This document shows, one piece after another, positions 1 to 64,000 of a stretch of 64,000 bases of DNA (the first letter of the stretch is position 1; each line of letters begins with the position of its first letter). The stretch covers positions 868,001 to 932,000 of the forward strand of contig NZ_JALPSC010000001.1 of assembly GCF_023217965.1 (NCBI RefSeq). Reading direction: 5' to 3'. The stretch comes from Prevotella sp. E13-27. GTDB taxonomy: Bacteria > Bacteroidota > Bacteroidia > Bacteroidales > Bacteroidaceae. The notes beneath the pieces are model-generated. The model saw only the letters and a list, made by a program, of their open reading frames with translations, was not told the origin of the DNA and ran no database searches. The position numbers were made by a program, and so were the translations under genes.

Positions 1-995
1 ATGTGTGAGATGCGTTTATGCTTTTGTCCACAGTAGGGCTTATTCGTTTCCACAAAGATGTTGTCTGTATTACATGTCGGACGTTCCGACAGTATATAGT
101 CCGCGATGGCATTGCCGATGACCGATAACAGTGGAATTCGTATTTCTGTTCCCGTCTTTTGTTGGACGAACCGAATCTCCTCCTTATCTACATCCACGTC
201 TTCGAATCTTAAATTGCTGATGTCACTCGCCCTCATTCCCATATAGAATGCCAGCATACCAATAGCCCTTTCCTTATAGGTCAGTGGCGTTTCTTCGCCG
301 TTAAGACTTGCTGCTAAAATGTTGCACTCTTCCTTTGTAATGTAGTCAAACAGCTTTCTTTTGTGGGGGAATTCCGGAATCTTTGCCAAGAGCCTATGAC
401 ACTCACCATTCGGATACATTGCTTGACAAATTGTCAATACCCGCATAACATGTCGGCTCACATGATAGCTGTTATGTCTTCCATACCTATCTCCAAAAAC
501 GGTTCGCACCATATATTCCGAAATTTCGTCCAAATCCTTCGCTCCCAAACGCTGGATATCCAGCAACAGAGATGCCATGCAGCCAGCCATTGTTTGGATA
601 CTACCTTCTTTGATTCGTCCTTCCTCTCGCTCCTTCTTGACGTATCTGTCTATCAACAATTTGAATTCAGGAGAAAGTTTGTCATAAGCTTTGGGGGATA
701 AAGTAAACATACAGAGTTTACCCGTGTCAGGAAAGAAAATACCCTCTTCTTCAAAAGCCTTGAAATGACCAATTAAACGACGGTAGTCACGAATAGAATC
801 TTTCTTGTAAGGACGTCGGGCCATCAATGCAGAATAGGCCTTCTCATAGGTATTCAAACTCTTGTCATTTTCGACGATATCAAATAAACTCTTGGCTACA
901 TACTGATACTTCCCTATATAACCATCACCATAATTCCTTGCCCTTAGCTTTTCATAGAAAGTGGGAAGGAGAATTTTCAATTTTTCTATATCCAT
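1..995 (-). CDS. Tyrosine recombinase / integrase (C-terminus beyond left edge)
   Basis: My reading of the minus strand gives one open frame from ATG at 995 to the window edge, about 331 residues. An N-terminal SAM-like core-binding region is followed by a catalytic domain. The Box I arginine lies in GMRASDISNLRFEDVD and the beta-hairpin lysine in QQKTGTEIRIPLL; the HxxR and tyrosine motifs should lie past position 1. Family members catalyse site-specific strand exchange and integrate mobile elements. It is the last leftward gene after the defence-like cluster and would normally sit near an island end, which fits the disrupted comM gene at 19.85 kb. The frame is unbroken in the part seen. Family call is secure; the substrate site is unknown. 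Confidence 0.9.
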   Translation of the reverse strand, partial: MDIEKLKILLPTFYEKLRARNYGDGYIGKYQYVAKSLFDIVENDKSLNTYEKAYSALMARRPYKKDSIRDYRRLIGHFKAFEEEGIFFPDTGKLCMFTLSPKAYDKLSPEFKLLIDRYVKKEREEGRIKEGSIQTMAGCMASLLLDIQRLGAKDLDEISEYMVRTVFGDRYGRHNSYHVSRHVMRVLTICQAMYPNGECHRLLAKIPEFPHKRKLFDYITKEECNILAASLNGEETPLTYKERAIGMLAFYMGMRASDISNLRFEDVDVDKEEIRFVQQKTGTEIRIPLLSVIGNAIADYILSERPTCNTDNIFVETNKPYCGQKHKRISH

Positions 996-1082
996 AATCT
1001 TCTAAAATAAAGTGGTTAATATATAAACGCTTAACTAACTTTATTAGCATAAGGATTAGAAGAATAATGAAATCAAGATTGT

Positions 1083-1165
1083 TTATTCCGAATAGATTTC
1101 GTAGAAGTTTGCTATCTACAACACAGTAAATACTCAAATTCAGAATAACGAATTATTCGGAATAA
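1083..1165. repeat. 12-bp perfect inverted repeat upstream of the integrase
   Basis: TTATTCCGAATA at 1083-1094 is the exact reverse complement of TATTCGGAATAA at 1154-1165, and GAATAACGAATTATTC at 1143-1158 is a further palindrome overlapping the second arm. They lie in the 204-bp gap between the DUF3883 gene and the integrase start, so they may be operator or recombinase-binding sites. I see no other gene in this gap. Confidence 0.5.
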
Positions 1166-1199
1166 CAATTATCACAGTCAATGATGCCGTACATAAGTA

Positions 1200-2420
1200 T
1201 TATTCCTTTAGAGATACTTTATAGCTTACAGGTTTTCCGTTCAACTCTTTAAGGCTACCATGAATCATTAGTAAATCTGCTTGCCTAGTAGCACTCTTGA
1301 AATTGTAAATCCTGTAAACGTAGTAATGTTCCTTGTTAAGTTCACTGTAGAATAGTTCATTGGAAGTGAAGTAGAAAGGCTGACCAACACCTCCAGTCGT
1401 AGTTTTTACCTCAATATATCTTGGGGTAATGCCATCATCCTCTACAGATTCTATGTCATAACCCTTCCCGTCACCTTCTTCTATTGAAGTGTGAATGACA
1501 GAGTGTGAGATACCAAGTTTGCTCAATCGCTCTTTCTCATAGATTACAGCCCATTCTTCACCTAATAGCCCAATGCCTCTGAATATTTCATCCTTCTTGG
1601 CATAGTCAACACCTTTAACTGCCTTGAACTCCCCAGAGAAACTTTCATTAACATGGGAGAACTGAGAAGCTTCTATCACTTTGGGACTGCTACTGGCAAT
1701 AGGTTTCTTCTTATCTGACTTGGTGTAGGTGTTGTTATTAAAGTATCTGGCTACAGCATAGATGAAATCCTGAGTTAAAAGGTTATAGTTCTCGTCAGTA
1801 TAGCTATGCGAAAGCATCCATTTATTGTATTCTGCAATAAACTCTTTTTCCTTCAGAAGTTCTTTCTTGACTTCTTCGCAGAGACTATAGAACTCAATAA
1901 ATCGATCAACCTTGCCCGTCTCTTTACGCTTATACTCCACCATGCTTGCAAATGTCTGGAATATGCTGAACTTGTATATATAATGCGCCTTGGGGTAGTG
2001 CAGAGCCAAATAAACAGAGACGGCATGAATATCCTGAAAAGATTGTAAATTATCGCGCCCTTTCCAATCGCTATGACCCTCGTCTGCCATTGTCTTTACC
2101 AACTTGTCAAAGCCAGACATATAAGCAATCGCTCTTTCTTTTAGGGGTATAGTTTCATCGAAGAGGTTTGTCAGCAACTTGTCTGTAACATCTTGTTTCT
2201 CTTTGGAAACTTCAATCAGCATACCCAAAGGATAGTATGTTTGTGAATCGAGAAGATTAACATGCTTAGATAGACCTTGAATGGTGCGTGAAGTGATTGA
2301 CCCCTCGACATGGAATGTGTTTTGGAAATGCTTTATAGCTTCCCATTTATAATCTTCGAGATTGTTTATATAATCCCAATTGGATATATAGGCGTTAATA
2401 TATGGCTTTAGGTCTTTCAT
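1200..2420 (-). CDS. DUF3883 (NOV C-terminal-like, PD-(D/E)XK fold) protein
   Basis: 406-residue protein. The C-terminal third (about residues 290-390) matches the DUF3883 pattern: GEEWAVIYEKERL, then GYDIES, then RYIEVKTT, where the D and the ExK form a restriction-nuclease-like active site (residues about 320-338). The N-terminal ~250 residues are alpha-helical and I do not recognise them. DUF3883 domains are common in restriction and other phage-defence proteins, usually beside helicases and methylases. Its start is 10 bp below the stop of the lipoprotein gene, so it closes the long leftward operon. DNA cleavage or binding is inferred from the motif; the start ATG at 2420 fits the spacing. 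Confidence 0.75.
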   Translation of the reverse strand: MKDLKPYINAYISNWDYINNLEDYKWEAIKHFQNTFHVEGSITSRTIQGLSKHVNLLDSQTYYPLGMLIEVSKEKQDVTDKLLTNLFDETIPLKERAIAYMSGFDKLVKTMADEGHSDWKGRDNLQSFQDIHAVSVYLALHYPKAHYIYKFSIFQTFASMVEYKRKETGKVDRFIEFYSLCEEVKKELLKEKEFIAEYNKWMLSHSYTDENYNLLTQDFIYAVARYFNNNTYTKSDKKKPIASSSPKVIEASQFSHVNESFSGEFKAVKGVDYAKKDEIFRGIGLLGEEWAVIYEKERLSKLGISHSVIHTSIEEGDGKGYDIESVEDDGITPRYIEVKTTTGGVGQPFYFTSNELFYSELNKEHYYVYRIYNFKSATRQADLLMIHGSLKELNGKPVSYKVSLKE

Positions 2421-2430
2421 CTTTATCTGT

Positions 2431-2733
2431 TTAGAAATGAATCGTTGTTGTACCTGCCCACGTCGTATCAGCTGTTATTGTTATACGCAGCGATGCAGAC
2501 TTTATATTGGCTTGAATCTTGGGATATAGGGAGTGTTCCTTTGATTCGGGGTACTCTGTAGTGTAGTCATTAACCTTTACGGAAAACAACTTGACACTAT
2601 CAATTGTCACTTTTGGAAGTCCACAGGATTCATTATAGAAACCCTCCATTTCTGGGTAGCCTTCACCAATCACATCTTTCTCACAGCCTATAACCATGAG
2701 GCAAGCGGCAAACAATAACAGCAACTTCTTCAT
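2431..2733 (-). CDS. Small lipoprotein of unknown function
   Basis: 100 residues starting with a lysine pair, a hydrophobic segment and a lipobox ending in VIGC at residue 17, so the mature protein should be lipid-anchored at the cell envelope. The rest is a short beta-rich region with no family that I recognise. Its ATG overlaps the umuD stop (ATGA at 2730-2733), which suggests translational coupling. A secreted lipoprotein is out of place in an otherwise nuclease-rich operon; it could be passenger cargo or an envelope component of the system. Confidence 0.7.
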   Translation of the reverse strand: MKKLLLLFAACLMVIGCEKDVIGEGYPEMEGFYNESCGLPKVTIDSVKLFSVKVNDYTTEYPESKEHSLYPKIQANIKSASLRITITADTTWAGTTTIHF

Positions 2734-3167
2734 ACTTTTTCAAATGTTCTAATCAAGTGAATAACAGTACCCCATACTTGAAATTCGTTTGGATCATCGA
2801 CACGGAATACAGGGTAATCGTCATTGGCTGGACGCAATTCAATATAGCCGTCATTCTTGTGTGTCAGATCCAGGAACTTCATTGTAAAACCGCCATCCCA
2901 CCATGCAACCACGATTGAACCGTCATGTGGCTCTACAGCTCTGTCGATGATGACCCTATCGCCATCAAACAGTCCTGCGTCTTTCATACTGTCACCCTCT
3001 ACGTCACCATAGAACGATGCTTCGGGATGCCTGATGTAGTCACGGTTAAAATCAAGCGTCTCATGCCTGTAATCGTCAGCAGGAGAAGGAAAGCCTGCCG
3101 CAACTCCAGCATGTTCAAGTTCAAGTTTGGTGTCGAATACACCTCGTACTATCTTGATATTTCCCAT
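2730..3167 (-). CDS. umuD: UmuD-like S24 self-cleaving protein
   Basis: 145 residues, close to the usual length of UmuD. Features match the classical protein position for position: cleavage site A24-G25 before FPSPADDY, nucleophile S60 in VEGDSM and general base K97 in FTMKFL. In the known family, RecA filaments trigger self-cleavage and UmuD' then joins UmuC as DNA polymerase V. No umuC follows: the next gene is a lipoprotein. It starts 11 bp after the double-nuclease gene. Without a polymerase partner it may work as a damage-sensing switch for the operon; that role is inference. Confidence 0.88.
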   Translation of the reverse strand: MGNIKIVRGVFDTKLELEHAGVAAGFPSPADDYRHETLDFNRDYIRHPEASFYGDVEGDSMKDAGLFDGDRVIIDRAVEPHDGSIVVAWWDGGFTMKFLDLTHKNDGYIELRPANDDYPVFRVDDPNEFQVWGTVIHLIRTFEKV

Positions 3168-3178
3168 ATCACGTCTTT

Positions 3179-5161
3179 TTAATATCCGTATCTCAAATTT
3201 AGATACTGAACCAGTTTTGCATATCGTCCAGATTCATCTATCAGTTTAACAATATTCTTTGGCTCTATCCATTTGTATTTGCTCTGATCCAAAATCAAAT
3301 TACGCCACGTTTCTTCTAATCCCATTTCCGAATATCTGTATCTACGATGGAGCAATGTCGCATTTTCCTTTGGCATTACATGAACGTGAACAAAATCATC
3401 TGCTTTGATTGGCTCAACAGATTTATGAGCTATAATTTGTTCTGCCCAAAGTGTCTGCCGCATCAACTGATAGAAGGGTTCTACGAAATACACGGTGTTT
3501 AGATAGCCACCAGATATTGCCTGCAACTGATTCGAGGCATTGATTAAATCTGTATATCTGCGTAGTCGCTCCTTGCCACTTCCCTCTGTGCCTGATTTGT
3601 CTATATTATATTCATTGCCTTCAGTATATTTCCATTCTATCGGAATCAGGATTTTATCACCTCCATTTATTCGGGCTATGATGACTGCATCAACCGATGT
3701 GCAGTTGGCTCCACGCTTAACGTATTTCTCATTCAGATAATCCTTGCTGCTTGTCACTTCAAATGCAATATAAGGACGAGATTTGTCACACTCGACAGGC
3801 TCTACATCTTCTACTTCATGGCCTACGAGCATTTGGGCTAATTTAAGAACCAAATCCCGATCGTATCTAATAGCAAACAGATGATTCAAACATGCTACTT
3901 GTGATGACAATATATGATTGGGAATACCGTTACTGCCCCAAAATACTATTTGTTCGTTTTTGAAATAATCAATACAATCATCTACAATATCTTCAAATAT
4001 ATTATTGCGAGAATCTAACAAGCAAAACTCCCATGTCTTATTCAAAAATTCTCCACCGCCACAATCACCATGAAACAAGGTTGTATTCTTCATCAATTCT
4101 AACTGGCGCACCTGCTCTTTCTTTTTGTAATTGCTTGATGTCCTTTCCGTAGAATTGTTTGAATACTTTGGCATTGATGTGTGCTGTTCTCTACTTGGCA
4201 AATCATACATTGCATCATTTATGATGTCAATTTTAGAAATGTCTTTCAAATCCTCTATGGTTTTAGGAGAGAACAGGAACTTCACATAAACCTTACCGTT
4301 ATTAGGGTCTGTAACATCACCGAAAACGGATTCTACGGTTTTGCATGAAACCCTTGGGCTGTTCCAACGGGTAGCATCGTCAAACATATACCCTCCAACT
4401 GTTTGTTTTGGAGTACAAAGAGTATCGTAAGCATTATTATCAAGGGTAATAATATAGAACTCAGGTTTACTGGCCATCTGATCCATTCTCACATGCTTCA
4501 ATTCTTCGGGAAAATCAGGATCCAGGTCACTGAGATTATTTAATATGGCCTTAGTTTCTCTCTTGAAGATTTCAAAGTAATTATATTTTCCAAACAAGTA
4601 AAAGTCCTCAATGTGTTTCCTTATACCACTATCTCCACCTACAGCTTTTCGACCATACTTTAGTTCAATAATGGCAATACGATATGGACTTTTCTTTGTA
4701 ATCGCTATTATGTCGAACCTGGCATTAAAATCTAAATGCTCTACATCCGCAGGTCTGCGCCATTCTACATCGGTGCAATACCATTCAGATTCTACATTCC
4801 TATTATTCTTTATGAACAAGGCAGACTGCGATTTTTTCTCTTCGTTGCTTTTCTTATCGCTATTGGCCTTTATTGTATCATAACAGCCGATAATCTTTTT
4901 TCTAATCTCATCCTCAGAACATAGGGTAAGCATCGGCGAATTGCTAATACCAGTGAAATAGTATTCATTTATTTCACACCTAATCATGTTTCCCTGAGTG
5001 TAGGAAACCTTTGCTATGCTGATATTATTATAGTAGATGTTTATGTATTCATTCCTGATGGCAATGAACAACTCATTTCTATGCTGCAAATACAGTTCTT
5101 TGTATAAACAGCTTTCCTTGAACTTATCGACGAAACTGATTCCTCTGATTGACTTCTTCAT
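3179..5161 (-). CDS. Protein with two PD-(D/E)XK nuclease-like regions
   Basis: 660 residues from ATG at 5161; the frame opens earlier at a TTG (5221), but that would overlap the upstream gene by 50 bp, whereas 5161 leaves a 10-bp gap. Two restriction-nuclease-like cores are visible. The first (about residues 145-175) has ARFDIIAITKK then AIIELKYG. The second (about 490-520) has SVDAVIIARI then IPIEWKYTE. The second resembles the putative restriction enzymes annotated as the PGN_0703 family; that family name is from memory. The protein sits between the ExoVII-like and umuD genes in the operon. A nuclease role in defence is inferred from the motifs and neighbours. Confidence 0.7.
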   Translation of the reverse strand: MKKSIRGISFVDKFKESCLYKELYLQHRNELFIAIRNEYINIYYNNISIAKVSYTQGNMIRCEINEYYFTGISNSPMLTLCSEDEIRKKIIGCYDTIKANSDKKSNEEKKSQSALFIKNNRNVESEWYCTDVEWRRPADVEHLDFNARFDIIAITKKSPYRIAIIELKYGRKAVGGDSGIRKHIEDFYLFGKYNYFEIFKRETKAILNNLSDLDPDFPEELKHVRMDQMASKPEFYIITLDNNAYDTLCTPKQTVGGYMFDDATRWNSPRVSCKTVESVFGDVTDPNNGKVYVKFLFSPKTIEDLKDISKIDIINDAMYDLPSREQHTSMPKYSNNSTERTSSNYKKKEQVRQLELMKNTTLFHGDCGGGEFLNKTWEFCLLDSRNNIFEDIVDDCIDYFKNEQIVFWGSNGIPNHILSSQVACLNHLFAIRYDRDLVLKLAQMLVGHEVEDVEPVECDKSRPYIAFEVTSSKDYLNEKYVKRGANCTSVDAVIIARINGGDKILIPIEWKYTEGNEYNIDKSGTEGSGKERLRRYTDLINASNQLQAISGGYLNTVYFVEPFYQLMRQTLWAEQIIAHKSVEPIKADDFVHVHVMPKENATLLHRRYRYSEMGLEETWRNLILDQSKYKWIEPKNIVKLIDESGRYAKLVQYLNLRYGY

Positions 5162-5171
5162 AGGCAGTTGC

Positions 5172-6680
5172 TTATTTGAATAATAAAACAGCGAAGAAAG
5201 CGATTGCAGCAATAATTGCAATTATTTTCCAAAGGGTACTACCACTATTGGATAGTGCCTCAGATAGTTGCTTCTCCAGTTGACGTGCTTTGTCTTTGGC
5301 TTCATTCAAATCTTTGTTAGCCTGAGTATTCTGTGCTGTCAGCTTCTCCATCGACTTTTGAAGTTGACCGTTGGTTTCCTGCATCTTTTTCAGGCTCTCG
5401 TTGAACTCTTTTGACTGTTTTGTGCTGGCATCATTCTGTGCCTTCAGTTGAGCCTGGAGTTTACCTAACTGCTCAGAATGGGTCTTTGTCAGTTCCCCAA
5501 GTTTCTTTTGTAACTCTTCATTCTGCTTGTTACTTTTCTCCAGTTGCTCCTTATGCTGTTTCTGTATAGCTTCTACTTGCTCATTATGCTTCTTTGTGGC
5601 CTCATTCTGTGCTTTGGTTAGTGCCTGGACTTGCTCATTATGTTTTTTTGTTGCTTCTTCTTGGGCTTTAGTCATTGCTTGCACTTGTTCCAAATGCTTT
5701 TTATTGGCATCCTCTTGGGTCTTTGTGAGTTTTGCTAATTTCTCCTGTAGTTCTTTGTTCTGCTTTTGACCAGCCTCCAGTTGTTCCTTAAACTGCTTCT
5801 TAATCTGCTCAGTAATGGCGGCACGAGATTTGGTTTTCTTCTCCGATACTATTTCCACCATTTCAGAGAAATATTGTCCTAATCCCTGTGGAGTTGCAGT
5901 CCATTTGTCTGCAACCTGACGTAAGAATATCTTTTCGTCCTTATGACCTACACCAGAGATAAATGGTGTTTTCAGCCCTACAACAGTCTCAATGACCTCT
6001 GGTTTGTCAACATCAGTAGTTGAGTCAATACCACCACCCCGAACCATAGCTATAGCATGATAGCCTAACTGATCCAGTTGTTTTAGCTTCGTGCAAAGAA
6101 GCTTTGTCTGGGTAAATACTACCCTGTCCTCAATTAAGTCAAGTGCTACCCTCGCCGCCTTGATACCATCTTCAAAGTCCTTCAGAGTGATGGATGTCGC
6201 TGCTATCAGGAGGGCAATTTTGGGTCTTGTCTCATTGAATAAGAGAGATTCGAGGATGCTATCAACGTTCTTAAATCCATCGGACACTTTACGTTGACGG
6301 TATTCGATGCGTTTTACCTCGTTCTCGTCGATGACCTGCTCCTTAACAATTTCTACACGAGACACATTTAACTCCAGTTTAATCTCGCTTTTAGGAGTTA
6401 TCTTACGTCCCAGGGTGCCAAGAATCTCGACCAAATTGCCTGGAGTAAGTTCTTTCCGTTGGGCATCACTTATCCTAATAGGTAATTCTGAGGATGACTT
6501 TTCATCACGCAAAGTATCATAATAATAGCCTTGGTATGATGTGCCATTGCCTACCAAATAAAGTCCTCGAATACACACGATTTTGCCACTCGCCTGATTA
6601 TTCTGGTGAGCTAAAATGTCATTGAAGATACCTATAATCTCCGATGGCGTATATTGTTGAACTGTTATATTTGCTGGCAT
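5172..6680 (-). CDS. Exonuclease VII large-subunit-like protein with coiled coil and membrane anchor
   Basis: 502 residues. An N-terminal OB-fold region (about 1-115) precedes a core matching XseA: D168 in LKDF, R214 in VRGGG, and H246 in SGVGHKDEK, the equivalents of the known catalytic Asp, Arg and His; the second aspartate position is shifted or Glu (D248/E249). Residues about 285-475 are a Lys/Gln/Glu-rich coiled coil with a repeated 15-16-residue unit, followed by one membrane span at 481-500. Housekeeping ExoVII is soluble and needs many XseB subunits; no xseB is here. This variant is predicted to be a membrane-tethered nuclease. Family is clear, role in the operon unknown. Confidence 0.8.
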   Translation of the reverse strand: MPANITVQQYTPSEIIGIFNDILAHQNNQASGKIVCIRGLYLVGNGTSYQGYYYDTLRDEKSSSELPIRISDAQRKELTPGNLVEILGTLGRKITPKSEIKLELNVSRVEIVKEQVIDENEVKRIEYRQRKVSDGFKNVDSILESLLFNETRPKIALLIAATSITLKDFEDGIKAARVALDLIEDRVVFTQTKLLCTKLKQLDQLGYHAIAMVRGGGIDSTTDVDKPEVIETVVGLKTPFISGVGHKDEKIFLRQVADKWTATPQGLGQYFSEMVEIVSEKKTKSRAAITEQIKKQFKEQLEAGQKQNKELQEKLAKLTKTQEDANKKHLEQVQAMTKAQEEATKKHNEQVQALTKAQNEATKKHNEQVEAIQKQHKEQLEKSNKQNEELQKKLGELTKTHSEQLGKLQAQLKAQNDASTKQSKEFNESLKKMQETNGQLQKSMEKLTAQNTQANKDLNEAKDKARQLEKQLSEALSNSGSTLWKIIAIIAAIAFFAVLLFK

Positions 6681-6715
6681 TACAGTCTAAATTATAATTA
6701 ATGACGTTACAAATT

Positions 6716-8086
6716 CTATATTTGTAGACTTTCTTTTTCTCTTTGCTCTATTTTTCTGAGCCTTTCTATTTCTTCATTGCGAGTCTTTTCTACTTTTGCG
6801 AGTTCTGCTTTATGTAATTGTTCTATACGTTCTTTCTGTTTTCTTTCTTCGCTTAACACTTTTATCTCAGCATTACATTTCCTATCTATGTATGTTATTC
6901 GTATCTGCTCGAATTGTGAAGTTTTCGCATCAACTTCTCTTCCGAAAACACCATATTGAAATGCTATTTGACAGTTATTATAGTTCCATGCTTTAGAAAA
7001 AGGAGAATCAAAGTCTTTTATTTCTTTTCCATTTGGCACACCGTACTTAGTAACAAACAATGGGTATAAATCCTTTGAAATGTTTTTTTCAATTATTACT
7101 TCCAAAGAACCAATAATATCATCAATACTGCTGATAATACAATCACATTCATAGTTTATCCCATCTACGATTAACGTTTTCTGAACGAAGAAAGATTTAT
7201 AATTATCATATTCATCTGTTAGTTGCCAATTAGCAATATCGTGCTTTGCTATACCCTCTCCAATTCTAATGTCATTAAACGCTAAACTAATAGCAACATC
7301 CCTGTTTCTGTCTGCTCTTTCACTAAAAGGAATTATGATGGTTTTCAATTTCTTTAGCATCGCATACTCTTGGCAGGAAGCCGCAATCCATAAAAAAACT
7401 GTTATAATTGTAATTATAGTAACTATAACGCCCCCTTCATAGGTTCTTGGCCATGAGCTGAATAAGCTCATAAATTCGCCGAACATTGCAAATAATGGAT
7501 ATAAACAGAAAAAGGCAATGATATCAGATATGGCCATTCTGACCTGATGGCCTTTTTGAAAATGCTTAACCTTTGCGTCGAAATCATTTTTTATCCATTG
7601 GAAAGCAAAACTTGCTGTTTTTGAACTATAGTCAACCTTATCATAAAGAACCGTCCAACAGACAATATGTATCAAAGCGGTTAAAAGGCTACAAGCTATC
7701 ATCCACCACCCGTACATAAATAGAAAAAGACCCAATATTGGAGTCAATAATGCAATTAAGTATGCAATAGAGAAGTTCGTTTTGAATACAGGAATCCTTA
7801 TGCCTTGTTCAGATACGAGAAAATATCTATGATTAAACAAATTCGTCTCTACCGATGAATTGGAGGTGTTAATGATATAATAACTCCCAGTAGACATAGA
7901 TGGGCCTGATATTCTTTCACGGCTATAAATGCCTGTTCCGGGGATGCCAGTGTTTAAATAAGTTCCATTTGGACCAAATGTTACACTCGCTCCACGAACA
8001 CCGACTGTAGTGCTTATCCCACTCTTACTAAGATTTAATCTTATGCCAGGGAGTATTTTTATGCGTTTTCTAAATCTCCATCCCAT
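6716..8086 (-). CDS. DUF4236 membrane protein
   Basis: 456 residues. The first ~60 residues have the DUF4236 signature (MGWRFRKRIKI, then LNLSKSGISTTVG and GIPGTGIY). A central region holds about four hydrophobic spans (two near 105-145, two near 195-240), a cytoplasmic-type domain follows, and the last ~60 residues are a charged coiled coil. DUF4236 proteins are small unknown proteins, often beside phage or defence genes. It starts 1 bp after the Nudix stop and ends 35 bp before the ExoVII-like gene, giving two consecutive membrane proteins with coiled-coil tails. Function unknown. Confidence 0.75.
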   Translation of the reverse strand: MGWRFRKRIKILPGIRLNLSKSGISTTVGVRGASVTFGPNGTYLNTGIPGTGIYSRERISGPSMSTGSYYIINTSNSSVETNLFNHRYFLVSEQGIRIPVFKTNFSIAYLIALLTPILGLFLFMYGWWMIACSLLTALIHIVCWTVLYDKVDYSSKTASFAFQWIKNDFDAKVKHFQKGHQVRMAISDIIAFFCLYPLFAMFGEFMSLFSSWPRTYEGGVIVTIITIITVFLWIAASCQEYAMLKKLKTIIIPFSERADRNRDVAISLAFNDIRIGEGIAKHDIANWQLTDEYDNYKSFFVQKTLIVDGINYECDCIISSIDDIIGSLEVIIEKNISKDLYPLFVTKYGVPNGKEIKDFDSPFSKAWNYNNCQIAFQYGVFGREVDAKTSQFEQIRITYIDRKCNAEIKVLSEERKQKERIEQLHKAELAKVEKTRNEEIERLRKIEQREKESLQI

Positions 8087-8087
8087 A

Positions 8088-8522
8088 TCAATCTATATCA
8101 TTATAGCATTTAATAGCATCACTCATTATATCATCGTGATCAAAAGCCAACTTGGGTAGTGCATCAAGTGGGAACCATTGAGCTTTAGCAGCATCATCTT
8201 GGCCTTTTACCTCACATGGAGAGTCAATGACAGCCAGATAAGCAACTGTTACTGTGCGTCCTCTTGGGTCTCGATCAACCTTAGAGTAGGCTCCTATCTG
8301 TCGTAGCCCCTGGATCTTCATGCCAGTTTCTTCTTCCAGCTCACGAATAGCGCATTGTTCCGTAGTTTCATCCATATTCAGGAATCCTCCAGGAAAAGCC
8401 CAGCAACCTTTGAATGGGTCTGCACCTCGCTCTATTAGCAGTACCTTCGGACAGTCCTCTTTGGTGATGACCACACAATCTGCTGTAACTGCTGGTCTTG
8501 GATATTTATATGAATACGCCAT
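8088..8522 (-). CDS. Nudix hydrolase
   Basis: 144 residues with a complete Nudix box at residues 46-68: GFLNMDE, then REL at 60-62 and EETGM at 64-68, all metal-binding glutamates present. Length and the surrounding pattern resemble the ADP-ribose pyrophosphatase/NrtR-type group. Such enzymes hydrolyse nucleoside diphosphates linked to another group, such as ADP-ribose, NADH or modified nucleotides, in the cytosol. It lies 11 bp after the zinc-ribbon gene and almost abuts the DUF4236 gene. Within a defence-type operon it could make or remove a nucleotide signal, or clean up a modified nucleotide; the substrate cannot be read from sequence. Confidence 0.9.
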   Translation of the reverse strand: MAYSYKYPRPAVTADCVVITKEDCPKVLLIERGADPFKGCWAFPGGFLNMDETTEQCAIRELEEETGMKIQGLRQIGAYSKVDRDPRGRTVTVAYLAVIDSPCEVKGQDDAAKAQWFPLDALPKLAFDHDDIMSDAIKCYNDID

Positions 8523-8533
8523 AGTTCAAAAGA

Positions 8534-8764
8534 TTACCATCCGTTATCACCAAATCCGTCAGTGGGGAAGTCATCTGGGTCAGAAAAACCGTTCCAGCCG
8601 TCCCTTTTTGATTGGATTATTGGTACATTATCATTTATTACACTACCATATTTGCTAAAATAGGAATCACATTCGTGGCAATGGAATGTCTGTTTTCTAG
8701 AATTCCATAGCCCTATATCCGTCGAACCACATACGGGGCAAATCTTATTCTGATTATTATTCAT
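8534..8764 (-). CDS. Small zinc-ribbon protein
   Basis: 76 residues. A zinc ribbon is formed by CPVCG (C9, C12) and CHECDSYF (C29, C32), with a spacing typical of treble-clef or rubredoxin-like knuckles. The C-terminal half is rich in Asp, Gly and Trp. It begins 4 bp after the ASCH gene and ends 11 bp before the Nudix gene, so it is very likely co-translated with them. It may be a nucleic-acid-binding adaptor; no family name is recognised. Confidence 0.7.
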   Translation of the reverse strand: MNNNQNKICPVCGSTDIGLWNSRKQTFHCHECDSYFSKYGSVINDNVPIIQSKRDGWNGFSDPDDFPTDGFGDNGW

Positions 8765-8768
8765 AAGC

Positions 8769-9659
8769 CTACCTCCTTTTCCATCTGGTCATGCCACCCA
8801 TAGGAGTATAGATGATATGCACCCACTCACTATTATTACCTGATCCTACATAGGATTTCTTTTCACTTTTAGCAGTTCTGATAGTTTCCCTCTTTTTGAA
8901 GAATCCTAATTTAGAATTGGGAGAGAGATCATCAAGGTCAAACTGGAAAACCTCTATCCCTTTTGTTTTGCCATCTTCTTTATATCCTGCCATGTTCCAT
9001 CCCACACTATAGTTGGTTACGAACTTGATGACTTTGTTTTCATACACAAAATGAACTTCCCAAATTTCGTCATCATCGTCATCTAACGATGGTGGTTCAA
9101 GTATATTGGCAAATACTGGTGGAACTATCTTGCCCATATAACTCTCCCAAAAGACAAACACATCTTTATATTCCTCCTCATCCCTTAGTTGTTGCCAAGC
9201 AGAAAGCCCTACAGGTACTATAAGTCGATCTCCCTTACGTTCCATTCTTTTGGGATTTGAAGGGTGTGCAGGCTGTTTATCTAATTGGAATATGTCACAT
9301 TTGAAGTCCTTGATTGGCTGCTCAAACACATGGGGATTTTTGACAAACACGAATTTGTCTGTGCTAATAGGCCAGTTCTTTGTTCTCGTACCAGCAATTG
9401 AAACTATCACATAACCCAGATATTTGTTTACAGGATATGTGTTCTCTGGCAGATTCCCAAAGAAAAGCTCATTCATAAACTTCCTATGGACTTCATTTCT
9501 AAAATCCAGAGGTTCCTTTGTGAACTGCTGAGATACACCATCCGCATATATTAGTATCTTCTCGCCCTCTTTAATGTCATCCCATCTGCTAGGAATCGTT
9601 TGGAGAGCACCGCAAATAACCATGCTTGCGTAGGGTTGTTCTAATTTCAACTTTCTCAT
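8769..9659 (-). CDS. ASCH-domain protein
   Basis: 296 residues. The N-terminal ~120 residues follow the ASCH/PUA-like pattern: KLKLEQPYASMVICGA at residues 3-18, then GEKILIYA, a beta-rich stretch and LGYVIVSI. The rest contains an acidic run and a beta-rich region that I do not recognise. ASCH domains bind RNA or modified nucleosides; E. coli YqfB of this fold hydrolyses N4-acetylcytidine. This is the second ASCH domain in the operon, the other being fused to the large restriction enzyme. Together with Nudix it hints at handling of modified bases, which is inference. Confidence 0.7.
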   Translation of the reverse strand: MRKLKLEQPYASMVICGALQTIPSRWDDIKEGEKILIYADGVSQQFTKEPLDFRNEVHRKFMNELFFGNLPENTYPVNKYLGYVIVSIAGTRTKNWPISTDKFVFVKNPHVFEQPIKDFKCDIFQLDKQPAHPSNPKRMERKGDRLIVPVGLSAWQQLRDEEEYKDVFVFWESYMGKIVPPVFANILEPPSLDDDDDEIWEVHFVYENKVIKFVTNYSVGWNMAGYKEDGKTKGIEVFQFDLDDLSPNSKLGFFKKRETIRTAKSEKKSYVGSGNNSEWVHIIYTPMGGMTRWKRR

Positions 9660-9674
9660 ATGCTAATGGCAAGT

Positions 9675-9884
9675 CTAACATTCATCGTTTAATTTCTCAA
9701 TCGCCAGTTCTTTTATGGCATTACACCAGTTTACAATGTCAACAGTAGATGCAAACTCTAACGTGACATGAGTGTTGTCGATGGTCATGCACAGTTCGGA
9801 ACCATTATCTGTTGATAGTATCTCACATTCAATGCTCTCGTCATCGAAATTGGAGAATTGTTTTATGTATCTCTTATTTGCCAT
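9675..9884 (-). CDS. Hypothetical small protein
   Basis: 69 residues, acidic, predicted beta-strands followed by a C-terminal helix (IVNWCNAIKELAIEKLNDEC). No membrane span, signal or recognisable motif. It lies 2 bp below the preceding gene and 15 bp above the ASCH gene, and this tight packing is the main evidence that it is real. Its size would suit an antitoxin, inhibitor or adaptor, but nothing in the sequence shows that. Confidence 0.6.
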   Translation of the reverse strand: MANKRYIKQFSNFDDESIECEILSTDNGSELCMTIDNTHVTLEFASTVDIVNWCNAIKELAIEKLNDEC

Positions 9885-9886
9885 AA

Positions 9887-10387
9887 CTATTTCTCCACTA
9901 ATTCAATGTAATACTCCCATCCGTCATTGCGTCCCATTGAGTATTCGCAGGGCTTTAGTTCTATCTTCATGTTCAGACGGTCAGCAATCTCCAAGTAGTC
10001 ATATAGCTCAGACTTTTCGACAGGAACTTCATACCCAGATCGCTGATTATTGACTATCTCGCTTATGTATTCACGTTCTTCATCAGAGGCAAAATCATTT
10101 TCCATCACCTTACGCTCATACTCCCGGAATATAGAGCGGCCTTTCTTATAGTCACGAAACTTTAGGTTGTTGAAAATATCAAATGACTCTATCCCCATAA
10201 TAAAGGTAGCTTTATCATCCTTTATAACTATCACAGGTGGCAAACCCTCACATCTGGGTTCATTATCTGAATAGTGAGGGGCATAGATGAACGAATCCCC
10301 CTTACGCCCAAGGTAAGAAGCACAGAAATACCCATGCTTCTGAGCGCACTTGTCAGCTAGTTCCTGAATATGTTTGTTGTTACGCAT
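9887..10387 (-). CDS. Hypothetical protein
   Basis: 166 residues, charged, mixed alpha/beta, no signal peptide or membrane span. Notable stretches are GYFCASYLGRKGDSF near the start and a C-terminal region ending in WEYYIELVEK. I recognise no family. It is packed between a likely 37-aa gene (4-bp gap) and the 69-aa gene (2-bp gap), so it belongs to the same transcript as the restriction and ASCH genes. Confidence 0.6.
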   Translation of the reverse strand: MRNNKHIQELADKCAQKHGYFCASYLGRKGDSFIYAPHYSDNEPRCEGLPPVIVIKDDKATFIMGIESFDIFNNLKFRDYKKGRSIFREYERKVMENDFASDEEREYISEIVNNQRSGYEVPVEKSELYDYLEIADRLNMKIELKPCEYSMGRNDGWEYYIELVEK

Positions 10388-10391
10388 AGTC

Positions 10392-10505
10392 TTATCCTTG
10401 CTTTGTAGGATTCTTACTCAGGGTGTTTACTGGAGTAGGATTTTCTCTACCATGAGTCCCTTTTGTCTGAGGGACAGTCGAAGTATGAATATTATCTTTA
10501 CACAT
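10392..10505 (-). CDS. Possible 37-residue peptide gene filling an operon gap
   Basis: The only sizeable gap in the operon (110 bp) holds an open frame from ATG at 10503-10505 to TAA at 10392-10394. It begins MCKDNIHTST and ends LSKNPTKQG, Pro/Thr/Asn-rich and hydrophilic. The start overlaps the end of the two-TM gene by 8 bp and the stop lies 4 bp before the next ATG, the same packing as the rest of the operon. Short and without homologs that I know, so it stays tentative. Confidence 0.4.
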   Translation of the reverse strand: MCKDNIHTSTVPQTKGTHGRENPTPVNTLSKNPTKQG

Positions 10506-11076
10506 ATATGTATTGTTTAAAGGGTTGAAGTCTTTTATCGGCAAGTGCTTTTGCTCTATCTACCCAATCTTCATTGAGATTGCCATGAATACGACTAAAC
10601 TTGTTATCATTTGGGAGCTGATTAGCCCTCGCTTCGATATATTCATTCTCAATAGATGCCACCTTACTAGATACTGCTTTGAAATGACTATCTAATTCTG
10701 CCAACCATCGGCCTAATTTGGATAAATACGAATTAGTTACTTCCAATAATCCAATCAATTCAGATTTATCATTCTCACTTGCAAACTTAGAGATAATCTT
10801 TCGGTTATGATAGATAATAATAGATGCAGCAATAGTAATAAATGCGAAAACACCCAAGAGAACATATAAGATGGTTTGGCTACATAAAAGAGAAATAGCT
10901 CCCTCTAAAATTGTTAGACCTAAACTCCAGGGCCAGCAAGTCTTTAGCCAAGTCAGCCATTTATACTTGTCCCGAAGGGCTTTATCTTCGTCCAAGTATA
11001 TGCGTCCATACTCTAAAATGGGTTGCCATTTATTGAGTTCTTCGGCGATACAGTTATTGAGCTGCTCCTGTGTCAT
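10498..11076 (-). CDS. Two-span membrane protein, unknown
   Basis: 192 residues from ATG at 11076 (MTQEQLNNC); a TTG five codons earlier would overlap the HrgA-like gene. Two adjacent hydrophobic spans lie at about residues 45-90 (SLGLTILEGAISLL and ILYVLLGVFAFITI), flanked by helical regions; the C-terminal half contains a helix (LGRWLAELDSHFKAVSSKV) and a basic tail. The layout, helix then TM hairpin then helix, occurs in membrane effector proteins such as SLATT types, but I cannot assign it. The gap to the HrgA-like gene stop is 8 bp. Confidence 0.6.
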   Translation of the reverse strand: MTQEQLNNCIAEELNKWQPILEYGRIYLDEDKALRDKYKWLTWLKTCWPWSLGLTILEGAISLLCSQTILYVLLGVFAFITIAASIIIYHNRKIISKFASENDKSELIGLLEVTNSYLSKLGRWLAELDSHFKAVSSKVASIENEYIEARANQLPNDNKFSRIHGNLNEDWVDRAKALADKRLQPFKQYIYV

Positions 11077-11084
11077 GCGTTCAC

Positions 11085-12260
11085 TTAACAAGGTATATGG
11101 TTTTCCCTACAATATGTCATTGTTTCATCTTCATTTATAAAGCCTGCGTCACAGAATCGCTGTAGACCATTCTTTACATCATCAACAAGATTGGCCTGTG
11201 CATTTAGTACGTTGGTGGTCTTTGTGATGAAGTCCTTGAAATGGTCATTGAGCCTACAGAGTTTGTCAATAGTATAGTAGTCCAGTTCGTTCTTGCGAGC
11301 TTGGAATAGCACCTTTGTTTCACCTGTGTACGGAGAAAGAAGAATTACTCCTATACCAAACGAGCGATTGAGCCTTTCCATTTCCTCCATAACTTCCTCG
11401 TTTATCTCGAAAGCCACGAGGTAGCCATAGTTTGCCCAACTGCTATTTGAAAGTGCCTGGAAGAAATACTCTTTAAGTTGGTGGTCATTCTCAATAGTAC
11501 GTTTCAATTCGTAAGAGTAAAGATATATGTACTCTTTTGTGTTGGCCGCTTTCAAGAATGAACGTGTGGCTGGATCTTGAAAGTCGTTGAATTGAACACC
11601 TACCATGTCAGGATGAACCCATTTCTTTGCCTGATCACTTCTGTTGGATGTTTCGTGGAATATAGTCTTTGAGAGAATGCCTTGGTCTAACAAATAGTTG
11701 GAAAGGAGTCTGTGCAGGCTACGTTCTTTGTAGTTTTCTTGTGTGGGAGTTGTAACAGAAGGAGTAATGTTTACAGTACCGCCATTTATTAACTGTTCTA
11801 TCTCTTCTGCATACTTTGTTATGTTGCAGCAAGTGCCAATGGAACCTGTCGAGTTCTGTAGCTTCTGGGACATGGATCGTCTGGCGATAACAGCATCCAA
11901 CCACCTGACGGCACGTCGATGAGGGAGTTCCGCTCCTGCTGTGTAATAGTAGTCACCTGTTATCTCGCCTACATGATAGCCCCCCTCACCATTGGATGCT
12001 AAGACAATATCACCAGTCTTTAGTCCAAAGCAGACCGTCCACAAGAACCCGATCAAATTTCTGGATGTACCAACAGACTTGTCTGGCTGTATTTCAAGAA
12101 ACTTAGCGACAAGTTCCTGTCGCCACAGACTTTCATCGTTATATGGCGTTCCCGAAAGATCTAGTCCCTTCAGAACATTAATTCCGATATAATTGTGTTC
12201 AAGGCAGTCGGCTATATACATGCCATGCTCACCTAACATTATTCTATTGTACTGTTTCAT
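11085..12260 (-). CDS. HrgA-like (COG2958-type) nuclease with EVE/PUA-like N-terminus
   Basis: 391 residues from ATG at 12260, 4 bp below the restriction gene stop; the frame opens at a TTG (12293) that would overlap. The C-terminal ~200 residues match the HrgA/COG2958 pattern: WVHPDMVGV, then YSYELKR, FFQALSNSSWANYGYLVA and SFGIGVILL. The HPD and ExK positions resemble a PD-(D/E)XK site. The N-terminal ~150 residues include GDIVLASNG, VGEITGDYYY and HRRAVRWLD, which resemble EVE or Mrr-N-like modified-base readers. HrgA was named for its association with restriction genes in Helicobacter. Likely a nuclease partner of the adjacent enzyme; the modified-base idea is inference. Confidence 0.72.
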   Translation of the reverse strand: MKQYNRIMLGEHGMYIADCLEHNYIGINVLKGLDLSGTPYNDESLWRQELVAKFLEIQPDKSVGTSRNLIGFLWTVCFGLKTGDIVLASNGEGGYHVGEITGDYYYTAGAELPHRRAVRWLDAVIARRSMSQKLQNSTGSIGTCCNITKYAEEIEQLINGGTVNITPSVTTPTQENYKERSLHRLLSNYLLDQGILSKTIFHETSNRSDQAKKWVHPDMVGVQFNDFQDPATRSFLKAANTKEYIYLYSYELKRTIENDHQLKEYFFQALSNSSWANYGYLVAFEINEEVMEEMERLNRSFGIGVILLSPYTGETKVLFQARKNELDYYTIDKLCRLNDHFKDFITKTTNVLNAQANLVDDVKNGLQRFCDAGFINEDETMTYCRENHIPC

Positions 12261-12264
12261 AATG

Positions 12265-15200
12265 CTATTGATTTTCTTTTCTTTGAACTTCAATCACTTT
12301 AGAAATATGGAACTCTTCAATCCACCAACAGAACATCTTAGCTCTCACTTCAACAGGAGTAAACTCAACTTTCTCTACCTTGACAATAGCCGTATCTCTC
12401 TTCGTGTTATAGCCTACAGCTAGGAATAGAAACTTGTATTGCTTTGGTAAGAATGGGAATTTACCACCGTTGAAGTCATCAAGTTCGTATTCCAGTGAAG
12501 GATCGGTGCAACTTGGATTCAGCATCGGTTTCTTGCCTTGGTATTGTAGATAGCGTTTTGCCGTCGTACTTTTGACCTCTCTGTATTCGATGGTCTTTGT
12601 CCCTGCAACAATCTGGTCAAAGTATTCTTGTTTGATAGGCAAATAAAGAGTATTCTCTGCCGTTGGAGTTTCGTCGCTATCATTTACAAACACATTTTCA
12701 TCACACCTGTAGCTAACATGTTCAGCTGTCTCAGTATTCTCATTGTCAACCTCTTTGTTCGCGTTTTTCTCGACAATAACGCTATCTCCATCAAAAATCA
12801 ATTTCGGAAGCGTGTTTACTTTATGAACGGTCTTGACGGAAACATTGATGACAGAAAGCATTAATTCCAAAATGTAACGAGGATTATTGTGTTCCTTTCC
12901 CCAATCATTCGGGTCATTCTTTATCAGGCTGTTCTTGTCGATTGTTACAGCATAGCGTTCCATAAGCCATTCTATAGCAGACTTACCATTGACAACGTAC
13001 TCATACGCTTCTGAAGGAATGTTGGTAATGCGAATCTTTCCATTGTAGATGATGGTGTCCTTCTGTTCTTTAGAGGGGAACTTCATCTTTTCCACATAAT
13101 AATCATCATCACTCATTTCATCAGGATTAACCAAATATTCTACTTTGACAGTAGGACAAGCTTCTTCAATCTCGTAATTCAGATGCAATTCTGCCAGTTC
13201 CTTACCGACTTTGTAGAACGTCATAAAGTCATCAACCTTTTCCAAAATGGGAATACGAGGCAGAGACTTTTTTAGGTCATCGGCAAATCTCTCACGATAA
13301 TCTACAGAGTGTAATAGTCCATAAACATAGTAGAAAATATGCTCCTTGGTTAATGACTTGGTATCTCCAAAGCGTTTTCTTACTTCCTTTAGGATCCAAT
13401 CGCTTATTCCATCATGTCTAATGTAATCGGCATTGGAATTGTCATCAAACAACCCAAGCTGCTGTTGTTGGTTCTTTTCATACCAATAGAGGGGGAAGCA
13501 TTGGCATTTCTCCACTGTATCTAACGACGGTATTTTGTCAATCATTAATGCTGTGAAGTTTTTACTAGCTCCAACGCCACTCAAACAAATAGTGTAATTT
13601 TTCTTATCTTTGGTCGGATAAAGCTTTTCCCACTGTCCTCTACTTTCAACCAATTTCTCTCCATAATAAAGATTACTCAGTACGAATGGCCTATATATGC
13701 TACTTCTTACACCTTTGTCATCAAACAAAATCTGCTCATTATTATAGGCATATCTTCTTAATGACCTCGTCCAACTTATTTTCGTTTGGTCGGTATCAAT
13801 ATTATCTTCAATAGCAGCTTCTGAATCTTCTGCCAATATCTTTGCAAATGATGCTCTTTGGGTGTCATAGAATTCTATCAGTCGCTTTACATTATCAGTT
13901 AATTCCGTTTTGGAATAATTATAGTCCCAAGCATCCCTGTTGGTTGCCACTCCAATAGCAACCATATTAAATAATGATTGCGTTTTGAGATTAAAGTTCT
14001 TATCGGGGGACAGGGGAATCAAACTATCAAACAAACCGTCTCGCTGGTTAATCCAATCAGCCTTCTCATTTGGCTCTATGATTTGCCATTCCAGTCTACG
14101 GGAATTAACACTTCTATATCCTTTTAAGATTCTTAGTTTGTCTTCTCTGGATAGATAATCACCAATATCGTGATAGAAAATGGTGGCCTTGCCCTTACCC
14201 TCTCCTGGTTTCTTAACCAAAATAGTTATAGCAATAGGAGTACGGGAACCAGACCCGAAGATTTTACCACCCTCTCTTCTGGAAAGTTCTCCACTTGTTC
14301 TTTGGTTTCCTCGGAGGTTTAGTACATAGATACTTGAAAACTCTTTTTCTAAGCACTTCCTGAAACCATCTTGACCATTACCGTCAATCCAAGCTCCATT
14401 ACTAATGAAGGCAACTATACCTCCTTCATTATGCTGTGAAATTCTATCGCTAGCCCATCTGAAAGCCTTGATATAGCTGTCGTAAAGGGACTTAGTAAGA
14501 GTTGCAGAGCTTCTTTTTACATACGTTTCAGCAATTCGAGCATCCAGATGTTTATAGCTAACATTCTGAGCATTGTCATTGGCTGACTTCTGACCAATAG
14601 AATAAGGTGGATTTCCAATGATAACCCTGACAGGAGCCTTCTTCTGCATTTCTACACGCTCTGAATTCTCTTTGAACAAATGGCTGAATATATCCCTGTC
14701 ATCATCTTCATTCAACTGGAATGTATCAGTGAGACAGATTCCATCATAAGGTAGATATTCGTCTGGGTGAATAAGGTCATGGTAAACGCTCTCAATGTTC
14801 ACGTCAGCAATATAATAAGCCAGCAGTACAATCTCATTGCAATGGATTTCATTAAGATACTTCCTCTTCATATCCTCTGGCTTAATTAGCCCACTTTGCA
14901 TGAGCCGTGTAATGAATGTACCAGTCCCCGTAAATGGATCGAGAATATGCACGTTTTCTTCTGTTAATGACGTATCAAATTCTTTCTGGAGGATATGCTC
15001 GACTGAATTGATAATGAAATCCACACATTCAATCGGGGTGTAGACAATACCGAGCTTCTCGACTGTCAATGGGAAAGCACCCTTAAAGAACTTCTCATAT
15101 AGTTCCTTGATGATAGTCTGTTTGCCACCAAGGTTGTCGATGTTGCTTACATTTGAGCGCACCGAATCATAGAATTTTTCAAGAACTTCCAGATCTTTGC

Positions 15201-17706
15201 TCAGACCTTCTTCTTCCAAAAGGTCGATAATCTGCTGCATGGAACGACTGACTGCATTGTTCTTCACAAACTCATAATCCTTGAAAAGAGCATCAAACAC
15301 GGGGCGTGTGATAATATGTTGAGCAAGCATTTCTACAGCCTGGCCCTCGTCAATTGATGGATTCAAGTTCTTCTGTAGTCCTTTTAAATATTCGTCAAAT
15401 TCTGCTTTATGAATACCATCCTTCAATACCATTTGAGTGATACGCTCGATGAACTTTCGAGCGATGGTTCCAACTTCTTTGGCCCAATTCTCCCAATAAA
15501 GCCTATCACCGCACTTTTCAACAAGTTTTGCATAAATACCCTCCTGCATTTCTCCGAAACGGATTTCCAACTGCTTTGCCACATCAGCTTCATCAAGTAC
15601 CTGTGCATCTGCCTTGTCTTGTGAATTTTGAGCATCAGTTCCAAAACCGATGCCACCGACAAGAACTTTGCTGTTTTTCTTCTTGTTCAGGGCAATCTTG
15701 TTTACCTCTGCATTGAAGTTGTCATCATGTGAGCGTAGGGCATTGAGAATACTCCACACCACATCAAAATACTTATTCTTACTCAAAGCATCTTCTGGAC
15801 TAACATCCATCGGAACCACAATCGGGATGATAATGTAGCCGTATTTTTTTTCTCCAGGCTGTCCCTTTCGGAAGTTTCGCATGATACGGCCAACAGACTG
15901 AACAATATCGACTTGACTGTTTCTTGATGAAAGGAATAGAACCGCATCAAGAGCCGGAACGTCGATACCTTCAGATAAGCAGCGTACATTGGTCAGCACT
16001 TTGCACTCCTGTTCGTCCTGACTTTCTTCTTTCAACCATGCAAGCGATTGGTTTCTTTCAAGAGCGTTCTGTGAGCCGTCAATGTGCTTGGTCTTGATAT
16101 GAACAACACGTTTCCTTTCTTCCTCACCAAGACTTTCAATGTATTTGTTGCAAAGCCTAGGTAGGGTATAAGCAATGTTTTTTGATGTACCAGCCTTATC
16201 CTCACTTCCTATTGCAGAACAGAAGGCTACTGCACGGTGCATTATTTGAGGATCTATCTCCCACGTCTTGCCTTCATCACCACGAACCTCTTTTGAAAGT
16301 CCATTTATAACACCTATTAACTTGGAGGTCTCGTCAAAATTCAGTTCCTTTATGTCTTTGTTCTTGACATCAGCCTTAATGGTATCAGGCACATCATCTT
16401 CATTAACGGTAAGCACCAGTACCTTATAATCTGTCAGCAATCCATGATTGACTGCATAGCTAAAGTTTACCCTAAAAAACTCTTTTCCATAGATGGTTTC
16501 GTCATCCATCGAACAAAGTATGCAGTTCTTTTCAGATGCTTTTACTCTAGCACTCTCTCCATACAAACGAGGGGTAGCTGTCATATAGAGGCGTTTCTTA
16601 CCTCTTACATTGTCATTCGAGTGTACTTTTGTGAAATTACTTTCGTCTGCATCTGATAGTTTAATGCCTGTAGTCCTGTGTGCTTCATCACAAATAATCA
16701 GGTCAAATTCACCATAAATTCCATTGGTTGCTTTTAATACTTCTTTTTGAGCATCCGAAACAGCATCTATAGACTGATAAGTAGAGAATACTACCACCAG
16801 GCCATTGTGATTCTTGTAAGAAATCAACTGTCTGGATATTGATTTGGCATTTGTACTTGATGGAAGAGCAAGGTCAACTGCACTATCCGAAACATCATCA
16901 GACTCTTTGGTAATCTTTTTCTGAGCTTTATTATCAGAGCAAATACATACTGCCTTGATTGTCTCTTTTGCATCACCATACCAAGCGTTAAGAGCCTGAC
17001 CAAGCAAGGAAATTGAAGGAACCAGGAATAAAACAAGTCCTTTTCCTTCTAACATGGTTTCTGCTATTTGTAATGATGTATAAGTCTTTCCTGTACCACA
17101 TGCCATTACCAACTTGCCTCTGTCATTCTCTTTATAATGGTTGACAGCAGCAGAAATTGCTCTTAGCTGGTGTTCCATCGGCTGTTTACCTTCAGCCCTA
17201 GCGGTAGTACCTGTTATACCATCCTCCAACTTCTCCCAGTCAACGGGCGAAGTTTCTAAGTCAACCAGACCTATACGAGATACAGGTGGATTCTGGTTTT
17301 TGATGGCCTCTTCTGCATTGTTTCCCCAATGGTTAGTCGTAGAAATCCATAGACGATTAGAGAACCGCGTGGTCTGGAAGGTCTCAGGGTCAGTAAATGT
17401 TCTGCTCGATGTGGCAAGAAATGAATCTACTGAAGGTTTATCTATTGTGGCACTCTCTTGGTAGCATTTACATTGTATAGCCCAATATTCACCAAGTTCT
17501 GTCTTTGCAACTAGGTCTATTCCTGTATCTTTCCCACCAAAGTCACTTTTTGAAGGAAAGTCATTCCACATCCACACATGGGTTAACCTTTCATAGCGAG
17601 GATCGGTTAGTAACCAAGCTCGCATGAGGCGTTCAAACATAGTACCCTTATCCTTCTCTGTGAAAGATATGGAACGATATTTCTCTAATATTTCTTTGAA
17701 CGTCAT
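12265..17706 (-). CDS. Type ISP-like restriction enzyme (nuclease-helicase-N6A methylase) fused to an ASCH domain
   Basis: 1,813 residues in one frame. Mrr-like nuclease at about 55-90 (GIDLVAKTELG, QCKCY); SF2 helicase with Walker A MACGTGKT (~200), DEAH in IICDEAHRT (~340) and motif VI QSVGRIMRNF (~608); N6-adenine methylase with motif I DPFTGTGTF (~920) and motif IV GNPPY (~1032); then a probable target-recognition region. The order is that of LlaGI/LlaBIII Type ISP enzymes, single chains of about 1,570 residues that methylate one strand and translocate to cleave. Unlike those, residues ~1,680-1,810 form an ASCH domain (LYLPIKQEYFDQIVAGTKTI). It follows the XRE gene by 21 bp and leads the structural genes of the operon. 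Confidence 0.9.
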   Translation of the reverse strand: MTFKEILEKYRSISFTEKDKGTMFERLMRAWLLTDPRYERLTHVWMWNDFPSKSDFGGKDTGIDLVAKTELGEYWAIQCKCYQESATIDKPSVDSFLATSSRTFTDPETFQTTRFSNRLWISTTNHWGNNAEEAIKNQNPPVSRIGLVDLETSPVDWEKLEDGITGTTARAEGKQPMEHQLRAISAAVNHYKENDRGKLVMACGTGKTYTSLQIAETMLEGKGLVLFLVPSISLLGQALNAWYGDAKETIKAVCICSDNKAQKKITKESDDVSDSAVDLALPSSTNAKSISRQLISYKNHNGLVVVFSTYQSIDAVSDAQKEVLKATNGIYGEFDLIICDEAHRTTGIKLSDADESNFTKVHSNDNVRGKKRLYMTATPRLYGESARVKASEKNCILCSMDDETIYGKEFFRVNFSYAVNHGLLTDYKVLVLTVNEDDVPDTIKADVKNKDIKELNFDETSKLIGVINGLSKEVRGDEGKTWEIDPQIMHRAVAFCSAIGSEDKAGTSKNIAYTLPRLCNKYIESLGEEERKRVVHIKTKHIDGSQNALERNQSLAWLKEESQDEQECKVLTNVRCLSEGIDVPALDAVLFLSSRNSQVDIVQSVGRIMRNFRKGQPGEKKYGYIIIPIVVPMDVSPEDALSKNKYFDVVWSILNALRSHDDNFNAEVNKIALNKKKNSKVLVGGIGFGTDAQNSQDKADAQVLDEADVAKQLEIRFGEMQEGIYAKLVEKCGDRLYWENWAKEVGTIARKFIERITQMVLKDGIHKAEFDEYLKGLQKNLNPSIDEGQAVEMLAQHIITRPVFDALFKDYEFVKNNAVSRSMQQIIDLLEEEGLSKDLEVLEKFYDSVRSNVSNIDNLGGKQTIIKELYEKFFKGAFPLTVEKLGIVYTPIECVDFIINSVEHILQKEFDTSLTEENVHILDPFTGTGTFITRLMQSGLIKPEDMKRKYLNEIHCNEIVLLAYYIADVNIESVYHDLIHPDEYLPYDGICLTDTFQLNEDDDRDIFSHLFKENSERVEMQKKAPVRVIIGNPPYSIGQKSANDNAQNVSYKHLDARIAETYVKRSSATLTKSLYDSYIKAFRWASDRISQHNEGGIVAFISNGAWIDGNGQDGFRKCLEKEFSSIYVLNLRGNQRTSGELSRREGGKIFGSGSRTPIAITILVKKPGEGKGKATIFYHDIGDYLSREDKLRILKGYRSVNSRRLEWQIIEPNEKADWINQRDGLFDSLIPLSPDKNFNLKTQSLFNMVAIGVATNRDAWDYNYSKTELTDNVKRLIEFYDTQRASFAKILAEDSEAAIEDNIDTDQTKISWTRSLRRYAYNNEQILFDDKGVRSSIYRPFVLSNLYYGEKLVESRGQWEKLYPTKDKKNYTICLSGVGASKNFTALMIDKIPSLDTVEKCQCFPLYWYEKNQQQQLGLFDDNSNADYIRHDGISDWILKEVRKRFGDTKSLTKEHIFYYVYGLLHSVDYRERFADDLKKSLPRIPILEKVDDFMTFYKVGKELAELHLNYEIEEACPTVKVEYLVNPDEMSDDDYYVEKMKFPSKEQKDTIIYNGKIRITNIPSEAYEYVVNGKSAIEWLMERYAVTIDKNSLIKNDPNDWGKEHNNPRYILELMLSVINVSVKTVHKVNTLPKLIFDGDSVIVEKNANKEVDNENTETAEHVSYRCDENVFVNDSDETPTAENTLYLPIKQEYFDQIVAGTKTIEYREVKSTTAKRYLQYQGKKPMLNPSCTDPSLEYELDDFNGGKFPFLPKQYKFLFLAVGYNTKRDTAIVKVEKVEFTPVEVRAKMFCWWIEEFHISKVIEVQRKENQ

Positions 17707-17727
17707 ATATCTATAGTTTTTAGTCCG

Positions 17728-17928
17728 TTATTCAATTATTAAATCTCTTAATTCACACTCCAACAGTTCAGCAATCCTATCCAATGTTGGCAGGGTAGGT
17801 TGAGTGATATTGCTACACCACTTAGATACCGTCACAGCAGTCACGCCCAACTGTTCTGCAAGCCAAACACCAGTCTTGTCTTTCTCAACTAACACTAGTT
17901 TTAGGCGATTTAATTTCTTCTTATCCAT
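17728..17928 (-). CDS. XRE/Cro-family helix-turn-helix regulator
   Basis: 66 residues, almost only an HTH_3 fold: the helix-turn-helix spans about residues 22-42 (LAEQLGVTAVTVSKWC) followed by TLPTLDRIAELLEC. Such proteins bind operators as dimers, and Type I and II restriction loci often use one (C-protein style) to delay nuclease expression. It is the first gene of the leftward operon, 21 bp before the restriction gene, and faces a divergent gene across a 164-bp region. Autoregulation and control of both directions are inferred. Confidence 0.88.
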   Translation of the reverse strand: MDKKKLNRLKLVLVEKDKTGVWLAEQLGVTAVTVSKWCSNITQPTLPTLDRIAELLECELRDLIIE

Positions 17929-17951
17929 GTTTAATATCTTAAATTCTGATG

Positions 17952-17959
17952 CAAATATA
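17952..17959 (-). promoter_or_regulatory. Predicted -7 element of the defence operon
   Basis: On the minus strand TATATTTG matches the Bacteroidetes -7 consensus TAnnTTTG, 24 bp upstream of the XRE start at 17928. A 7-bp inverted repeat, CATTTTA (17984-17990) and TAAAATG (18004-18010), lies just upstream and could be the XRE operator. Only AT-rich DNA is otherwise seen between the two divergent genes. Confidence 0.55.
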
Positions 17960-18066
17960 GCTATAAAAGTTGATATTGGAGTTCATTTTATCTTAAAACA
18001 TATTAAAATGCGGGTTTTAGAGTATGTTTTATTACCTGAAAAGGCGATTTACTGGAGATTTTTGAT

Positions 18067-18074
18067 TATTTTTG
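18067..18074 (+). promoter_or_regulatory. Predicted -7 element of the divergent 575-aa gene
   Basis: TATTTTTG fits TAnnTTTG and lies 18 bp before the ATG at 18093, which supports that start over an in-frame TTG at 18072 that overlaps the element itself. Confidence 0.5.
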
Positions 18075-18092
18075 CAAACCAAAACATCAATA

Positions 18093-19820
18093 ATGGTATT
18101 AGAAAAGAGTCACATAAAGAAGTATGCGAGTATGCTTACGAGTGTCGCGTCTAAAGAAGATGGCATCCGTAGGTTATATAGATATGTGACGTGGCCTAAT
18201 GGAGAATTTGTTAAAAATGCCAAGGATCTTTTTGCTGCCTTATGTGAATTTGTGGTTTTCAATGAATGTGTTAAGCAACCGTTCCACCTGATAGTAAAGA
18301 ATAGAATTGAAAAAAGGATGGGGGAACTATATGCTCATATAGCAAACCTTCAGGACAAAATGCCTACTTCATTGACCTACAAAGAGGCTTTCATGGTGTT
18401 TCAGATCCTTGGGAAAGAACAAACTCAGAAGATACTCGACGTAGAGGAAGTTTCTTCATACGCCTACAATAATATCCTAAAGTCTTTGGAAGAACACAGC
18501 TATGACATTTTTGAAAAAGCATTAGGAGAAGGTGACTACAGCATGTTGATGAAGAACCTCTGGATAGTTAGATTTATATTGTTGGGAATCAGGAAACAGC
18601 CAAAATACACAGACGATTTTGAAGAGTTGTTGAAGAAAGACCAATGGCAAGATGGCGTTGATTTGTCTAAGTTCTTCAATCTGCTGGTGGATGAAGATAA
18701 ATTCATTGAAGATCGAGTAAATGAGTTCGTCCAACGATGCTTGACAGGTGATGAAACTATAGAAGTGGGTCTCGAAACTCACACCTATGATATTGTAGGA
18801 GGCTACAGCGTTATACATTATGTAGACAAAAATCGCCAATCATACAAAGATCTTAATGACACCGACAAAGAAAAGTATATAGAAAAGATATATGGCATTA
18901 CCTCTATCTCAGATGGAGCATATTATCCAGCCTGGATTGACACTTTCCATCAGAAATATCAGACTGGCCATGATATAGATAGGCTTGTCCGCAATTATGA
19001 TTCAGAAAGTGCAAATAGGAATATAGACCTCACTGTGTATTCTATAATCGGTAATCTGTTGTTCTGCCAAAGGGATGACATTGCTAAACATTTCAATGTT
19101 GAAGTTGGCAATATCTTTGTAACAGACCGTGACACTATATCCTGGGACGGGTGGGAAAGAGACATTGCTGATTTGGGTAAATATATCATCTACTACACAG
19201 CCCTGATGTTAGAAGTATATGGCTGCGTGAAAGACGTTCTTTACAAGGAAGATAGAGTTGTTCTGGAATGGCTGCTCGGTTGCTCCAAATATACAGAAGG
19301 AGTTAATTACCTTCTGAATGAGGTTTATTCTAACAAAAAGCAGTCTGTTGATGAAACAACTGACATTGTTGGCTCAGAAGTGTCGGTAATAGATACGAAC
19401 CCATTATATCCTACATTTTTGAGATCTGGAGGTCGGCTTCATAATGAGTTCTTACAGGGCTTGATATGCAAGAAGTATCTCCCTCAATGGTTCAATAACA
19501 AGACCAACGACCCCTTATATATTAAATATGTGTTCTTTGGCAGCGGAATCGAACCGAAAGAAAAAATGGTATTCACTGGAAGTAAAACCGAACTAACTAT
19601 ATTCGTACTTTTCCTAAGTAAAGGCTACGGTAAGAGTGAGATTTGGAGCTACTTCAATCAATATATTGTTGACAAGAATGGGAAGCCTGTCTTTGCAAAG
19701 AATGCCCGTTCTAATGTCAAGGAGAATTTATTGGACGCAGAGGACAGGATGCGTCAAGCTCTAATGGAGATGGCAGGGAATAATAAACTGTCAAAAGAGA
19801 TCTTTGAAGACTTGAAATGA
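18093..19820 (+). CDS. 575-residue protein of unknown family, divergent from the defence operon
   Basis: Starts at ATG 18093 ([15 protein letters not shown]). No signal peptide, no membrane span and no nucleotide-binding motif. It looks like a mainly alpha-helical, acidic, cytosolic protein, with aromatic-rich segments such as [16 protein letters not shown] (about 275-290) and [18 protein letters not shown] near residue 475. I do not recognise a family. It has the island's AT-rich base use and shares its upstream region with the XRE regulator, so it may be co-regulated with the operon. It ends about 30 bp before the comM remnant and is the last island gene on this side. Accessory, inhibitor or recombination-directing roles are all possible. 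Confidence 0.75.
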
Positions 19821-19839
19821 GAAGGAGAAGGTTAAGAAC

Positions 19840-19870
19840 CCGTAAAATCGGTTATAATTTAATAATGATT
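19840..19870. other. Right end of the island: junction with comM
   Basis: AT-rich sequence changes within a few codons to GC-richer comM sequence. The encoded frame changes from non-homologous [12 protein letters not shown] to [15 protein letters not shown], where intact comM proteins have GGHN in front of the same [13 protein letters not shown]. The crossover therefore lies at or just before the Walker A codons. The matching left junction and the first ~200 codons of comM must lie outside the window. Confidence 0.7.
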
Positions 19871-20758
19871 GGTCCTCCTGGCTCGGGCAAGTCTATGATG
19901 GCTAAGCGTCTGCCAAGCATACTGCCGCCTCTCACCCTGGCTGAGAGCCTTGAGACGACACAGATACACTCCGTGGCGGGCAAACTGAAGAAAGGCACGT
20001 CGCTAATATCACAACGCCCTTTCCGCTCACCTCATCACAGTATTTCACAAGTTGCTCTCGTAGGCGGAGGTACGAACCCGCAGCCAGGCGAAATCTCGCT
20101 TGCCCACAACGGCGTGCTCTTCTGTGACGAGCTGCCAGAGTTCAACCGAAGCGTTCTAGAGGTGATGCGTCAGCCTCTTGAAGACCGTCGCATAACCATA
20201 AGCCGTGCGAAATATTCCATCGACTATCCCTGCTCATTCATGTTTGTCGCCTCCATGAATCCATGTCCATGCGGTTATTATGGCGATCCGAACCATCAAT
20301 GTGCATGCACCCCAGGTCAGATTCAGCGCTACATGAACAAGATCAGTGGTCCCCTACTCGACCGCATAGACATACACTGTGAGATACAGGCCGTACCTTT
20401 CTCTGAACTGTCACAGATGCAACCTGGTGAACCCTCCGCTGCCATCCGCGAGCGAGTCATTGCCGCCCGCAGGATTCAGGAGGAGCGCTTCAAGCCCTAC
20501 AAGGGCATCCACTGCAACGCCATGATGACGGAGCGCATGCTCCATGAGTTTGCCGAGCCCGATGCCCAGTCACTCGAAATGTTGCGTATGGCCATGGAAC
20601 GTCTGAAGCTCTCCGCCCGTGCCTACAGCCGCATCCTCAAAGTAGCCCGCACCATAGCCGACCTCGCTGGCAGCGAGAAGGTACAGTCCATGCACATAGC
20701 CGAAGCAATCGGCTACCGTAACCTCGACCGCGGTGACTGGGCGGAGCGAGGGATATAG
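19850..20758 (+). pseudogene. comM: comM (yifB) 3' fragment, disrupted by the island
   Basis: The fragment encodes about 302 residues: Walker A GPPGSGKS, a Walker B-like LFCDELPEF, the [12 protein letters not shown] zinc-finger-like motif, the DRIDIHCE sensor region and the C-terminal helical domain. Intact YifB/ComM proteins have about 510 residues; the N-terminal Lon-protease-like domain (~200 residues) is missing. ComM is a hexameric branch-migration helicase used in natural transformation. An open frame continues upstream to an ATG at 19817 overlapping the previous stop, but those codons belong to the island. The remnant should be inactive as a helicase unless the element excises. Confidence 0.85.
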
Positions 20759-20790
20759 TAAAAAAATGAGACGGTTCTCATGAACCGCCC
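20759..20790 (-). terminator. Intrinsic terminator of the sensor kinase operon
   Basis: On the minus strand the hairpin CGGTTCATGAGAACCG (20772-20787) is followed by CTCATTTTTTT. It lies 46 bp below the kinase stop. Confidence 0.65.
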
Positions 20791-20835
20791 CATAACAATC
20801 TAATAAAATATTGAGTTTCTATTAGTAAATCGGTA

Positions 20836-22674
20836 TCATTGTTCTTTCGGAACCTCAAGAATAAAGCGGCAACCGTCATGATAGTTGCTATCGAGAGTAA
20901 GATTTCCACCCAAGCTGATAGCGTGACGCTTGGACAAAGCAAGACCGAGGCCGAGGCCTTCACTCAGGTCGTTGACCTTGATAAACGGTTGGAATATCTG
21001 TTCAGCAGAGGATTCGCTGATGCCTGGACCAGTGTCCTGCACAATAAAACGGAGAGTAGTATCGGTCTCTACGATTTCAAGAGATATATTCTGCCCATCC
21101 GAGTATTTGGCAGCATTATATAGCAGCTCACGCAGACTACGCATGAGGAACAGGTGATTCGTGGTAATGGTAACATCGTCAGGAACAGATGTTTTGACGC
21201 TTATCTCAATATCTGGGAAATGTATGTGCATATATCCGATACACTCCTGTGCCACAGCATTACATACAATGCGTTCGTTATGGGAGCTCTGAATTTCTTC
21301 GTTAGCTCCAGTTTCAGAGCTATCGAAGAGCATCAACACAAGACGCTCCAGCGCCATGGCATTGTGCTTCATCGTTTTAGTAATTGACGTAGCCTCCTCT
21401 TCAGAAAGGACTGCATGGCTGATGCTGTCACGCAACACCTGAGCAAAGCCAAGGATGATGTTCAGCGGGGTGCGTATCTGGTGTGTCACATTCTGCATGA
21501 AGATGGTCTTGCGCTTGGCAGCCTCCTCTGCCTTTTGGGTGGCCACGACAAGTTCTTCATTGCGCGACTTAGTCTGATCAACAGTATAACGTATGCTTCC
21601 CATGTGGAAGTTAAGAGACTGTAGCATCACGGCAAAACTATTCTGCAGACGACCTATGACATCCTTACGCTCTGTCTTGGGGATATGGGTCTCATAGTTA
21701 CATCCAGCTATACGCTCCAACTTTTCCAACAGCAGTCCAAGTGGACGTATGGCTTGAAGGACAGTGTGCCGCGAGAGTATCATTATGACAACGAAGCCAA
21801 TGGCAAGGAGCATTATGACAATGTTTGTAAGCCAATAGTGCAACCTCAGAATATCGTCGTCCGGACATACTAAGGCAATACTCCAGTCGGTACCATCAAT
21901 AGGTCGGTAGCAGACTATGCAATCCTCTCCACGAACATTGACATTCATCATGCCTCTGGCTCCTGAGGTCATCTCGTAGCCAAGTGCTATGAGGTCAGGA
22001 TGCTTAACAGGGTCAATATCGGTGAAGATCGTCTTCGCGTAAATCTTTGTTGTATCAGGATGTACGAGGTATTCTCCACTACTGCCAAGCAACACGAAGT
22101 ATGCGTTCTTATATGAAACGAGCATTGTGTCGAGCACAGTGGATATAGAGTCCATAGACATTCCTGCAGAGAGAATGCCTGCAAAGCTACCGTCAGCACC
22201 ATGTATTGGCATGCAGTAGAAAGCCGTGAGGGAGTCTTCATGTGAGGCCTCGTCATAGTCATTCACAGATGGAGACACCCATTGCGCCTTGCCATGTTCC
22301 AATACAGCGGTGTAGCGACGCTGTTGCATTAGCATTCCCACAGTATCAGTGGCAGAGGTTATATGACAACTGCTCACGTTACGGTTCAGCGAGGCTATAC
22401 GATGTGAATAGTGATGAAGCATGTCATTGCTAAGACTCTCATTTTCCATCACCCATTGATTTGCCTTAGCAGCCGTCTCAACAGTTCCCATCTTTGTCTT
22501 CACGCGATGGGCTGTGGTGTTAAGCACGCTGTTCACATGCCTTGCAGCCTCGTTGCGTATAAGTTTCTTAGACTGCATATAGAATATTCCCAAAGACAGC
22601 ATGAAAAGAGGTATAGCCAACAACAGGATAACGACACTGAGCTTCATGGAAAGGTTACTGCGAATCCTAATCAT
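20836..22674 (-). CDS. Membrane sensor histidine kinase (dCache-HAMP-HisKA-HATPase)
   Basis: 612 residues. TM span at ~12-32, a periplasmic dCache-like sensor to ~280 (double PAS-like; DTVGML, YFVLLGSSGEYLVHPDT), second TM at ~285-305, HAMP, then HisKA with the phospho-acceptor in QNVTHQIRTPLN (about H398) and an HATPase domain with N box ELLYNAAKY, DTGPGI and GLGLGLALSKRHA. All catalytic boxes are present. No response regulator is adjacent, so the partner is elsewhere. Its ATG overlaps the stop of the upstream sensor gene (ATGA), which implies coupled production of the two proteins. Confidence 0.9.
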   Translation of the reverse strand: MIRIRSNLSMKLSVVILLLAIPLFMLSLGIFYMQSKKLIRNEAARHVNSVLNTTAHRVKTKMGTVETAAKANQWVMENESLSNDMLHHYSHRIASLNRNVSSCHITSATDTVGMLMQQRRYTAVLEHGKAQWVSPSVNDYDEASHEDSLTAFYCMPIHGADGSFAGILSAGMSMDSISTVLDTMLVSYKNAYFVLLGSSGEYLVHPDTTKIYAKTIFTDIDPVKHPDLIALGYEMTSGARGMMNVNVRGEDCIVCYRPIDGTDWSIALVCPDDDILRLHYWLTNIVIMLLAIGFVVIMILSRHTVLQAIRPLGLLLEKLERIAGCNYETHIPKTERKDVIGRLQNSFAVMLQSLNFHMGSIRYTVDQTKSRNEELVVATQKAEEAAKRKTIFMQNVTHQIRTPLNIILGFAQVLRDSISHAVLSEEEATSITKTMKHNAMALERLVLMLFDSSETGANEEIQSSHNERIVCNAVAQECIGYMHIHFPDIEISVKTSVPDDVTITTNHLFLMRSLRELLYNAAKYSDGQNISLEIVETDTTLRFIVQDTGPGISESSAEQIFQPFIKVNDLSEGLGLGLALSKRHAISLGGNLTLDSNYHDGCRFILEVPKEQ

Positions 22675-24176
22675 GATTCACCTCCTTTCTCTTCATCTCC
22701 AGAAGACACGTTAAGCAGGTCATTGAGCAGTTCGGTAATGATCTTTGTTTGATGCTGTATGGTTTCAACCTCCCTGTCTGCCTGCAGATATACTTTAACA
22801 GAGGCTTTCTCGCCAAAAGAGGAAGACAACTGACAAAGCTCATCCACACTATCAGAGATTATCTTGGCCGGTGGAATCATCTGGTTGGTCATGTTATGAA
22901 GGAATACAGTCTTCATGCTGTCTGCCTTGTTTGCCCTCTCATAGGCATCGCGCAGTCCTTCGCCACGCTCTTTCAGTGTTGTTGTCAGTTGTTCCAATTC
23001 ACTCATATTGGCCGATAGCGACTCCTGCATCTGCCGGAAGTGCTCCTGCAACTGACCAACCTCGTCCTTACGATGTGTAGGACCAACGACTTCGTCATAA
23101 TGCCCTTCAGCTATCCGCTGTGCCTTCTTTGCAAGTATGCGCAAAGGCAGCAGCTGCCTGTGGGTGAGGAAACGGCAAAGAATAAAGAACAGAACTAAGC
23201 CTACTGCGCCAATGGCAAGTACATAGTATATCAAACGGTTGTAATCACCAAAGATGTCATCCTTTGGATAAACAACACCCACGCTCCAACCAAGATTCTC
23301 ATTAGTACGGCCTGGCACAGACACACGCTGGAACGGCTTATAGAATACATAACATTCCCTGCCATCCATTTTAAAGCGTTTGTAACCTGTCTCGCCAGCC
23401 ACCATAGCCTCTGCAGCCTCACGAATAGAAGGGTCACCGCCATTCTCTACCTGCGTGAACACCGTCTGATGGAGCAACTTGGCAGTATCGGGATAGACTA
23501 TGAATGAGCCATTGCGTCCCAAGAGTGTAGAATAGCCATTCTCCGACGGTTTGGCTTCGAGGACAATCTTTGAGAACGAGTCCAATGAAACATTAACAGC
23601 AACGACGCCTATGCGTTGTCCTTTATAATTATAGAAAGGCAGACAGAAGCTCGTCACTGCAACATCTTCATCGTCCTTCAATGGGTCTGTCCATAAGGCA
23701 CGACCAGTGCTCATAGGCTCCGAATACCATAGCTGCTCAGTATATGGTTCACCGTTAGCAGGCGACAATGAGGTCACAATGCGGTCACCCTTACGATGCG
23801 CATAGACAACATAACGCTCATAATCTGGAAAATAATTGGGAGCGAAAGCAATGGCACAACTATGAATATAGGCGTTACTCTCAATAAAGCGACGACTATA
23901 TGTTGGCATGAGGTCTGGATTATTGAGATGCATGAGCATATCAACACAGACATTACCCATTGCCTGCTCAACACTTAACAGAATATTGTCCATATTCTGA
24001 ACAGTGCCCTCTAATGTCTGACTGGCATTTTGGAGTGCTTCTTCCTTCAGAACCTTACGAGAGAAATAGAACATAATACCCAATGACACTGACAGGAGCA
24101 GTGCTATTGCGCAAAAGATCCTCAGGCTAATCCTAAAGGACAAGGTTTTGGTGATTATTGTTGGCTGGTTAGTCAT
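22671..24176 (-). CDS. dCache-HAMP sensor with degenerate, truncated kinase region
   Basis: 501 residues from ATG at 24176 (MTNQPTIITK); a GTG 17 codons earlier lies upstream of the predicted promoter. TM, dCache sensor (FLLGRNG-like fold, GYSTLLGRNGSFIVYPDT), second TM near 325-345, HAMP (about 350-400) and a coiled coil. The segment FLHNMTNQMIPPAKII aligns with the H box of the neighbouring kinase, but Asn replaces the phospho-acceptor His and there is no ATPase domain. Similar degenerate helices precede SpoIIE-type phosphatase domains in other Bacteroidetes proteins; none is present here. It probably modulates or heterodimerises with the downstream kinase. Confidence 0.8.
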   Translation of the reverse strand: MTNQPTIITKTLSFRISLRIFCAIALLLSVSLGIMFYFSRKVLKEEALQNASQTLEGTVQNMDNILLSVEQAMGNVCVDMLMHLNNPDLMPTYSRRFIESNAYIHSCAIAFAPNYFPDYERYVVYAHRKGDRIVTSLSPANGEPYTEQLWYSEPMSTGRALWTDPLKDDEDVAVTSFCLPFYNYKGQRIGVVAVNVSLDSFSKIVLEAKPSENGYSTLLGRNGSFIVYPDTAKLLHQTVFTQVENGGDPSIREAAEAMVAGETGYKRFKMDGRECYVFYKPFQRVSVPGRTNENLGWSVGVVYPKDDIFGDYNRLIYYVLAIGAVGLVLFFILCRFLTHRQLLPLRILAKKAQRIAEGHYDEVVGPTHRKDEVGQLQEHFRQMQESLSANMSELEQLTTTLKERGEGLRDAYERANKADSMKTVFLHNMTNQMIPPAKIISDSVDELCQLSSSFGEKASVKVYLQADREVETIQHQTKIITELLNDLLNVSSGDEEKGGES

Positions 24177-24185
24177 AATCTGGGA

Positions 24186-24193
24186 CAAAGATA
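24186..24193 (-). promoter_or_regulatory. Predicted -7 element of the sensor pair
   Basis: TATCTTTG on the minus strand matches TAnnTTTG, 9 bp upstream of the ATG at 24176, so the leader would be very short. Confidence 0.45.
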
Positions 24194-24256
24194 ATAATAA
24201 TCTTAACAATCTCACACAAAACGGCACTTTTTTTTCGTCATCTCGCTAACCTTTCT

Positions 24257-24264
24257 TACCTTTG
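24257..24264 (+). promoter_or_regulatory. Predicted -7 element of rmuC
   Basis: TACCTTTG matches TAnnTTTG, 28 bp before the rmuC ATG, and is divergent from the sensor-pair promoter. Confidence 0.55.
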
Positions 24265-24292
24265 CATAAAATATTACTAAAACAGAAAGGAA

Positions 24293-25702
24293 ATGGAACT
24301 CTATCTCATCATAGGCATCATAGCCATTGTAATCATGGCAGCCCTCGGTTACTACTTCGGCAATCAGGGTAAGAAGGAACTCATAGACAACTACTCACGA
24401 CAACTCGACACACAGAAGGCTGAACACGAGAAGCGCACTGAAACGCTTAAGGATCTCTATGAGCAACAGATAGAAAACCTCAAACACTCTTTTGAACAGC
24501 AGGCGGAGCAGATGAAGAATGCTCACGAACAACAGCTAAACCAGATTAAAGAATCTCACGAAAAGCAGATTGCCGCTCTGAAAGAGATGAACGAAGAGCA
24601 GGTGAAAAGTCAGTTGGAACTGATACGTGAGCAGATGCAGACAACCTCAGAGAAGGTATTGAAGCAACGGCAGGACGAGCTAGGTACGCAGAACAAGGAG
24701 CAGGTTTCGAAAATCATTGACCCGCTGCAGAAGAGCTTGAAGGACATGCAGGAGGCTCTCGACAAGACGAAAGAGCAACAGACGGAAGCGCTCACCCGAC
24801 TTGACGAGACCATTAAGATAAACATGCAGAAGAGTCAAGCCATAGGCGAGACTGCCGACCGCCTGACACGCGCTCTGACGGGCGAGGTGAAAGTGCAGGG
24901 CAACTTCGGCGAGCTGAAGTTGAAACAGCTGCTGGAAGACCTGGAGCTGAAAGAAGGAGAGCAGTTCGACACCCAAGAGACCCTTAAAGACAAAGACGGA
25001 CGCCTTGCTAAGGGTGACGATGGTCGCGGTCTCATTCCCGACTTCATACTCCACTTCCCCAATAACCGCCACGTAGTGGTAGATTCGAAGATGTCGCTCA
25101 CAGACTACGAACGTTACATGAACGCTGAAGACGGCACGCCCGAGAAGAGCCTGTACCTCAAAGCCCACATAGAAAGCGTGAGAGCACAAGTGAAACGTCT
25201 TGCCAAGAAGGAATATACGAAATATCTGCCTGAGGGCTACAACCGCCTGAACTTTGCCATCATGTATGTGCCTATAGAGGGTGCACTGAACCTCGCACTG
25301 CTCAACGACTCCACTCTCTGGCGCGAAGCCTATGACGAAGGCGTCATGATTCTCGGACCTCAGACTATGTACATGAACCTGCGTGTGCTGGAGATGATGT
25401 GGACACAGGTGCGCCAATTGAAGAACCAACAGGCAATGATGGATGCTGCCAACACGGTTATAGACCGCGTACAGGATTTCGGTATGAGATTCATGGATGT
25501 GGAGTCAAGCATGCAAGACACCATAAAGAAGATTACCCGTCTTAAAATCACTACTGCCGACAGCGGTCCGAGCATCATCACTGCTGCAAAAAACCTGCTG
25601 AAAGCCGGCGCAAAGGAAAACAAGAAAAAGAAGACTCTAGAAGAGATGGACAACACGATGTTCCTCGACTCAGAGACGGATTACGACAAAGAACAGCAAT
25701 AA
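24293..25702 (+). CDS. rmuC: DNA recombination protein RmuC
   Basis: 469 residues. One N-terminal membrane span (residues 3-23), a Gln/Glu/Lys-rich coiled coil to ~190, then the RmuC domain: VQGNFGELKLKQLL, PDFILHFPNNRHVVVDSKMSL with the nuclease-like D and D-x-K, and VPIEGALNLAL. RmuC limits inversions at short inverted repeats and restrains recombination. It is followed 16 bp later by a ComEA-like gene, so the two probably form an operon; comM lies upstream, giving a loose group of DNA uptake and recombination genes. Confidence 0.93.
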   Translation: MELYLIIGIIAIVIMAALGYYFGNQGKKELIDNYSRQLDTQKAEHEKRTETLKDLYEQQIENLKHSFEQQAEQMKNAHEQQLNQIKESHEKQIAALKEMNEEQVKSQLELIREQMQTTSEKVLKQRQDELGTQNKEQVSKIIDPLQKSLKDMQEALDKTKEQQTEALTRLDETIKINMQKSQAIGETADRLTRALTGEVKVQGNFGELKLKQLLEDLELKEGEQFDTQETLKDKDGRLAKGDDGRGLIPDFILHFPNNRHVVVDSKMSLTDYERYMNAEDGTPEKSLYLKAHIESVRAQVKRLAKKEYTKYLPEGYNRLNFAIMYVPIEGALNLALLNDSTLWREAYDEGVMILGPQTMYMNLRVLEMMWTQVRQLKNQQAMMDAANTVIDRVQDFGMRFMDVESSMQDTIKKITRLKITTADSGPSIITAAKNLLKAGAKENKKKKTLEEMDNTMFLDSETDYDKEQQ

Positions 25703-25718
25703 CAGTCATCTATAAGCC

Positions 25719-26612
25719 ATGTCAAACACTTTTTTCCGACTCCATCATAACGATCGTCAGATGTTGACAGCCTTGTTGCTGATAGCCACGGTCATACTAG
25801 GTTTAATGCTGTTCTTTGAAGATGCTGATATCACTACATCCGAACCTCAAGGGATGCTCGCTGCTGACAGCACTAGACACGCTGAAAAAGACGTGAAGAG
25901 AACAGATAGAGGAAACTATGATGAGGATTCAGAAACACAGCACGAGCTGTTCACCTTTGACCCAAACACCGCCACAGCCTCCGAACTGCTACGATTAGGT
26001 CTTCCCAACGGAATGGTTCGTGGCATAATCAAATACAGATCAAAGGGCGGGCGATACATGCAGAAAGAGGATTTCGCGAGAGTGCCGGGACTATCACTGA
26101 AGGACTATCACGATCTGGAACCCTACATAACTATTGCTGCCGACTTCCAACAAGCATCGCTCTACGTTAAGTCTGCAAAGAAAGACACGCTCCACCACGC
26201 TATTCCTCAGAAACTGAAAGAGGGTGAGACTATTGACCTTGCCAATGCCGATACAACAATGCTGAAGCGTGTGCCAGGCATTGGCTCTCACTTTGCACGC
26301 AAGATAGCAGAACACAGGCAGCGGTTGGGCGGGTTTGTCAGTGTGGACCAGTTAGACGACATTGAGATGTTCCCAACAGAAGCAAAGCGTTATTTCACGC
26401 TCACAGCCGGCAACAATGTCAAACGAATTAACATCAACCAGATGTCACTGAAAGAACTGCGCCAACACCCATATCTCAACTACTATCAGGCACGCACAAT
26501 AACTGAGATGAGGCGAAAGAACGGACCATTGAAAAGTCTTGACGAACTTCGTCTGTCGCCATATTTCCCTGACGAAGTACGCCAGCGGTTGGCGCCCTAC
26601 GTAGAATTCTGA
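25719..26612 (+). CDS. ComEA-like helix-hairpin-helix protein
   Basis: 297 residues. A single N-terminal membrane span (about 15-33) precedes a low-complexity linker and three helix-hairpin-helix repeats beginning near FDPNTATASELLRLGLP (~85), LANADTTMLKRVPGIGSHF (~175) and ININQMSLKELRQHP (~235). HhH tandems bind DNA without sequence specificity; ComEA family members do this at the cell envelope during DNA uptake. Most ComEA proteins carry a single pair, so this one is long. Uptake function is inferred from family and from comM/rmuC nearby. Confidence 0.85.
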   Translation: MSNTFFRLHHNDRQMLTALLLIATVILGLMLFFEDADITTSEPQGMLAADSTRHAEKDVKRTDRGNYDEDSETQHELFTFDPNTATASELLRLGLPNGMVRGIIKYRSKGGRYMQKEDFARVPGLSLKDYHDLEPYITIAADFQQASLYVKSAKKDTLHHAIPQKLKEGETIDLANADTTMLKRVPGIGSHFARKIAEHRQRLGGFVSVDQLDDIEMFPTEAKRYFTLTAGNNVKRININQMSLKELRQHPYLNYYQARTITEMRRKNGPLKSLDELRLSPYFPDEVRQRLAPYVEF

Positions 26613-26640
26613 AGCCAAGATCTACATTCTTTCCTTTAAG

Positions 26641-28071
26641 CTATTCCCAGCATTCAATATCGTGTTCTATCTCTGGCAGCTGACTGCGATGGAACACAGG
26701 CTCTTTGATGCCTTTACGTTTCTGACTACGGTAGTCGTCAAGCAGGCGGAAGGCATATCGGCCAAGTAGGAATATCGCCACAAGGTTACATGCCGTAAGC
26801 AATGCCATGAACAAGTCAACAATGTTCCACACAAGTTCGAAACTGGCTATAGCACCAAAGATAATAACCACTCCTCCAGAGAAAATGCGATAGATGGTCA
26901 TAACCATAGGATTTGACGTTATGAAACGAATGTTTGCCTCACCATAGTAGTAGTTGCCTATGATGCTGGAGAATGCAAAAAGGAATATTGCAATAGCAAT
27001 GAACAGCGGACCTGCGCTGCCTATCTGTGCCTTGAGAGCCGACTGTGTAAGAGCGATGCCGTTGAGCTCGGGAACATCGTAGAGACCACTTATTAGAATG
27101 ATAAACGCTGTGCAGGAACACACAAGCAGTGTGTCGGTAAACACTCCAAGTGCCTGGATGAGTCCTTGCTTCACCGGATGAGAGGTTGCAGCGGTTGCCG
27201 CCACATTCGGTGCACTACCTTCACCTGCCTCATTAGAGAAGAGACCACGCCTGATGCCGCACATTATAGCTGCACCAACACCGCCACCTGCCACCTGTTC
27301 AATGCCGAAGGCACTCGTGATGATAATCTTAAGCACATGGGGAAGCTGACTAATGTTCATCACTATTATTACCACGGCTAAGATGACATAGCCTATTGCC
27401 ATGACAGGTACCAACACGGAACTGACATTAGCTATGCGATGTATGCCACCGAAAACTATAAGCAATGCCATTGCTGCAAGAGCCAGTCCCACCCAGAGAG
27501 GCGGCAAACCGAAGGCTTCCTGCATGGCGCCACAGATGGTATTTGACTGAATGGAGTTGTTAGAAAGGCCGAACTGAAGTGTTATGAGGATGGCAAACAA
27601 GATGGCCATCCAACGTTTATGTAATCCGCGCTGGATGTAATAGGCAGGACCACCAATGAACGAGTCTTTATGTTTCTGCTTGAACAGCTGTGCTAATGTT
27701 GACTCAACGAATGCAGTTGCAGAGCCTATAAGAGCTATCACCCACATCCAAAACACAGCGCCTGGACCACCAATAGCTATAGCCGATGCCACTCCTGCAA
27801 GGTTGCCAGTGCCAACACGGGTGGCAACGCTGACAGCAAAAGCCTGGAACGATGAGATATGCTTCTTCTTGGCGTGTTTCTGTTGTTCAACACCGACTTT
27901 ATCATTAACGGTGTCAACAGCCGAGTCTGTAAGCAGACGAATCATCTCGCCCACCATGCGGAACTGTACAAAACGTGTGCGGATGGTGAACCAAACACCA
28001 CAAGCAACCAATGCACCAATGAGTGCATAGGTCCATATCACATCATTAATTCCAGTTATAAGCTCATTCAT
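26641..28071 (-). CDS. Alanine/glycine:cation symporter (AGCS family)
   Basis: 476 residues with about 10-11 hydrophobic spans. Family signatures are the N-terminal IWTYALIGALVACGVWFTIRT, GTGNLAGVASAIAIGGPGAVFWMW and GLFSNEAGEGSAPNVAA. AGCS proteins bring alanine, glycine or glutamine into the cell with Na+ or H+. It is the last gene of murQ-DUF3237-AGCS, 30 bp after the DUF3237 gene. With murQ it could serve uptake of amino acids released from cell-wall turnover; that link is inferred. Confidence 0.93.
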   Translation of the reverse strand: MNELITGINDVIWTYALIGALVACGVWFTIRTRFVQFRMVGEMIRLLTDSAVDTVNDKVGVEQQKHAKKKHISSFQAFAVSVATRVGTGNLAGVASAIAIGGPGAVFWMWVIALIGSATAFVESTLAQLFKQKHKDSFIGGPAYYIQRGLHKRWMAILFAILITLQFGLSNNSIQSNTICGAMQEAFGLPPLWVGLALAAMALLIVFGGIHRIANVSSVLVPVMAIGYVILAVVIIVMNISQLPHVLKIIITSAFGIEQVAGGGVGAAIMCGIRRGLFSNEAGEGSAPNVAATAATSHPVKQGLIQALGVFTDTLLVCSCTAFIILISGLYDVPELNGIALTQSALKAQIGSAGPLFIAIAIFLFAFSSIIGNYYYGEANIRFITSNPMVMTIYRIFSGGVVIIFGAIASFELVWNIVDLFMALLTACNLVAIFLLGRYAFRLLDDYRSQKRKGIKEPVFHRSQLPEIEHDIECWE

Positions 28072-28101
28072 AGCAGAGTTTTTAGATAATTGAATGTGCT
28101 A

Positions 28102-28617
28102 TTACTTCACGCGCCACACATTGAGAACTATACCCTTGAAGTCCTTTGAGAACTCTGGAGTACAGAGGAACAGGGCATTGTTAAGCCAGCCATACTTACT
28201 GTCGGCAGGAGCCTCGAACTGTGGAGCTGCACGGAAATAGAATGTCGGCTTGCCGTCAGCATCTTTCCCACCTGCAATGATACCGCGATTACGCACATGG
28301 ATATAAACGCCGTCATCGGTCTTTATGCAATAGATGGCCTCCAGTTCTGTACGTCCCTGAGCATTTGCCAGCTGATAGTCGGCACCGCCATTGATGATAG
28401 TCCCCTTAAGTCCTGGACCCTCAAATGTGCCGCCCGTAATGGGTATCACCGTTCTGCGCCCATGCTGTGTGTTATCTATTGAGAATGCCTCGGCAAGAGT
28501 CACCTTCAGTTGCAAGGCAAACTCCAGCTCTGGCGCATTCTTTGGCGGATAGTCCTGCGCATAAACATTTAACACAGCAGAGAGAGCTATCAAAAGTGAC
28601 AACAAAACTTTTTTCAT
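28102..28617 (-). CDS. Exported DUF3237 protein
   Basis: 171 residues with a cleavable signal peptide (about 1-20, ending VYAQ). The mature part matches DUF3237: PITGGTFEGPGLKGTIINGG, then EAIYCIKTDDGVYIHVRNRG. The fold is a small beta barrel and its biochemical role is not established. It sits 18 bp after murQ and 30 bp before the AGCS gene, so it is probably in the same transcript. Periplasmic location is inferred from the signal peptide. Confidence 0.85.
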   Translation of the reverse strand: MKKVLLSLLIALSAVLNVYAQDYPPKNAPELEFALQLKVTLAEAFSIDNTQHGRRTVIPITGGTFEGPGLKGTIINGGADYQLANAQGRTELEAIYCIKTDDGVYIHVRNRGIIAGGKDADGKPTFYFRAAPQFEAPADSKYGWLNNALFLCTPEFSKDFKGIVLNVWRVK

Positions 28618-28635
28618 AACATCTATCTTTAACAG

Positions 28636-29451
28636 TTATTCCTCATTCTTCAACAGTGATTTCTCCACACTACCGGCTTCGAGTAGACACTCGCGAGCTT
28701 CCTCATAGCTTAGTCCCAACAGCTCCTGAAGCATGCGCGTACCACGATCCACGAGTTTGGTATTAGTGAGCTGCATCATCACCATGCGGTTGCCACGCAC
28801 ACGTCCCATACGAATCATTAGCGATGTGGAAATCATGTTAAGCACCATTTTCTGTGCCGTGCCGCTTTTCATACGGCTTGAGCCAGTCACAAACTCTGGT
28901 CCAACAATCGTCTCAATGGGATAGTCGGCAGCCTCGGCAAGAGGTGTGTTCAGATTGCTCGTTATGCAACCGGTAAGCAGTCCGTTCTGTCTTGCCAGAC
29001 GGATGGCACCAATAACATAAGGCGTTGTGCCAGAAGCAGCAATGCCCAAGACGGTATCGTCGGCAGTGGGATGATATTTCTGCAGGTCCTGCCAGCCACG
29101 CTCAATGATGTCCTCTGCGTTCTCAACAGCATGGCGCAGTGCATCGTCGCCACCAGCAATGACACCAATGACCCAGCTGTCGGGCACTCCAAAGGTAGGA
29201 GGCAGCTCGCTGGCATCAAGAACACCCAGTCGGCCGCTGGTGCCGGCACCTACATAAAAGAGTCTGCCACCACGTTTCATTCTCTCTTCAACAGCCTCTA
29301 CAAACGGCTCTATCTGTGGTAGGGCCCGCTTCACAGCCTCTGCTACAAGTAAATCTTCATCATTGATATGGTGAATCAGTTCACTTACCGACATCTGTTC
29401 CAGATTGTCGTAACGCGATGGCTGCTCGGTTATCTGATCCTTTGTTTCCAC
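28636..29451 (-). CDS. murQ: N-acetylmuramic acid 6-phosphate etherase
   Basis: 271 residues if translation starts at GTG 29451 (VETKDQITEQPS), which gives the usual family length; an upstream ATG in frame (29577) would add 42 AT-rich-coded residues with no similarity. Signature segments are LFYVGAGTSGRLGVLDASELPPTFG with its SIS-type sugar-phosphate site and GPEFVTGSSRMKSGTAQKMVLN. MurQ cleaves the lactyl ether of MurNAc-6-phosphate to give GlcNAc-6-phosphate in cell-wall recycling. First gene of a three-gene operon. Confidence 0.95.
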   Translation of the reverse strand: METKDQITEQPSRYDNLEQMSVSELIHHINDEDLLVAEAVKRALPQIEPFVEAVEERMKRGGRLFYVGAGTSGRLGVLDASELPPTFGVPDSWVIGVIAGGDDALRHAVENAEDIIERGWQDLQKYHPTADDTVLGIAASGTTPYVIGAIRLARQNGLLTGCITSNLNTPLAEAADYPIETIVGPEFVTGSSRMKSGTAQKMVLNMISTSLMIRMGRVRGNRMVMMQLTNTKLVDRGTRMLQELLGLSYEEARECLLEAGSVEKSLLKNEE

Positions 29452-29555
29452 GGTTTTTATCAGAAATAATCTTAAGTTTATAGTCGTAATGTGCGATTGA
29501 GCGTGCAATTTTACGAAAAAAAAATTGTTCTTGCAAGCATTATCAAAAAAACGTG

Positions 29556-29563
29556 TATCTTTG
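29556..29563 (+). promoter_or_regulatory. Predicted -7 element of the SIMPL gene
   Basis: TATCTTTG followed by CAGCA, with TTG at 29531-29533 22 bp upstream, matches the Bacteroidetes promoter pattern; the ATG follows 52 bp later. Confidence 0.6.
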
Positions 29564-29615
29564 CAGCACGATTTCACTAACCATGAAGTTTAATCAAAAT
29601 TAAAAACCAACCATT

Positions 29616-30302
29616 ATGAACAAAATTCGTGAATCAATAATCCTCGCCATCGGAATCGTTGTGCTGGGATGGTGTATCAAGAGCGGTATAGACAATTTCT
29701 CTAATAAAGACCGCAAGGTAACAGTAAAAGGACTGGCAGAGCGCGAGGTGAAAGCCGATAAGGTAACATGGAGCATCGCCACAAACGAGATGGGCAACGA
29801 CCTGCCTACGCTCTACGAGAACATCAGCATGAAGACGGGAAAAATAAAGAACTTCCTGAAACAGAACGGCATTGAAGAAAGTGAGATAACGGTGAACCCA
29901 CCTACTGTTAACGATCTGGAGTCTAACCAGTGGAGCGAGAACCGACGTGCCTTCCGCTACATCATCAACACCACTCTCACCGTGAGCACACAGAAGGTTG
30001 ACTTGGTGAACAAAGCCATCTTCAAACAGGCCGAACTGCTGAAGCAAGGCGTGGCTATTGAAGGCAGCAATCCGCAATACGAATATGTATCGTTCCAGCA
30101 AATGAAGCCCGAAATGATGGAAGAGGCTATCAAGAACGCACAGAAGACCGCAGACCAGTTTGCCAAGGCAAGCGACTCAAAGCTGGGTAAGATTCACACG
30201 GCAGGACAAGGACAGTTCGAAATTAACGACCGCGATCTGAATACTCCTTACATAAAGAAGCTTCGCGTAGTAACCACCGTCACCTACTCACTCGACGACT
30301 AA
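29616..30302 (+). CDS. SIMPL-domain (DUF541) protein
   Basis: 228 residues with one N-terminal membrane span or signal anchor (residues 8-27) and a SIMPL/DUF541 domain beginning [20 protein letters not shown], which places it in the periplasm or on the membrane. The family is widespread and poorly defined; some members are linked to oxidative stress. It has its own promoter and is followed after 4 bp by the broken GH8 gene, so the two were probably co-transcribed. Confidence 0.88.
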
Positions 30303-30306
30303 CGCC

Positions 30307-31578
30307 ATGAAGACAAAATCCCTCCTGCTTTTTATACTGCTGACTGCGCTGACTGTCGCTGCAAGTGCATCCCAATACCGCAATGTATTTGTGGAGATGG
30401 GCTATCAGCCTGCCGAAGTCGATGCCAAGCTTAAGGAAGTATTCAACGACGTGTTCCACGGTCCCAACAAGGTGTACTTCGAAGTGGGCGATTCCATGGG
30501 CTATATCTCCGACATCAAGAACCACGATGCACGTACCGAGGGCATGTCCTACGGCATGATGATTGCTGTACAGATGGACGAGAAAGACATATTCGACCGA
30601 CTGTGGCGATGGAGTAAGCATTACATGCAGCATCAGGAGGGACAGCGCGAGGGCTATTTCGCATGGAGTTGCAAGACCGACGGTACCCATCAGGCAGAGG
30701 GTGCTGCCAGCGACGGCGAGCTCTATTTCATCACTGCCCTGCTCTTTGCCTCCAACCGATGGGGCAATGATACGGGCATTGACTACAAGGCTGAGGCACA
30801 GCATATTCTGGACTGTATACAGCCTCGTGCATTCAAAGATGAGCGACCAAGACCACAGCGACCAGGTATGCCACCTTCTTCTGGCATGGCCTATCTCATA
30901 GACCCCGAGACCCACCTTATTACATTCACGCCCGATGGCTTCGGACAGCGTTTCACAGACCCCAGCTATCACATCCCCGCCTTCTATGAGGTGTGGGCTA
31001 AGTATGCCGACGACGACCGCTCCGACTACTAGCTCTTCTACGCCGAGAAAAGTCGTGAGTTCATGCATAAGGTCATAAATGAAAATACTGGGTTGAACCC
31101 AGACCTTTGCAACTATGACGGTACGATGCTCGAAGGCTTCGGAGGTCGTCGTAACGGAGGCTCAAACTTCCGCTATGACTCGTGGCGCGTGCCAATGAAC
31201 ATGGCCCTCGACTATGAGTGGAGCGGCACCGACAGTCTCTGGCAGCGCCAGTATGGTGAAAAGATCCAGGATTTCTTCTTCAGTCAGGGTGTCAACACAT
31301 TTGTCGATCAGTATCGTGTTGATGGCTCACTGCCTGAGGGTGACGAGATTCTGCAAGCAGGCGGCTTCCGCAAGCTACGCCACAGCATCGGCCTTGTGAG
31401 CACGTTGGCAGCTGCCTCTGTGATGTGTCAGCACGAGAAAAGAAAAGCGTTCGTGGATGCCCTTTGGAATGCGCGCCACGAACCCTTCGACGATGGCTAT
31501 TTCGATGCTTACTACGATGGTCTGCTCCGTCTCTTTGCCTTCATGCATCTAAGCGGCCGGTATCGCGTGATAGATTAG
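30307..31578 (+). pseudogene. GH8 exo-oligoxylanase-like gene interrupted by one in-frame TAG
   Basis: A 424-codon reading frame is interrupted only by TAG at 31030-31032 (codon 242); homology continues on both sides without frame change. A signal peptide (1-22) is followed by GH8 features: proton-donor E78 in ARTEGMSYGMM and, after the stop, D291 in FRYDSWRVPMNMAL, at the place of the general base. The family is that of reducing-end xylose-releasing enzymes (Rex). The surrounding codons (DY, stop, LFYAEKSREF) suggest an original TGG changed by one base. The upstream piece (241 codons) lacks half of the barrel, so activity is unlikely without readthrough. Confidence 0.85.
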
Positions 31579-31607
31579 TAACAGAATCCTTATGGATAAT
31601 CTAAAAA

Positions 31608-31643
31608 ATAATGGTGGCTTTCTCATGGAGCCGCCACTATTAT
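31608..31643 (+). terminator. Hairpin after the GH8 gene
   Basis: ATAATGGTGGC pairs with GCCACTATTAT (11 bp, one wobble) and is followed by TATTTCT, 30 bp after the GH8 stop. Confidence 0.55.
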
Positions 31644-31684
31644 TATTTCTATCAGCTAATAGTTGAAAAGCGATAATTCATGTG

Positions 31685-31723
31685 TCCGCAGTGCCGATAA
31701 ACAGGCATTGCGGATACTTTTTC
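31685..31723 (+). terminator. Intrinsic terminator
   Basis: TCCGCAGTGCC and GGCATTGCGGA form an 11-bp stem (one wobble) around an 8-nt loop, followed by TACTTTTTC. It is the second hairpin after the GH8 gene. Confidence 0.6.
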
Positions 31724-31794
31724 TAAAAAGTCAAGCCCTCTAAATAAAAAAGTTGGTTCTATAAGTTTAAAATCTTTTAATACTACAGTAAATT

Positions 31795-31885
31795 TTATGT
31801 TTACGCACTGTAAACTTATGTTTACAGCCCTTGAACTTATGTTTACGGCCCGCGAACATAAGTTTACGGCCCGCAAACATAAATT
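31795..31885. repeat. Four 21-bp tandem repeats with a flipped core
   Basis: Units start at 31795, 31816, 31837 and 31858; the general form is TTATGTTTACGGCCCGCGAAC. In the fourth unit the opening TTATG is replaced by its reverse complement-like ATAAG, so AACTTATGTT becomes AACATAAGTT. The rest of the 31,579-32,012 gap holds only the two hairpins, AT-rich DNA and a short ACGGAACGTCCGT palindrome near 31,960; a 79-codon open frame here merely translates the repeats. Confidence 0.75.
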
Positions 31886-32012
31886 CTTCAACTATAAAAT
31901 AACTTTTTCCTTGTTTAACTTTTAGCGGACAGCAACAATAAAAATTACAAATCTGACGGAACGTCCGTAATTGCGTAACATCCCGCCAGACGGGGTAGTT
32001 GTTGCCATCAAT

Positions 32013-33122
32013 CTATTTGATTATCTTGATGGTCTTGCAATTATTAAGTTTAATAATGTTTATGCCGCGTTGGTATGTCTTGATACGGCTTCCCCCGACA
32101 TGATAGATAGAGGTATTATTAGAGCAGGGAAATGTAGAACCATCTAAACCGTCTATTGAGGTCATCACATCTTCAGGATTGACACACTCAATATAGTTCT
32201 TAGTGGCCAACACTGCAGCCCTTTGGGCAATGAGGGCATTGTCATCGGTCACACTAACGGCCGGGTAAGTGCTTTCATCATTTGATGCGTCATATCGTGC
32301 CGGATTGCCTAAGACGGTTATCCCGCTCCTTGGTGCCAACAGAGACTCGTAGTAGCAGCATGCGGCAGTATATCTGGCCAGGCCCAACCCACAATGAATA
32401 CCGTCTTGTGTTAGGTCGTACTCATTGTTGAGCGAACTACTACGGAGGTTTTCAATGGCTGTGCCGTAAGGAATGACCAAATCTATTGGATATTCCTCGC
32501 AGAGTCTCTTCACGGAATTAGCTATTAATTCCCATCGCAAGAGGGATGACTTTTCATTGTTTCCGCTATAATTGTCCCAGTAGCTGTGAACAAGCAGAAA
32601 ACCAATCTTGGCTTGCGGCTGTTGTTCCTTGATAAGCGACAGGAGTTCGTTCAGATAACCTTCATTTCCTGTCCCTTTCCATTTGTCGTAATAGGGAGCA
32701 AAGGTGCTTAATTGGTGAATCAAGATAATATCCCATTTTTCGTCTGTCAATGCCTCTCTAAAGAGGGCACCGTCGTTGGGTTCACCTGTTCCTGTTGATA
32801 TATTGGCTTTGATACCGCCCAACACCTTTGAAATAGAGTATTTTTGATAATCATTATCATGATAGAGGTAATACCAACTCTTAAAAGACCCACTACCTCT
32901 TGTAGCTTTATAGAGACACATGTCACTTACATCCATCTGGTTTGCTTGAGTGAGCAGTTTAAGCATGGCTGTGGCATCATCTGTATAACTGTTTCCAATA
33001 TCCAATACCTTTAATTGTGGTTTCTTCAGTACATCGTCAATGCTTTGTGCAACACTTTGTAACTGGATACAGAATAGTGAAAGGAACAGGATAGTTACTT
33101 TAAGAAAGCTGTTTGGTCGCAT
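32013..33122 (-). CDS. Secreted DUF4886 (SGNH-hydrolase-like) protein with C-terminal sorting tail
   Basis: 369 residues. Signal peptide (1-25, ending VAQ), then the DUF4886 start LKVLDIGNSYTDDA, where the Ser lies in a GDSL-like motif, and QDGIHCGLGLARY near 250 with the Asp/His pair. SGNH enzymes are esterases or acetyl-hydrolases, often acting on carbohydrate esters; the substrate is not known. The last ~35 residues (GGSRIKTYQRGINIIKL and a basic end) match tails of three other proteins in this window and look like a type IX-type sorting signal. A structured RNA ends 15 bp before its ATG. Confidence 0.8.
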   Translation of the reverse strand: MRPNSFLKVTILFLSLFCIQLQSVAQSIDDVLKKPQLKVLDIGNSYTDDATAMLKLLTQANQMDVSDMCLYKATRGSGSFKSWYYLYHDNDYQKYSISKVLGGIKANISTGTGEPNDGALFREALTDEKWDIILIHQLSTFAPYYDKWKGTGNEGYLNELLSLIKEQQPQAKIGFLLVHSYWDNYSGNNEKSSLLRWELIANSVKRLCEEYPIDLVIPYGTAIENLRSSSLNNEYDLTQDGIHCGLGLARYTAACCYYESLLAPRSGITVLGNPARYDASNDESTYPAVSVTDDNALIAQRAAVLATKNYIECVNPEDVMTSIDGLDGSTFPCSNNTSIYHVGGSRIKTYQRGINIIKLNNCKTIKIIK

Positions 33123-33136
33123 GTTTTAGATAGAAT

Positions 33137-33184
33137 AAAAAAAGGCGGAACCGTTCAATGCTTATCGAGATTCCGGTTACCGCC
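33137..33184 (-). terminator. Intrinsic terminator just ahead of the DUF4886 gene
   Basis: On the minus strand GGCGGTAACCG (33184-33174) pairs with CGGTTCCGCC (33153-33144), 10 bp with one bulged T, followed by seven T (33143-33137). It stops 15 bp before the DUF4886 ATG. Confidence 0.7.
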
Positions 33185-33286
33185 AAGTGACCTGCACAAA
33201 AACAAGCATGAACAGTTCACGCCCATTGAACGTGAACCTTCAGTTACTTGTTCTCTTTGTGCGAAAATTGGCGGTATTCGAATCTC
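33137..33286 (-). ncRNA. Structured leader or small RNA: long rod competing with a terminator
   Basis: Read on the minus strand, GAGATTC (33286-33280) pairs with GAATCTC (33173-33167), TACCGCCAA (33276-33268) with TTGGCGGTA (33186-33178), GCACAAA with TTTGTGC, ACAAG with CTTGT, and GTTCACG (33237-33231) with CGTGAAC (33221-33215), forming a 120-nt rod capped by a 9-nt loop. The 3' strand of its base is also the 5' arm of a downstream terminator, so both cannot form together. I do not recognise a known riboswitch; a 6S-like rod or an attenuator are the options. Confidence 0.6.
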
Positions 33287-33383
33287 AAGAACAAGAGCTA
33301 AAAGCTCAATATCTATGTATAAGTACGAACAGAAACGCTAATCTGTAAGTTAATTATTGTGTTATATATTCTCTGTGACCCTG

Positions 33384-33391
33384 CAAAGCTA
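33384..33391 (-). promoter_or_regulatory. Predicted -7 element for the structured RNA
   Basis: TAGCTTTG on the minus strand matches TAnnTTTG about 100 bp upstream of the rod. A second match, TATATTTG at 33497-33504, could start a longer leader. Confidence 0.4.
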
Positions 33392-33546
33392 AGCCTTGTA
33401 ACAGAAGGTCGGTTAGCGTAACTTTTTCGTTATTTTCTATATCATTGGCAAAATTATTTAAAGGGTTTAACTTCCTGTTGATTTAAATTCTGTTGGCAAA
33501 TATACGAAATCTTTTTGAATAATGAAACGATGATAGGAAAAAGTTG

Positions 33547-33554
33547 TATTTTTG
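33547..33554 (+). promoter_or_regulatory. Predicted -7 element of the RAYT gene
   Basis: TATTTTTG, 13 bp before the ATG at 33568, fits TAnnTTTG and supports that ATG over an upstream in-frame TTG. Confidence 0.45.
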
Positions 33555-33567
33555 CAATTATTACGCT

Positions 33568-34581
33568 ATGGATAGAAGAACGTTTGAAAGTCAAAAGGCA
33601 TTTGCGGGTGAGAAGAAAGCCTCGATGAAGCGACGCTGTGTAGATAACGACTACACAGCGCGAAGGATGTACATGATAACTATGGTGACGGAGGAACGAA
33701 AGCTACTTTTTGGAAAAGTGGTGGGGAGAAGTGATGTCGAAGAGCCGTCGCCAGAAGCTCCTCATATTGAACTGTCGCCTTTGGGTGAGGCTGTGAAAAG
33801 AATATGGCTAACCATCAGTAGTTATCATCAGGAAATAAAGGTTGTGGCCCTACAGATGATGCCTGATCATCTGCACGCTATTCTTTTTGTAACAGAAAAG
33901 ATGGAGAAGCCTTTGGGCAAGGTACTGCTGGGAGTGAAGCAAGCCTGCAACAAGACGTTCAGAGAGGTGATGCCTGTGGTGTTTGTTGCTTCAGCACAGC
34001 AACATGCAGGTCAGAGCCGCGAGAACGGGCTTTTGTTTGCGAAAGGCTTCAACGACCAGATACTGCTAAGAGATGGGCAGCTTGAGCGATGGCTTAACTA
34101 TCTCAAGGACAACCCTAGACGATTGTTGATGAAACGCGAGAATCCAGACCTCTTTCGTGTGCAGAGGGGGCTTAACTATGCAGGTTTTTCTTTCTCTGCC
34201 ATCGGCAATCGTTTCTTATTGGAAAGGCCACTAAAAATACAGGTACAATGCTCAAGAAGCATCAGCGAGAGCGATTTACAGATTAAGACAAATGAATGTC
34301 TTAAGGCTGCAAGACAAGGAGCTATTTTGGTATCGCCTGCTATCTCAAAGGGGGAGAAAACTATAATGAGGGCGGTTTTTGAGGAGGGACTACCACTAGT
34401 CTATCTGCAGGAAAACGGCTTTACGGACTTGGCAAAGCCAGGAGGCAAGCGTATGGTTGCTTGCGCCAGAGGGCAGCTATTAATCTTGGCACCTTGGGAG
34501 CACCATAATGAAAAGATAACGATAAAGAGGGGGCAGTGTCTGGAGCTGAACGAAATGGCAAGGGCTATTTGCGAGTGGTGA
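33568..34581 (+). CDS. REP-associated (RAYT-type) Y1 transposase with Rossmann-like C-terminus
   Basis: 337 residues. The N-terminal half has the HUH motif in MMPDHLHAILF (about 107-117) and the candidate catalytic tyrosine in WLNYLKDNPRR (about 190), as in TnpA_REP/IS200-like proteins; single-strand cleavage at REP palindromes is known for the family. Residues ~220-337 form a second region, with GAILVSPAISKGEK and RGQLLILAPWEH, which resembles the Rossmann core of DprA/SMF proteins. Palindromic repeats lie just downstream and nearby, and a near-copy lies inside the gene. It has no terminal inverted repeats of an IS, so it is probably a domesticated transposase. Confidence 0.8.
   Translation: MDRRTFESQKAFAGEKKASMKRRCVDNDYTARRMYMITMVTEERKLLFGKVVGRSDVEEPSPEAPHIELSPLGEAVKRIWLTISSYHQEIKVVALQMMPDHLHAILFVTEKMEKPLGKVLLGVKQACNKTFREVMPVVFVASAQQHAGQSRENGLLFAKGFNDQILLRDGQLERWLNYLKDNPRRLLMKRENPDLFRVQRGLNYAGFSFSAIGNRFLLERPLKIQVQCSRSISESDLQIKTNECLKAARQGAILVSPAISKGEKTIMRAVFEEGLPLVYLQENGFTDLAKPGGKRMVACARGQLLILAPWEHHNEKITIKRGQCLELNEMARAICEW
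33981..34010. repeat. Near-copy of the REP-like element inside the RAYT gene
   Basis: This 30-bp stretch (GTTTGTTGCT at the start, CACAGCAACATGCAGG at the end) matches 34604-34633 except for four central bases. Here it is in frame within the transposase coding sequence. Confidence 0.6.
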
Positions 34582-34586
34582 GCGAA

Positions 34587-34633
34587 GAGTTTGTTGCTGT
34601 GGAGTTTGTTGCTGTGACACAGCAACATGCAGG
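34587..34633. repeat. REP-like palindrome with tandem half-repeat, after the RAYT gene
   Basis: GAGTTTGTTGCTGTG occurs twice in tandem (34587-34601, 34602-34616); the second copy runs into GTTGCTGTGACACAGCAAC (34608-34626), a perfect 9-bp-arm palindrome, and CATGCAGG. It begins 6 bp after the RAYT stop. Confidence 0.65.
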
Positions 34634-34657
34634 ACAAGATAAAGAGACATGCAAAAC

Positions 34658-34693
34658 AAAGAGCGCCGCAGGCTAATCCTTGCGGCGCTCTTT
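34658..34693 (-). terminator. Strong terminator of the frd operon
   Basis: AAAGAGCGCCGCA and TGCGGCGCTCTTT form a 13-bp perfect stem around a 10-nt loop; on the minus strand it is followed by GTTTTG. It lies 36 bp below the frdB stop and could also end RAYT transcription. Confidence 0.75.
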
Positions 34694-34728
34694 ATATAAT
34701 AAGGTGTAACCTTAGTCAGCGATTTGCC

Positions 34729-35487
34729 TTAATCAGCGAGCTTTGCCTTGATCATCTCGCGGTTCAGGCGAGCGATGTTAGCGATGGTCTCGTTCTTAGG
34801 ACATACAGCCTCGCAGGCGCGAGTGTTGGTGCAGTTACCGAAGCCGAGCTCGTCCATCTTAGCAATCATGTTCTTCACGCGGCGGGCAGCCTCAATCTTA
34901 CCCTGTGGAAGCAGAGCGAGCTGAGATACCTTAGACGATACGAAGAGCATAGCAGAACCGTTCTTACATGCTGCAACGCAAGCGCCGCAACCGATACATG
35001 TAGCGCAGTCCATTGCCTCATCGGCATCTTCCTTAGGAATGAGGATAGCGTTGGCATCCTGAGCCTGACCTGTGCGGATGGATGTGTAGCCACCAGCCTG
35101 GATAATCTTGTCGAAGGCATAGCGGTCAACCATACAGTCCTTGATTACGGGGAAGGCAGCTGAGCGCCATGGCTCTACAGTGATGACGTCGCCATCGTTG
35201 AAGCGGCGCATGTAGAGCTGACATGTGGTAGCACCGCGCTCTGTACGTCCGTGAGGAGTACCGTTGATGTAGAGCGAGCACATACCGCAGATACCCTCGC
35301 GGCAGTCGTGGTCGAACACGAAGGGCTCTTTGCCCTCATTGATTAACTCTTCGTTGAGGATGTCGAGCATCTCGAGGAACGAGGTATCGCCGGGGATGTC
35401 GTGCATCTCGTGGGTGTCGAAGTGACCCTGGTCCTTGGGGCCGTTCTGGCGCCAGAACTTTATTGTAAATGAAATATTTCTTGCCAT
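34729..35487 (-). CDS. frdB: Fumarate reductase / succinate dehydrogenase iron-sulfur subunit
   Basis: 252 residues. The N-terminal ferredoxin domain binds [2Fe-2S] through CREGICGMC and a later Cys; the C-terminal domain binds the [4Fe-4S] and [3Fe-4S] clusters through [13 protein letters not shown] and [13 protein letters not shown]. It passes electrons between the quinol site of the membrane subunit and FAD. Third gene of frdC-frdA-frdB, 48 bp after frdA. In succinate-producing Bacteroidales the complex works mainly as a fumarate reductase in anaerobic energy conservation; direction cannot be read from sequence. Confidence 0.95.
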
Positions 35488-35508
35488 AATTGTGTAAGGT
35501 TTTGAGGA

Positions 35509-35523
35509 TGCTGTGACACAGCA
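35509..35523. repeat. REP-like palindrome between frdA and frdB
   Basis: TGCTGTGACACAGCA repeats the core of the palindrome found after the RAYT gene, here in the 48-bp frdA-frdB gap. Confidence 0.55.
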
Positions 35524-35535
35524 CCAAACTCAACA

Positions 35536-37515
35536 TTAATTCTTATAGTTACGGGTTTGTACCTTAATTGCCTCGTACTCCAAGGGCTCCTTAGAGAGTT
35601 CAGGCTCGTTGCCCTTGCCTTTGTACTCCCAGCAGCCTACGTAGAAGTAGTGCTCGTCATCGCGCTTAGCCTCGCCTTCTTCGGTCTGGTACTCCTCACG
35701 GAAGTGACCGCCGCAAGACTCGTTACGAGAGAGGGCATCGAAAGCTACGAGCTGACCCATGGTGAAGAAGTCACGGAGGTGGATAGCCTTGTCGAGCTCA
35801 ATGTTCAGACCTTCCTTAGTTCCTGGAACGAAGAGGTTGGTGTCGAACTCCTTCTCGAGGTCGTGCATCTTCTTCAGACCAGTCTTCAGGCCTTCAGCTG
35901 TGCGACCCATGCCTACATACTCCCACATGATGTGACCGAGTTCCTTGTGCAGGCTGTCAACAGAGCGCTTACCCTTGATGTTGAGCAGACGATCCATCTC
36001 AGCGTCAACCTTCTTCTCAGCCTCAGCGAACTCAGGCAGGTCGGTAGATATCTTACCCCAGATAGACTGGTCAGCCAAGTAGTTCTGGATGGTGTAAGGC
36101 AGTACGAAGTAACCATCGGCCAGGCCCTGCATCAGAGCAGAAGCACCCAGACGGTTAGCACCGTGGTCAGAGAAGTTACACTCACCGATAGCGAACAGAC
36201 CGGGGATAGTGGTCTGCAGCTCGTAGTCAACCCAGATACCACCCATAGTGTAGTGGATAGCAGGATAGATCATCATTGGCTTGTAGTACTTCACGCCATT
36301 GATTTCGTTAGCCAGCTCACCTGGGAATACGTCGGTGATCTCCTCGTACATCTCGAAGAGGTTACCATAGCGCTGCATGATAACATCGATGCCCAGACGG
36401 TTGATTGACTCAGAGAAATCAAGATAAACGGCCAGACCAGTGTTGTTTACACCGAAGCCCTTGTCGCAACGCTCCTTAGCAGCACGTGAAGCCACGTCAC
36501 GAGGAACCAGGTTACCGAATGCAGGATAGCGGCGCTCCAAGTAGTAGTCGCGATCTTCCTCGGCAATCTCCCAAGGCTGCATCTCGCCCTTCTGAAGCTT
36601 CTTAGCATCCTCAATCTTCTTTGGTACCCAGATACGACCATCGTTACGCAGTGACTCAGACATCAGAGTCAGCTTAGACTGCTTGTCACCGTGAACAGGG
36701 ATACATGTTGGGTGAATCTGCACGTAAGATGGGTTTGCGAACATAGCGCCCTTACGATAGCACTGAACGGCAGCTGTACAGTTACAGCCCATAGCGTTGG
36801 TAGAGAGGAAGTATGTGTTTCCGTAACCACCAGTAGCGATAACAACAGCGTTAGCTGAGAAGCGCTCCAGCTTACCTGTTACGAGGTTCTTTGCAATGAT
36901 ACCACGAGCACGACCGTCAACAATGACTACGTCCTCCATCTCGTAACGAGTATAGAGCTTCACCTTGCCAGCCTGTACCTGTGCAGAGAGAGAAGAGTAA
37001 GCACCGAGCAACAGCTGCTGACCTGTCTGACCCTTTGCATAGAATGTGCGGCTTACCTGAGCACCACCGAATGAACGGTTTGCCAGCATGCCACCGTACT
37101 CACGAGCGAAAGGTACGCCCTGAGCCACGCACTGGTCGATAATATTGTTTGAAACCTCAGCCAAACGATAAACATTAGCCTCGCGAGCACGATAGTCACC
37201 ACCCTTTACAGTGTCGTAGAACAGACGGTAAACAGAGTCACCATCGTTCTGATAGCACTTTGCGGCGTTGATACCACCTTGAGCTGCGATAGAGTGAGCA
37301 CGGCGTGGTGAGTCCTGAATGCACAGGTTGATAACGTTGAATCCCATCTCACCGAGTGAAGCAGCTGCAGAAGCGCCTGCCAGACCGGTACCAACGACGA
37401 TAACGTCGAGCTTCAGCTTGTTCTTTGGGTTAACAAGACGCTGATGAGCTTTATATTCCTTCCATTTCTCAGGCACTGGTCCTGCAGGAATCTTTGAATC
37501 TAATACTTTTGCCAT
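35536..37515 (-). CDS. frdA: Fumarate reductase / succinate dehydrogenase flavoprotein
   Basis: 659 residues, full length. Dinucleotide-binding start [20 protein letters not shown], the FAD-linking histidine in [14 protein letters not shown] (about residue 70), and the active-site region with HPTCIP and RDVASRAAK (catalytic Arg). Interconverts fumarate and succinate at the cytoplasmic face. The B-type (Bacteroidetes/epsilonproteobacterial) arrangement is consistent with the single membrane subunit encoded 20-40 bp upstream. A long antisense open frame within this gene is only a codon-bias shadow. Confidence 0.96.
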
Positions 37516-37554
37516 AGTTGTATATAGTATTTTACGATTTTACAATTAAACTAT

Positions 37555-38445
37555 TTAGCACTTGCAGTCTTCGCACTTGCACTCCTCGCACTTGCAGCCT
37601 TCTTTCTCAGCGCACTGGCATGGATCGCACTTGCACTCCTCACACTTGCATGCCTTTTCAGCATCGCAGCCCTCAGCCTTCTGCTCTTCGCAGCAACCTG
37701 CCTGTGCCTTCTCGCAAGGAGCCTGCATCACGCACTCAGTCTGAGCCTTGCAGCAATTCTCCTGACAGAGGCTTGGAGCACACTCGAAGAAGAAGCCCAA
37801 AACAACAACGAGGAAAGCGAGCATGAGCACTGTCACATAAGTGATGCCTATAACCTTCCAACGGCAGAACCATGTCTTACCATTCAGACCGAGGGTCTGC
37901 ATAGCTGACCAGAATCCGTGAGTGAGGTGGAACCAGATGGCAAGAAGCCATACGATGTAGATAGCTACGAATACAGGATTAGAGAATGTTACCTTAATCC
38001 ACTCGAAACCATCAGTAGGACTAATAGCTGGCATAGCACCAACAATCTCTGCAAACATCATGTTGTACCAGAAGTTCCACAGGTGAACTAGCAAACCAAT
38101 ACAGATGACGAGACCCAGCACGAGCATGTTCTTAGATGCCCACTCTACCTTTCCAGGATTAACCTGTGTTGACACCTCGTAGCGGCTTGTTCCGCGTGCG
38201 CTACGGTTCTGTGCCGTCAGTATGAAGGCATAGACGATGTGACATACTGCCAGGAAAGCCAGGCCTGCTGTTGCTACAACAGCATACCAGTTGGCACCCA
38301 GGAATTCGCAAATCATGTTGTAAGCCTCTCCCGAGAAGAGCGCCACCACGTTCATGCAACCATGGAAGGTCAGGAACAGAATGAGCGCAATACCCGTTAC
38401 GGACATTACAACTTTTCTACCAATTGATGAATTGATTAACCACAT
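37555..38445 (-). CDS. frdC: Fumarate reductase cytochrome b subunit with cysteine-rich tail
   Basis: 296 residues; relatives are usually about 220-235. Residues 1-221 are a normal five-span diheme cytochrome b (VMSVTGIALILFLTFHG, then His-containing spans such as WFHLTHGFW). From residue 222, after the last span, 75 residues contain 21 cysteines in CxxC and CxC steps (for example CKCEECKCDPCQC) and many Glu/Lys, like a metallothionein. With five spans and a cytoplasmic N-terminus the tail should face the periplasm. First gene of the frd operon, with a consensus promoter. Family call is certain; the role of the tail is unknown. Confidence 0.92.
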   Translation of the reverse strand: MWLINSSIGRKVVMSVTGIALILFLTFHGCMNVVALFSGEAYNMICEFLGANWYAVVATAGLAFLAVCHIVYAFILTAQNRSARGTSRYEVSTQVNPGKVEWASKNMLVLGLVICIGLLVHLWNFWYNMMFAEIVGAMPAISPTDGFEWIKVTFSNPVFVAIYIVWLLAIWFHLTHGFWSAMQTLGLNGKTWFCRWKVIGITYVTVLMLAFLVVVLGFFFECAPSLCQENCCKAQTECVMQAPCEKAQAGCCEEQKAEGCDAEKACKCEECKCDPCQCAEKEGCKCEECKCEDCKC

Positions 38446-38597
38446 AAGTTGTTGAAATTAAAATTAATTATAAAATAGTTTTTAGATTTAATCAAGCTTT
38501 TAGCCCCGCCTTCACAGGCTGTTTTCAAAGGAAACAAAGCGGTTGCAATCCGCTAAAGAATACTTAATATTAAGTACGCACACGCGTATTTAGGGCA

Positions 38598-38628
38598 CAA
38601 AGTTACTATAAAATAATTAATATGCAAA
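38598..38628 (-). promoter_or_regulatory. Consensus Bacteroidetes promoter of frdCAB
   Basis: On the minus strand TTTG (38628-38625), a 19-bp spacer and TAACTTTG (38605-38598) match the sigma-ABfr consensus exactly. The leader to frdC is about 145 nt. Confidence 0.75.
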
Positions 38629-38635
38629 TGTTTAC

Positions 38636-38671
38636 ACACAAAAAATGTGGACTGAGCAACCTCAATCCACA
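38636..38671 (-). terminator. Terminator of the GNAT gene
   Basis: TGTGGATTGAG pairs with CTCAGTCCACA (11 bp, one wobble), followed on the minus strand by TTTTTTG, 44 bp after the GNAT stop. Confidence 0.7.
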
Positions 38672-38714
38672 TTCATTAACTTTCGAAACGTCACATTGCA
38701 ATATGTACTTTACA

Positions 38715-39866
38715 TTATAGCGCTTTTTTGTAACAGCGACGACGCTTATGCTGTTCGTTCTCATAATATTGCCATTGCTGCTGTACGGCAGTGTTGCTTT
38801 CCATGTGCACATGGCTCTCGCCCCACTTGAATCCGTATTTCTGATAAACAGGTATCAGATGGTAGAACAGCAATGCATTGGCACCCTTTGACCTGTATTC
38901 TGGCAGCACGCCAATGAGTAGCAAATCTACAATGTCTGTCTTATGGAACTTCAGAGCTCTCAACAGATACCACCACCCGAAGGGGAACAGGCGTCCATTG
39001 CGACACTTCTGCAGGGCGCGTGTAAGCGAGGGTATTGTTATGCCCACTCCTACCACATCATGATCGGGCGTGTTCCAGTCCTCAATGACACAAAGCATGT
39101 CCAGCGAGATGAACTTAAAATACTTATCCACATACTCTTCAATCTGCTTATCGGTCATCTGCGAGTATCCGTAGAGGTTGGCAAAAGTCTTATTTACCAC
39201 ATTGAATACCTTCTTACCATACTGTTGTGGACCAGTAATCATTTCGGTTGTGAGCTTAGGACAGTGCAGGTTATAGCGCTGCATAGTCAACTCTGACACG
39301 CGCTTGAACTTCTCTGGCATTCCCTCCTTTGGCACGAACACCTTATATTCCACATAGTCGTTATCCTTCTCGTATCCCGGCATCTGCTCCATGTGCTCAG
39401 GATAGTACGGATAGTTATAGATGGTTGCCATGGTGCCAAGCTCTTCAAAGCCCTTTGTGAGCATACCCTCGGGATCCATGTCGGTAAAGCCGAGCGGGCC
39501 AATTATTTCTTTCATGCCTTTCTCACGGCCCCAGTCTTCAACAGCCTTCAACAGTGCTGCCGACACTTCTTTGTCATCAATGAAGTCTATCCATCCGAAA
39601 CGCACGCATGGACGGTTCCACTGTTCATTGTAACGGCGATTGATGATGCCTGCCACACGTCCTACAAGCTTACCGTCCTTGTAAGCCAAGAAATATTCTG
39701 CCTCACAGAACTCAAATGCCGGGTTCTTATCTTTACTGAGTGTTTCAATCTCGTCACTGTAAAGATTGGGCGCATCGTACTTATTTCCACGATATAGGTC
39801 GTAGTGAAGCTGTATAAAATCGTCCAGATCTTTCTTAGAAGATACTTTCTTAATTTCTACTGACAT
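38715..39866 (-). CDS. GNAT-fold N-acetyltransferase-like protein
   Basis: 383 residues. An N-terminal GNAT-like half (EYFLAYKDGKLVGRVAGI, then DDKEVSAALLKAVEDWGREKGMKEIIGP) is followed by a second acyltransferase-like half with VDLLLIGVLPEYRSKGANALLFYHL, where RSKG fits an acetyl-CoA pyrophosphate loop. The pattern is that of a double-GNAT protein common in Bacteroidetes; the acceptor is not known. Monocistronic, with TAACTTTG (39898-39905) as a candidate promoter 31 bp upstream and its own terminator. Confidence 0.8.
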   Translation of the reverse strand: MSVEIKKVSSKKDLDDFIQLHYDLYRGNKYDAPNLYSDEIETLSKDKNPAFEFCEAEYFLAYKDGKLVGRVAGIINRRYNEQWNRPCVRFGWIDFIDDKEVSAALLKAVEDWGREKGMKEIIGPLGFTDMDPEGMLTKGFEELGTMATIYNYPYYPEHMEQMPGYEKDNDYVEYKVFVPKEGMPEKFKRVSELTMQRYNLHCPKLTTEMITGPQQYGKKVFNVVNKTFANLYGYSQMTDKQIEEYVDKYFKFISLDMLCVIEDWNTPDHDVVGVGITIPSLTRALQKCRNGRLFPFGWWYLLRALKFHKTDIVDLLLIGVLPEYRSKGANALLFYHLIPVYQKYGFKWGESHVHMESNTAVQQQWQYYENEQHKRRRCYKKAL

Positions 39867-39897
39867 GATAATTGAGTTTTTCCGATTTAAAATCGTG

Positions 39898-39905
39898 CAA
39901 AGTTA
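39898..39905 (-). promoter_or_regulatory. Predicted -7 element of the GNAT gene
   Basis: TAACTTTG on the minus strand fits TAnnTTTG, 31 bp before the ATG at 39866. Confidence 0.5.
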
Positions 39906-39977
39906 AGCATTTTATTAGAAAGATTCAGAAAAAGTAGTGTTTTTTTAGAAAAAATATGAATATTCAAAAAATGTTTG

Positions 39978-39985
39978 TATCTTTG
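39978..39985 (+). promoter_or_regulatory. Predicted -7 element of the OmpA-family gene
   Basis: TATCTTTG followed by CAGCACAC matches TAnnTTTG, 81 bp before the ATG at 40067; the leader is AT-rich, typical of strongly expressed Bacteroidales genes. Confidence 0.6.
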
Positions 39986-40066
39986 CAGCACACTTTTCAA
40001 CACGTACGAAAGCCTTAATTGACTTTTTTGATCGAAAAACAATAATAAAAACAAAACTCTAGAGTA

Positions 40067-41272
40067 ATGAAAAACAAAAAATTCCTTGCAACGGCAGCTC
40101 TTGCCATGTTGCTCTCTGGTGCTGCACAGGCACAGGAAAAAGAGCTCGTATCTTATTCATTCGTAGAAGCTCAGGGCGGTCTTCAGCTCACTACTACCGA
40201 TGCTAAGATGGACAAACTCCTCACACCTACCGTAGGTCTCTCTTTCGGTCACTACTTCACTCCCGTTGTCGGTGCACGTCTGCATGTCAATGGTTGGCAG
40301 GCAAAGGGCGGCTTCAGCGACACAGAGAAGTACTACCAGTGGAAGTACATCACACCTGATGTTGACCTGATGCTTAACCTGACAAACCTCTTTGCAACTT
40401 CAAAGTCAGGCAGCCACGCACTTAACGTCATCATCCTCGGTGGTGTAGGTCTTAACATTGCTTGGGACAACAAAGAGTTCAAGGATCTCAACGTCTCTCC
40501 AAACAATGTGCCTCTTGCATGGAACAAGAATCTTCTGAGCCACAACCTCCGTGCAGGTCTGCGTCTTGAGACTAACGTAACAAAGCCTTTCGGTGTTTCT
40601 CTTGAGGTTGACGCCAACTCACTCAACGACCGTTTCAACTCTAAGACCAATGATGCTGATGACTGGCAGTTTACAGCCATGCTTGGTCTCTCATACCGTT
40701 TCAACCACAAGTATCACACACCTGCTCCAAAATACATCACAAAGATTGTTGAGTATATTGACAGCGTAGAGGTTGAGGAGCCTATGGTTGTTAAGGAGAA
40801 GAAGACTCGTCCTGTTACCCGTATGGAGAAGACAACAATGAAGAAGTATGTATTCTTCAAGCTTGCTGAGAGCGATGCAGACAAGGCATCTGGCATTGAC
40901 GCAGCCATCAAGGAGGCTGCTGAGATGATGAAGACCAGCGACGACGCTACATTCACCATCACAGGCTATGCCGACAAGGGCACTGGCTCAGCTAAGTCTA
41001 ACAAGAAGTTCGCTAAGAAACGTGCCGATGACGTTGCAAAGAAGCTCGTCAACGAGTACGGACTTGATGCAAAGCGCCTCAAGACCGACTCAAAGGGTGA
41101 CGCTGTTCAGCCATTCCCAGAGGACAACGACAAGAACCGTTGCGTTATCATCACCGGTGAGGGTACCTTCAAGATCACCTCAATGGAAGAGTATGAGGTT
41201 GAGAAGACCGTTATGCACAAGGTGAAGAAGGCTGTTATACGTCAGAAGGAAGTACAGGAGCTCGTTAAATAG
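40067..41272 (+). CDS. OmpA-family outer-membrane protein
   Basis: 401 residues. Signal peptide 1-22 (ending AQAQ), an eight-strand-like beta-barrel region to ~215, a linker, then an OmpA/peptidoglycan-binding domain with FTITGYADKGTGSAKSNKKFAKKRADDV and DNDKNRCVIITGEG. Such proteins tie the outer membrane to the cell wall. A low-complexity charged tail with VEKTVMHKVKKAVIRQKEVQ follows. Codon bias is strong, consistent with high expression. It is not in an operon. Confidence 0.92.
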   Translation: MKNKKFLATAALAMLLSGAAQAQEKELVSYSFVEAQGGLQLTTTDAKMDKLLTPTVGLSFGHYFTPVVGARLHVNGWQAKGGFSDTEKYYQWKYITPDVDLMLNLTNLFATSKSGSHALNVIILGGVGLNIAWDNKEFKDLNVSPNNVPLAWNKNLLSHNLRAGLRLETNVTKPFGVSLEVDANSLNDRFNSKTNDADDWQFTAMLGLSYRFNHKYHTPAPKYITKIVEYIDSVEVEEPMVVKEKKTRPVTRMEKTTMKKYVFFKLAESDADKASGIDAAIKEAAEMMKTSDDATFTITGYADKGTGSAKSNKKFAKKRADDVAKKLVNEYGLDAKRLKTDSKGDAVQPFPEDNDKNRCVIITGEGTFKITSMEEYEVEKTVMHKVKKAVIRQKEVQELVK

Positions 41273-41278
41273 TTTTTG

Positions 41279-41335
41279 ACTATAGAGGTTTTAGACTATA
41301 GATTATAGACTATAGATTATAGACTAAAGACTAAA
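41279..41335. repeat. TAGACTATAGATTATAGAC ladder
   Basis: Short degenerate tandem repeats of TATAGACTATAGATTATA and AGACTAAAGAC lie between the convergent ompA-like and methyltransferase genes. A related ladder occurs at 56,885-56,965. Confidence 0.6.
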
Positions 41336-42563
41336 GACGCTCACAAATTATAAGGACATGGTCCCCGTTGGCGAGGGTGGTAGCAAAGATATAGTTGCTG
41401 CCGCCCTCGCTTATTTTCAGCCGCTTGCGCAACTCGGCCACTGATAGTGGGAAGTTACGCACGGTGATATTTGCCTGTTTCAGCGGTGCTATCTTTTCTT
41501 TCAGCTCGCGCTTGTTCATGGTTGACACGGCTACTACGCGGAACGACCTGCCGGGGAAATCTTCCACCTCTCCATTTGACACAAACAGATGGCTGTTCTG
41601 CGACAGCTGAGCAACGCCAAAACGCTCCTGCAGCTCGGCAAAACAACCGGCTTTCATCACAGAGGCATTTGGCTCATAAAGGAAAGTCTGAGGGAGCTCA
41701 TGAAGCTGATAGGAAGAATGGGCTGTAGGGACGGTTTGGGCGAGATGAGTATTCGCTGATTCAAATACTTGCTCATCGTTTATGCACACAAGGCGCAAGG
41801 GCTGCTCACTGCCGTTTGCCGACAGCACCAGCAGCAATTCCTTACATTCGCCGCCTGTGGAAACGATATGCACTTCCCTCACCCACTTCTCGCCTAAGTC
41901 GCTGACCGTCTTACGCCAGTCGAGCATGGGCGACAGCTTCAGCATGACAAAGTCAGCCTTCTGCAACAGCTCGTCGAGAAGCGTGAGCACGTCGGGGGTA
42001 CAGTCGCTTATGCCATAGGTACGCGCCCCATTAGTATCGCGACGGGCAGGGTCGAGGAATATCATTGTAACATGCTCTTCCAACTGATGAAGCATGTCCT
42101 CGCCATTGCCACACACCACCTCGGCATTAACGCCCAGCACAGCGAAGTTGTGGCGTGCCAACTGGCAAAGTACTTCCTGTCGTTCCACATAAACAGCACG
42201 ACGGAACAATGGTGCAAGGAATGAGAAGTCAACACCAAAACCACCTGTGAGGTCAACGAGCATAGTGGCTTGTGCGGATGATAAAGAGGATAACAAGCTA
42301 CGGCATACCGATTGCTTGTAGCGTGCTGTCTGCTCACTGGAACACTGTTCCATGCCAAGATGCTGAGGATAGAGAATGTTGGGCAGAGCCGCCCATGAAG
42401 GCAACTTGCGCCGTGCTGTCTGTCTGCCGGCAATCTGCTGTAGCGCCAATTGCATATCCACCGCTTCATCGCGGCTGCCATTGAGAGCCAGTCGCCTCAC
42501 GTCGGCATCGAGGTTCGCCTCTATATAGCGGCGCGTCTCCTCATTCATCTGCGGCATAAGCAT
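41331..42563 (-). CDS. Class I SAM-dependent methyltransferase with THUMP-like domain
   Basis: 410 residues from ATG at 42563; the frame opens further upstream at a TTG but would overlap the endonuclease gene. SAM-binding motif I is VDLTGGFGVDFSFLA and a later TMIFLDPARRD motif (IV-like, DPAR) matches the THUMP-like methyltransferase family; the C-terminal region includes RNFPLSVAELRKRLKI. The substrate is probably RNA, unproven. It follows the endonuclease gene by 29 bp. The stop lies within a TAGACTA repeat ladder. Confidence 0.85.
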   Translation of the reverse strand: MLMPQMNEETRRYIEANLDADVRRLALNGSRDEAVDMQLALQQIAGRQTARRKLPSWAALPNILYPQHLGMEQCSSEQTARYKQSVCRSLLSSLSSAQATMLVDLTGGFGVDFSFLAPLFRRAVYVERQEVLCQLARHNFAVLGVNAEVVCGNGEDMLHQLEEHVTMIFLDPARRDTNGARTYGISDCTPDVLTLLDELLQKADFVMLKLSPMLDWRKTVSDLGEKWVREVHIVSTGGECKELLLVLSANGSEQPLRLVCINDEQVFESANTHLAQTVPTAHSSYQLHELPQTFLYEPNASVMKAGCFAELQERFGVAQLSQNSHLFVSNGEVEDFPGRSFRVVAVSTMNKRELKEKIAPLKQANITVRNFPLSVAELRKRLKISEGGSNYIFATTLANGDHVLIICERL

Positions 42564-42592
42564 TATCCTCAGTTTTACACATAACTGCTTTT

Positions 42593-44236
42593 CTATTTCA
42601 AGAAAAGCTTTTTGCCATTTACTACATACAGTCCTCTTACAGGATTCTTTATGCGACGTCCCTGAAGGTCGTAGCAAACAGTCTGCTTGCCATTTGCAAC
42701 GATGGTTTCTGCTATACCAGTGTTGCCTGTTTCTACTGTCACAGATGCTGTGGTAAGCTGCAGGTTTCCGCTGTTACCACTTACAGTGAACGTTATGCTC
42801 TTCTCATTGCCTGTCCATTTCAGTTCGTTGACTGTACCTTTCGATGCCTGCAACTCATTGCTGGAACTCTTGGCAATGGTAAACTCCACTTGGCGTATGG
42901 CACCCGTCTGAACGCTCAGCGTAAGCTTATTGTTAGGATAGAGACGTATCTGACTGTCGTTAATGTATCGCTGATTACCTTCGCCTAAAGCATAAGTAAC
43001 GGTTATGCCGTCTTGGGTTCCTACGAAATCTGTGGTAATAGAACTCTTCACTGTACCGGTATAGGGCACATTGAAGAAACTGTTTTTCAGTTCTATAACA
43101 CTGTTCACAGGATTAACAGCAGAACCGCCACCATCACTTATAACATATGTTGCCTCGCTGACACTGCTCTTGTCATTACCCTTCACAGCTATGGCTTTCA
43201 GGACTGTGGTCTTGGTGAAAGTCAACGGCGATGAGTATTGAGTACTGCTCGTTGAAGGAGCACTGCCGTCGGTGGTATAGTAGATAGTAGCATCGGTAGT
43301 GGTGGTAGTAATGCTTACTTTTACACTATCAAGAAAAGAACCTCCCTGAGGATTGAACACAGGCTGCGCAATGGTGGTAACAGGTCCTCCTCCACTGCCG
43401 CCGGCATAGTTGTCATAACTGAATGAAGATGTCTTGAGTGTGCCCCATATATAGTCTTCCAATCCAGGATAATCGACAAACGGATTGCGGTTGCCCTGCA
43501 CTTCCTGCACGGCATTGTTGCGTGCCTTCTCCACTTCATCGACAGGATCCTGCTTTGACCAGCGCATCATCATGTCGAGTGTCCACTGCTCAAGTCCCTG
43601 CGCCTTATTGTTGGAGAACACGCTATGTCCCCATGATATAGCTCTGTCTTCATAGCATGTGACCATATAGAAATAAATACGTGCTATGTCGCCCTTTATC
43701 TCATCGTTGGGCTCAAACACAGTGCCGCTATATCCGCTGGTTACGCATGAGCCAAGCTTGCAGTAACCGTTTTTCGACGCATAGGTGACACTGCCCACCT
43801 CGCCAAAGGGATAACTGCTGCGGCGGTTGTTGACATAGCCATCGGTAGGCACCACATGGACAATGTCGGACTTCATGGGTTTTGCCTCATTGAACCAGCT
43901 CTGTGGCACTGTATGCTCACGATTGTAAGAGTCGCCTTCCTTATTATAGCCACCGGTATCTGTGCCATGACGATAAGATGTGGCATTGGAGTACCAGTCG
44001 CGCACGTAGCCGTCGGGACGTGTGTCGGTCTTTTCATAGGCGTCGATAAGTCCGTTATAGCTCACCACATCAGGGTTTTTGATAATATTGAAAAGAGCTG
44101 TCTTCAATTCTGCACCGCTCTTTCCGTTGGCAGTGGAATAGTAAACACCGGTATTGTTAGGTCCCTGGGCATAGGCTGCTACAACAGCGAAAAGAAAAGC
44201 CATAGGAAGAAACAATGTCTTTGTAGCTTTATTCAT
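42593..44236 (-). CDS. Secreted endonuclease I family protein with chitobiase-like domain and sorting tail
   Basis: 547 residues from MNKATKTLF (44236; an ATG six codons earlier is also possible). Signal peptide to about AYAQ, then an endonuclease I domain (about 25-270) with YNREHTVPQSWF, SDIVHVVPTDGYVNNRRS and FPEPNDEIKGD-like metal-site region (FEPNDEIKGDIARIYFYM). Next a CHB_HEX_C-type Ig domain (PVFNPQGGSF, then TIYYTTDGSAP, about 295-370), a beta-rich module, and a C-terminal tail YDLQGRRIKNPVRGLYVVNG. The family cuts DNA non-specifically; here it may harvest extracellular DNA or be biofilm-directed. Not in an operon with pfkB, which is divergent. Confidence 0.9.
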   Translation of the reverse strand: MNKATKTLFLPMAFLFAVVAAYAQGPNNTGVYYSTANGKSGAELKTALFNIIKNPDVVSYNGLIDAYEKTDTRPDGYVRDWYSNATSYRHGTDTGGYNKEGDSYNREHTVPQSWFNEAKPMKSDIVHVVPTDGYVNNRRSSYPFGEVGSVTYASKNGYCKLGSCVTSGYSGTVFEPNDEIKGDIARIYFYMVTCYEDRAISWGHSVFSNNKAQGLEQWTLDMMMRWSKQDPVDEVEKARNNAVQEVQGNRNPFVDYPGLEDYIWGTLKTSSFSYDNYAGGSGGGPVTTIAQPVFNPQGGSFLDSVKVSITTTTTDATIYYTTDGSAPSTSSTQYSSPLTFTKTTVLKAIAVKGNDKSSVSEATYVISDGGGSAVNPVNSVIELKNSFFNVPYTGTVKSSITTDFVGTQDGITVTYALGEGNQRYINDSQIRLYPNNKLTLSVQTGAIRQVEFTIAKSSSNELQASKGTVNELKWTGNEKSITFTVSGNSGNLQLTTASVTVETGNTGIAETIVANGKQTVCYDLQGRRIKNPVRGLYVVNGKKLFLK

Positions 44237-44442
44237 AAGATGATTTATTTCCATAGTAAAAAATCAGATTTATTCCTTCAATCAACAAACGTTGCGCAGC
44301 CATAAAGCCACGTACCGGGCAAAGGTATGAAAATTTATTGTAAGCACAACTATTATGCCATAATAATCTCATAAAAACAGTTATTTTGTACTGTATAATT
44401 GAGTTTTTTGAGATAAGCACCTATTATTACAATCAAAACAAT

Positions 44443-44450
44443 TACCTTTG
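44443..44450 (+). promoter_or_regulatory. Predicted -7 element of the PfkB-family gene
   Basis: TACCTTTG followed by CAAGCC matches TAnnTTTG, 38 bp before the ATG at 44489. Confidence 0.55.
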
Positions 44451-44488
44451 CAAGCCAAAATAAAAAAACAATAGAGATAAAAAATAAT

Positions 44489-45424
44489 ATGCGACGTGTA
44501 ATAGGTATTGGTGAGACCGTTCTCGACATTATTTTCAAGGGCGAGCAGCCCATAAAGGCAGTTCCTGGCGGATCGGCTTTCAATGCGATAATATCATTGG
44601 GACGTGCCGGCATTCCTGCTTGTTTCATAAGTGAGACTGGCAACGACCGTGTGGGCGAATGGGTGAAGAGATTCCTGCGGGAGAATGGTGTTGACGACAG
44701 CGGCATTTGTATGTATCATAACTCTAAATCGCCTCTGTCACTGGCTTTCCTCGACGAGAATAACAACGCCGACTACATATTCTATAAGGATCATCCTCAC
44801 GACCAGATAGAGATAACATGCTCCGACATAAAAGAGGGCGACGTTGTAGTTTACGGCTCGTTCTTTGCTATTAATCCTGTTGTGCGCCCTCAGGTATATG
44901 CGTTCCTTAAGTATGCTCATGAGCAGGGTGCCATCCTCTATTATGATCTCAACTACCGTGCATCTCACAAAGATGACATGCTGCGTGTCACCCCTAACAT
45001 CATTGAGAATCTTGAGCTTGCCGACATCGTTCGCGGTTCAGACGAGGACTTCGACATCATGTATGGCAAGAAAGATGCCGATTCTGTCTATCGTTCAGAG
45101 ATTTCGTTCTACACTAAGAAGTTCATATATACACGCGGTGCCCTGCCTCTTGAGGTTCGTGCCGAAGGAGGTTTTGCACGCCAATACCTAGTAAAGCCTG
45201 TAGATGGCGAGGTGGTGAGCACCATCGGTGCTGGCGACAACTTCAACGCAGGCTTTGTCTATGGACTCATCCACGAGAACGTAACACGCGAAGATATTGA
45301 CCGCGGACTCACACCCGAGCAGTGGGACAGTCTCATAGATTACGGCATGCAGTTCTCAGCAGAAGTATGCCGCAGCATCAACAACTATGTGTCGCCAGAG
45401 TTCTGTGCCCGACTGAAAGCGTAG
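44489..45424 (+). CDS. PfkB-family carbohydrate kinase (fructokinase-like)
   Basis: 311 residues. Substrate-side signature GGSAFNAIISLGRAG (about 27-42) and C-terminal PfkB signature VSTIGAGDNFNAGFVYGL (about 247-264) with the catalytic Asp in GAGD. Uses ATP to phosphorylate a sugar, probably fructose or a related ketose; the exact substrate is not certain. Cytosolic, monocistronic, and convergent with the cobalamin operon. Confidence 0.9.
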   Translation: MRRVIGIGETVLDIIFKGEQPIKAVPGGSAFNAIISLGRAGIPACFISETGNDRVGEWVKRFLRENGVDDSGICMYHNSKSPLSLAFLDENNNADYIFYKDHPHDQIEITCSDIKEGDVVVYGSFFAINPVVRPQVYAFLKYAHEQGAILYYDLNYRASHKDDMLRVTPNIIENLELADIVRGSDEDFDIMYGKKDADSVYRSEISFYTKKFIYTRGALPLEVRAEGGFARQYLVKPVDGEVVSTIGAGDNFNAGFVYGLIHENVTREDIDRGLTPEQWDSLIDYGMQFSAEVCRSINNYVSPEFCARLKA

Positions 45425-45441
45425 TTACAATATATTAGAAA

Positions 45442-45522
45442 CAACGAATTACACGGATTTTACGGATTTAAAACCTGCTGATAAGCAACTTAGAGAATCC
45501 GCAAAATCCGTGTAATCCGTTG
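45442..45522. repeat. Long inverted repeat between convergent genes
   Basis: Two 27-bp arms (45442-45468 and 45496-45522) pair with only a few mismatches; the core shared words are TTACACGGATTTT and AAAATCCGTGTAA. The ACGGATT word is repeated within each arm. It may act as a bidirectional terminator for pfkB and the cobalamin operon. Confidence 0.65.
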
Positions 45523-45536
45523 TGGTCTATTATAAA

Positions 45537-46553
45537 TCAGTTTCTTCCCTTACTTATTACATAGATAATGACTGGAGCACCCATCAGCGGTGTTACAGCC
45601 CCGAGTGGTATTACCCCACTCTCTCCAGGAAGGAAACAAACGATGTTACACAACAGTGCAACAACCGAGCCGCAAAGAATGGTGGCAGGCATCAGCACAC
45701 GATGATTGTCTGTATGCAGCAGCAGACGCGCCATATGGGGCACCGCAAGACCAATAAATGATATGGGACCACAGAAAGCGGTGGTTATGGCAGTGAGCAA
45801 TCCCGTCACGACGAGCAGCATGTTGCGCACCCTATATACTGATACACCAAGATTCTCTGCGTAGCGGTCGCCAAGCAACAGCGCGTTGAGAGGTTTTATG
45901 AGCAGCAGCGATGCTATAATACCCAACAGGGTAAAGGTTGCGAAGATGGGCATGTGTCCCATTGATACGCCGCCAAACGTTCCCATTCCCCAAACCATAT
46001 AGGATTTCACACCCTCGTCGGTAGCAAAGAACTGCAACAACGAGATGGCCGAGCTTGACACATAGCCTATCATTATGCCTATGATGAGCAGCATGACATT
46101 GCTTCTCACCACAGTAGAGAAGAAAAAGATTATCGCCATGACAGCCATAGCTCCCACAAACGCAGCAAGGATTATAGCCACATAGCCACTGAGACTCACT
46201 GAGCCGGCACCAATGCTTCCGCCAAGGAGCAACATGACGAGCGCCACACCCAGTCCGGCACCACTTGATATGCCGAAGATGCTTGGGTCTGCCAAGGCGT
46301 TGCGAAATGCTGTCTGCAACATCAGTCCGCTCACCGCCAGCGCCCCTCCGCAGAGCAGTGCCGTTATTGCCTGTGGCAGTCGGCTCTCCAGGACTATGTA
46401 TCGCCACGATGCCTTGATGCCTTCGTCGTCACCACAAAGTATGCGTAATACGTCGGCAACAGGAATCCTTATTGATCCCGTCACTAGGCACAAGGCAAAA
46501 AGCAACACAACGAGCGAGGTGCCAATAATGAAAAAAAACTTCGTCTTCGTCAT
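45537..46553 (-). CDS. btuC: Cobalamin ABC transporter permease (FecCD/BtuC family)
   Basis: 338 residues with about 9-10 spans. Family signatures are ESRLPQAITALLCGGALAVSGLMLQTAFRNALADPSIFGISSGAGLG and SFIGLAVPHMARLLL near the C-terminus. The protein forms the inner-membrane channel for corrinoid or siderophore import. It overlaps the binding-protein gene by 4 bp and is the last gene of the operon; no ATPase gene follows. Cobalamin rather than iron specificity is inferred from the upstream B12 riboswitch. Confidence 0.85.
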   Translation of the reverse strand: MTKTKFFFIIGTSLVVLLFALCLVTGSIRIPVADVLRILCGDDEGIKASWRYIVLESRLPQAITALLCGGALAVSGLMLQTAFRNALADPSIFGISSGAGLGVALVMLLLGGSIGAGSVSLSGYVAIILAAFVGAMAVMAIIFFFSTVVRSNVMLLIIGIMIGYVSSSAISLLQFFATDEGVKSYMVWGMGTFGGVSMGHMPIFATFTLLGIIASLLLIKPLNALLLGDRYAENLGVSVYRVRNMLLVVTGLLTAITTAFCGPISFIGLAVPHMARLLLHTDNHRVLMPATILCGSVVALLCNIVCFLPGESGVIPLGAVTPLMGAPVIIYVISKGRN

Positions 46554-47710
46554 TCTAAGCTCCCTCCCCTGGGGAGGGTTGGGGTGGGTCCCACTTTATG
46601 ATAATAACGTAATGGTGGCAAGTTTGTTATATCGGGGTGCAGTATTTGTATGAAGTCCTGTAACAATAGGTCGGGACGGAAAGGCGATTCCTCATAGAAC
46701 ATTGACGTTGTGACATTGCAACCATAGAGCTCGCCCGTCTTGGCAGGATTCAACTGCTTATAGCCAGGCTGTTCGCTTAATAGCTGCTTACGGGTGATGG
46801 GCTGTGGAGCATCATAACGGAAAAGCCACACATCGGCTTCGCCACATTTCTCCAGCATCGACTCAAAAGGCATGGCGAGCGAACCGCTACGCTTGTCGGA
46901 GGCAAAGGGATATACGCAACGTGCATCGCTGAGCATCTGTCCTATGGTGGACTGTCCTCCAGGCACATACCACACAGAGCCAGTCTGCTTGTCCATCAGC
47001 ACCGAACGCATTGTTGTGGATGTCTTCACCATCTCCTTCAGTGCATGGTAGCTGCTGTCAACGATGGCAAACAGCGAGTCAGCTTCGCGCTCATGACCAT
47101 ATAGCATACCGTAGAAACGAATCCACTCTGCACGAGCTAGTGGCGACTGCTCCATATACTCAGCACACTCTATGAGCGGAATATCAATATCCTCCAGCTT
47201 ACCGTAACCGCCCGAGTTCTCGAAAGGTGACAGCAGGATGGCATCAGCATCAGCATCTATGATTTTCTCTATGACTGGACTCATTCCGTCGCCACAGTCT
47301 ATGATGCGACCTGCCTTCACCCCTTCTTGGATATAAGGCACCTTCATATACTTCAGGTCTGCCACGCCTGTGACCTGACTGCCAGCGTCGAGCTGACCTA
47401 AAAGAGCTGCATGTACACTCGTGAAGACCACGCTTCGCTGTAATGGCACACGCACCAAGGTCATTCCGTCATCAACAGCCTGCTGTGTTGTTTCGGCAGA
47501 GGGCACGAAGTAGTAGCGATGGAGTGTCTTACCTTCCTTCCATGGGTTCTTGATGTTCACCTCGGTATGGTCGGCATAGCGCACCACCTCGATGAGACGG
47601 GCATACTTGAAAGAGAGGGTATCGCCCTCCTCGCGGACAGTGGTCTTCCGACCATTGCCACACGAGAAGAGCGATACCGCTATCGTTAGTAGAACAAAGA
47701 TTTTCTTCAT
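46550..47710 (-). CDS. btuF: Corrinoid ABC transporter binding lipoprotein (BtuF/FecB-like)
   Basis: 386 residues. Lipobox SLFSC at residue ~17, then a Fe3+/B12-type periplasmic-binding fold: RVPLQRSVVFTSVHAALLGQL, GVADLKYM, IDADADAILLSPFENSG and a C-terminal lobe with GSLAMPFESMLEKCGEADVW. It should deliver corrinoid to the permease. Gene order receptor, surface proteins, binding protein, permease follows transport across both membranes. The C-terminal VGPTPTLPRGGSLE is coded by a GC-rich palindromic repeat (46558-46604) and is not part of the fold. Confidence 0.85.
   Translation of the reverse strand: MKKIFVLLTIAVSLFSCGNGRKTTVREEGDTLSFKYARLIEVVRYADHTEVNIKNPWKEGKTLHRYYFVPSAETTQQAVDDGMTLVRVPLQRSVVFTSVHAALLGQLDAGSQVTGVADLKYMKVPYIQEGVKAGRIIDCGDGMSPVIEKIIDADADAILLSPFENSGGYGKLEDIDIPLIECAEYMEQSPLARAEWIRFYGMLYGHEREADSLFAIVDSSYHALKEMVKTSTTMRSVLMDKQTGSVWYVPGGQSTIGQMLSDARCVYPFASDKRSGSLAMPFESMLEKCGEADVWLFRYDAPQPITRKQLLSEQPGYKQLNPAKTGELYGCNVTTSMFYEESPFRPDLLLQDFIQILHPDITNLPPLRYYHKVGPTPTLPRGGSLE
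46558..46604. repeat. GC-rich palindromic repeat coding the end of btuF
   Basis: CTCCCTCCCCTGGGGAGGG and the following GGGGTGGG form a palindromic element that supplies the last btuF codons and ends 5 bp before the permease start. A related sequence lies within the receptor gene at 57345-57376. Confidence 0.65.
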
Positions 47711-47717
47711 ACCATAA

Positions 47718-50700
47718 TTACTTCACCACTACCTTGCGCACAGAGCCATCCTCCATACGGATGATGTTCATGCCATTAGACAGGCGCTGCATCTGACGAC
47801 CGCCAAGGTCGAAGCGCTGCAGTTTGCCTGCGGTCTGAGGCATTGTCTTAATGCCAGTAGTGATTGGCTCCTCATTCTCAGGTGCCACTCCACCGAGGTT
47901 GTCCATGCAGAAGTAAGCAGGTGTGTTCATGCCCCACATGCCAGTGTCGCTGCTGCTCATGGTGAAGCCTAAGCGCTTAACCTTGCCAAGAGAGGTGAGG
48001 TCAACCCAGCGCCAGGTGTCAAGGATGTAAGCATTTGCAACATCGCGCAGATCAGCCAGGTAGAAGTCGACAGTGCCCGTCTGTTCTCCTGCAGCATCGT
48101 AGCCTGTAATGGTGAGCTTGAACCAGTCGTTAGTTCCGAATCTCTTTGCATAGCTGTCACCATGAGTCATTGAAGCGTAAGCATAAGCGGAGTTCGTTAC
48201 GTAGAAGCCGCTAACAATCTCGCCGTCTTCGCTTGAGATAACCTCAACGCCCTTAGGTGTCCATTCGTTGACATTGTATGTTGCATAGGTCTTTGAGTCT
48301 TCTACGCCATGACCTACAACAGAGTTATACATCTCATTAGAGCCTGTAGATGTCTTTGAAGTGAGGTTGGTGTAGTAGAATCCATAAGCATAAGCACCAT
48401 ATTCGCTCAACTCATAGCCGTTCTCGAAGCGATAACCGCCAGAGACGAACGAGCCAGTGCCGTCGCTACCATTCCAATAGCTCTCGTCAGCCAGGTCGAG
48501 GTCTTCGAATGTTGCAGGACCCTCTGGCTTGCGAGGAGCCTCACCATTGAAGTCGTCAATACAGAAGTAGAGAGGTGTGGTGTAGCCCCATGAATTTTTG
48601 CGTGAGCTCTCCAGATGGAATGTAAGTTCTTTCACCTTACCCAGTTCAGAGAGGTCAACCCACTGCCAATTGTTAACATAGTAGTGGTCTTCATCATTCT
48701 CTGACGTATAGTCAGCCAGATAATAGTCAATGAAGTTATTGTTGTCGGCAGTGATAGTAAGCTTCAGGTAATCGCCCTTTTCGAATGCTCCAGGAGTAAT
48801 GCCGTCGCCATTGAGGATGGCATTCACTGTAACAGCAGCATTAGTGATATAAAAACCACGGATAGAGTCACCGTCGGCCTTGTTAAGAACAGAGATGGTC
48901 ATTGGTGCAAACTCATCCTCGAAGAACACAGCATAGTTGTCAGAATCGTTGTGTCCCTTACCTGTGCATGCATTGAACTGATCAGCCATTATATTAGCAC
49001 CAGCTGTTGAGGTGTGGTTAGAATAGCTGAATCCTGACCATGAAGCCCAGTCGATAGAATAGTTATTTGAGAACTTATAGCTTCCGCTCAGGAAAGAACC
49101 CTGATACTGACTATCTCCATAGAGACCCTCTTCTATACTGCCCTTGGTGTCGGGACCTTTCCAGTGGCTCTCACTTGGGAGGAAGAGGTTCTCAAAGTCG
49201 GCAGCGATAGCCTCACCAGTAACGATGATACGGCAGGTATCATTAGCCTCGAACTTCTGGGCATCCTTGATGGTAACATAGTAGTCACCCGATTGCTCAG
49301 GAGTGATGTTAAGAACGATTTCCTCACCTTCTGCAGAAGTAATGATAGGCTCACCTACAATCTGGTTCTTGCTGTCGGTCCATGTCACGGTGTAAGGAGC
49401 CAAGCCACTTGCCACCATAACCTTCAGACTTGTCTCTGTGCCGCTTGCTACTGTAGTAACAGGCTCTGTGCAAGCAATCATCAGATCGATTGGTTCCATA
49501 GGAGTAGTGATGTCGCTGATGGTCTGCAGCTCGGTAACTACGCCATAAGCGCTCTCTACGAGCACATAAGCCTTATAGGCAGTCTTCTCACTAAGCGTAT
49601 CGACCTTTACAGTAGCCTCAGCATCCTTGGTCAGTACGGCAGTATAGGTAGAAGCCTTCATAGCCTCAACTGTAGGAGCTTCGTCGGCAGCCTTCAGCAC
49701 CATGACATAAGCCTTGCCAGCCATGTCGCTCTTCACGCTGACAACAACCTCGTTGAAAGCTGTTGCAGCAGCTGTGGGATAGCCCTCTGCGATAACAGGA
49801 ACACGAGTTCTGTTGGGATTATATTCGTAAGCACCGATAGAGATGTTCTCTTCTGGACGGGCTGTGCCGTTCACGTCGGTAGTCACATAGTCGAGCTTTA
49901 TAGCCTTGAGCAGGTCGCCGTCGAGAGTTGTGGCAGGCTCCAGAATATCGTCGCTGACAAATGTAACCTGCTTGTTGATGCAACCAGTAGCAGAAGTCTT
50001 CTCAACGAAGGCGGCAAAGTCGCCGTCTGTGCTTGAAGAAGCACGGAAGAATTTCTCACCGGCAGCATACATAAGGTTGTTCTGGAAGTTAATCTTGCTT
50101 GTGGCTAAGTTGGCATCATTATAGATGTTAACAGCATAGCCGCTGGTCTCGTTCTGTATGATATTGTTCACCACGTTCACATTGCCGTATCCATCAGAGA
50201 GGGCAGACGAAGCCCAGAAGGTTGCGCCACCATTGGCACCAGTCATGCGGAAGGTGTTGTTGGCAATGTTCACATACTTCATCTTAGCACCAGAGAGTTT
50301 GAACGTGCTACAGCTTGCGTTGGTAGATGCAAGATTAATTACATTGTTAGCAATTATAGCAGGAGCTGCTTCTGTTGCTTCCATCTGACGAACGTAAATA
50401 GCAACAACAGTGTTTGAAGAAGCGAGATTGAAGATATTGCCAGTAATCTCAGTAGCTTCTGCATGCTCGTCGCGTACATTGATGTCGATAACGCCATTGC
50501 TTATCTTCACTTCGCTATTGTCAATGATGAAAGTATTGTTACGAATCTTTGCACCCAGCTCATCATATGAGTACAACATGAAGCGACCATTGTTCTTGAA
50601 GGTGTTGCCCTCAATAACAGCACCTACCTCCTTAGGAAGAGCAACTGTGTTGGTACCACCCATATAAACACCATACTTACCACCTTCAAGGATACAGTTC

Positions 50701-53700
50701 TTAACGGTGAGATAGTCGTTGTTCTTGTTCTCCTCGTCAATGATGGTATGACCTACCAAAGCAGGACCGTCACCACTTGTTGAAGCATAGATATCGGTGT
50801 GGAGGTAGCAGCCATCGATGGTTGCATGACGGCTCTCGTCCTTAATCATCACTACGGCCTTATAGTTAAGGTCTGTGGTGTAAACCTCGAGGTTCTTCAG
50901 CGTGACATAGCTTGCCTGATAGAGCGTGATGACACCATAGTCCTTCTTGTGCTGATCATCGCTGTAGCCACCTGTGGTGTAGTTGTTGTGATAGATCTTA
51001 ACGTCGCGCTGTCCGCTCTCACTCTCAATGGTGAGGGTGTTCACGCTACCCATACCTTTAATATAAGGTACTCGTACCTTCTCATTGTACTCGCCGGCCT
51101 TGATCTTTAGAACCACAGGACCTTCCATGCCCAGTGTGTTCATGTCGTCGATAGCGCCCTGGATGGTTGCATAGTCGCCACCCTGACCAACGGTATAGGT
51201 GCCGCTCTTGCCGCTTGCAACGGTGATAGTTGCTGTAGCTGGCTCAGTGACGTCAATAGCAGCGCCGTTGACCACGACAGAGTTGAGAGTTGCCGTAGCG
51301 GTCTGTCCTACTTCTGCTGTTGTCTTCACATCATAGGTGAGCCAGAAGTAATAAGTACCGCTATTGGTGATCTGATAGTTCTCAGCAAACTCAGTATTGG
51401 TAGAGAATGTTGTCGTTGTACCTGTTGTGTAGATGTGGGAAGCCTCGACAGGCTCACCGTCTGCACCTGTGATATTGAAGGCAGTGATGGTGGCAGGAGT
51501 AAGCTCACCCTTTGCCTCTACTGCAATCTTCAGCATCTTCACATCAGCCTGACCTTTCAGAACTTCATTGACAGAGATGTCCTCTGTGGTGATGCCAGTA
51601 ATGGCAACGTCACTCTTCTTGTAACCTTCAACAGTAATGCCGAAGTTTGGCTTGGTGTAACTACCTGCACCTATATACTTAATGGTGACAGGACCATCAA
51701 CGACGAATGGGTCGAACTTTGTAGAAGAGCCAGTGAGTTTAAGAAGTTCCTTGCTGTCGTCAACCTCTGTTCCCTCGTAGATATAGAGGTAAGCTGTATA
51801 GGCGAAAGAGATTCCCAGGTTTGTAAGCTTCAGGCTCTCAGCCTCGCCAGTAGGCTGTATCGTCACAACAGCCTCTACGCCGTCGGCGCCATCACCCTCA
51901 GCGCCACCGTCATCATAGATAGCCATCTGCTTGCCCAGTCCAAGGCTCATAGTGCCGTGGTTACCGCTTGTCATGAGCAACTGGTTCTTCAGTGTGCGTG
52001 CACCCTCTGGGTCGCCAGCGGTGGCGGTGACGTCGGCGGAGCCTACGTGAACGCTGACAACAGCAGCGTCGATGGTATGGTTCTCAGTAGCATCAGAGCT
52101 GATGTCAGCCTTAACAACGAAGGCGTTGTTGCCCTCAGCCAATGTTACAGGCTCAGAGAAAGCAACTTCAACCTCGGCAGCTGCAACAGCCTCGCCAAGC
52201 TTTGTCTCGCCCTTCCAAACGCTTACCTTGACGATGTTTGCCTCAGTACCCTTCAGAGAGAGCTTCATGCTGCTCATTGAGAGCTGGTTGAGGTTACCAT
52301 CTGTGAACACATTTACATTAAGCAGTTCCTGCTCATTAGCACCAATAGAAGCATCGGCTGTTGTTGCCTGTGCAGCCTCAACAGCTGTTACTGCCATATC
52401 CTTTGACTGATATTCAGAGACAGTAGCCTTCCAACCATCGAGAGAATAGTAAGAAGAATTAGGTGAAAATGCAACGGTCAGCGCACCATCGGCAGCTGTA
52501 GAGCGGACAATTGTCTCAGGTCCAACGTTCTGCTTAGCATTGTCATCAAGCTCCCAGAGCTTTTCGCCTGTAGTGCCTTGTCCAGCATAGATGGCGAACT
52601 TAGCACGGGTGCCGTATGATGAGCTTGCATAGTAAACTGCGAATGATGAGAAGTCAATCTGACAAACCATACCCTCGTGCTTAGGAACGAAGATATTGAT
52701 GCGGTCGTCAGTACCATACTCGTATTTAGTAGAGTACTCACTTGCAGGCTTTGTCTCGAAAGCCATAGAACCATTAACGATCTTGGTCACTGTGCCCTGA
52801 TCTTTCTGCGAGAGAACGATGTTCTTCACATTGCGTGTTACCTCAGGAGTATTGGCAGGAGCATTTACGGTTTTCTCGACATTATTTACGAGAGCTGTCA
52901 CGCTGACAACGCTGGCAGCAATCTCGTCGTCATTGACTACCTCATCGCTGATGTCATAGGCAAGAGTGAAGAGGTTGTCGCCCTCAACGAGAGCAACGGG
53001 AGATGTGAGAGCTATCTCGAAGGTAGCACCTTCAAAGGCTGTGCATTCGCCAACGACTGCTGCGTTCTGGAGCAGATAGGCCTTAGCGATATGGCTTGCA
53101 CTTGCACCAGCAGAGAATGTCATCTTAGTAAGCTGTGCAGCAGGCTCAGTATTCTCTGTCTTTACGTTGACAGTCAGCATCTCCTGCTTCATGTCACTAG
53201 CAGCAACAGTTCCTTCTCCGGCAGCACTAACTGCCAGAGTGTTAACGTCCATAGGCTGTGGAGTGAAAAGACTCACAGTAGCCTCGAATCCGTCGGCAGC
53301 AACATCATTGCTGGCATCGCTATAGAGCACTACAGTCAGTGAGCCATCGTCGGCAGTAGAGCGAACGAGAGCCGTCTCACCCTGTTGAAGAGTCTTTATG
53401 AGCTTGTCAGCATTTACCTCCTGACCAGCATAGATGCGCAGTTCCTGATTATAGTACGATCCGTGCCAGATGTTGTTCTTGGTGAAGTCAACCATCACCT
53501 TCTTACCTTCTACACCAGAGAGGAATGTTACCTGACCATTGGTCTTAGAAACGATGCCACCTTCCTTACCACCTTCGTCATAGAAGGCATAAGGAGTATC
53601 GCCTACTGTTACCACCTGTGATGTAGAAGTCATCAGCACGAGTGCTGGATTCTCTACCTCTACAGCGGTACCTGCAGCAAACGGTGTTATGCCGTCAGCC

Positions 53701-54629
53701 TGGGCTGTGGTAGCTATCTTTGTTATATCTACCTGCACCTTTGCGCCTATGGCAGCAGTGCCGAGGATGTCACCCTTAATAGTGAAGGTTGTTGTGCCAT
53801 CGGCAAGTGCCTCGTCGAGCACAAACTTATAGTTATCGCCATCAGCCTCAACTGAAGCAGTAACCTGTGTGTCGCCTTTAAAGAGTTTCAGGACTGCTGG
53901 GTCAACAGCACCCTCGTTCTTTGTCATTGTGAAGTGGATAGCCTTCACGTGGTCTGGGTTCATCACGCCAGTAGCGGTGACGAAAGCATTTGCCAGTGTT
54001 ACATTCTGCTTTACAGAAGGAACAGCAACCACACCTTCGTAGTTAGAGCCAGCACCAGTTACAGTCATGTTCTCCAACTGAACACACTTTACCTTGGCAA
54101 CCCAACCTTCACATTCGTTAGAGTTGCGATGCATGAAGCCTACTGACAAAGCGCCGTCAGCTGTGCCAGATGTGTATGTGGCTGGAAGCGAAGGCTTGTT
54201 GTCATTGTTTATCTTTTCGGCAATTAGTGTACCTGACATGCCTGAAAGACTTGTTGAAGACGTAATACTACTTGTTGACGTTGCCCATGAAAAAGCATCG
54301 TCACTATCTGCTATGCCATCATACAAGTTAATGTACAAATAATAGCTGGTGCTATACTGGTTCAGATCTAATTTTTCAAATGTAATCTGAACAGACTTGC
54401 CTGCTTCGACAGGCTTGAACACGGTAAGCGACTGTGCATTGTAAGAATTCTGATCATCAATGTCCGCCGTTCCCCATGGGTCGTAGAACGTGATGACCTC
54501 ATCCGTAGCAACTTCAATCACTTGCTTTCCGAACTGCAGCTGGTTAACCTCTCTGTCGGCCCAGGCCCCGAGAGGCATGAGCAGCAGTGCTAACCATAAC
54601 AGCAGCGATTGCTTGAAATTTTGTTTCAT
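47718..54629 (-). CDS. Giant surface protein: repeated beta modules, beta-helix, two DUF4465 domains, sorting tail
   Basis: 2,303 residues. Signal peptide 1-24. Residues ~25-1,140 hold repeated pairs of a CUB-like module (endings such as ADGALTVAFSPN and ADDGSLTVVLYSD) and an Ig-like module (VTLAEGNNAFVVKADIS). A right-handed beta-helix spans ~1,147-1,606, starting TYTVGQGGDYATIQGAID. Fn3- and PKD-like modules follow (to ~1,800), then DUF4465 domains at ~1,810-2,030 and ~2,040-2,250, and the C-terminal tail GGRQMQRLSNGMNIIRM. DUF4465 proteins are recurrent members of Bacteroidetes cobalamin loci; I recall the B12-binding BtuH among them. Location in a B12-riboswitch operon suggests corrinoid capture at the surface. 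Confidence 0.8.
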   Translation of the reverse strand: MKQNFKQSLLLWLALLLMPLGAWADREVNQLQFGKQVIEVATDEVITFYDPWGTADIDDQNSYNAQSLTVFKPVEAGKSVQITFEKLDLNQYSTSYYLYINLYDGIADSDDAFSWATSTSSITSSTSLSGMSGTLIAEKINNDNKPSLPATYTSGTADGALSVGFMHRNSNECEGWVAKVKCVQLENMTVTGAGSNYEGVVAVPSVKQNVTLANAFVTATGVMNPDHVKAIHFTMTKNEGAVDPAVLKLFKGDTQVTASVEADGDNYKFVLDEALADGTTTFTIKGDILGTAAIGAKVQVDITKIATTAQADGITPFAAGTAVEVENPALVLMTSTSQVVTVGDTPYAFYDEGGKEGGIVSKTNGQVTFLSGVEGKKVMVDFTKNNIWHGSYYNQELRIYAGQEVNADKLIKTLQQGETALVRSTADDGSLTVVLYSDASNDVAADGFEATVSLFTPQPMDVNTLAVSAAGEGTVAASDMKQEMLTVNVKTENTEPAAQLTKMTFSAGASASHIAKAYLLQNAAVVGECTAFEGATFEIALTSPVALVEGDNLFTLAYDISDEVVNDDEIAASVVSVTALVNNVEKTVNAPANTPEVTRNVKNIVLSQKDQGTVTKIVNGSMAFETKPASEYSTKYEYGTDDRINIFVPKHEGMVCQIDFSSFAVYYASSSYGTRAKFAIYAGQGTTGEKLWELDDNAKQNVGPETIVRSTAADGALTVAFSPNSSYYSLDGWKATVSEYQSKDMAVTAVEAAQATTADASIGANEQELLNVNVFTDGNLNQLSMSSMKLSLKGTEANIVKVSVWKGETKLGEAVAAAEVEVAFSEPVTLAEGNNAFVVKADISSDATENHTIDAAVVSVHVGSADVTATAGDPEGARTLKNQLLMTSGNHGTMSLGLGKQMAIYDDGGAEGDGADGVEAVVTIQPTGEAESLKLTNLGISFAYTAYLYIYEGTEVDDSKELLKLTGSSTKFDPFVVDGPVTIKYIGAGSYTKPNFGITVEGYKKSDVAITGITTEDISVNEVLKGQADVKMLKIAVEAKGELTPATITAFNITGADGEPVEASHIYTTGTTTTFSTNTEFAENYQITNSGTYYFWLTYDVKTTAEVGQTATATLNSVVVNGAAIDVTEPATATITVASGKSGTYTVGQGGDYATIQGAIDDMNTLGMEGPVVLKIKAGEYNEKVRVPYIKGMGSVNTLTIESESGQRDVKIYHNNYTTGGYSDDQHKKDYGVITLYQASYVTLKNLEVYTTDLNYKAVVMIKDESRHATIDGCYLHTDIYASTSGDGPALVGHTIIDEENKNNDYLTVKNCILEGGKYGVYMGGTNTVALPKEVGAVIEGNTFKNNGRFMLYSYDELGAKIRNNTFIIDNSEVKISNGVIDINVRDEHAEATEITGNIFNLASSNTVVAIYVRQMEATEAAPAIIANNVINLASTNASCSTFKLSGAKMKYVNIANNTFRMTGANGGATFWASSALSDGYGNVNVVNNIIQNETSGYAVNIYNDANLATSKINFQNNLMYAAGEKFFRASSSTDGDFAAFVEKTSATGCINKQVTFVSDDILEPATTLDGDLLKAIKLDYVTTDVNGTARPEENISIGAYEYNPNRTRVPVIAEGYPTAAATAFNEVVVSVKSDMAGKAYVMVLKAADEAPTVEAMKASTYTAVLTKDAEATVKVDTLSEKTAYKAYVLVESAYGVVTELQTISDITTPMEPIDLMIACTEPVTTVASGTETSLKVMVASGLAPYTVTWTDSKNQIVGEPIITSAEGEEIVLNITPEQSGDYYVTIKDAQKFEANDTCRIIVTGEAIAADFENLFLPSESHWKGPDTKGSIEEGLYGDSQYQGSFLSGSYKFSNNYSIDWASWSGFSYSNHTSTAGANIMADQFNACTGKGHNDSDNYAVFFEDEFAPMTISVLNKADGDSIRGFYITNAAVTVNAILNGDGITPGAFEKGDYLKLTITADNNNFIDYYLADYTSENDEDHYYVNNWQWVDLSELGKVKELTFHLESSRKNSWGYTTPLYFCIDDFNGEAPRKPEGPATFEDLDLADESYWNGSDGTGSFVSGGYRFENGYELSEYGAYAYGFYYTNLTSKTSTGSNEMYNSVVGHGVEDSKTYATYNVNEWTPKGVEVISSEDGEIVSGFYVTNSAYAYASMTHGDSYAKRFGTNDWFKLTITGYDAAGEQTGTVDFYLADLRDVANAYILDTWRWVDLTSLGKVKRLGFTMSSSDTGMWGMNTPAYFCMDNLGGVAPENEEPITTGIKTMPQTAGKLQRFDLGGRQMQRLSNGMNIIRMEDGSVRKVVVK

Positions 54630-54650
54630 ATTGTTTGATTTTTAGGTGAA

Positions 54651-55664
54651 TTATTTGATTAGTATTTTCTTTGTTGTTCCATTCTCAAGCTGGATGATAT
54701 TGATTCCCCGATGCGTTTGGCTTAAACGCTGTCCGTGAACGGTAAGAACGCTCCGAGCGTTTGGCCTAAACGCTCTGGAGGATATGCCCACCGTCTCGTT
54801 AGGATGGAGATCTTCAGCACCCAGAATCTCCGTTGAGGTCTCACCGATGCTGCCGCACCATTGGTTCATGGCGTTCTGGCAGCGAATGAAGTCGGCATAT
54901 TCCAAAGTGACGGTCTGTCCCTGCTTGTTGACAGCCCACGAAAGGTCGAATGAACAGCCTTCGCGGTTCTCGTTGGGCTGATTGTCGGCATAGCCATAGT
55001 CGAAGGCAGGCAGGAAATAAGCCTGTGTGCCGTCTGTGTATTGGCCGAGATAGGCATTGTCGGGCAGTCGGCAACCAGTGAAGGTGAGCGTCTGCTGGGC
55101 GGTGAGCCACAATGGGAAGTATTCCTGCTTGTGATACTTCAGTCGTTTCACCTCGCCCGTCTGCTCATGATTGTCTGTCCAAGCGACAACCTGCTTCTCG
55201 CCAGCGTAGGTATAGGTAATCTGATAGTTGTGGATAGTTGCCAGATTGTCATACTCCGAGCCCTTCAGCTCATACCACTCGTCATCGGGCAGTCCGTTGT
55301 TGTTCGCATCTTGCGACACCCACACCGTTGCGGGCTCAGCATTGTTCTCAAACGCATTGCCCCACACGGCAAAGTCGCGCTGTCCTTCCACATTAACTAT
55401 CGGATGATCGAAGTGGAATGTCACATAGCCTCCGCAAGCTCCAAGGGTAATCATGTTTCCGTTTTTGTTCTCACCAGCAATGGCATCAGTACATTTCTGT
55501 GCCATCGTGGCAGGTGTGTCTTCAGCTGTGGCAGCCGGCAACACATTGACGAACTGTCCAGGTGCAGGCACATACTCGTCAACAGCCTGAATATACTTCG
55601 ACTGTGCTGTCGCCATCAGTGGCAACATTGCCATACAGATGATAGATAGTAAACCTTTCTTCAT
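54651..55664 (-). CDS. Cell-surface protein of the cobalamin locus with sorting tail
   Basis: 337 residues from ATG at 55664 (MKKGLLSI; a TTG two codons earlier is in frame). Signal peptide to about TAQ. The mature part resembles the 'cell surface protein' family found next to BtuB in Bacteroidales B12 loci (AEDTPATMAQKC, GACGGYVTFHFDHPI, DEWYELKGSEY). The last ~35 residues (GQRLSQTHRGINIIQL) are a type IX-like tail. It lies 21 bp before the giant protein gene. A role in capturing or handing over corrinoids is inferred from context. Confidence 0.75.
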   Translation of the reverse strand: MKKGLLSIICMAMLPLMATAQSKYIQAVDEYVPAPGQFVNVLPAATAEDTPATMAQKCTDAIAGENKNGNMITLGACGGYVTFHFDHPIVNVEGQRDFAVWGNAFENNAEPATVWVSQDANNNGLPDDEWYELKGSEYDNLATIHNYQITYTYAGEKQVVAWTDNHEQTGEVKRLKYHKQEYFPLWLTAQQTLTFTGCRLPDNAYLGQYTDGTQAYFLPAFDYGYADNQPNENREGCSFDLSWAVNKQGQTVTLEYADFIRCQNAMNQWCGSIGETSTEILGAEDLHPNETVGISSRAFRPNARSVLTVHGQRLSQTHRGINIIQLENGTTKKILIK

Positions 55665-55726
55665 TCTCAACTCTCAATTCTTAACTCTCAATTCTCAACT
55701 CTCAATTCTTAATTCTCAATTCTCTC
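55664..55726. repeat. AATTGAGA/AGTTGAGA ladder between surface-protein genes
   Basis: Tandem CTCTCAATTCTTAACTCTCA-type units fill the gap between the BtuG-like and surface-protein genes, running into the coding end of the former. Minus-strand reading is AATTGAGAGTTGAGAATTGA. Confidence 0.6.
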
Positions 55727-56877
55727 CAGCACGCATGTCCAGGTATGTCGCCTGTGGAAGTCTTCCACTTGAACTTTCCCTTTGCATCGTAGCAGAAGAG
55801 CCATCCGTTAGACACATAGTTTGTTGCATCCATGACATAAATGTCGCCCGTCACAGGGTGAACCATCAGTCCGTAGGCTGTCTCTATATCGTCAAGATTA
55901 TCTATGAGCTTTTCACTCACAAGGGCATGACTCTTTATGTCTATCACGCCAGAATAGTAATAGTCGGCCTCCTCGTGGGTATCGTCAACGCCAATGAAGC
56001 AAAGAGAGTCGCCACGGAAGGCGATGTCGGTAACAGGAGTATCAAAGGTCTTCGCCACAGCCATAGCGCCTGTCTGTGAGTCCTTTGTCAACAGATAGAG
56101 ACGCGCTGGTGTCGTGATATGGTCGCCATGTGTCGTAGCCCAGAGCTGTCCATATTGGTCGGCACGAAGTCGGAAGAGATTAGGGCCAACGTCAATCATG
56201 CTCTCCTGTTGGAAGGTCTTCAGGTCAATGACGCTTATTCGTCTATCATAGCCCTTGCCCTGCATGGCACTATAGCCACCGCTGTTGGCAACATATAGCT
56301 TTCCATCTACGACAGCCATCTCCTCTGGCTGGTATCCCACGCTGACCTGACCTTTTATCTCAAGTGAAAGAGTATCAATCTTATACACGCTGCCCAAGAC
56401 TGACGTGCCTCCCACCTTGCCAACGAAGCTCGACACATAGGCATAGCCTTCATGGAAGGCCAGATAGCGACAGTTGGGCACATCGACATGTCCGAACGAA
56501 CGGGCTGAGTCGGCACTGCACACCTCCACCTTGTTGGAACAGTTGATGACGAGCCACAGCTTCGAACCGTATATCTTACAGTCGTTGCCCACATCGCCAA
56601 GTTCCTTCACCTGATTAGGGTTCCGCGACGGAAAGATGTTCTGATAGTAGCGTCCATCGTGCAGGTCAAGGTAGTCCAAAGTGGCTTTGTTTGCGCCCAT
56701 ATTTCCTTCGCAGAGCACATACATACCCACATACTCCGTAAAGACCTTCTCGTTGGTCTCCTGAACGGTAGGCATGACCACGTCGTCATCCTTGCGGCAT
56801 GAGGCAATAGCCAATAACATCAATAGTGCTATCGTCACCCATTTCGTATATTTTATTTTCTCTCTGTACCTCATCAT
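55702..56877 (-). CDS. btuG: BtuG-like beta-propeller lipoprotein
   Basis: 391 residues. A TM-like signal with lipobox AIASC at residue ~27. The mature part is a series of YncE-like beta-propeller blades (YVLCEGNMGANKATLDYLDL, GSKLWLVINCSNKVEV, YQPEEMAVVDGKLYVANSGG, YDVMDATNYVSNGWLFCYD-type end: GDIYVMDATNYVSNGWLF). BtuG is a surface-exposed cobalamin-binding propeller that passes corrinoid to BtuB in Bacteroides; gene position directly after the TonB receptor fits. Symbol is given by family and position; exact orthology is not proven. Confidence 0.75.
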   Translation of the reverse strand: MMRYREKIKYTKWVTIALLMLLAIASCRKDDDVVMPTVQETNEKVFTEYVGMYVLCEGNMGANKATLDYLDLHDGRYYQNIFPSRNPNQVKELGDVGNDCKIYGSKLWLVINCSNKVEVCSADSARSFGHVDVPNCRYLAFHEGYAYVSSFVGKVGGTSVLGSVYKIDTLSLEIKGQVSVGYQPEEMAVVDGKLYVANSGGYSAMQGKGYDRRISVIDLKTFQQESMIDVGPNLFRLRADQYGQLWATTHGDHITTPARLYLLTKDSQTGAMAVAKTFDTPVTDIAFRGDSLCFIGVDDTHEEADYYYSGVIDIKSHALVSEKLIDNLDDIETAYGLMVHPVTGDIYVMDATNYVSNGWLFCYDAKGKFKWKTSTGDIPGHACWRELRIKN

Positions 56878-56884
56878 TTATATC

Positions 56885-56965
56885 GTCATTATATCATCTA
56901 AAATCTATAGTCTTCAATCGTCTGTAGTCTAAAGTCTATAGTCAAAAATCTGTAGTCTAAAGTCA
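56885..56965. repeat. TAGTCTAAAGTC ladder between btuB and btuG-like genes
   Basis: Units such as TCTATAGTC, CTGTAGTCTAAAGTC occur repeatedly across the 85-bp gap and are related to the ladder at 41279-41335. Confidence 0.6.
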
Positions 56966-59035
56966 AAACATCATCTCTAGTCCTAGCGTGAAGTTTCTTC
57001 CTGGCATAGGATAGTTGGCTATTACGTCATATTGTTGGTCAAACAAGTTATTGGCCTCGAGCGACAGTCGCATATCAGCTTTCTTCAGCGAGAAGCGATA
57101 GGATGCCGTGAGATCGCTTGTGTACCATGGCTGCATATAGTTATAGTCGTTGTTCACCTGCGCGTTCCATCGTTCGCCAGTATAGAGGAAGCTGTAGTTA
57201 AGCGACCATCGCTTGTAGTCCAGTCCCACAATCAGAGAGCCTGAATGCTCTGGAATATATGGTATCTGATGACGATAGAACGGCTTTCGCGAGTCGGTCA
57301 CATCGATGGACTTTTGATAGGTGTATTGAGCGCGGAGAGTAAGGCCTACCCCCTGCCCCTCCCCAAGGGAGGGGAGATGAAATAGTTCTTCTAAGGGGAG
57401 ATATAGTGAGGTCACTACGTCGATGCCCCGTATATCTACTTCTCCGAGGTTTAGCATGGTCCAGCGGAACTGCTGTCCTTTCGGATAGGCAATAATCTTG
57501 TCTTTCACCTTATTATAATATGCATCGGCCTGAAGGGTGAAGAAGACGCTTGACTGGAAATGACGACTGATGAGCAGACCCGCATCGAACTGCGTGGCCT
57601 TCTCTGGTTTCAGCGCCGCATTGCCCAAGTCGGTGTAATAAAGGTCATTGAAAGTGGGCATACGATAGCTCTGCTTCACGTATGCCCGTAGCGACAGCCA
57701 TTTGACATTGAAGGGATAGATGTTGGCAAACAGAGCTGGTGTCAGCTGGCTGTCAGTCTTTCGTTGTGTATTCTGTCTGGTATGATCGTTTACATAACTT
57801 CCCACTACCGATGCCTGCACCTTCAGTCGGCGATAGTCGATGGCTGTGGCAAGCGACAGCATGTGAGTCCAGCGTGTGGGATAGGCGAAGTTATAGGTGT
57901 CAGCATTAAGCTTGTTCCAGCGCAGGTCGTAACTCAGCGACGCGCTCCAGCCTGGCAGCATCTCAATGACGTTTGCAGTAGAGAGATACAGCTCCTGCTG
58001 ACGATAGGTGTTGTCAACGGGCAGCACCGTAGTATCGCGATTGGCATAGTGGGTGTGATAATAGGCATATTTGGCGAGCCAGCGGGTGCTGAACCAGTTG
58101 CCAAGCGACTTCGAGTAGCTTGCCTGGAAAAATGTGTTCAGGTCTTGCTGACGCTCACCACGACTCCACACATTGTTTACTATCGCCCCTGGTATGCCAC
58201 GGCTCGAGTTATAGACATAGCCTTTCATCTGCCACTGCCCTTGGTTAAGCACTCCGTGGAGGTTAAGTTCAACACGCTCGGCATGAATGTCACCGTTCTG
58301 ACGCGTGGCAGTGGTGTCCCAAGCCACGGTACCGTCGAGGTTCTTCCTCCTGTAACGGAACTTATACTTTCCGCTGGCAGTCAGGAACTCGGCATTAGTG
58401 CTAAGGCTCACATCGCTGGAGAGGCGCTGTTCCCACAGCACAGAGGTACGCAGCATGTCGCTGGCACCATATTTCACACGGGCTTTGAAGTTGGTGTTCT
58501 TCCCTACCTCAAAACGCGGCATCTTAGTGCGCATATATACCGACGATGCCGAGGCGAAGTCGCTTGCAGCCTGGAAGATGGAGCTCTTCTGACCATTATA
58601 GAGTGACACCTCCTCAATATTATCTAGCGAGAACTGCGCCAGGTCTATCTGTCCGTTCTGTGCGTTGCCGAGGACTATGCCATCATAGCTCACAGCCAAG
58701 TGGTTAGTACCCATAGACCGTACGTCCACGGTCTTCACGCCGCCTATGCCTCCATAGTCCTTCAGCTGAATGCCAGAGAAATAGCGCATGGCATCGGCAA
58801 CAGAATATGACGACAGGCGCTGAAGGTCCTTGCCTCCAAGCTTCTGCGACGGTATCACCTCGCGGAACGTAAGCTTCGACGTGATGACCACCTCGTTCAC
58901 ATGCTGCATAGAGTCCATGCGGCCTGTTGTGCGAGCCTTCACCTTTGACAATGGCACATGATTAGCCTGCTGCGACCATGTTGCAGTACAGCAAACAGAC
59001 AAGCACAGCAATGTCAAAAGCAGTCCTCGGATCAT
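56963..59035 (-). CDS. btuB: TonB-dependent outer-membrane receptor of the cobalamin operon
   Basis: 690 residues. Signal peptide 1-21; plug domain begins near EVVITSKLTFREVIPSQKL with MRYFSGIQLKDYGGIGGVKTVDVRSMG; the barrel ends in an aromatic residue (EMMF), as outer-membrane proteins do. It imports a substrate using TonB energy; a cobalamin riboswitch on its leader identifies the substrate as corrinoid. In the barrel, HLPSLGEGQGVGLTLR (coded around 57330-57380) comes from an in-frame GC-rich repeat insertion. First gene of a six-gene operon to 45537. Confidence 0.9.
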   Translation of the reverse strand: MIRGLLLTLLCLSVCCTATWSQQANHVPLSKVKARTTGRMDSMQHVNEVVITSKLTFREVIPSQKLGGKDLQRLSSYSVADAMRYFSGIQLKDYGGIGGVKTVDVRSMGTNHLAVSYDGIVLGNAQNGQIDLAQFSLDNIEEVSLYNGQKSSIFQAASDFASASSVYMRTKMPRFEVGKNTNFKARVKYGASDMLRTSVLWEQRLSSDVSLSTNAEFLTASGKYKFRYRRKNLDGTVAWDTTATRQNGDIHAERVELNLHGVLNQGQWQMKGYVYNSSRGIPGAIVNNVWSRGERQQDLNTFFQASYSKSLGNWFSTRWLAKYAYYHTHYANRDTTVLPVDNTYRQQELYLSTANVIEMLPGWSASLSYDLRWNKLNADTYNFAYPTRWTHMLSLATAIDYRRLKVQASVVGSYVNDHTRQNTQRKTDSQLTPALFANIYPFNVKWLSLRAYVKQSYRMPTFNDLYYTDLGNAALKPEKATQFDAGLLISRHFQSSVFFTLQADAYYNKVKDKIIAYPKGQQFRWTMLNLGEVDIRGIDVVTSLYLPLEELFHLPSLGEGQGVGLTLRAQYTYQKSIDVTDSRKPFYRHQIPYIPEHSGSLIVGLDYKRWSLNYSFLYTGERWNAQVNNDYNYMQPWYTSDLTASYRFSLKKADMRLSLEANNLFDQQYDVIANYPMPGRNFTLGLEMMF
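57345..57376. repeat. GC-rich palindromic repeat inserted in frame in btuB
   Basis: GCCCCTCCCCAAGGGAGGGG within the receptor coding sequence encodes HLPSLGEGQG, probably in an extracellular loop. Same type as the element at the end of btuF. Confidence 0.65.
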
Positions 59036-59059
59036 GCCTTACGTTTCTTCTTACTTTTT

Positions 59060-59285
59060 CTCCGTGTGTCCTAACCCCAGAGGTACGCAGGGAGTTCTCT
59101 ATCGTGGCAGGTCTTCTGACTCTGTTGCCCGATGCAAGCGTCTTCCCGAAAATGTCAGTGACTTGTCATGCTTGCATCGCTAAAAAGGCAACTTACAGCT
59201 GCGGGACAGTCGGGGATTCTCACCCGGCACACATTCCGTGTGCTTTTACGTTCCCTATTAATCGACGTAGTCGAACCACAATAGC
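59060..59285 (-). promoter_or_regulatory. Cobalamin (B12) riboswitch
   Basis: On the minus strand the conserved boxes occur in order: GGGAACGTAAAAGCACACGG, GGGTGAGAATCCCCGACTG, CCCGCAGCTGTAAG, then AAGTCACTG, CGGGAAGACG and GTCAGAAGACCTGCC (59120-59106, the B12 box). It lies in the leader of the TonB receptor gene, about 70 nt before the ATG. Binding of adenosylcobalamin should reduce expression of the operon; the expression platform was not resolved. Confidence 0.95.
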
Positions 59286-59289
59286 GCTG

Positions 59290-59320
59290 CAAATTTATAC
59301 AGAAAATACGAAACAACAAA
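59290..59320 (-). promoter_or_regulatory. Consensus promoter of the cobalamin operon
   Basis: TTTG (59320-59317), a 19-bp spacer and TAAATTTG (59297-59290) match the Bacteroidetes consensus exactly and start transcription at the 5' edge of the riboswitch. Confidence 0.75.
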
Positions 59321-59345
59321 AAAAACGGAAATAAATTATCCATTA

Positions 59346-59384
59346 GCACACAAAAAGCGCACAGAAAGTCGGTCTTTTGTGTGC
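59346..59384. terminator. Hairpin between rhuM remnant and B12 operon
   Basis: GCACACAAAA (59346-59355) and TTTTGTGTGC (59375-59384) are perfect 10-bp arms; likely a terminator for upstream leftward transcription. Confidence 0.5.
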
Positions 59385-59400
59385 ATTATTCCCCGACATA

Positions 59401-59929
59401 TCAAACAATCGCATAGATGTCCGTCAATTTCTGATAGAAACGTCGCTCAGACAGACGTATCTCACGAATCTCTGCTAACAGGTGTTCAAAGTAGTCCTCA
59501 TCCAAAAACGTACCATTCTCCATTCGTTTTCTGTCCAGCACATAGCCACGAATGGCATACTCACGAAGCACACTTGTGGCCCACTGGCGGAACTGAGTAG
59601 CCCGGATACTATTGACACGATACCCCACACTGATGATGGCATCGAGGTTGTAAAACTGAAGCGTACGATTGACATCCCTGTTACCCTCACGTCGAACTAC
59701 CGAAATTTTCTCGGTAGTTGCCTCCCTTTTTTAGTTCGTCTGTATCATAGATGTTCTGCAAATGCACACTTATATTGTCAGAGGTACAGTCGAACAACAT
59801 TCCCATCGCCTTCTGGGTACACCATACCGTCTTGTCTTTATAGTATACCTCTACCCCCTATTCCTTCCCTTCTATCTGAAAGATCAGGAACTCAACTGTG
59901 CTATTTCTTATTTCTCTACGTTTTGCCAT
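59401..59929 (-). pseudogene. rhuM-like gene, decayed
   Basis: Translation from ATG at 59929 begins MAKRREIRNSTVEFLIFQIEG and meets TAG at codon 24 (59858-59860); the same frame continues with VYYKDKTVWCTQKAMGMLFD. A second lesion is one extra G in AAAAAAGGGAGG (about 59721-59732), after which the RhuM sequence resumes one frame over (TEKISVVRREGNRDVNRTLQ, then QFRQWATSVLREYAIRGYVL). The gene then stops at FYQKLTDIYAIV, about half the length of intact RhuM (~330 residues). RhuM is a widespread protein found on mobile elements. Three independent defects make it a clear remnant. Confidence 0.8.
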
Positions 59930-60112
59930 ATTATATAACCTTTTTGTTCTTGCAGCTCTATTGTTTGATGAAAATGGATTAGGGGATACCCCATAATTCC
60001 GTTGCTATCGTATGCAGAAATTAGCCGATAATCGGATGAGTATTTATAACTTCTGGTTTGTGATAAATCATTAATAATCAAAGCAATACACCTTTTATCA
60101 GCTAAATATCGG

Positions 60113-61492
60113 CTAATGGTTAGCCAATACTACATACCTTGTAGCAGGACCAGAACCATCTTTCCGACAGAGGCGCGCATTTACCATCTGTTGCAGGTCG
60201 TTTTTGGCAGTCGGATCGGAAATCTTATAATTCCAATATTGCAGATAGTCTTGCTTAGAGAAACTGCCTCCTACCTTCTTTGTGGCTATATACTCAGTTA
60301 TTCTGGCATTCAACCTAACGACATTTGGCGTGCGATATATGGTTAGTTTCGTTCTTCCGTCCAAACATTCCCATTCAGGCAATTTACGCTTCAAGTCATT
60401 CATCTGGTCGTGAATCAGTTTCAACCCTCTTCCTGTCTTTTCCATTTTTCCATCGACATAGAATATTTCTGCCATCAATGGATTTCTTGGAGTAGACACA
60501 TGAGGAAGCACTACATTCTTTTTCTTTATCAGATTCTCTGGCATTGTTCCAGGGTTGATAATTTCAATTCTGTCTGCATAGATGAACACAAGCACTTCAC
60601 CCGTTGTGTCGCTCATATCCCGATGAATCAGGGCATTCGTTACAGCCTCGTCCAAAACATCCTGTGGGTATTCCGAGTAATCTTTTCTGTCCCACTCCTT
60701 ATGGTGGAATTCACTGACCATTGGCAGTCGATTTAGAAAGTAATCGCTTGCTCGTTTCGACAATTCCAGCAAATTTCCTTCCATCACTACTGTATCTTCA
60801 TATTGGCTTGCCGCTTTTCCTCCCAGCATCACTTGTATCCGCATCCTGCTCTGCGGAAGAAATCTGGGAGCCTCTTGTCCAAACAAAGCCATTGCTCCAT
60901 TCTTTACATTGGGGGTATCGACTAATTGCAGATTACCAAGGAATTTTTCTGGCGTATTGTTACGCTCGTCTAATCGGCCTCTTTCCAATCCTTTACTTAC
61001 CACTTCGTGCATGAGATTTACATTCAGATCCTCCCATTCTGCGTCAAGACAAGTGCTTTTCTCCCAAGATGAGGATGAAGTCATTGAGCGGCGAATCAAC
61101 AGGTTCACCTCGTCGGTATTTGGTTTGACAACCTGCTCGCCAGCCATTGTGTAATAACTTGAATCAAACGAATAGGGAGGCAGACCTCCTTTCATCACTG
61201 TCACCAGCACCACTTTGCCATCTTGATAATCCTCAGCATGAATGTATAACAGTGGAAGGGGCTTGATTCGCTGTACGGCATTTCGCTGAATATCAGCCAC
61301 AACAGTTTCAACATCTACGCCAGTCCGCGCTCCATCCTCAGATGCACCTATAACAATCCATCCGCCGTCGTTATTCAGGAAGGCACACACTATTCGCATG
61401 ACTGTTTCGGCATTATACCCTGCCAGCAGTCTAAGCCTTGCGCTCTCGTCTTTCTGCGAGAGCAATGCTTCTATAAACCCCATATTACTCAT
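60113..61492 (-). CDS. AlbA_2 (Schlafen-like) and HATPase-domain protein, defence-type partner
   Basis: 459 residues. The N-terminal AlbA_2/Schlafen-like domain includes NNDGGWIVIGASEDG (about 40-55) and SSYYTMAGEQV; the middle contains an HATPase_c_4-like region with DVLDEAVTNALIHRDMSD and EIINPGTMPENL; the C-terminal part is a winged-helix region. Such 'RecG-like' COG2865 proteins are predicted regulators or nucleases, and Schlafen-like domains occur in RNA-cleaving defence proteins. It overlaps the DUF4062 gene by 8 bp, so they form a two-gene unit. The inverted repeat TTAGCCGATA / TATCGGCTAA (60021-60030, 60107-60116) is just downstream. Confidence 0.8.
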   Translation of the reverse strand: MSNMGFIEALLSQKDESARLRLLAGYNAETVMRIVCAFLNNDGGWIVIGASEDGARTGVDVETVVADIQRNAVQRIKPLPLLYIHAEDYQDGKVVLVTVMKGGLPPYSFDSSYYTMAGEQVVKPNTDEVNLLIRRSMTSSSSWEKSTCLDAEWEDLNVNLMHEVVSKGLERGRLDERNNTPEKFLGNLQLVDTPNVKNGAMALFGQEAPRFLPQSRMRIQVMLGGKAASQYEDTVVMEGNLLELSKRASDYFLNRLPMVSEFHHKEWDRKDYSEYPQDVLDEAVTNALIHRDMSDTTGEVLVFIYADRIEIINPGTMPENLIKKKNVVLPHVSTPRNPLMAEIFYVDGKMEKTGRGLKLIHDQMNDLKRKLPEWECLDGRTKLTIYRTPNVVRLNARITEYIATKKVGGSFSKQDYLQYWNYKISDPTAKNDLQQMVNARLCRKDGSGPATRYVVLANH

Positions 61493-62102
61493 GACTTCCT
61501 ATCAATTGCTTTATACGTTCAACATCCTTAAATTGTGCTTCCACGTGCAGCATCACGTCTTGCATGTTCCTATACTCTTGCACCCAGTTACCCTTCCTGC
61601 TTTTGGGAAGAGTATTATTCTGAATGGCAGCATTATACAACTCTATACACTCTGCATGGACCACTCTATTGGGACGTTCTACGATGCTTCCGTCACTTCG
61701 TTCTCTCTTTACAGAGTTCGGTATGTCACCAGTCGGTATCTTCATCAGGTTGGTAAACTGGCGTGCAAAAACCACGCGATAATCTGCCAGCACGAATCGT
61801 GGCATGTTTACCTTGAAAGCCACCTCAAACTCCTGCGCAGTGATGGATTTCTCTTCAGGCTTCAGGATACCCGTGCCAGTCAGAGGTCTGACGAATCCAA
61901 GGAAGACATCGCAACCCTCAACTCCTTTTAGGCAGTTCTCCACATTGCTCAACTTGCTGTCAAGGGGAATCGTTCCCTTGTGCGACATCATCACATCGTA
62001 CCCATAGCCGTCCAGTGTAGAGTACACCATGTCCAACTGTGACTCAAAGTCATACACCGTTGATGATACGAACACCTTTATATGGTTCCTTTCTTGATAC
62101 AT
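61485..62102 (-). CDS. DUF4062 (TIR-like fold) protein
   Basis: 205 residues. The DUF4062 signature IKVFVSSTVYDFESQLDMVYSTLDGYG opens the protein (about residues 8-34), followed by VENCLKGVEGCDVFLGFV and SITAQEFEVAF. The fold is related to TIR domains and such proteins commonly sit in NTPase or defence loci. It overlaps the AlbA-type gene by 8 bp, which suggests one functional module. It could sense a signal or hydrolyse NAD-like nucleotides, but the catalytic Glu of active TIR enzymes cannot be placed with confidence. Confidence 0.85.
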   Translation of the reverse strand: MYQERNHIKVFVSSTVYDFESQLDMVYSTLDGYGYDVMMSHKGTIPLDSKLSNVENCLKGVEGCDVFLGFVRPLTGTGILKPEEKSITAQEFEVAFKVNMPRFVLADYRVVFARQFTNLMKIPTGDIPNSVKRERSDGSIVERPNRVVHAECIELYNAAIQNNTLPKSRKGNWVQEYRNMQDVMLHVEAQFKDVERIKQLIGSHE

Positions 62103-62222
62103 ATCTTATGGCTTTTGTAATTAAAACGTTTTAGTTCCTTATTCTATTGTTTACGTAAATGAATCAGGAGTCCCCGTGATTCAATTTTGATAACTGCGGG
62201 TTAGTCTTTCTATTATCTAAAT

Positions 62223-62927
62223 TTAATAATAATTCACCCGCCCTGTTCCCTTACATCTATCGCAAGTAACTTTTATATATTGTCTACCGTCATAATCTGT
62301 ATATATATCACTATCTTTTATATTTTGTAATTCTCTGCAATCTGGACAAGGAGGACAATTCTCTAATTCTTTTTTATATTCATTATAAATTAGCATAGCT
62401 TTATACATAGTAAATCTACGATCTTCATCACTTCTTAATTTCTTCCTTTCCTTATATTCTTTCAATAGAGAAAGAGCTTTTGATGAAGGTATATGCCCAG
62501 AACCACCACAGGTAAAACAGTTATGTCCAAAAAATTGTTCCCCTTTATTCCAGCCTCTACCATTACATTTTGTGCAAGTTTCAAAACGAAGATGAATCGG
62601 AATATATCCTGTACTTCCTTTAATTCCAGATGTTCGATTATTAGCACTATTATTAGCAGAATGATTAACACTCTGCTTAGATTTATCGTTTAAAAAACCA
62701 TATAAGAAAATTGCTATGCCCATAATTATCACGACAACAAGCAGAACAAGACCAATCAAATCATCCAGTCCCCATCCATTATTATAATATTCTCTTCCAT
62801 GATCTGAAGGAGCTGCATAGATTATGCTAAAGTTTAAAGATAACAATAAAATCAAACAAACGCATACTACTTTTATCGTATTCTTTAATTTATTATCACA
62901 GATAAACAAATCAATTATTTTATACAT
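62223..62927 (-). CDS. Membrane protein with DnaJ-type zinc fingers
   Basis: 234 residues. Two hydrophobic spans near residues 18-38 and 58-80 (LVLLVVVIIMGIAIFLYGFL), then a soluble part with four Cys pairs, CTKCNGRG, CFTCGGSG, CPPCPDC and CDRCKGTG, the CxxCxGxG pattern of DnaJ zinc fingers, split by a charged helical segment. No J domain or other chaperone part is present. It is 51 bp from the edge gene and about 120 bp above the DUF4062 gene, so it may be part of the same accessory region. Function unknown. Confidence 0.7.
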   Translation of the reverse strand: MYKIIDLFICDNKLKNTIKVVCVCLILLLSLNFSIIYAAPSDHGREYYNNGWGLDDLIGLVLLVVVIIMGIAIFLYGFLNDKSKQSVNHSANNSANNRTSGIKGSTGYIPIHLRFETCTKCNGRGWNKGEQFFGHNCFTCGGSGHIPSSKALSLLKEYKERKKLRSDEDRRFTMYKAMLIYNEYKKELENCPPCPDCRELQNIKDSDIYTDYDGRQYIKVTCDRCKGTGRVNYY

Positions 62928-62978
62928 GTCACTTTTTATATTTCGCTAATTGTTTCTCTTCTGGTAAACGCTCCATTA

Positions 62979-64000
62979 TTATTCTGTTCTAATGCTTTTA
63001 CAATTTAATGATATTGGCTTAACAACCTTCCCATTTTTAAATGTTAGTGTTGTTACATGAATAGTTTCCTTCCCTTTAGCATTGACAAATTCGAATATGC
63101 CTGTTTTTGCATAATTCCCCGTAAAAGCCGTTATAGAAAAAGGTATTCTATTCTGTGTACTTTTCTTGCTATACAATTTGACAATAACCTCGTACTGGCC
63201 GTCTGGAAGTTTATTTTCCCAGATTATATTTTCTTGAGGATTTTCTCCTGCATTTTTAGGAATAGCATCATGATCCAAAGAACAAATACCACCATTATAT
63301 TCTGATTTCAGGTGGCTGTAATAAATATCGTTATCGGTATCTATCGTCCCATTAGGCAGTATCAAGTGTAAATCCAAATCATCTTCGGTGTTCCATTTCA
63401 GATTTATTCTACACAGGCCATTATTACCTTTTAACTCTGTATCTTGTAGTGAACTAACAAATTCTTGCTGTTCTGTAATACTATTAGATTCTTCACGTAA
63501 TGAATTAATTTCAGTATTATGCTTAGCCAAATTTCTGTTTATTCTATTAAGATCTGCTGTATGAGACTTTCTGAGGTCTAACAAACGAGCACTTTTCTTT
63601 TCTGGTGACAAACGCTTTGACTGAATAGCCTCTACCTTTATTTTATAATCACTTATTTTCTTGGCCTTCTTTGCAATCAAAGAATCAACCTTTCGTGTAA
63701 TCGTTTCTATTTTGCGTTCATTTGTATCTATAGTTTTATATAATTCCTCAGACATTCCATTGATACTGGCATTAAAAAGATTGGTATCATGATTCTTTTC
63801 GTCCTCCACCTCTTTTTTTACCACCTCAAATATCTCAGAAGGAATTCTCTCTTCTGACACTTCTATTGGCAGGAGTTTATATATCTCTTTATATAATTCG
63901 CGTTGCTTTTTCTTTCCAACATCCGTTACTTGCTTGAAGTATTCTTCGCTATTGACATATCTATAAGAACAGGGATCAAAATCTTCTCTATCAGGCACAT
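62979..64000 (-). CDS. Partial protein with coiled coil and DUF2135-like domain
   Basis: At least 339 residues are visible; the reading frame is open at the right edge and the true start lies outside. Residues ~95-185 (counting from a GTG at 63998) are a Lys-rich coiled coil. The C-terminal ~130 residues resemble the YfaP/DUF2135 domain: LKWNTEDDLDLHLILPNG, CSLDHDAIP, NIIWENKLPDGQYEVIV. DUF2135 proteins are usually exported or part of signalling and tellurite-like clusters. The function is unknown. Confidence 0.65.
   Translation of the reverse strand, partial: VPDREDFDPCSYRYVNSEEYFKQVTDVGKKKQRELYKEIYKLLPIEVSEERIPSEIFEVVKKEVEDEKNHDTNLFNASINGMSEELYKTIDTNERKIETITRKVDSLIAKKAKKISDYKIKVEAIQSKRLSPEKKSARLLDLRKSHTADLNRINRNLAKHNTEINSLREESNSITEQQEFVSSLQDTELKGNNGLCRINLKWNTEDDLDLHLILPNGTIDTDNDIYYSHLKSEYNGGICSLDHDAIPKNAGENPQENIIWENKLPDGQYEVIVKLYSKKSTQNRIPFSITAFTGNYAKTGIFEFVNAKGKETIHVTTLTFKNGKVVKPISLNCKSIRTE

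Follow-up and report, generated by a model that had tools for sequence, protein, structure and literature searches.

A run of 15 leftward open reading frames (ORFs), read from the ORF list and leading from a gene for an XRE-type regulator (17928) to one for a NOV_C protein (1200), lies in the window, by which we mean the whole stretch of 64,000 nucleotides analysed here (G000:C1:868001-932000, within a 3.96-Mb genome of two contigs). With homolog-supported starts for p402 (12260) and REase-ARP (5161), the gaps are 35 bp or less at 13 of the 14 junctions, and at four of these the genes overlap or stand at most 2 bp apart; the longest gap, of 110 bp (10388-10497), separates TM197 from p166 (Table 1). 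Alternative TTG starts lie at 12293 for p402, giving 402 aa, and at 5221 for a longer REase-ARP. A preliminary description of this DNA had counted at least 15 leftward genes with no gap above 36 bp, which is right except at the one 110-bp junction, and from the spacing we infer that the run is probably co-transcribed.

The same description had set the run behind one XRE gene and one TAnnTTTG promoter. The gene and the site at 17959 are both present, a divergent TAnnTTTG lies at 18067, and a further one stands 34 bp ahead of umuD (3201), so that a single promoter for the run is not certain. On the operon strand the motif was observed six times against a shuffle mean of 6.3; since it is no commoner than in shuffles, neither the site before XRE nor that before umuD is strong evidence. 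The cluster had also been taken to end at 1200, which proved too short: the run continues past a umuC gene split by a recombinase element into more co-directional genes. To the left of the rest of umuC, on the same strand, are ORFs of 141, 172, 187, 137 and 259 aa, some of which we take to be GIY-YIG, GNAT and YjbQ proteins; the 141-aa and 259-aa ORFs have no Pfam match.

Table 1. Features of the operon and its surroundings, in operon order (positions in the window).
Feature	Position	Strand	Basis or remark
comM, C-terminal half	19817..20758	+	N-terminal half about 85.5 kb to the left
582-aa gene, divergent, at island right end, no family	18072..19820	+	ORF
TAnnTTTG promoter-like site, upstream of XRE	17950..17959	-	motif not above shuffle expectation
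XRE, 66 aa, HTH_3, first gene	17728..17928	-	ORF and HMM
Type ISP enzyme, 1813 aa: Mrr nuclease, helicase, methyltransferase, specificity domain, weak ASCH-like tail	12265..17706	-	HMM
p402, 391 aa from ATG: N-half PDC-S02, C-half putative nuclease	11085..12260	-	PADLOC
TM197, membrane protein, no family	10498..11091	-	ORF and hydropathy
p166, no family, after 110-bp gap	9887..10387	-	ORF
p69, no family	9675..9884	-	ORF
p296, 296-aa protein, without HMM support for ASCH	8769..9659	-	ORF
Zinc-ribbon-like protein, 76 aa, weak matches only	8534..8764	-	HMM
Nudix hydrolase	8088..8522	-	HMM
DUF4236 N-terminus and four hydrophobic segments	6716..8086	-	HMM and hydropathy
ExoVII-like, 502 aa: XseA-type catalytic region, coiled coil, C-terminal hydrophobic segment 483-501	5172..6680	-	HMM and hydropathy
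REase-ARP, 660 aa: PF22558 C-terminal nuclease and second PD-(D/E)XK-like motif in N-half	3179..5161	-	HMM
UmuD-type S24 peptidase	2730..3167	-	HMM (Peptidase_S24)
Putative lipoprotein, 100 aa	2431..2733	-	lipoprotein-type N-terminus
NOV_C protein, 406 aa, PDC-S36	1200..2420	-	HMM and PADLOC
umuC, first 11 codons, cut off by the recombinase element	1162..1194	-	remainder left of the window
RIT-like element of 3.9 kb, right end	1..1172	-	in full G000:C1:865279-869172

Gene content

Most of the identities first proposed for the gene products were borne out. HMM matches support the Type ISP, ExoVII-like, UmuD (S24) and Nudix assignments; the double PD-(D/E)XK protein, our REase-ARP, matches PF22558/PF20796, and the DUF3883 protein matches NOV_C, which we take to be another name for that domain. 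Three membrane proteins (TM197, the DUF4236 protein and ExoVII-like) were recovered by hydropathy, as was the lipoprotein by its N-terminus. The label of HrgA-like nuclease given to p402 found no match in Pfam or NCBIfam, and PADLOC places its N-half in PDC-S02. Pfam holds no family for TM197, p166, p402 or p296, nor for p69 and the lipoprotein, for which Pfam was the one collection scanned. PADLOC matches at 1e-15 or better were obtained for three of the nine operon proteins scanned, against one (RmuC) of 31 ORFs of at least 150 aa in the chromosomal part of the window (20.8-64 kb), a small control that counts ORFs and not 10-kb neighbourhoods. Elsewhere in the window, the sole Rfam match at gathering score is a cobalamin riboswitch (59089-59295, minus strand).

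The Type ISP protein has in a single chain the Mrr nuclease, SF2 helicase, N6-methyltransferase and ISP specificity domain by which such enzymes are recognized; LlaBIII can be aligned with it from end to end over residues 2-1636, and it is also related to LlaGI. Enzymes of this type translocate from unmodified sites and cut. The nuclease, helicase, methyltransferase and specificity domains are common to it, LlaBIII (4xqk) and LlaGI (5ffj), whereas the window protein has an extra ASCH-like tail of 170 residues (12265-12780, minus strand). This tail, one of two ASCH domains proposed earlier, falls short, at 19.8 bits, of the Pfam cut-off of 21.2 yet recurs, at 33% identity, on one other ISP protein (G214, L084); the second proposed domain, in the 296-aa protein, received no HMM support. 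The suggestion that the run is defence cargo is sustained by the relationship of the enzyme to LlaBIII and LlaGI and by the PADLOC candidates PDC-S02 and PDC-S36.

A mobile island in comM

The run is cargo near the right end of an island of about 85.5 kb inserted in comM, the two halves of which lie on the same strand (N-terminal half at C1:801658, C-terminal half at C1:887817). A large serine recombinase of 610 aa, with Resolvase and Recombinase domains, adjoins the left comM half, and the island is more AT-rich than the chromosome on its right; its backbone encodes a Sak-type annealing protein, a PD-(D/E)XK nuclease and DUF3871 and DUF3987 proteins, and a RecD2-like gene is present as well. 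Two overlapping ORFs in the island (C1:821481-824946, L012), one with a GmrSD_N (DUF262-type) domain, are possibly another defence module. Tried as an island marker with a two-row alignment, the 582-aa gene proved unsuitable, since it turned up in 2 of 301 family genomes, the second being a partial match in G004; the right junction of the island, searched as a DNA pattern with up to three mismatches, occurs in 2 of 398 genus genomes, our own included. Near contig ends, at C1:7160, C1:2220973 and C2:651, the 582-aa gene has three further partial relatives that score equally, which suggests a repeated element there.

The element that splits umuC encodes tyrosine recombinase ORFs of 846 aa (fused) and 344 aa, overlapping by 14 bp, the longer of which is about two recombinases long, and it is bounded by 36-bp inverted repeats. 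There are three copies of umuC in the genome and all carry the element at the same codon, once inverted. Two further copies of the element lie at C1:126 kb (L013) and C2:1002 kb (L014). Over 3892 bp, one of them is 100% and one 99.97% identical to that in the window; in one copy, which differs by a 1-base gap, the long recombinase gene appears as two ORFs. Given this near identity among copies, the spread of the element looks recent. Adjacent overlapping tyrosine recombinase genes, a like size (about 3.9 kb against about 3.5 kb) and several copies per genome recall RIT (recombinases in trio) elements (PMC3414803; PMC8138268), which have three such genes; the present element has two ORFs, its first two recombinases being one 846-aa ORF, and sits in umuC in all three copies.

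Exchange of the restriction module

A second genome, that of Prevotella sp. tf2-5 (G167), contains the same kind of island in comM, with both comM halves and a serine recombinase 75% identical to ours; it is also the only other one in which the ExoVII-like gene was found (2 of 200 genus genomes, own included). Identities to the window island are 89% for umuC, which is uninterrupted there, 87% for the lipoprotein, 88% for umuD and 65% for XRE, and a 32% relative of the divergent 582-aa gene lies at the same place. Between XRE and ExoVII-like, a 1094-aa methyltransferase and a 1127-aa PLD-SNF2 helicase replace the genes from ISP to DUF4236, and neither these nor REase-ARP and NOV_C are present in the 60 kb of the G167 island searched. 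The restriction module is exchanged between two homologous islands. Between the two islands, identity within ExoVII-like is 55% for residues 5-327 and 91% for residues 371-502, and in a tree the N-terminal domain of the window protein is nearest to that from a plasmid Type I locus (L092); the gene is a mosaic, as expected from cargo exchange at that point.

The remaining parts of the run were followed through sampled genomes, and several recur apart from one another. Relatives of ISP occur in 8 of 300 other family genomes; at the seven of these loci that were annotated (L087 left out), XRE is beside two, and apart from XRE neither p402 nor any other operon gene lies beside ISP at any of them. 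XRE itself recurs at five other restriction-modification (R-M) loci, of ISP (L086, L089) and Type I (L054, L092) kinds and in the G167 system. Full-length relatives of p402 were found in 4 of 300 other genomes, and in two of the four a Type I R gene adjoins it; p402 follows that gene by operon order in L054 and precedes it in L057. The PDC-S02 match covers residues 12-202 against model positions 1-190 of 308, and the C-terminal domain is found alone in several other genomes. An EVE-like reading of the N-half was considered and set aside: a structure model of p402 is poor overall (mean pLDDT 63.8), though confident in that half, with blocks of 70-92 over residues 1-160, and a PDB sequence search returned nothing credible. 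For REase-ARP there are relatives in 3 of 189 other genomes, one half being matched in each, and each half lies near a relative of the 307-aa gene found at 827108 in our island, which we take to encode a WYL-type regulator.

Relatives of the DUF4236 protein are present in 11 other of 301 family genomes, where only the N-terminal 60-130 residues are shared, and Nudix relatives of 76-77% identity lie near ExoVII-like genes in L035 and L037. TM197, p166, p69, p296 and the zinc-ribbon-like gene are at none of a first set of other loci compared and may be a unit of their own. In the sampled genomes no second instance of the 10-gene block that runs from ISP to DUF4236 was met, either whole or partly split. 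Viral contigs gave no relative of REase-ARP, p296 or TM197, and plasmids gave none of p296 and one partial match to REase-ARP. A literature search, with subscription journals and preprints mostly outside its coverage, found no paper on REase-ARP. Close relatives exist in metagenomes (97% for REase-ARP, 87% for p402, 92% for ExoVII-like), and it is possible that metagenome contigs hold a larger conserved unit.

Whether the run is one system or several stacked modules had been left open in the preliminary description, which pointed to a search for the gene order elsewhere; the full order from XRE to NOV_C was found in none of the sampled sets and sub-blocks recur. A single undescribed multi-gene defence system, with most of the 15 genes acting together, would account for the tight spacing with its one long gap and for several nuclease-type domains in one place, and the order of the middle genes, not met elsewhere, cannot be called random. 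We consider it improbable, and rejected it as our principal reading, since in the genomes sampled sub-blocks are found apart from one another and the G167 island has other genes in place of roughly the first ten and retains the rest. The evidence favours stacked modules, on two grounds: the G167 island swaps its restriction genes and keeps XRE, ExoVII-like, umuD, the lipoprotein and umuC, and ISP, p402 (with Type I R-M) and the REase-ARP halves (in WYL-type company) recur separately.

The ExoVII-like protein and its neighbourhoods

The ExoVII-like protein passes the Pfam cut-off for Exonuc_VII_L (PF02601; 49.1 against 35.9 bits) and fails that of the NCBIfam xseA equivalog (48.9 against 180 bits), for which reason we do not call it ExoVII. 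Its D168, R214 and H246 match the XseA of the same genome (C2:137064), and Glu249 stands where XseA has Asp; the Glu is invariant in all 20 rows of the family alignment (A2). We take the four corresponding XseA positions to be catalytic. The protein is like XseA in its PF02601 domain and in three of these four positions, and differs in the Glu, a long coiled coil, the C-terminal hydrophobic segment and the company of defence genes.

At least 1,654 proteins match the family at an E-value of 1e-10 or better among the best 7,996 candidates scored. A scan of 84,980 species supplied ten loci, viral contigs one and plasmids six (two of them read); with L038 dropped as a 23-residue match at a contig end, 13 loci were read (the window, L029-L037, L039, L092 and L093). 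Among phages, one unannotated 7-kb record has an ExoVII-like match, and four plasmids of the Thermus group have matches of 28-32% identity.

Of the 13 loci, 9 have known or candidate defence genes no farther than 10 kb from ExoVII-like. The neighbour is Type ISP in the window, Type ISP with ShosTA in L030, ShosTA in L031 (a locus at comM), a methyltransferase with a PLD-SNF2 helicase in L034, PDC-M33A/B/C in L035, Type I R-M in L037, BREX PglX, PglZ and BrxL on the viral contig L039, Type I R-M with an AriA-like ATPase on the plasmid L092, and PDC-S26 on the plasmid L093. At L029, L032, L033 and L036, where PADLOC was run on one neighbour each, no defence neighbour was found. At eight of the nine loci the ExoVII-like gene closely follows the defence genes on their own strand; in L092 it is divergent, and in L030 and L031 it overlaps the preceding gene by 4-8 bp. 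In a tree of the 13 N-terminal domains, the window protein (ISP) is sister to that of L092 (Type I; support 100/100) and L035 (PDC-M33) to L037 (Type I; 100/99), while L032 and L033 form a pair with like partners and five forks are open. The proteins of L036 (374 aa) and L093 (348 aa) are short and match only to about residue 334, so the coiled coil and membrane segment are not universal; in L039 the gene is split into two ORFs. In L036 (4545-7801), comM is broken at a different place, beside another large serine recombinase and the short ExoVII-like gene.

From this distribution the protein may be read as a portable accessory nuclease, and two other accounts of the same loci have to be weighed. 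One is that ExoVII-like genes and defence systems share loci only through riding the same kinds of island, with no functional link: L032 and L033, two of the four loci where scanning gave no defence neighbour, share backbone genes with the window island, L031 and L036 are also at comM, and neighbour scanning covered part of the neighbours. Against this, the association is the same outside comM islands, on the BREX viral contig and on the plasmids with Type I and PDC-S26, and the gene keeps to the same strand just downstream of its partners, with short overlaps in two cases; we regard this account as rather unlikely. On the other account the island would chiefly be given over to DNA damage and repair (umuD-umuC, ExoVII-like, Nudix, RecD2-like) and would carry a single restriction system, with ExoVII-like serving repair. 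Both comM islands contain the umuD-umuC pair, which is also found close to ExoVII-like in L037 and L093; a 68% relative of the island's RecD2-like gene lies beside p402 in L054, and a TAnnTTTG site precedes umuD. The defence neighbours, however, occur at several loci where no umuC was seen in the stretch, and the genome has its own XseA, so that we judge it very doubtful.

We propose, tentatively and at a little under even odds, that the ExoVII-like protein is an undescribed, XseA-derived, often membrane-tethered defence accessory, portable among Bacteroidota, where it may plug into unrelated restriction, BREX, ShosTA and candidate systems, widening or backing up the attack on incoming DNA. 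Auxiliary or backup nucleases encoded beside BREX and related methylation-based primary systems have been described (PMC12839542). The likeness lies in extra nucleases beside a primary methylation-based system; the difference is that in our loci the protein is of XseA type and is found with at least six kinds of system, and the main text of that paper has no occurrence of exonuclease VII, ExoVII, XseA or exodeoxyribonuclease. An XseA-type accessory common to several defence systems was not met in the literature searched, of which subscription journals and preprints were mostly outside coverage.

A probable composite defence operon

The island with its two ends, the gene order, the domain identities, the exchange of modules and the separate recurrence of ISP, p402, REase-ARP and ExoVII-like are direct observations. 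The reading that we prefer, with a probability of roughly 0.8, takes the run for an operon of composite defence cargo, assembled from separate modules behind XRE and carried by a mobile island integrated in comM; its parts are mostly of known kinds, and their combination is new. In such an operon XRE would tune the restriction genes, like C-protein-like regulators, and Type ISP would be the primary R-M system, methylating host sites, translocating from unmodified sites and cutting. p402 may attack modified DNA that lies beyond the cutting of ISP, REase-ARP and NOV_C would be further nuclease-type effectors, and ExoVII-like, in the window probably tethered through its C-terminal hydrophobic segment, could act on the DNA ends or single-stranded DNA that the primary system produces. 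The umuD-umuC pair would be a DNA-damage module, broken here by the recombinase element.

If this is correct, the 15-gene operon would be a readable case of the exchange of defence modules in one island slot, with the exchange breakpoint visible inside a gene. It would also mark out ExoVII-like as an accessory gene open to assay in the company of several unrelated defence systems, in keeping with the recent idea of auxiliary nucleases at BREX loci (PMC12839542).
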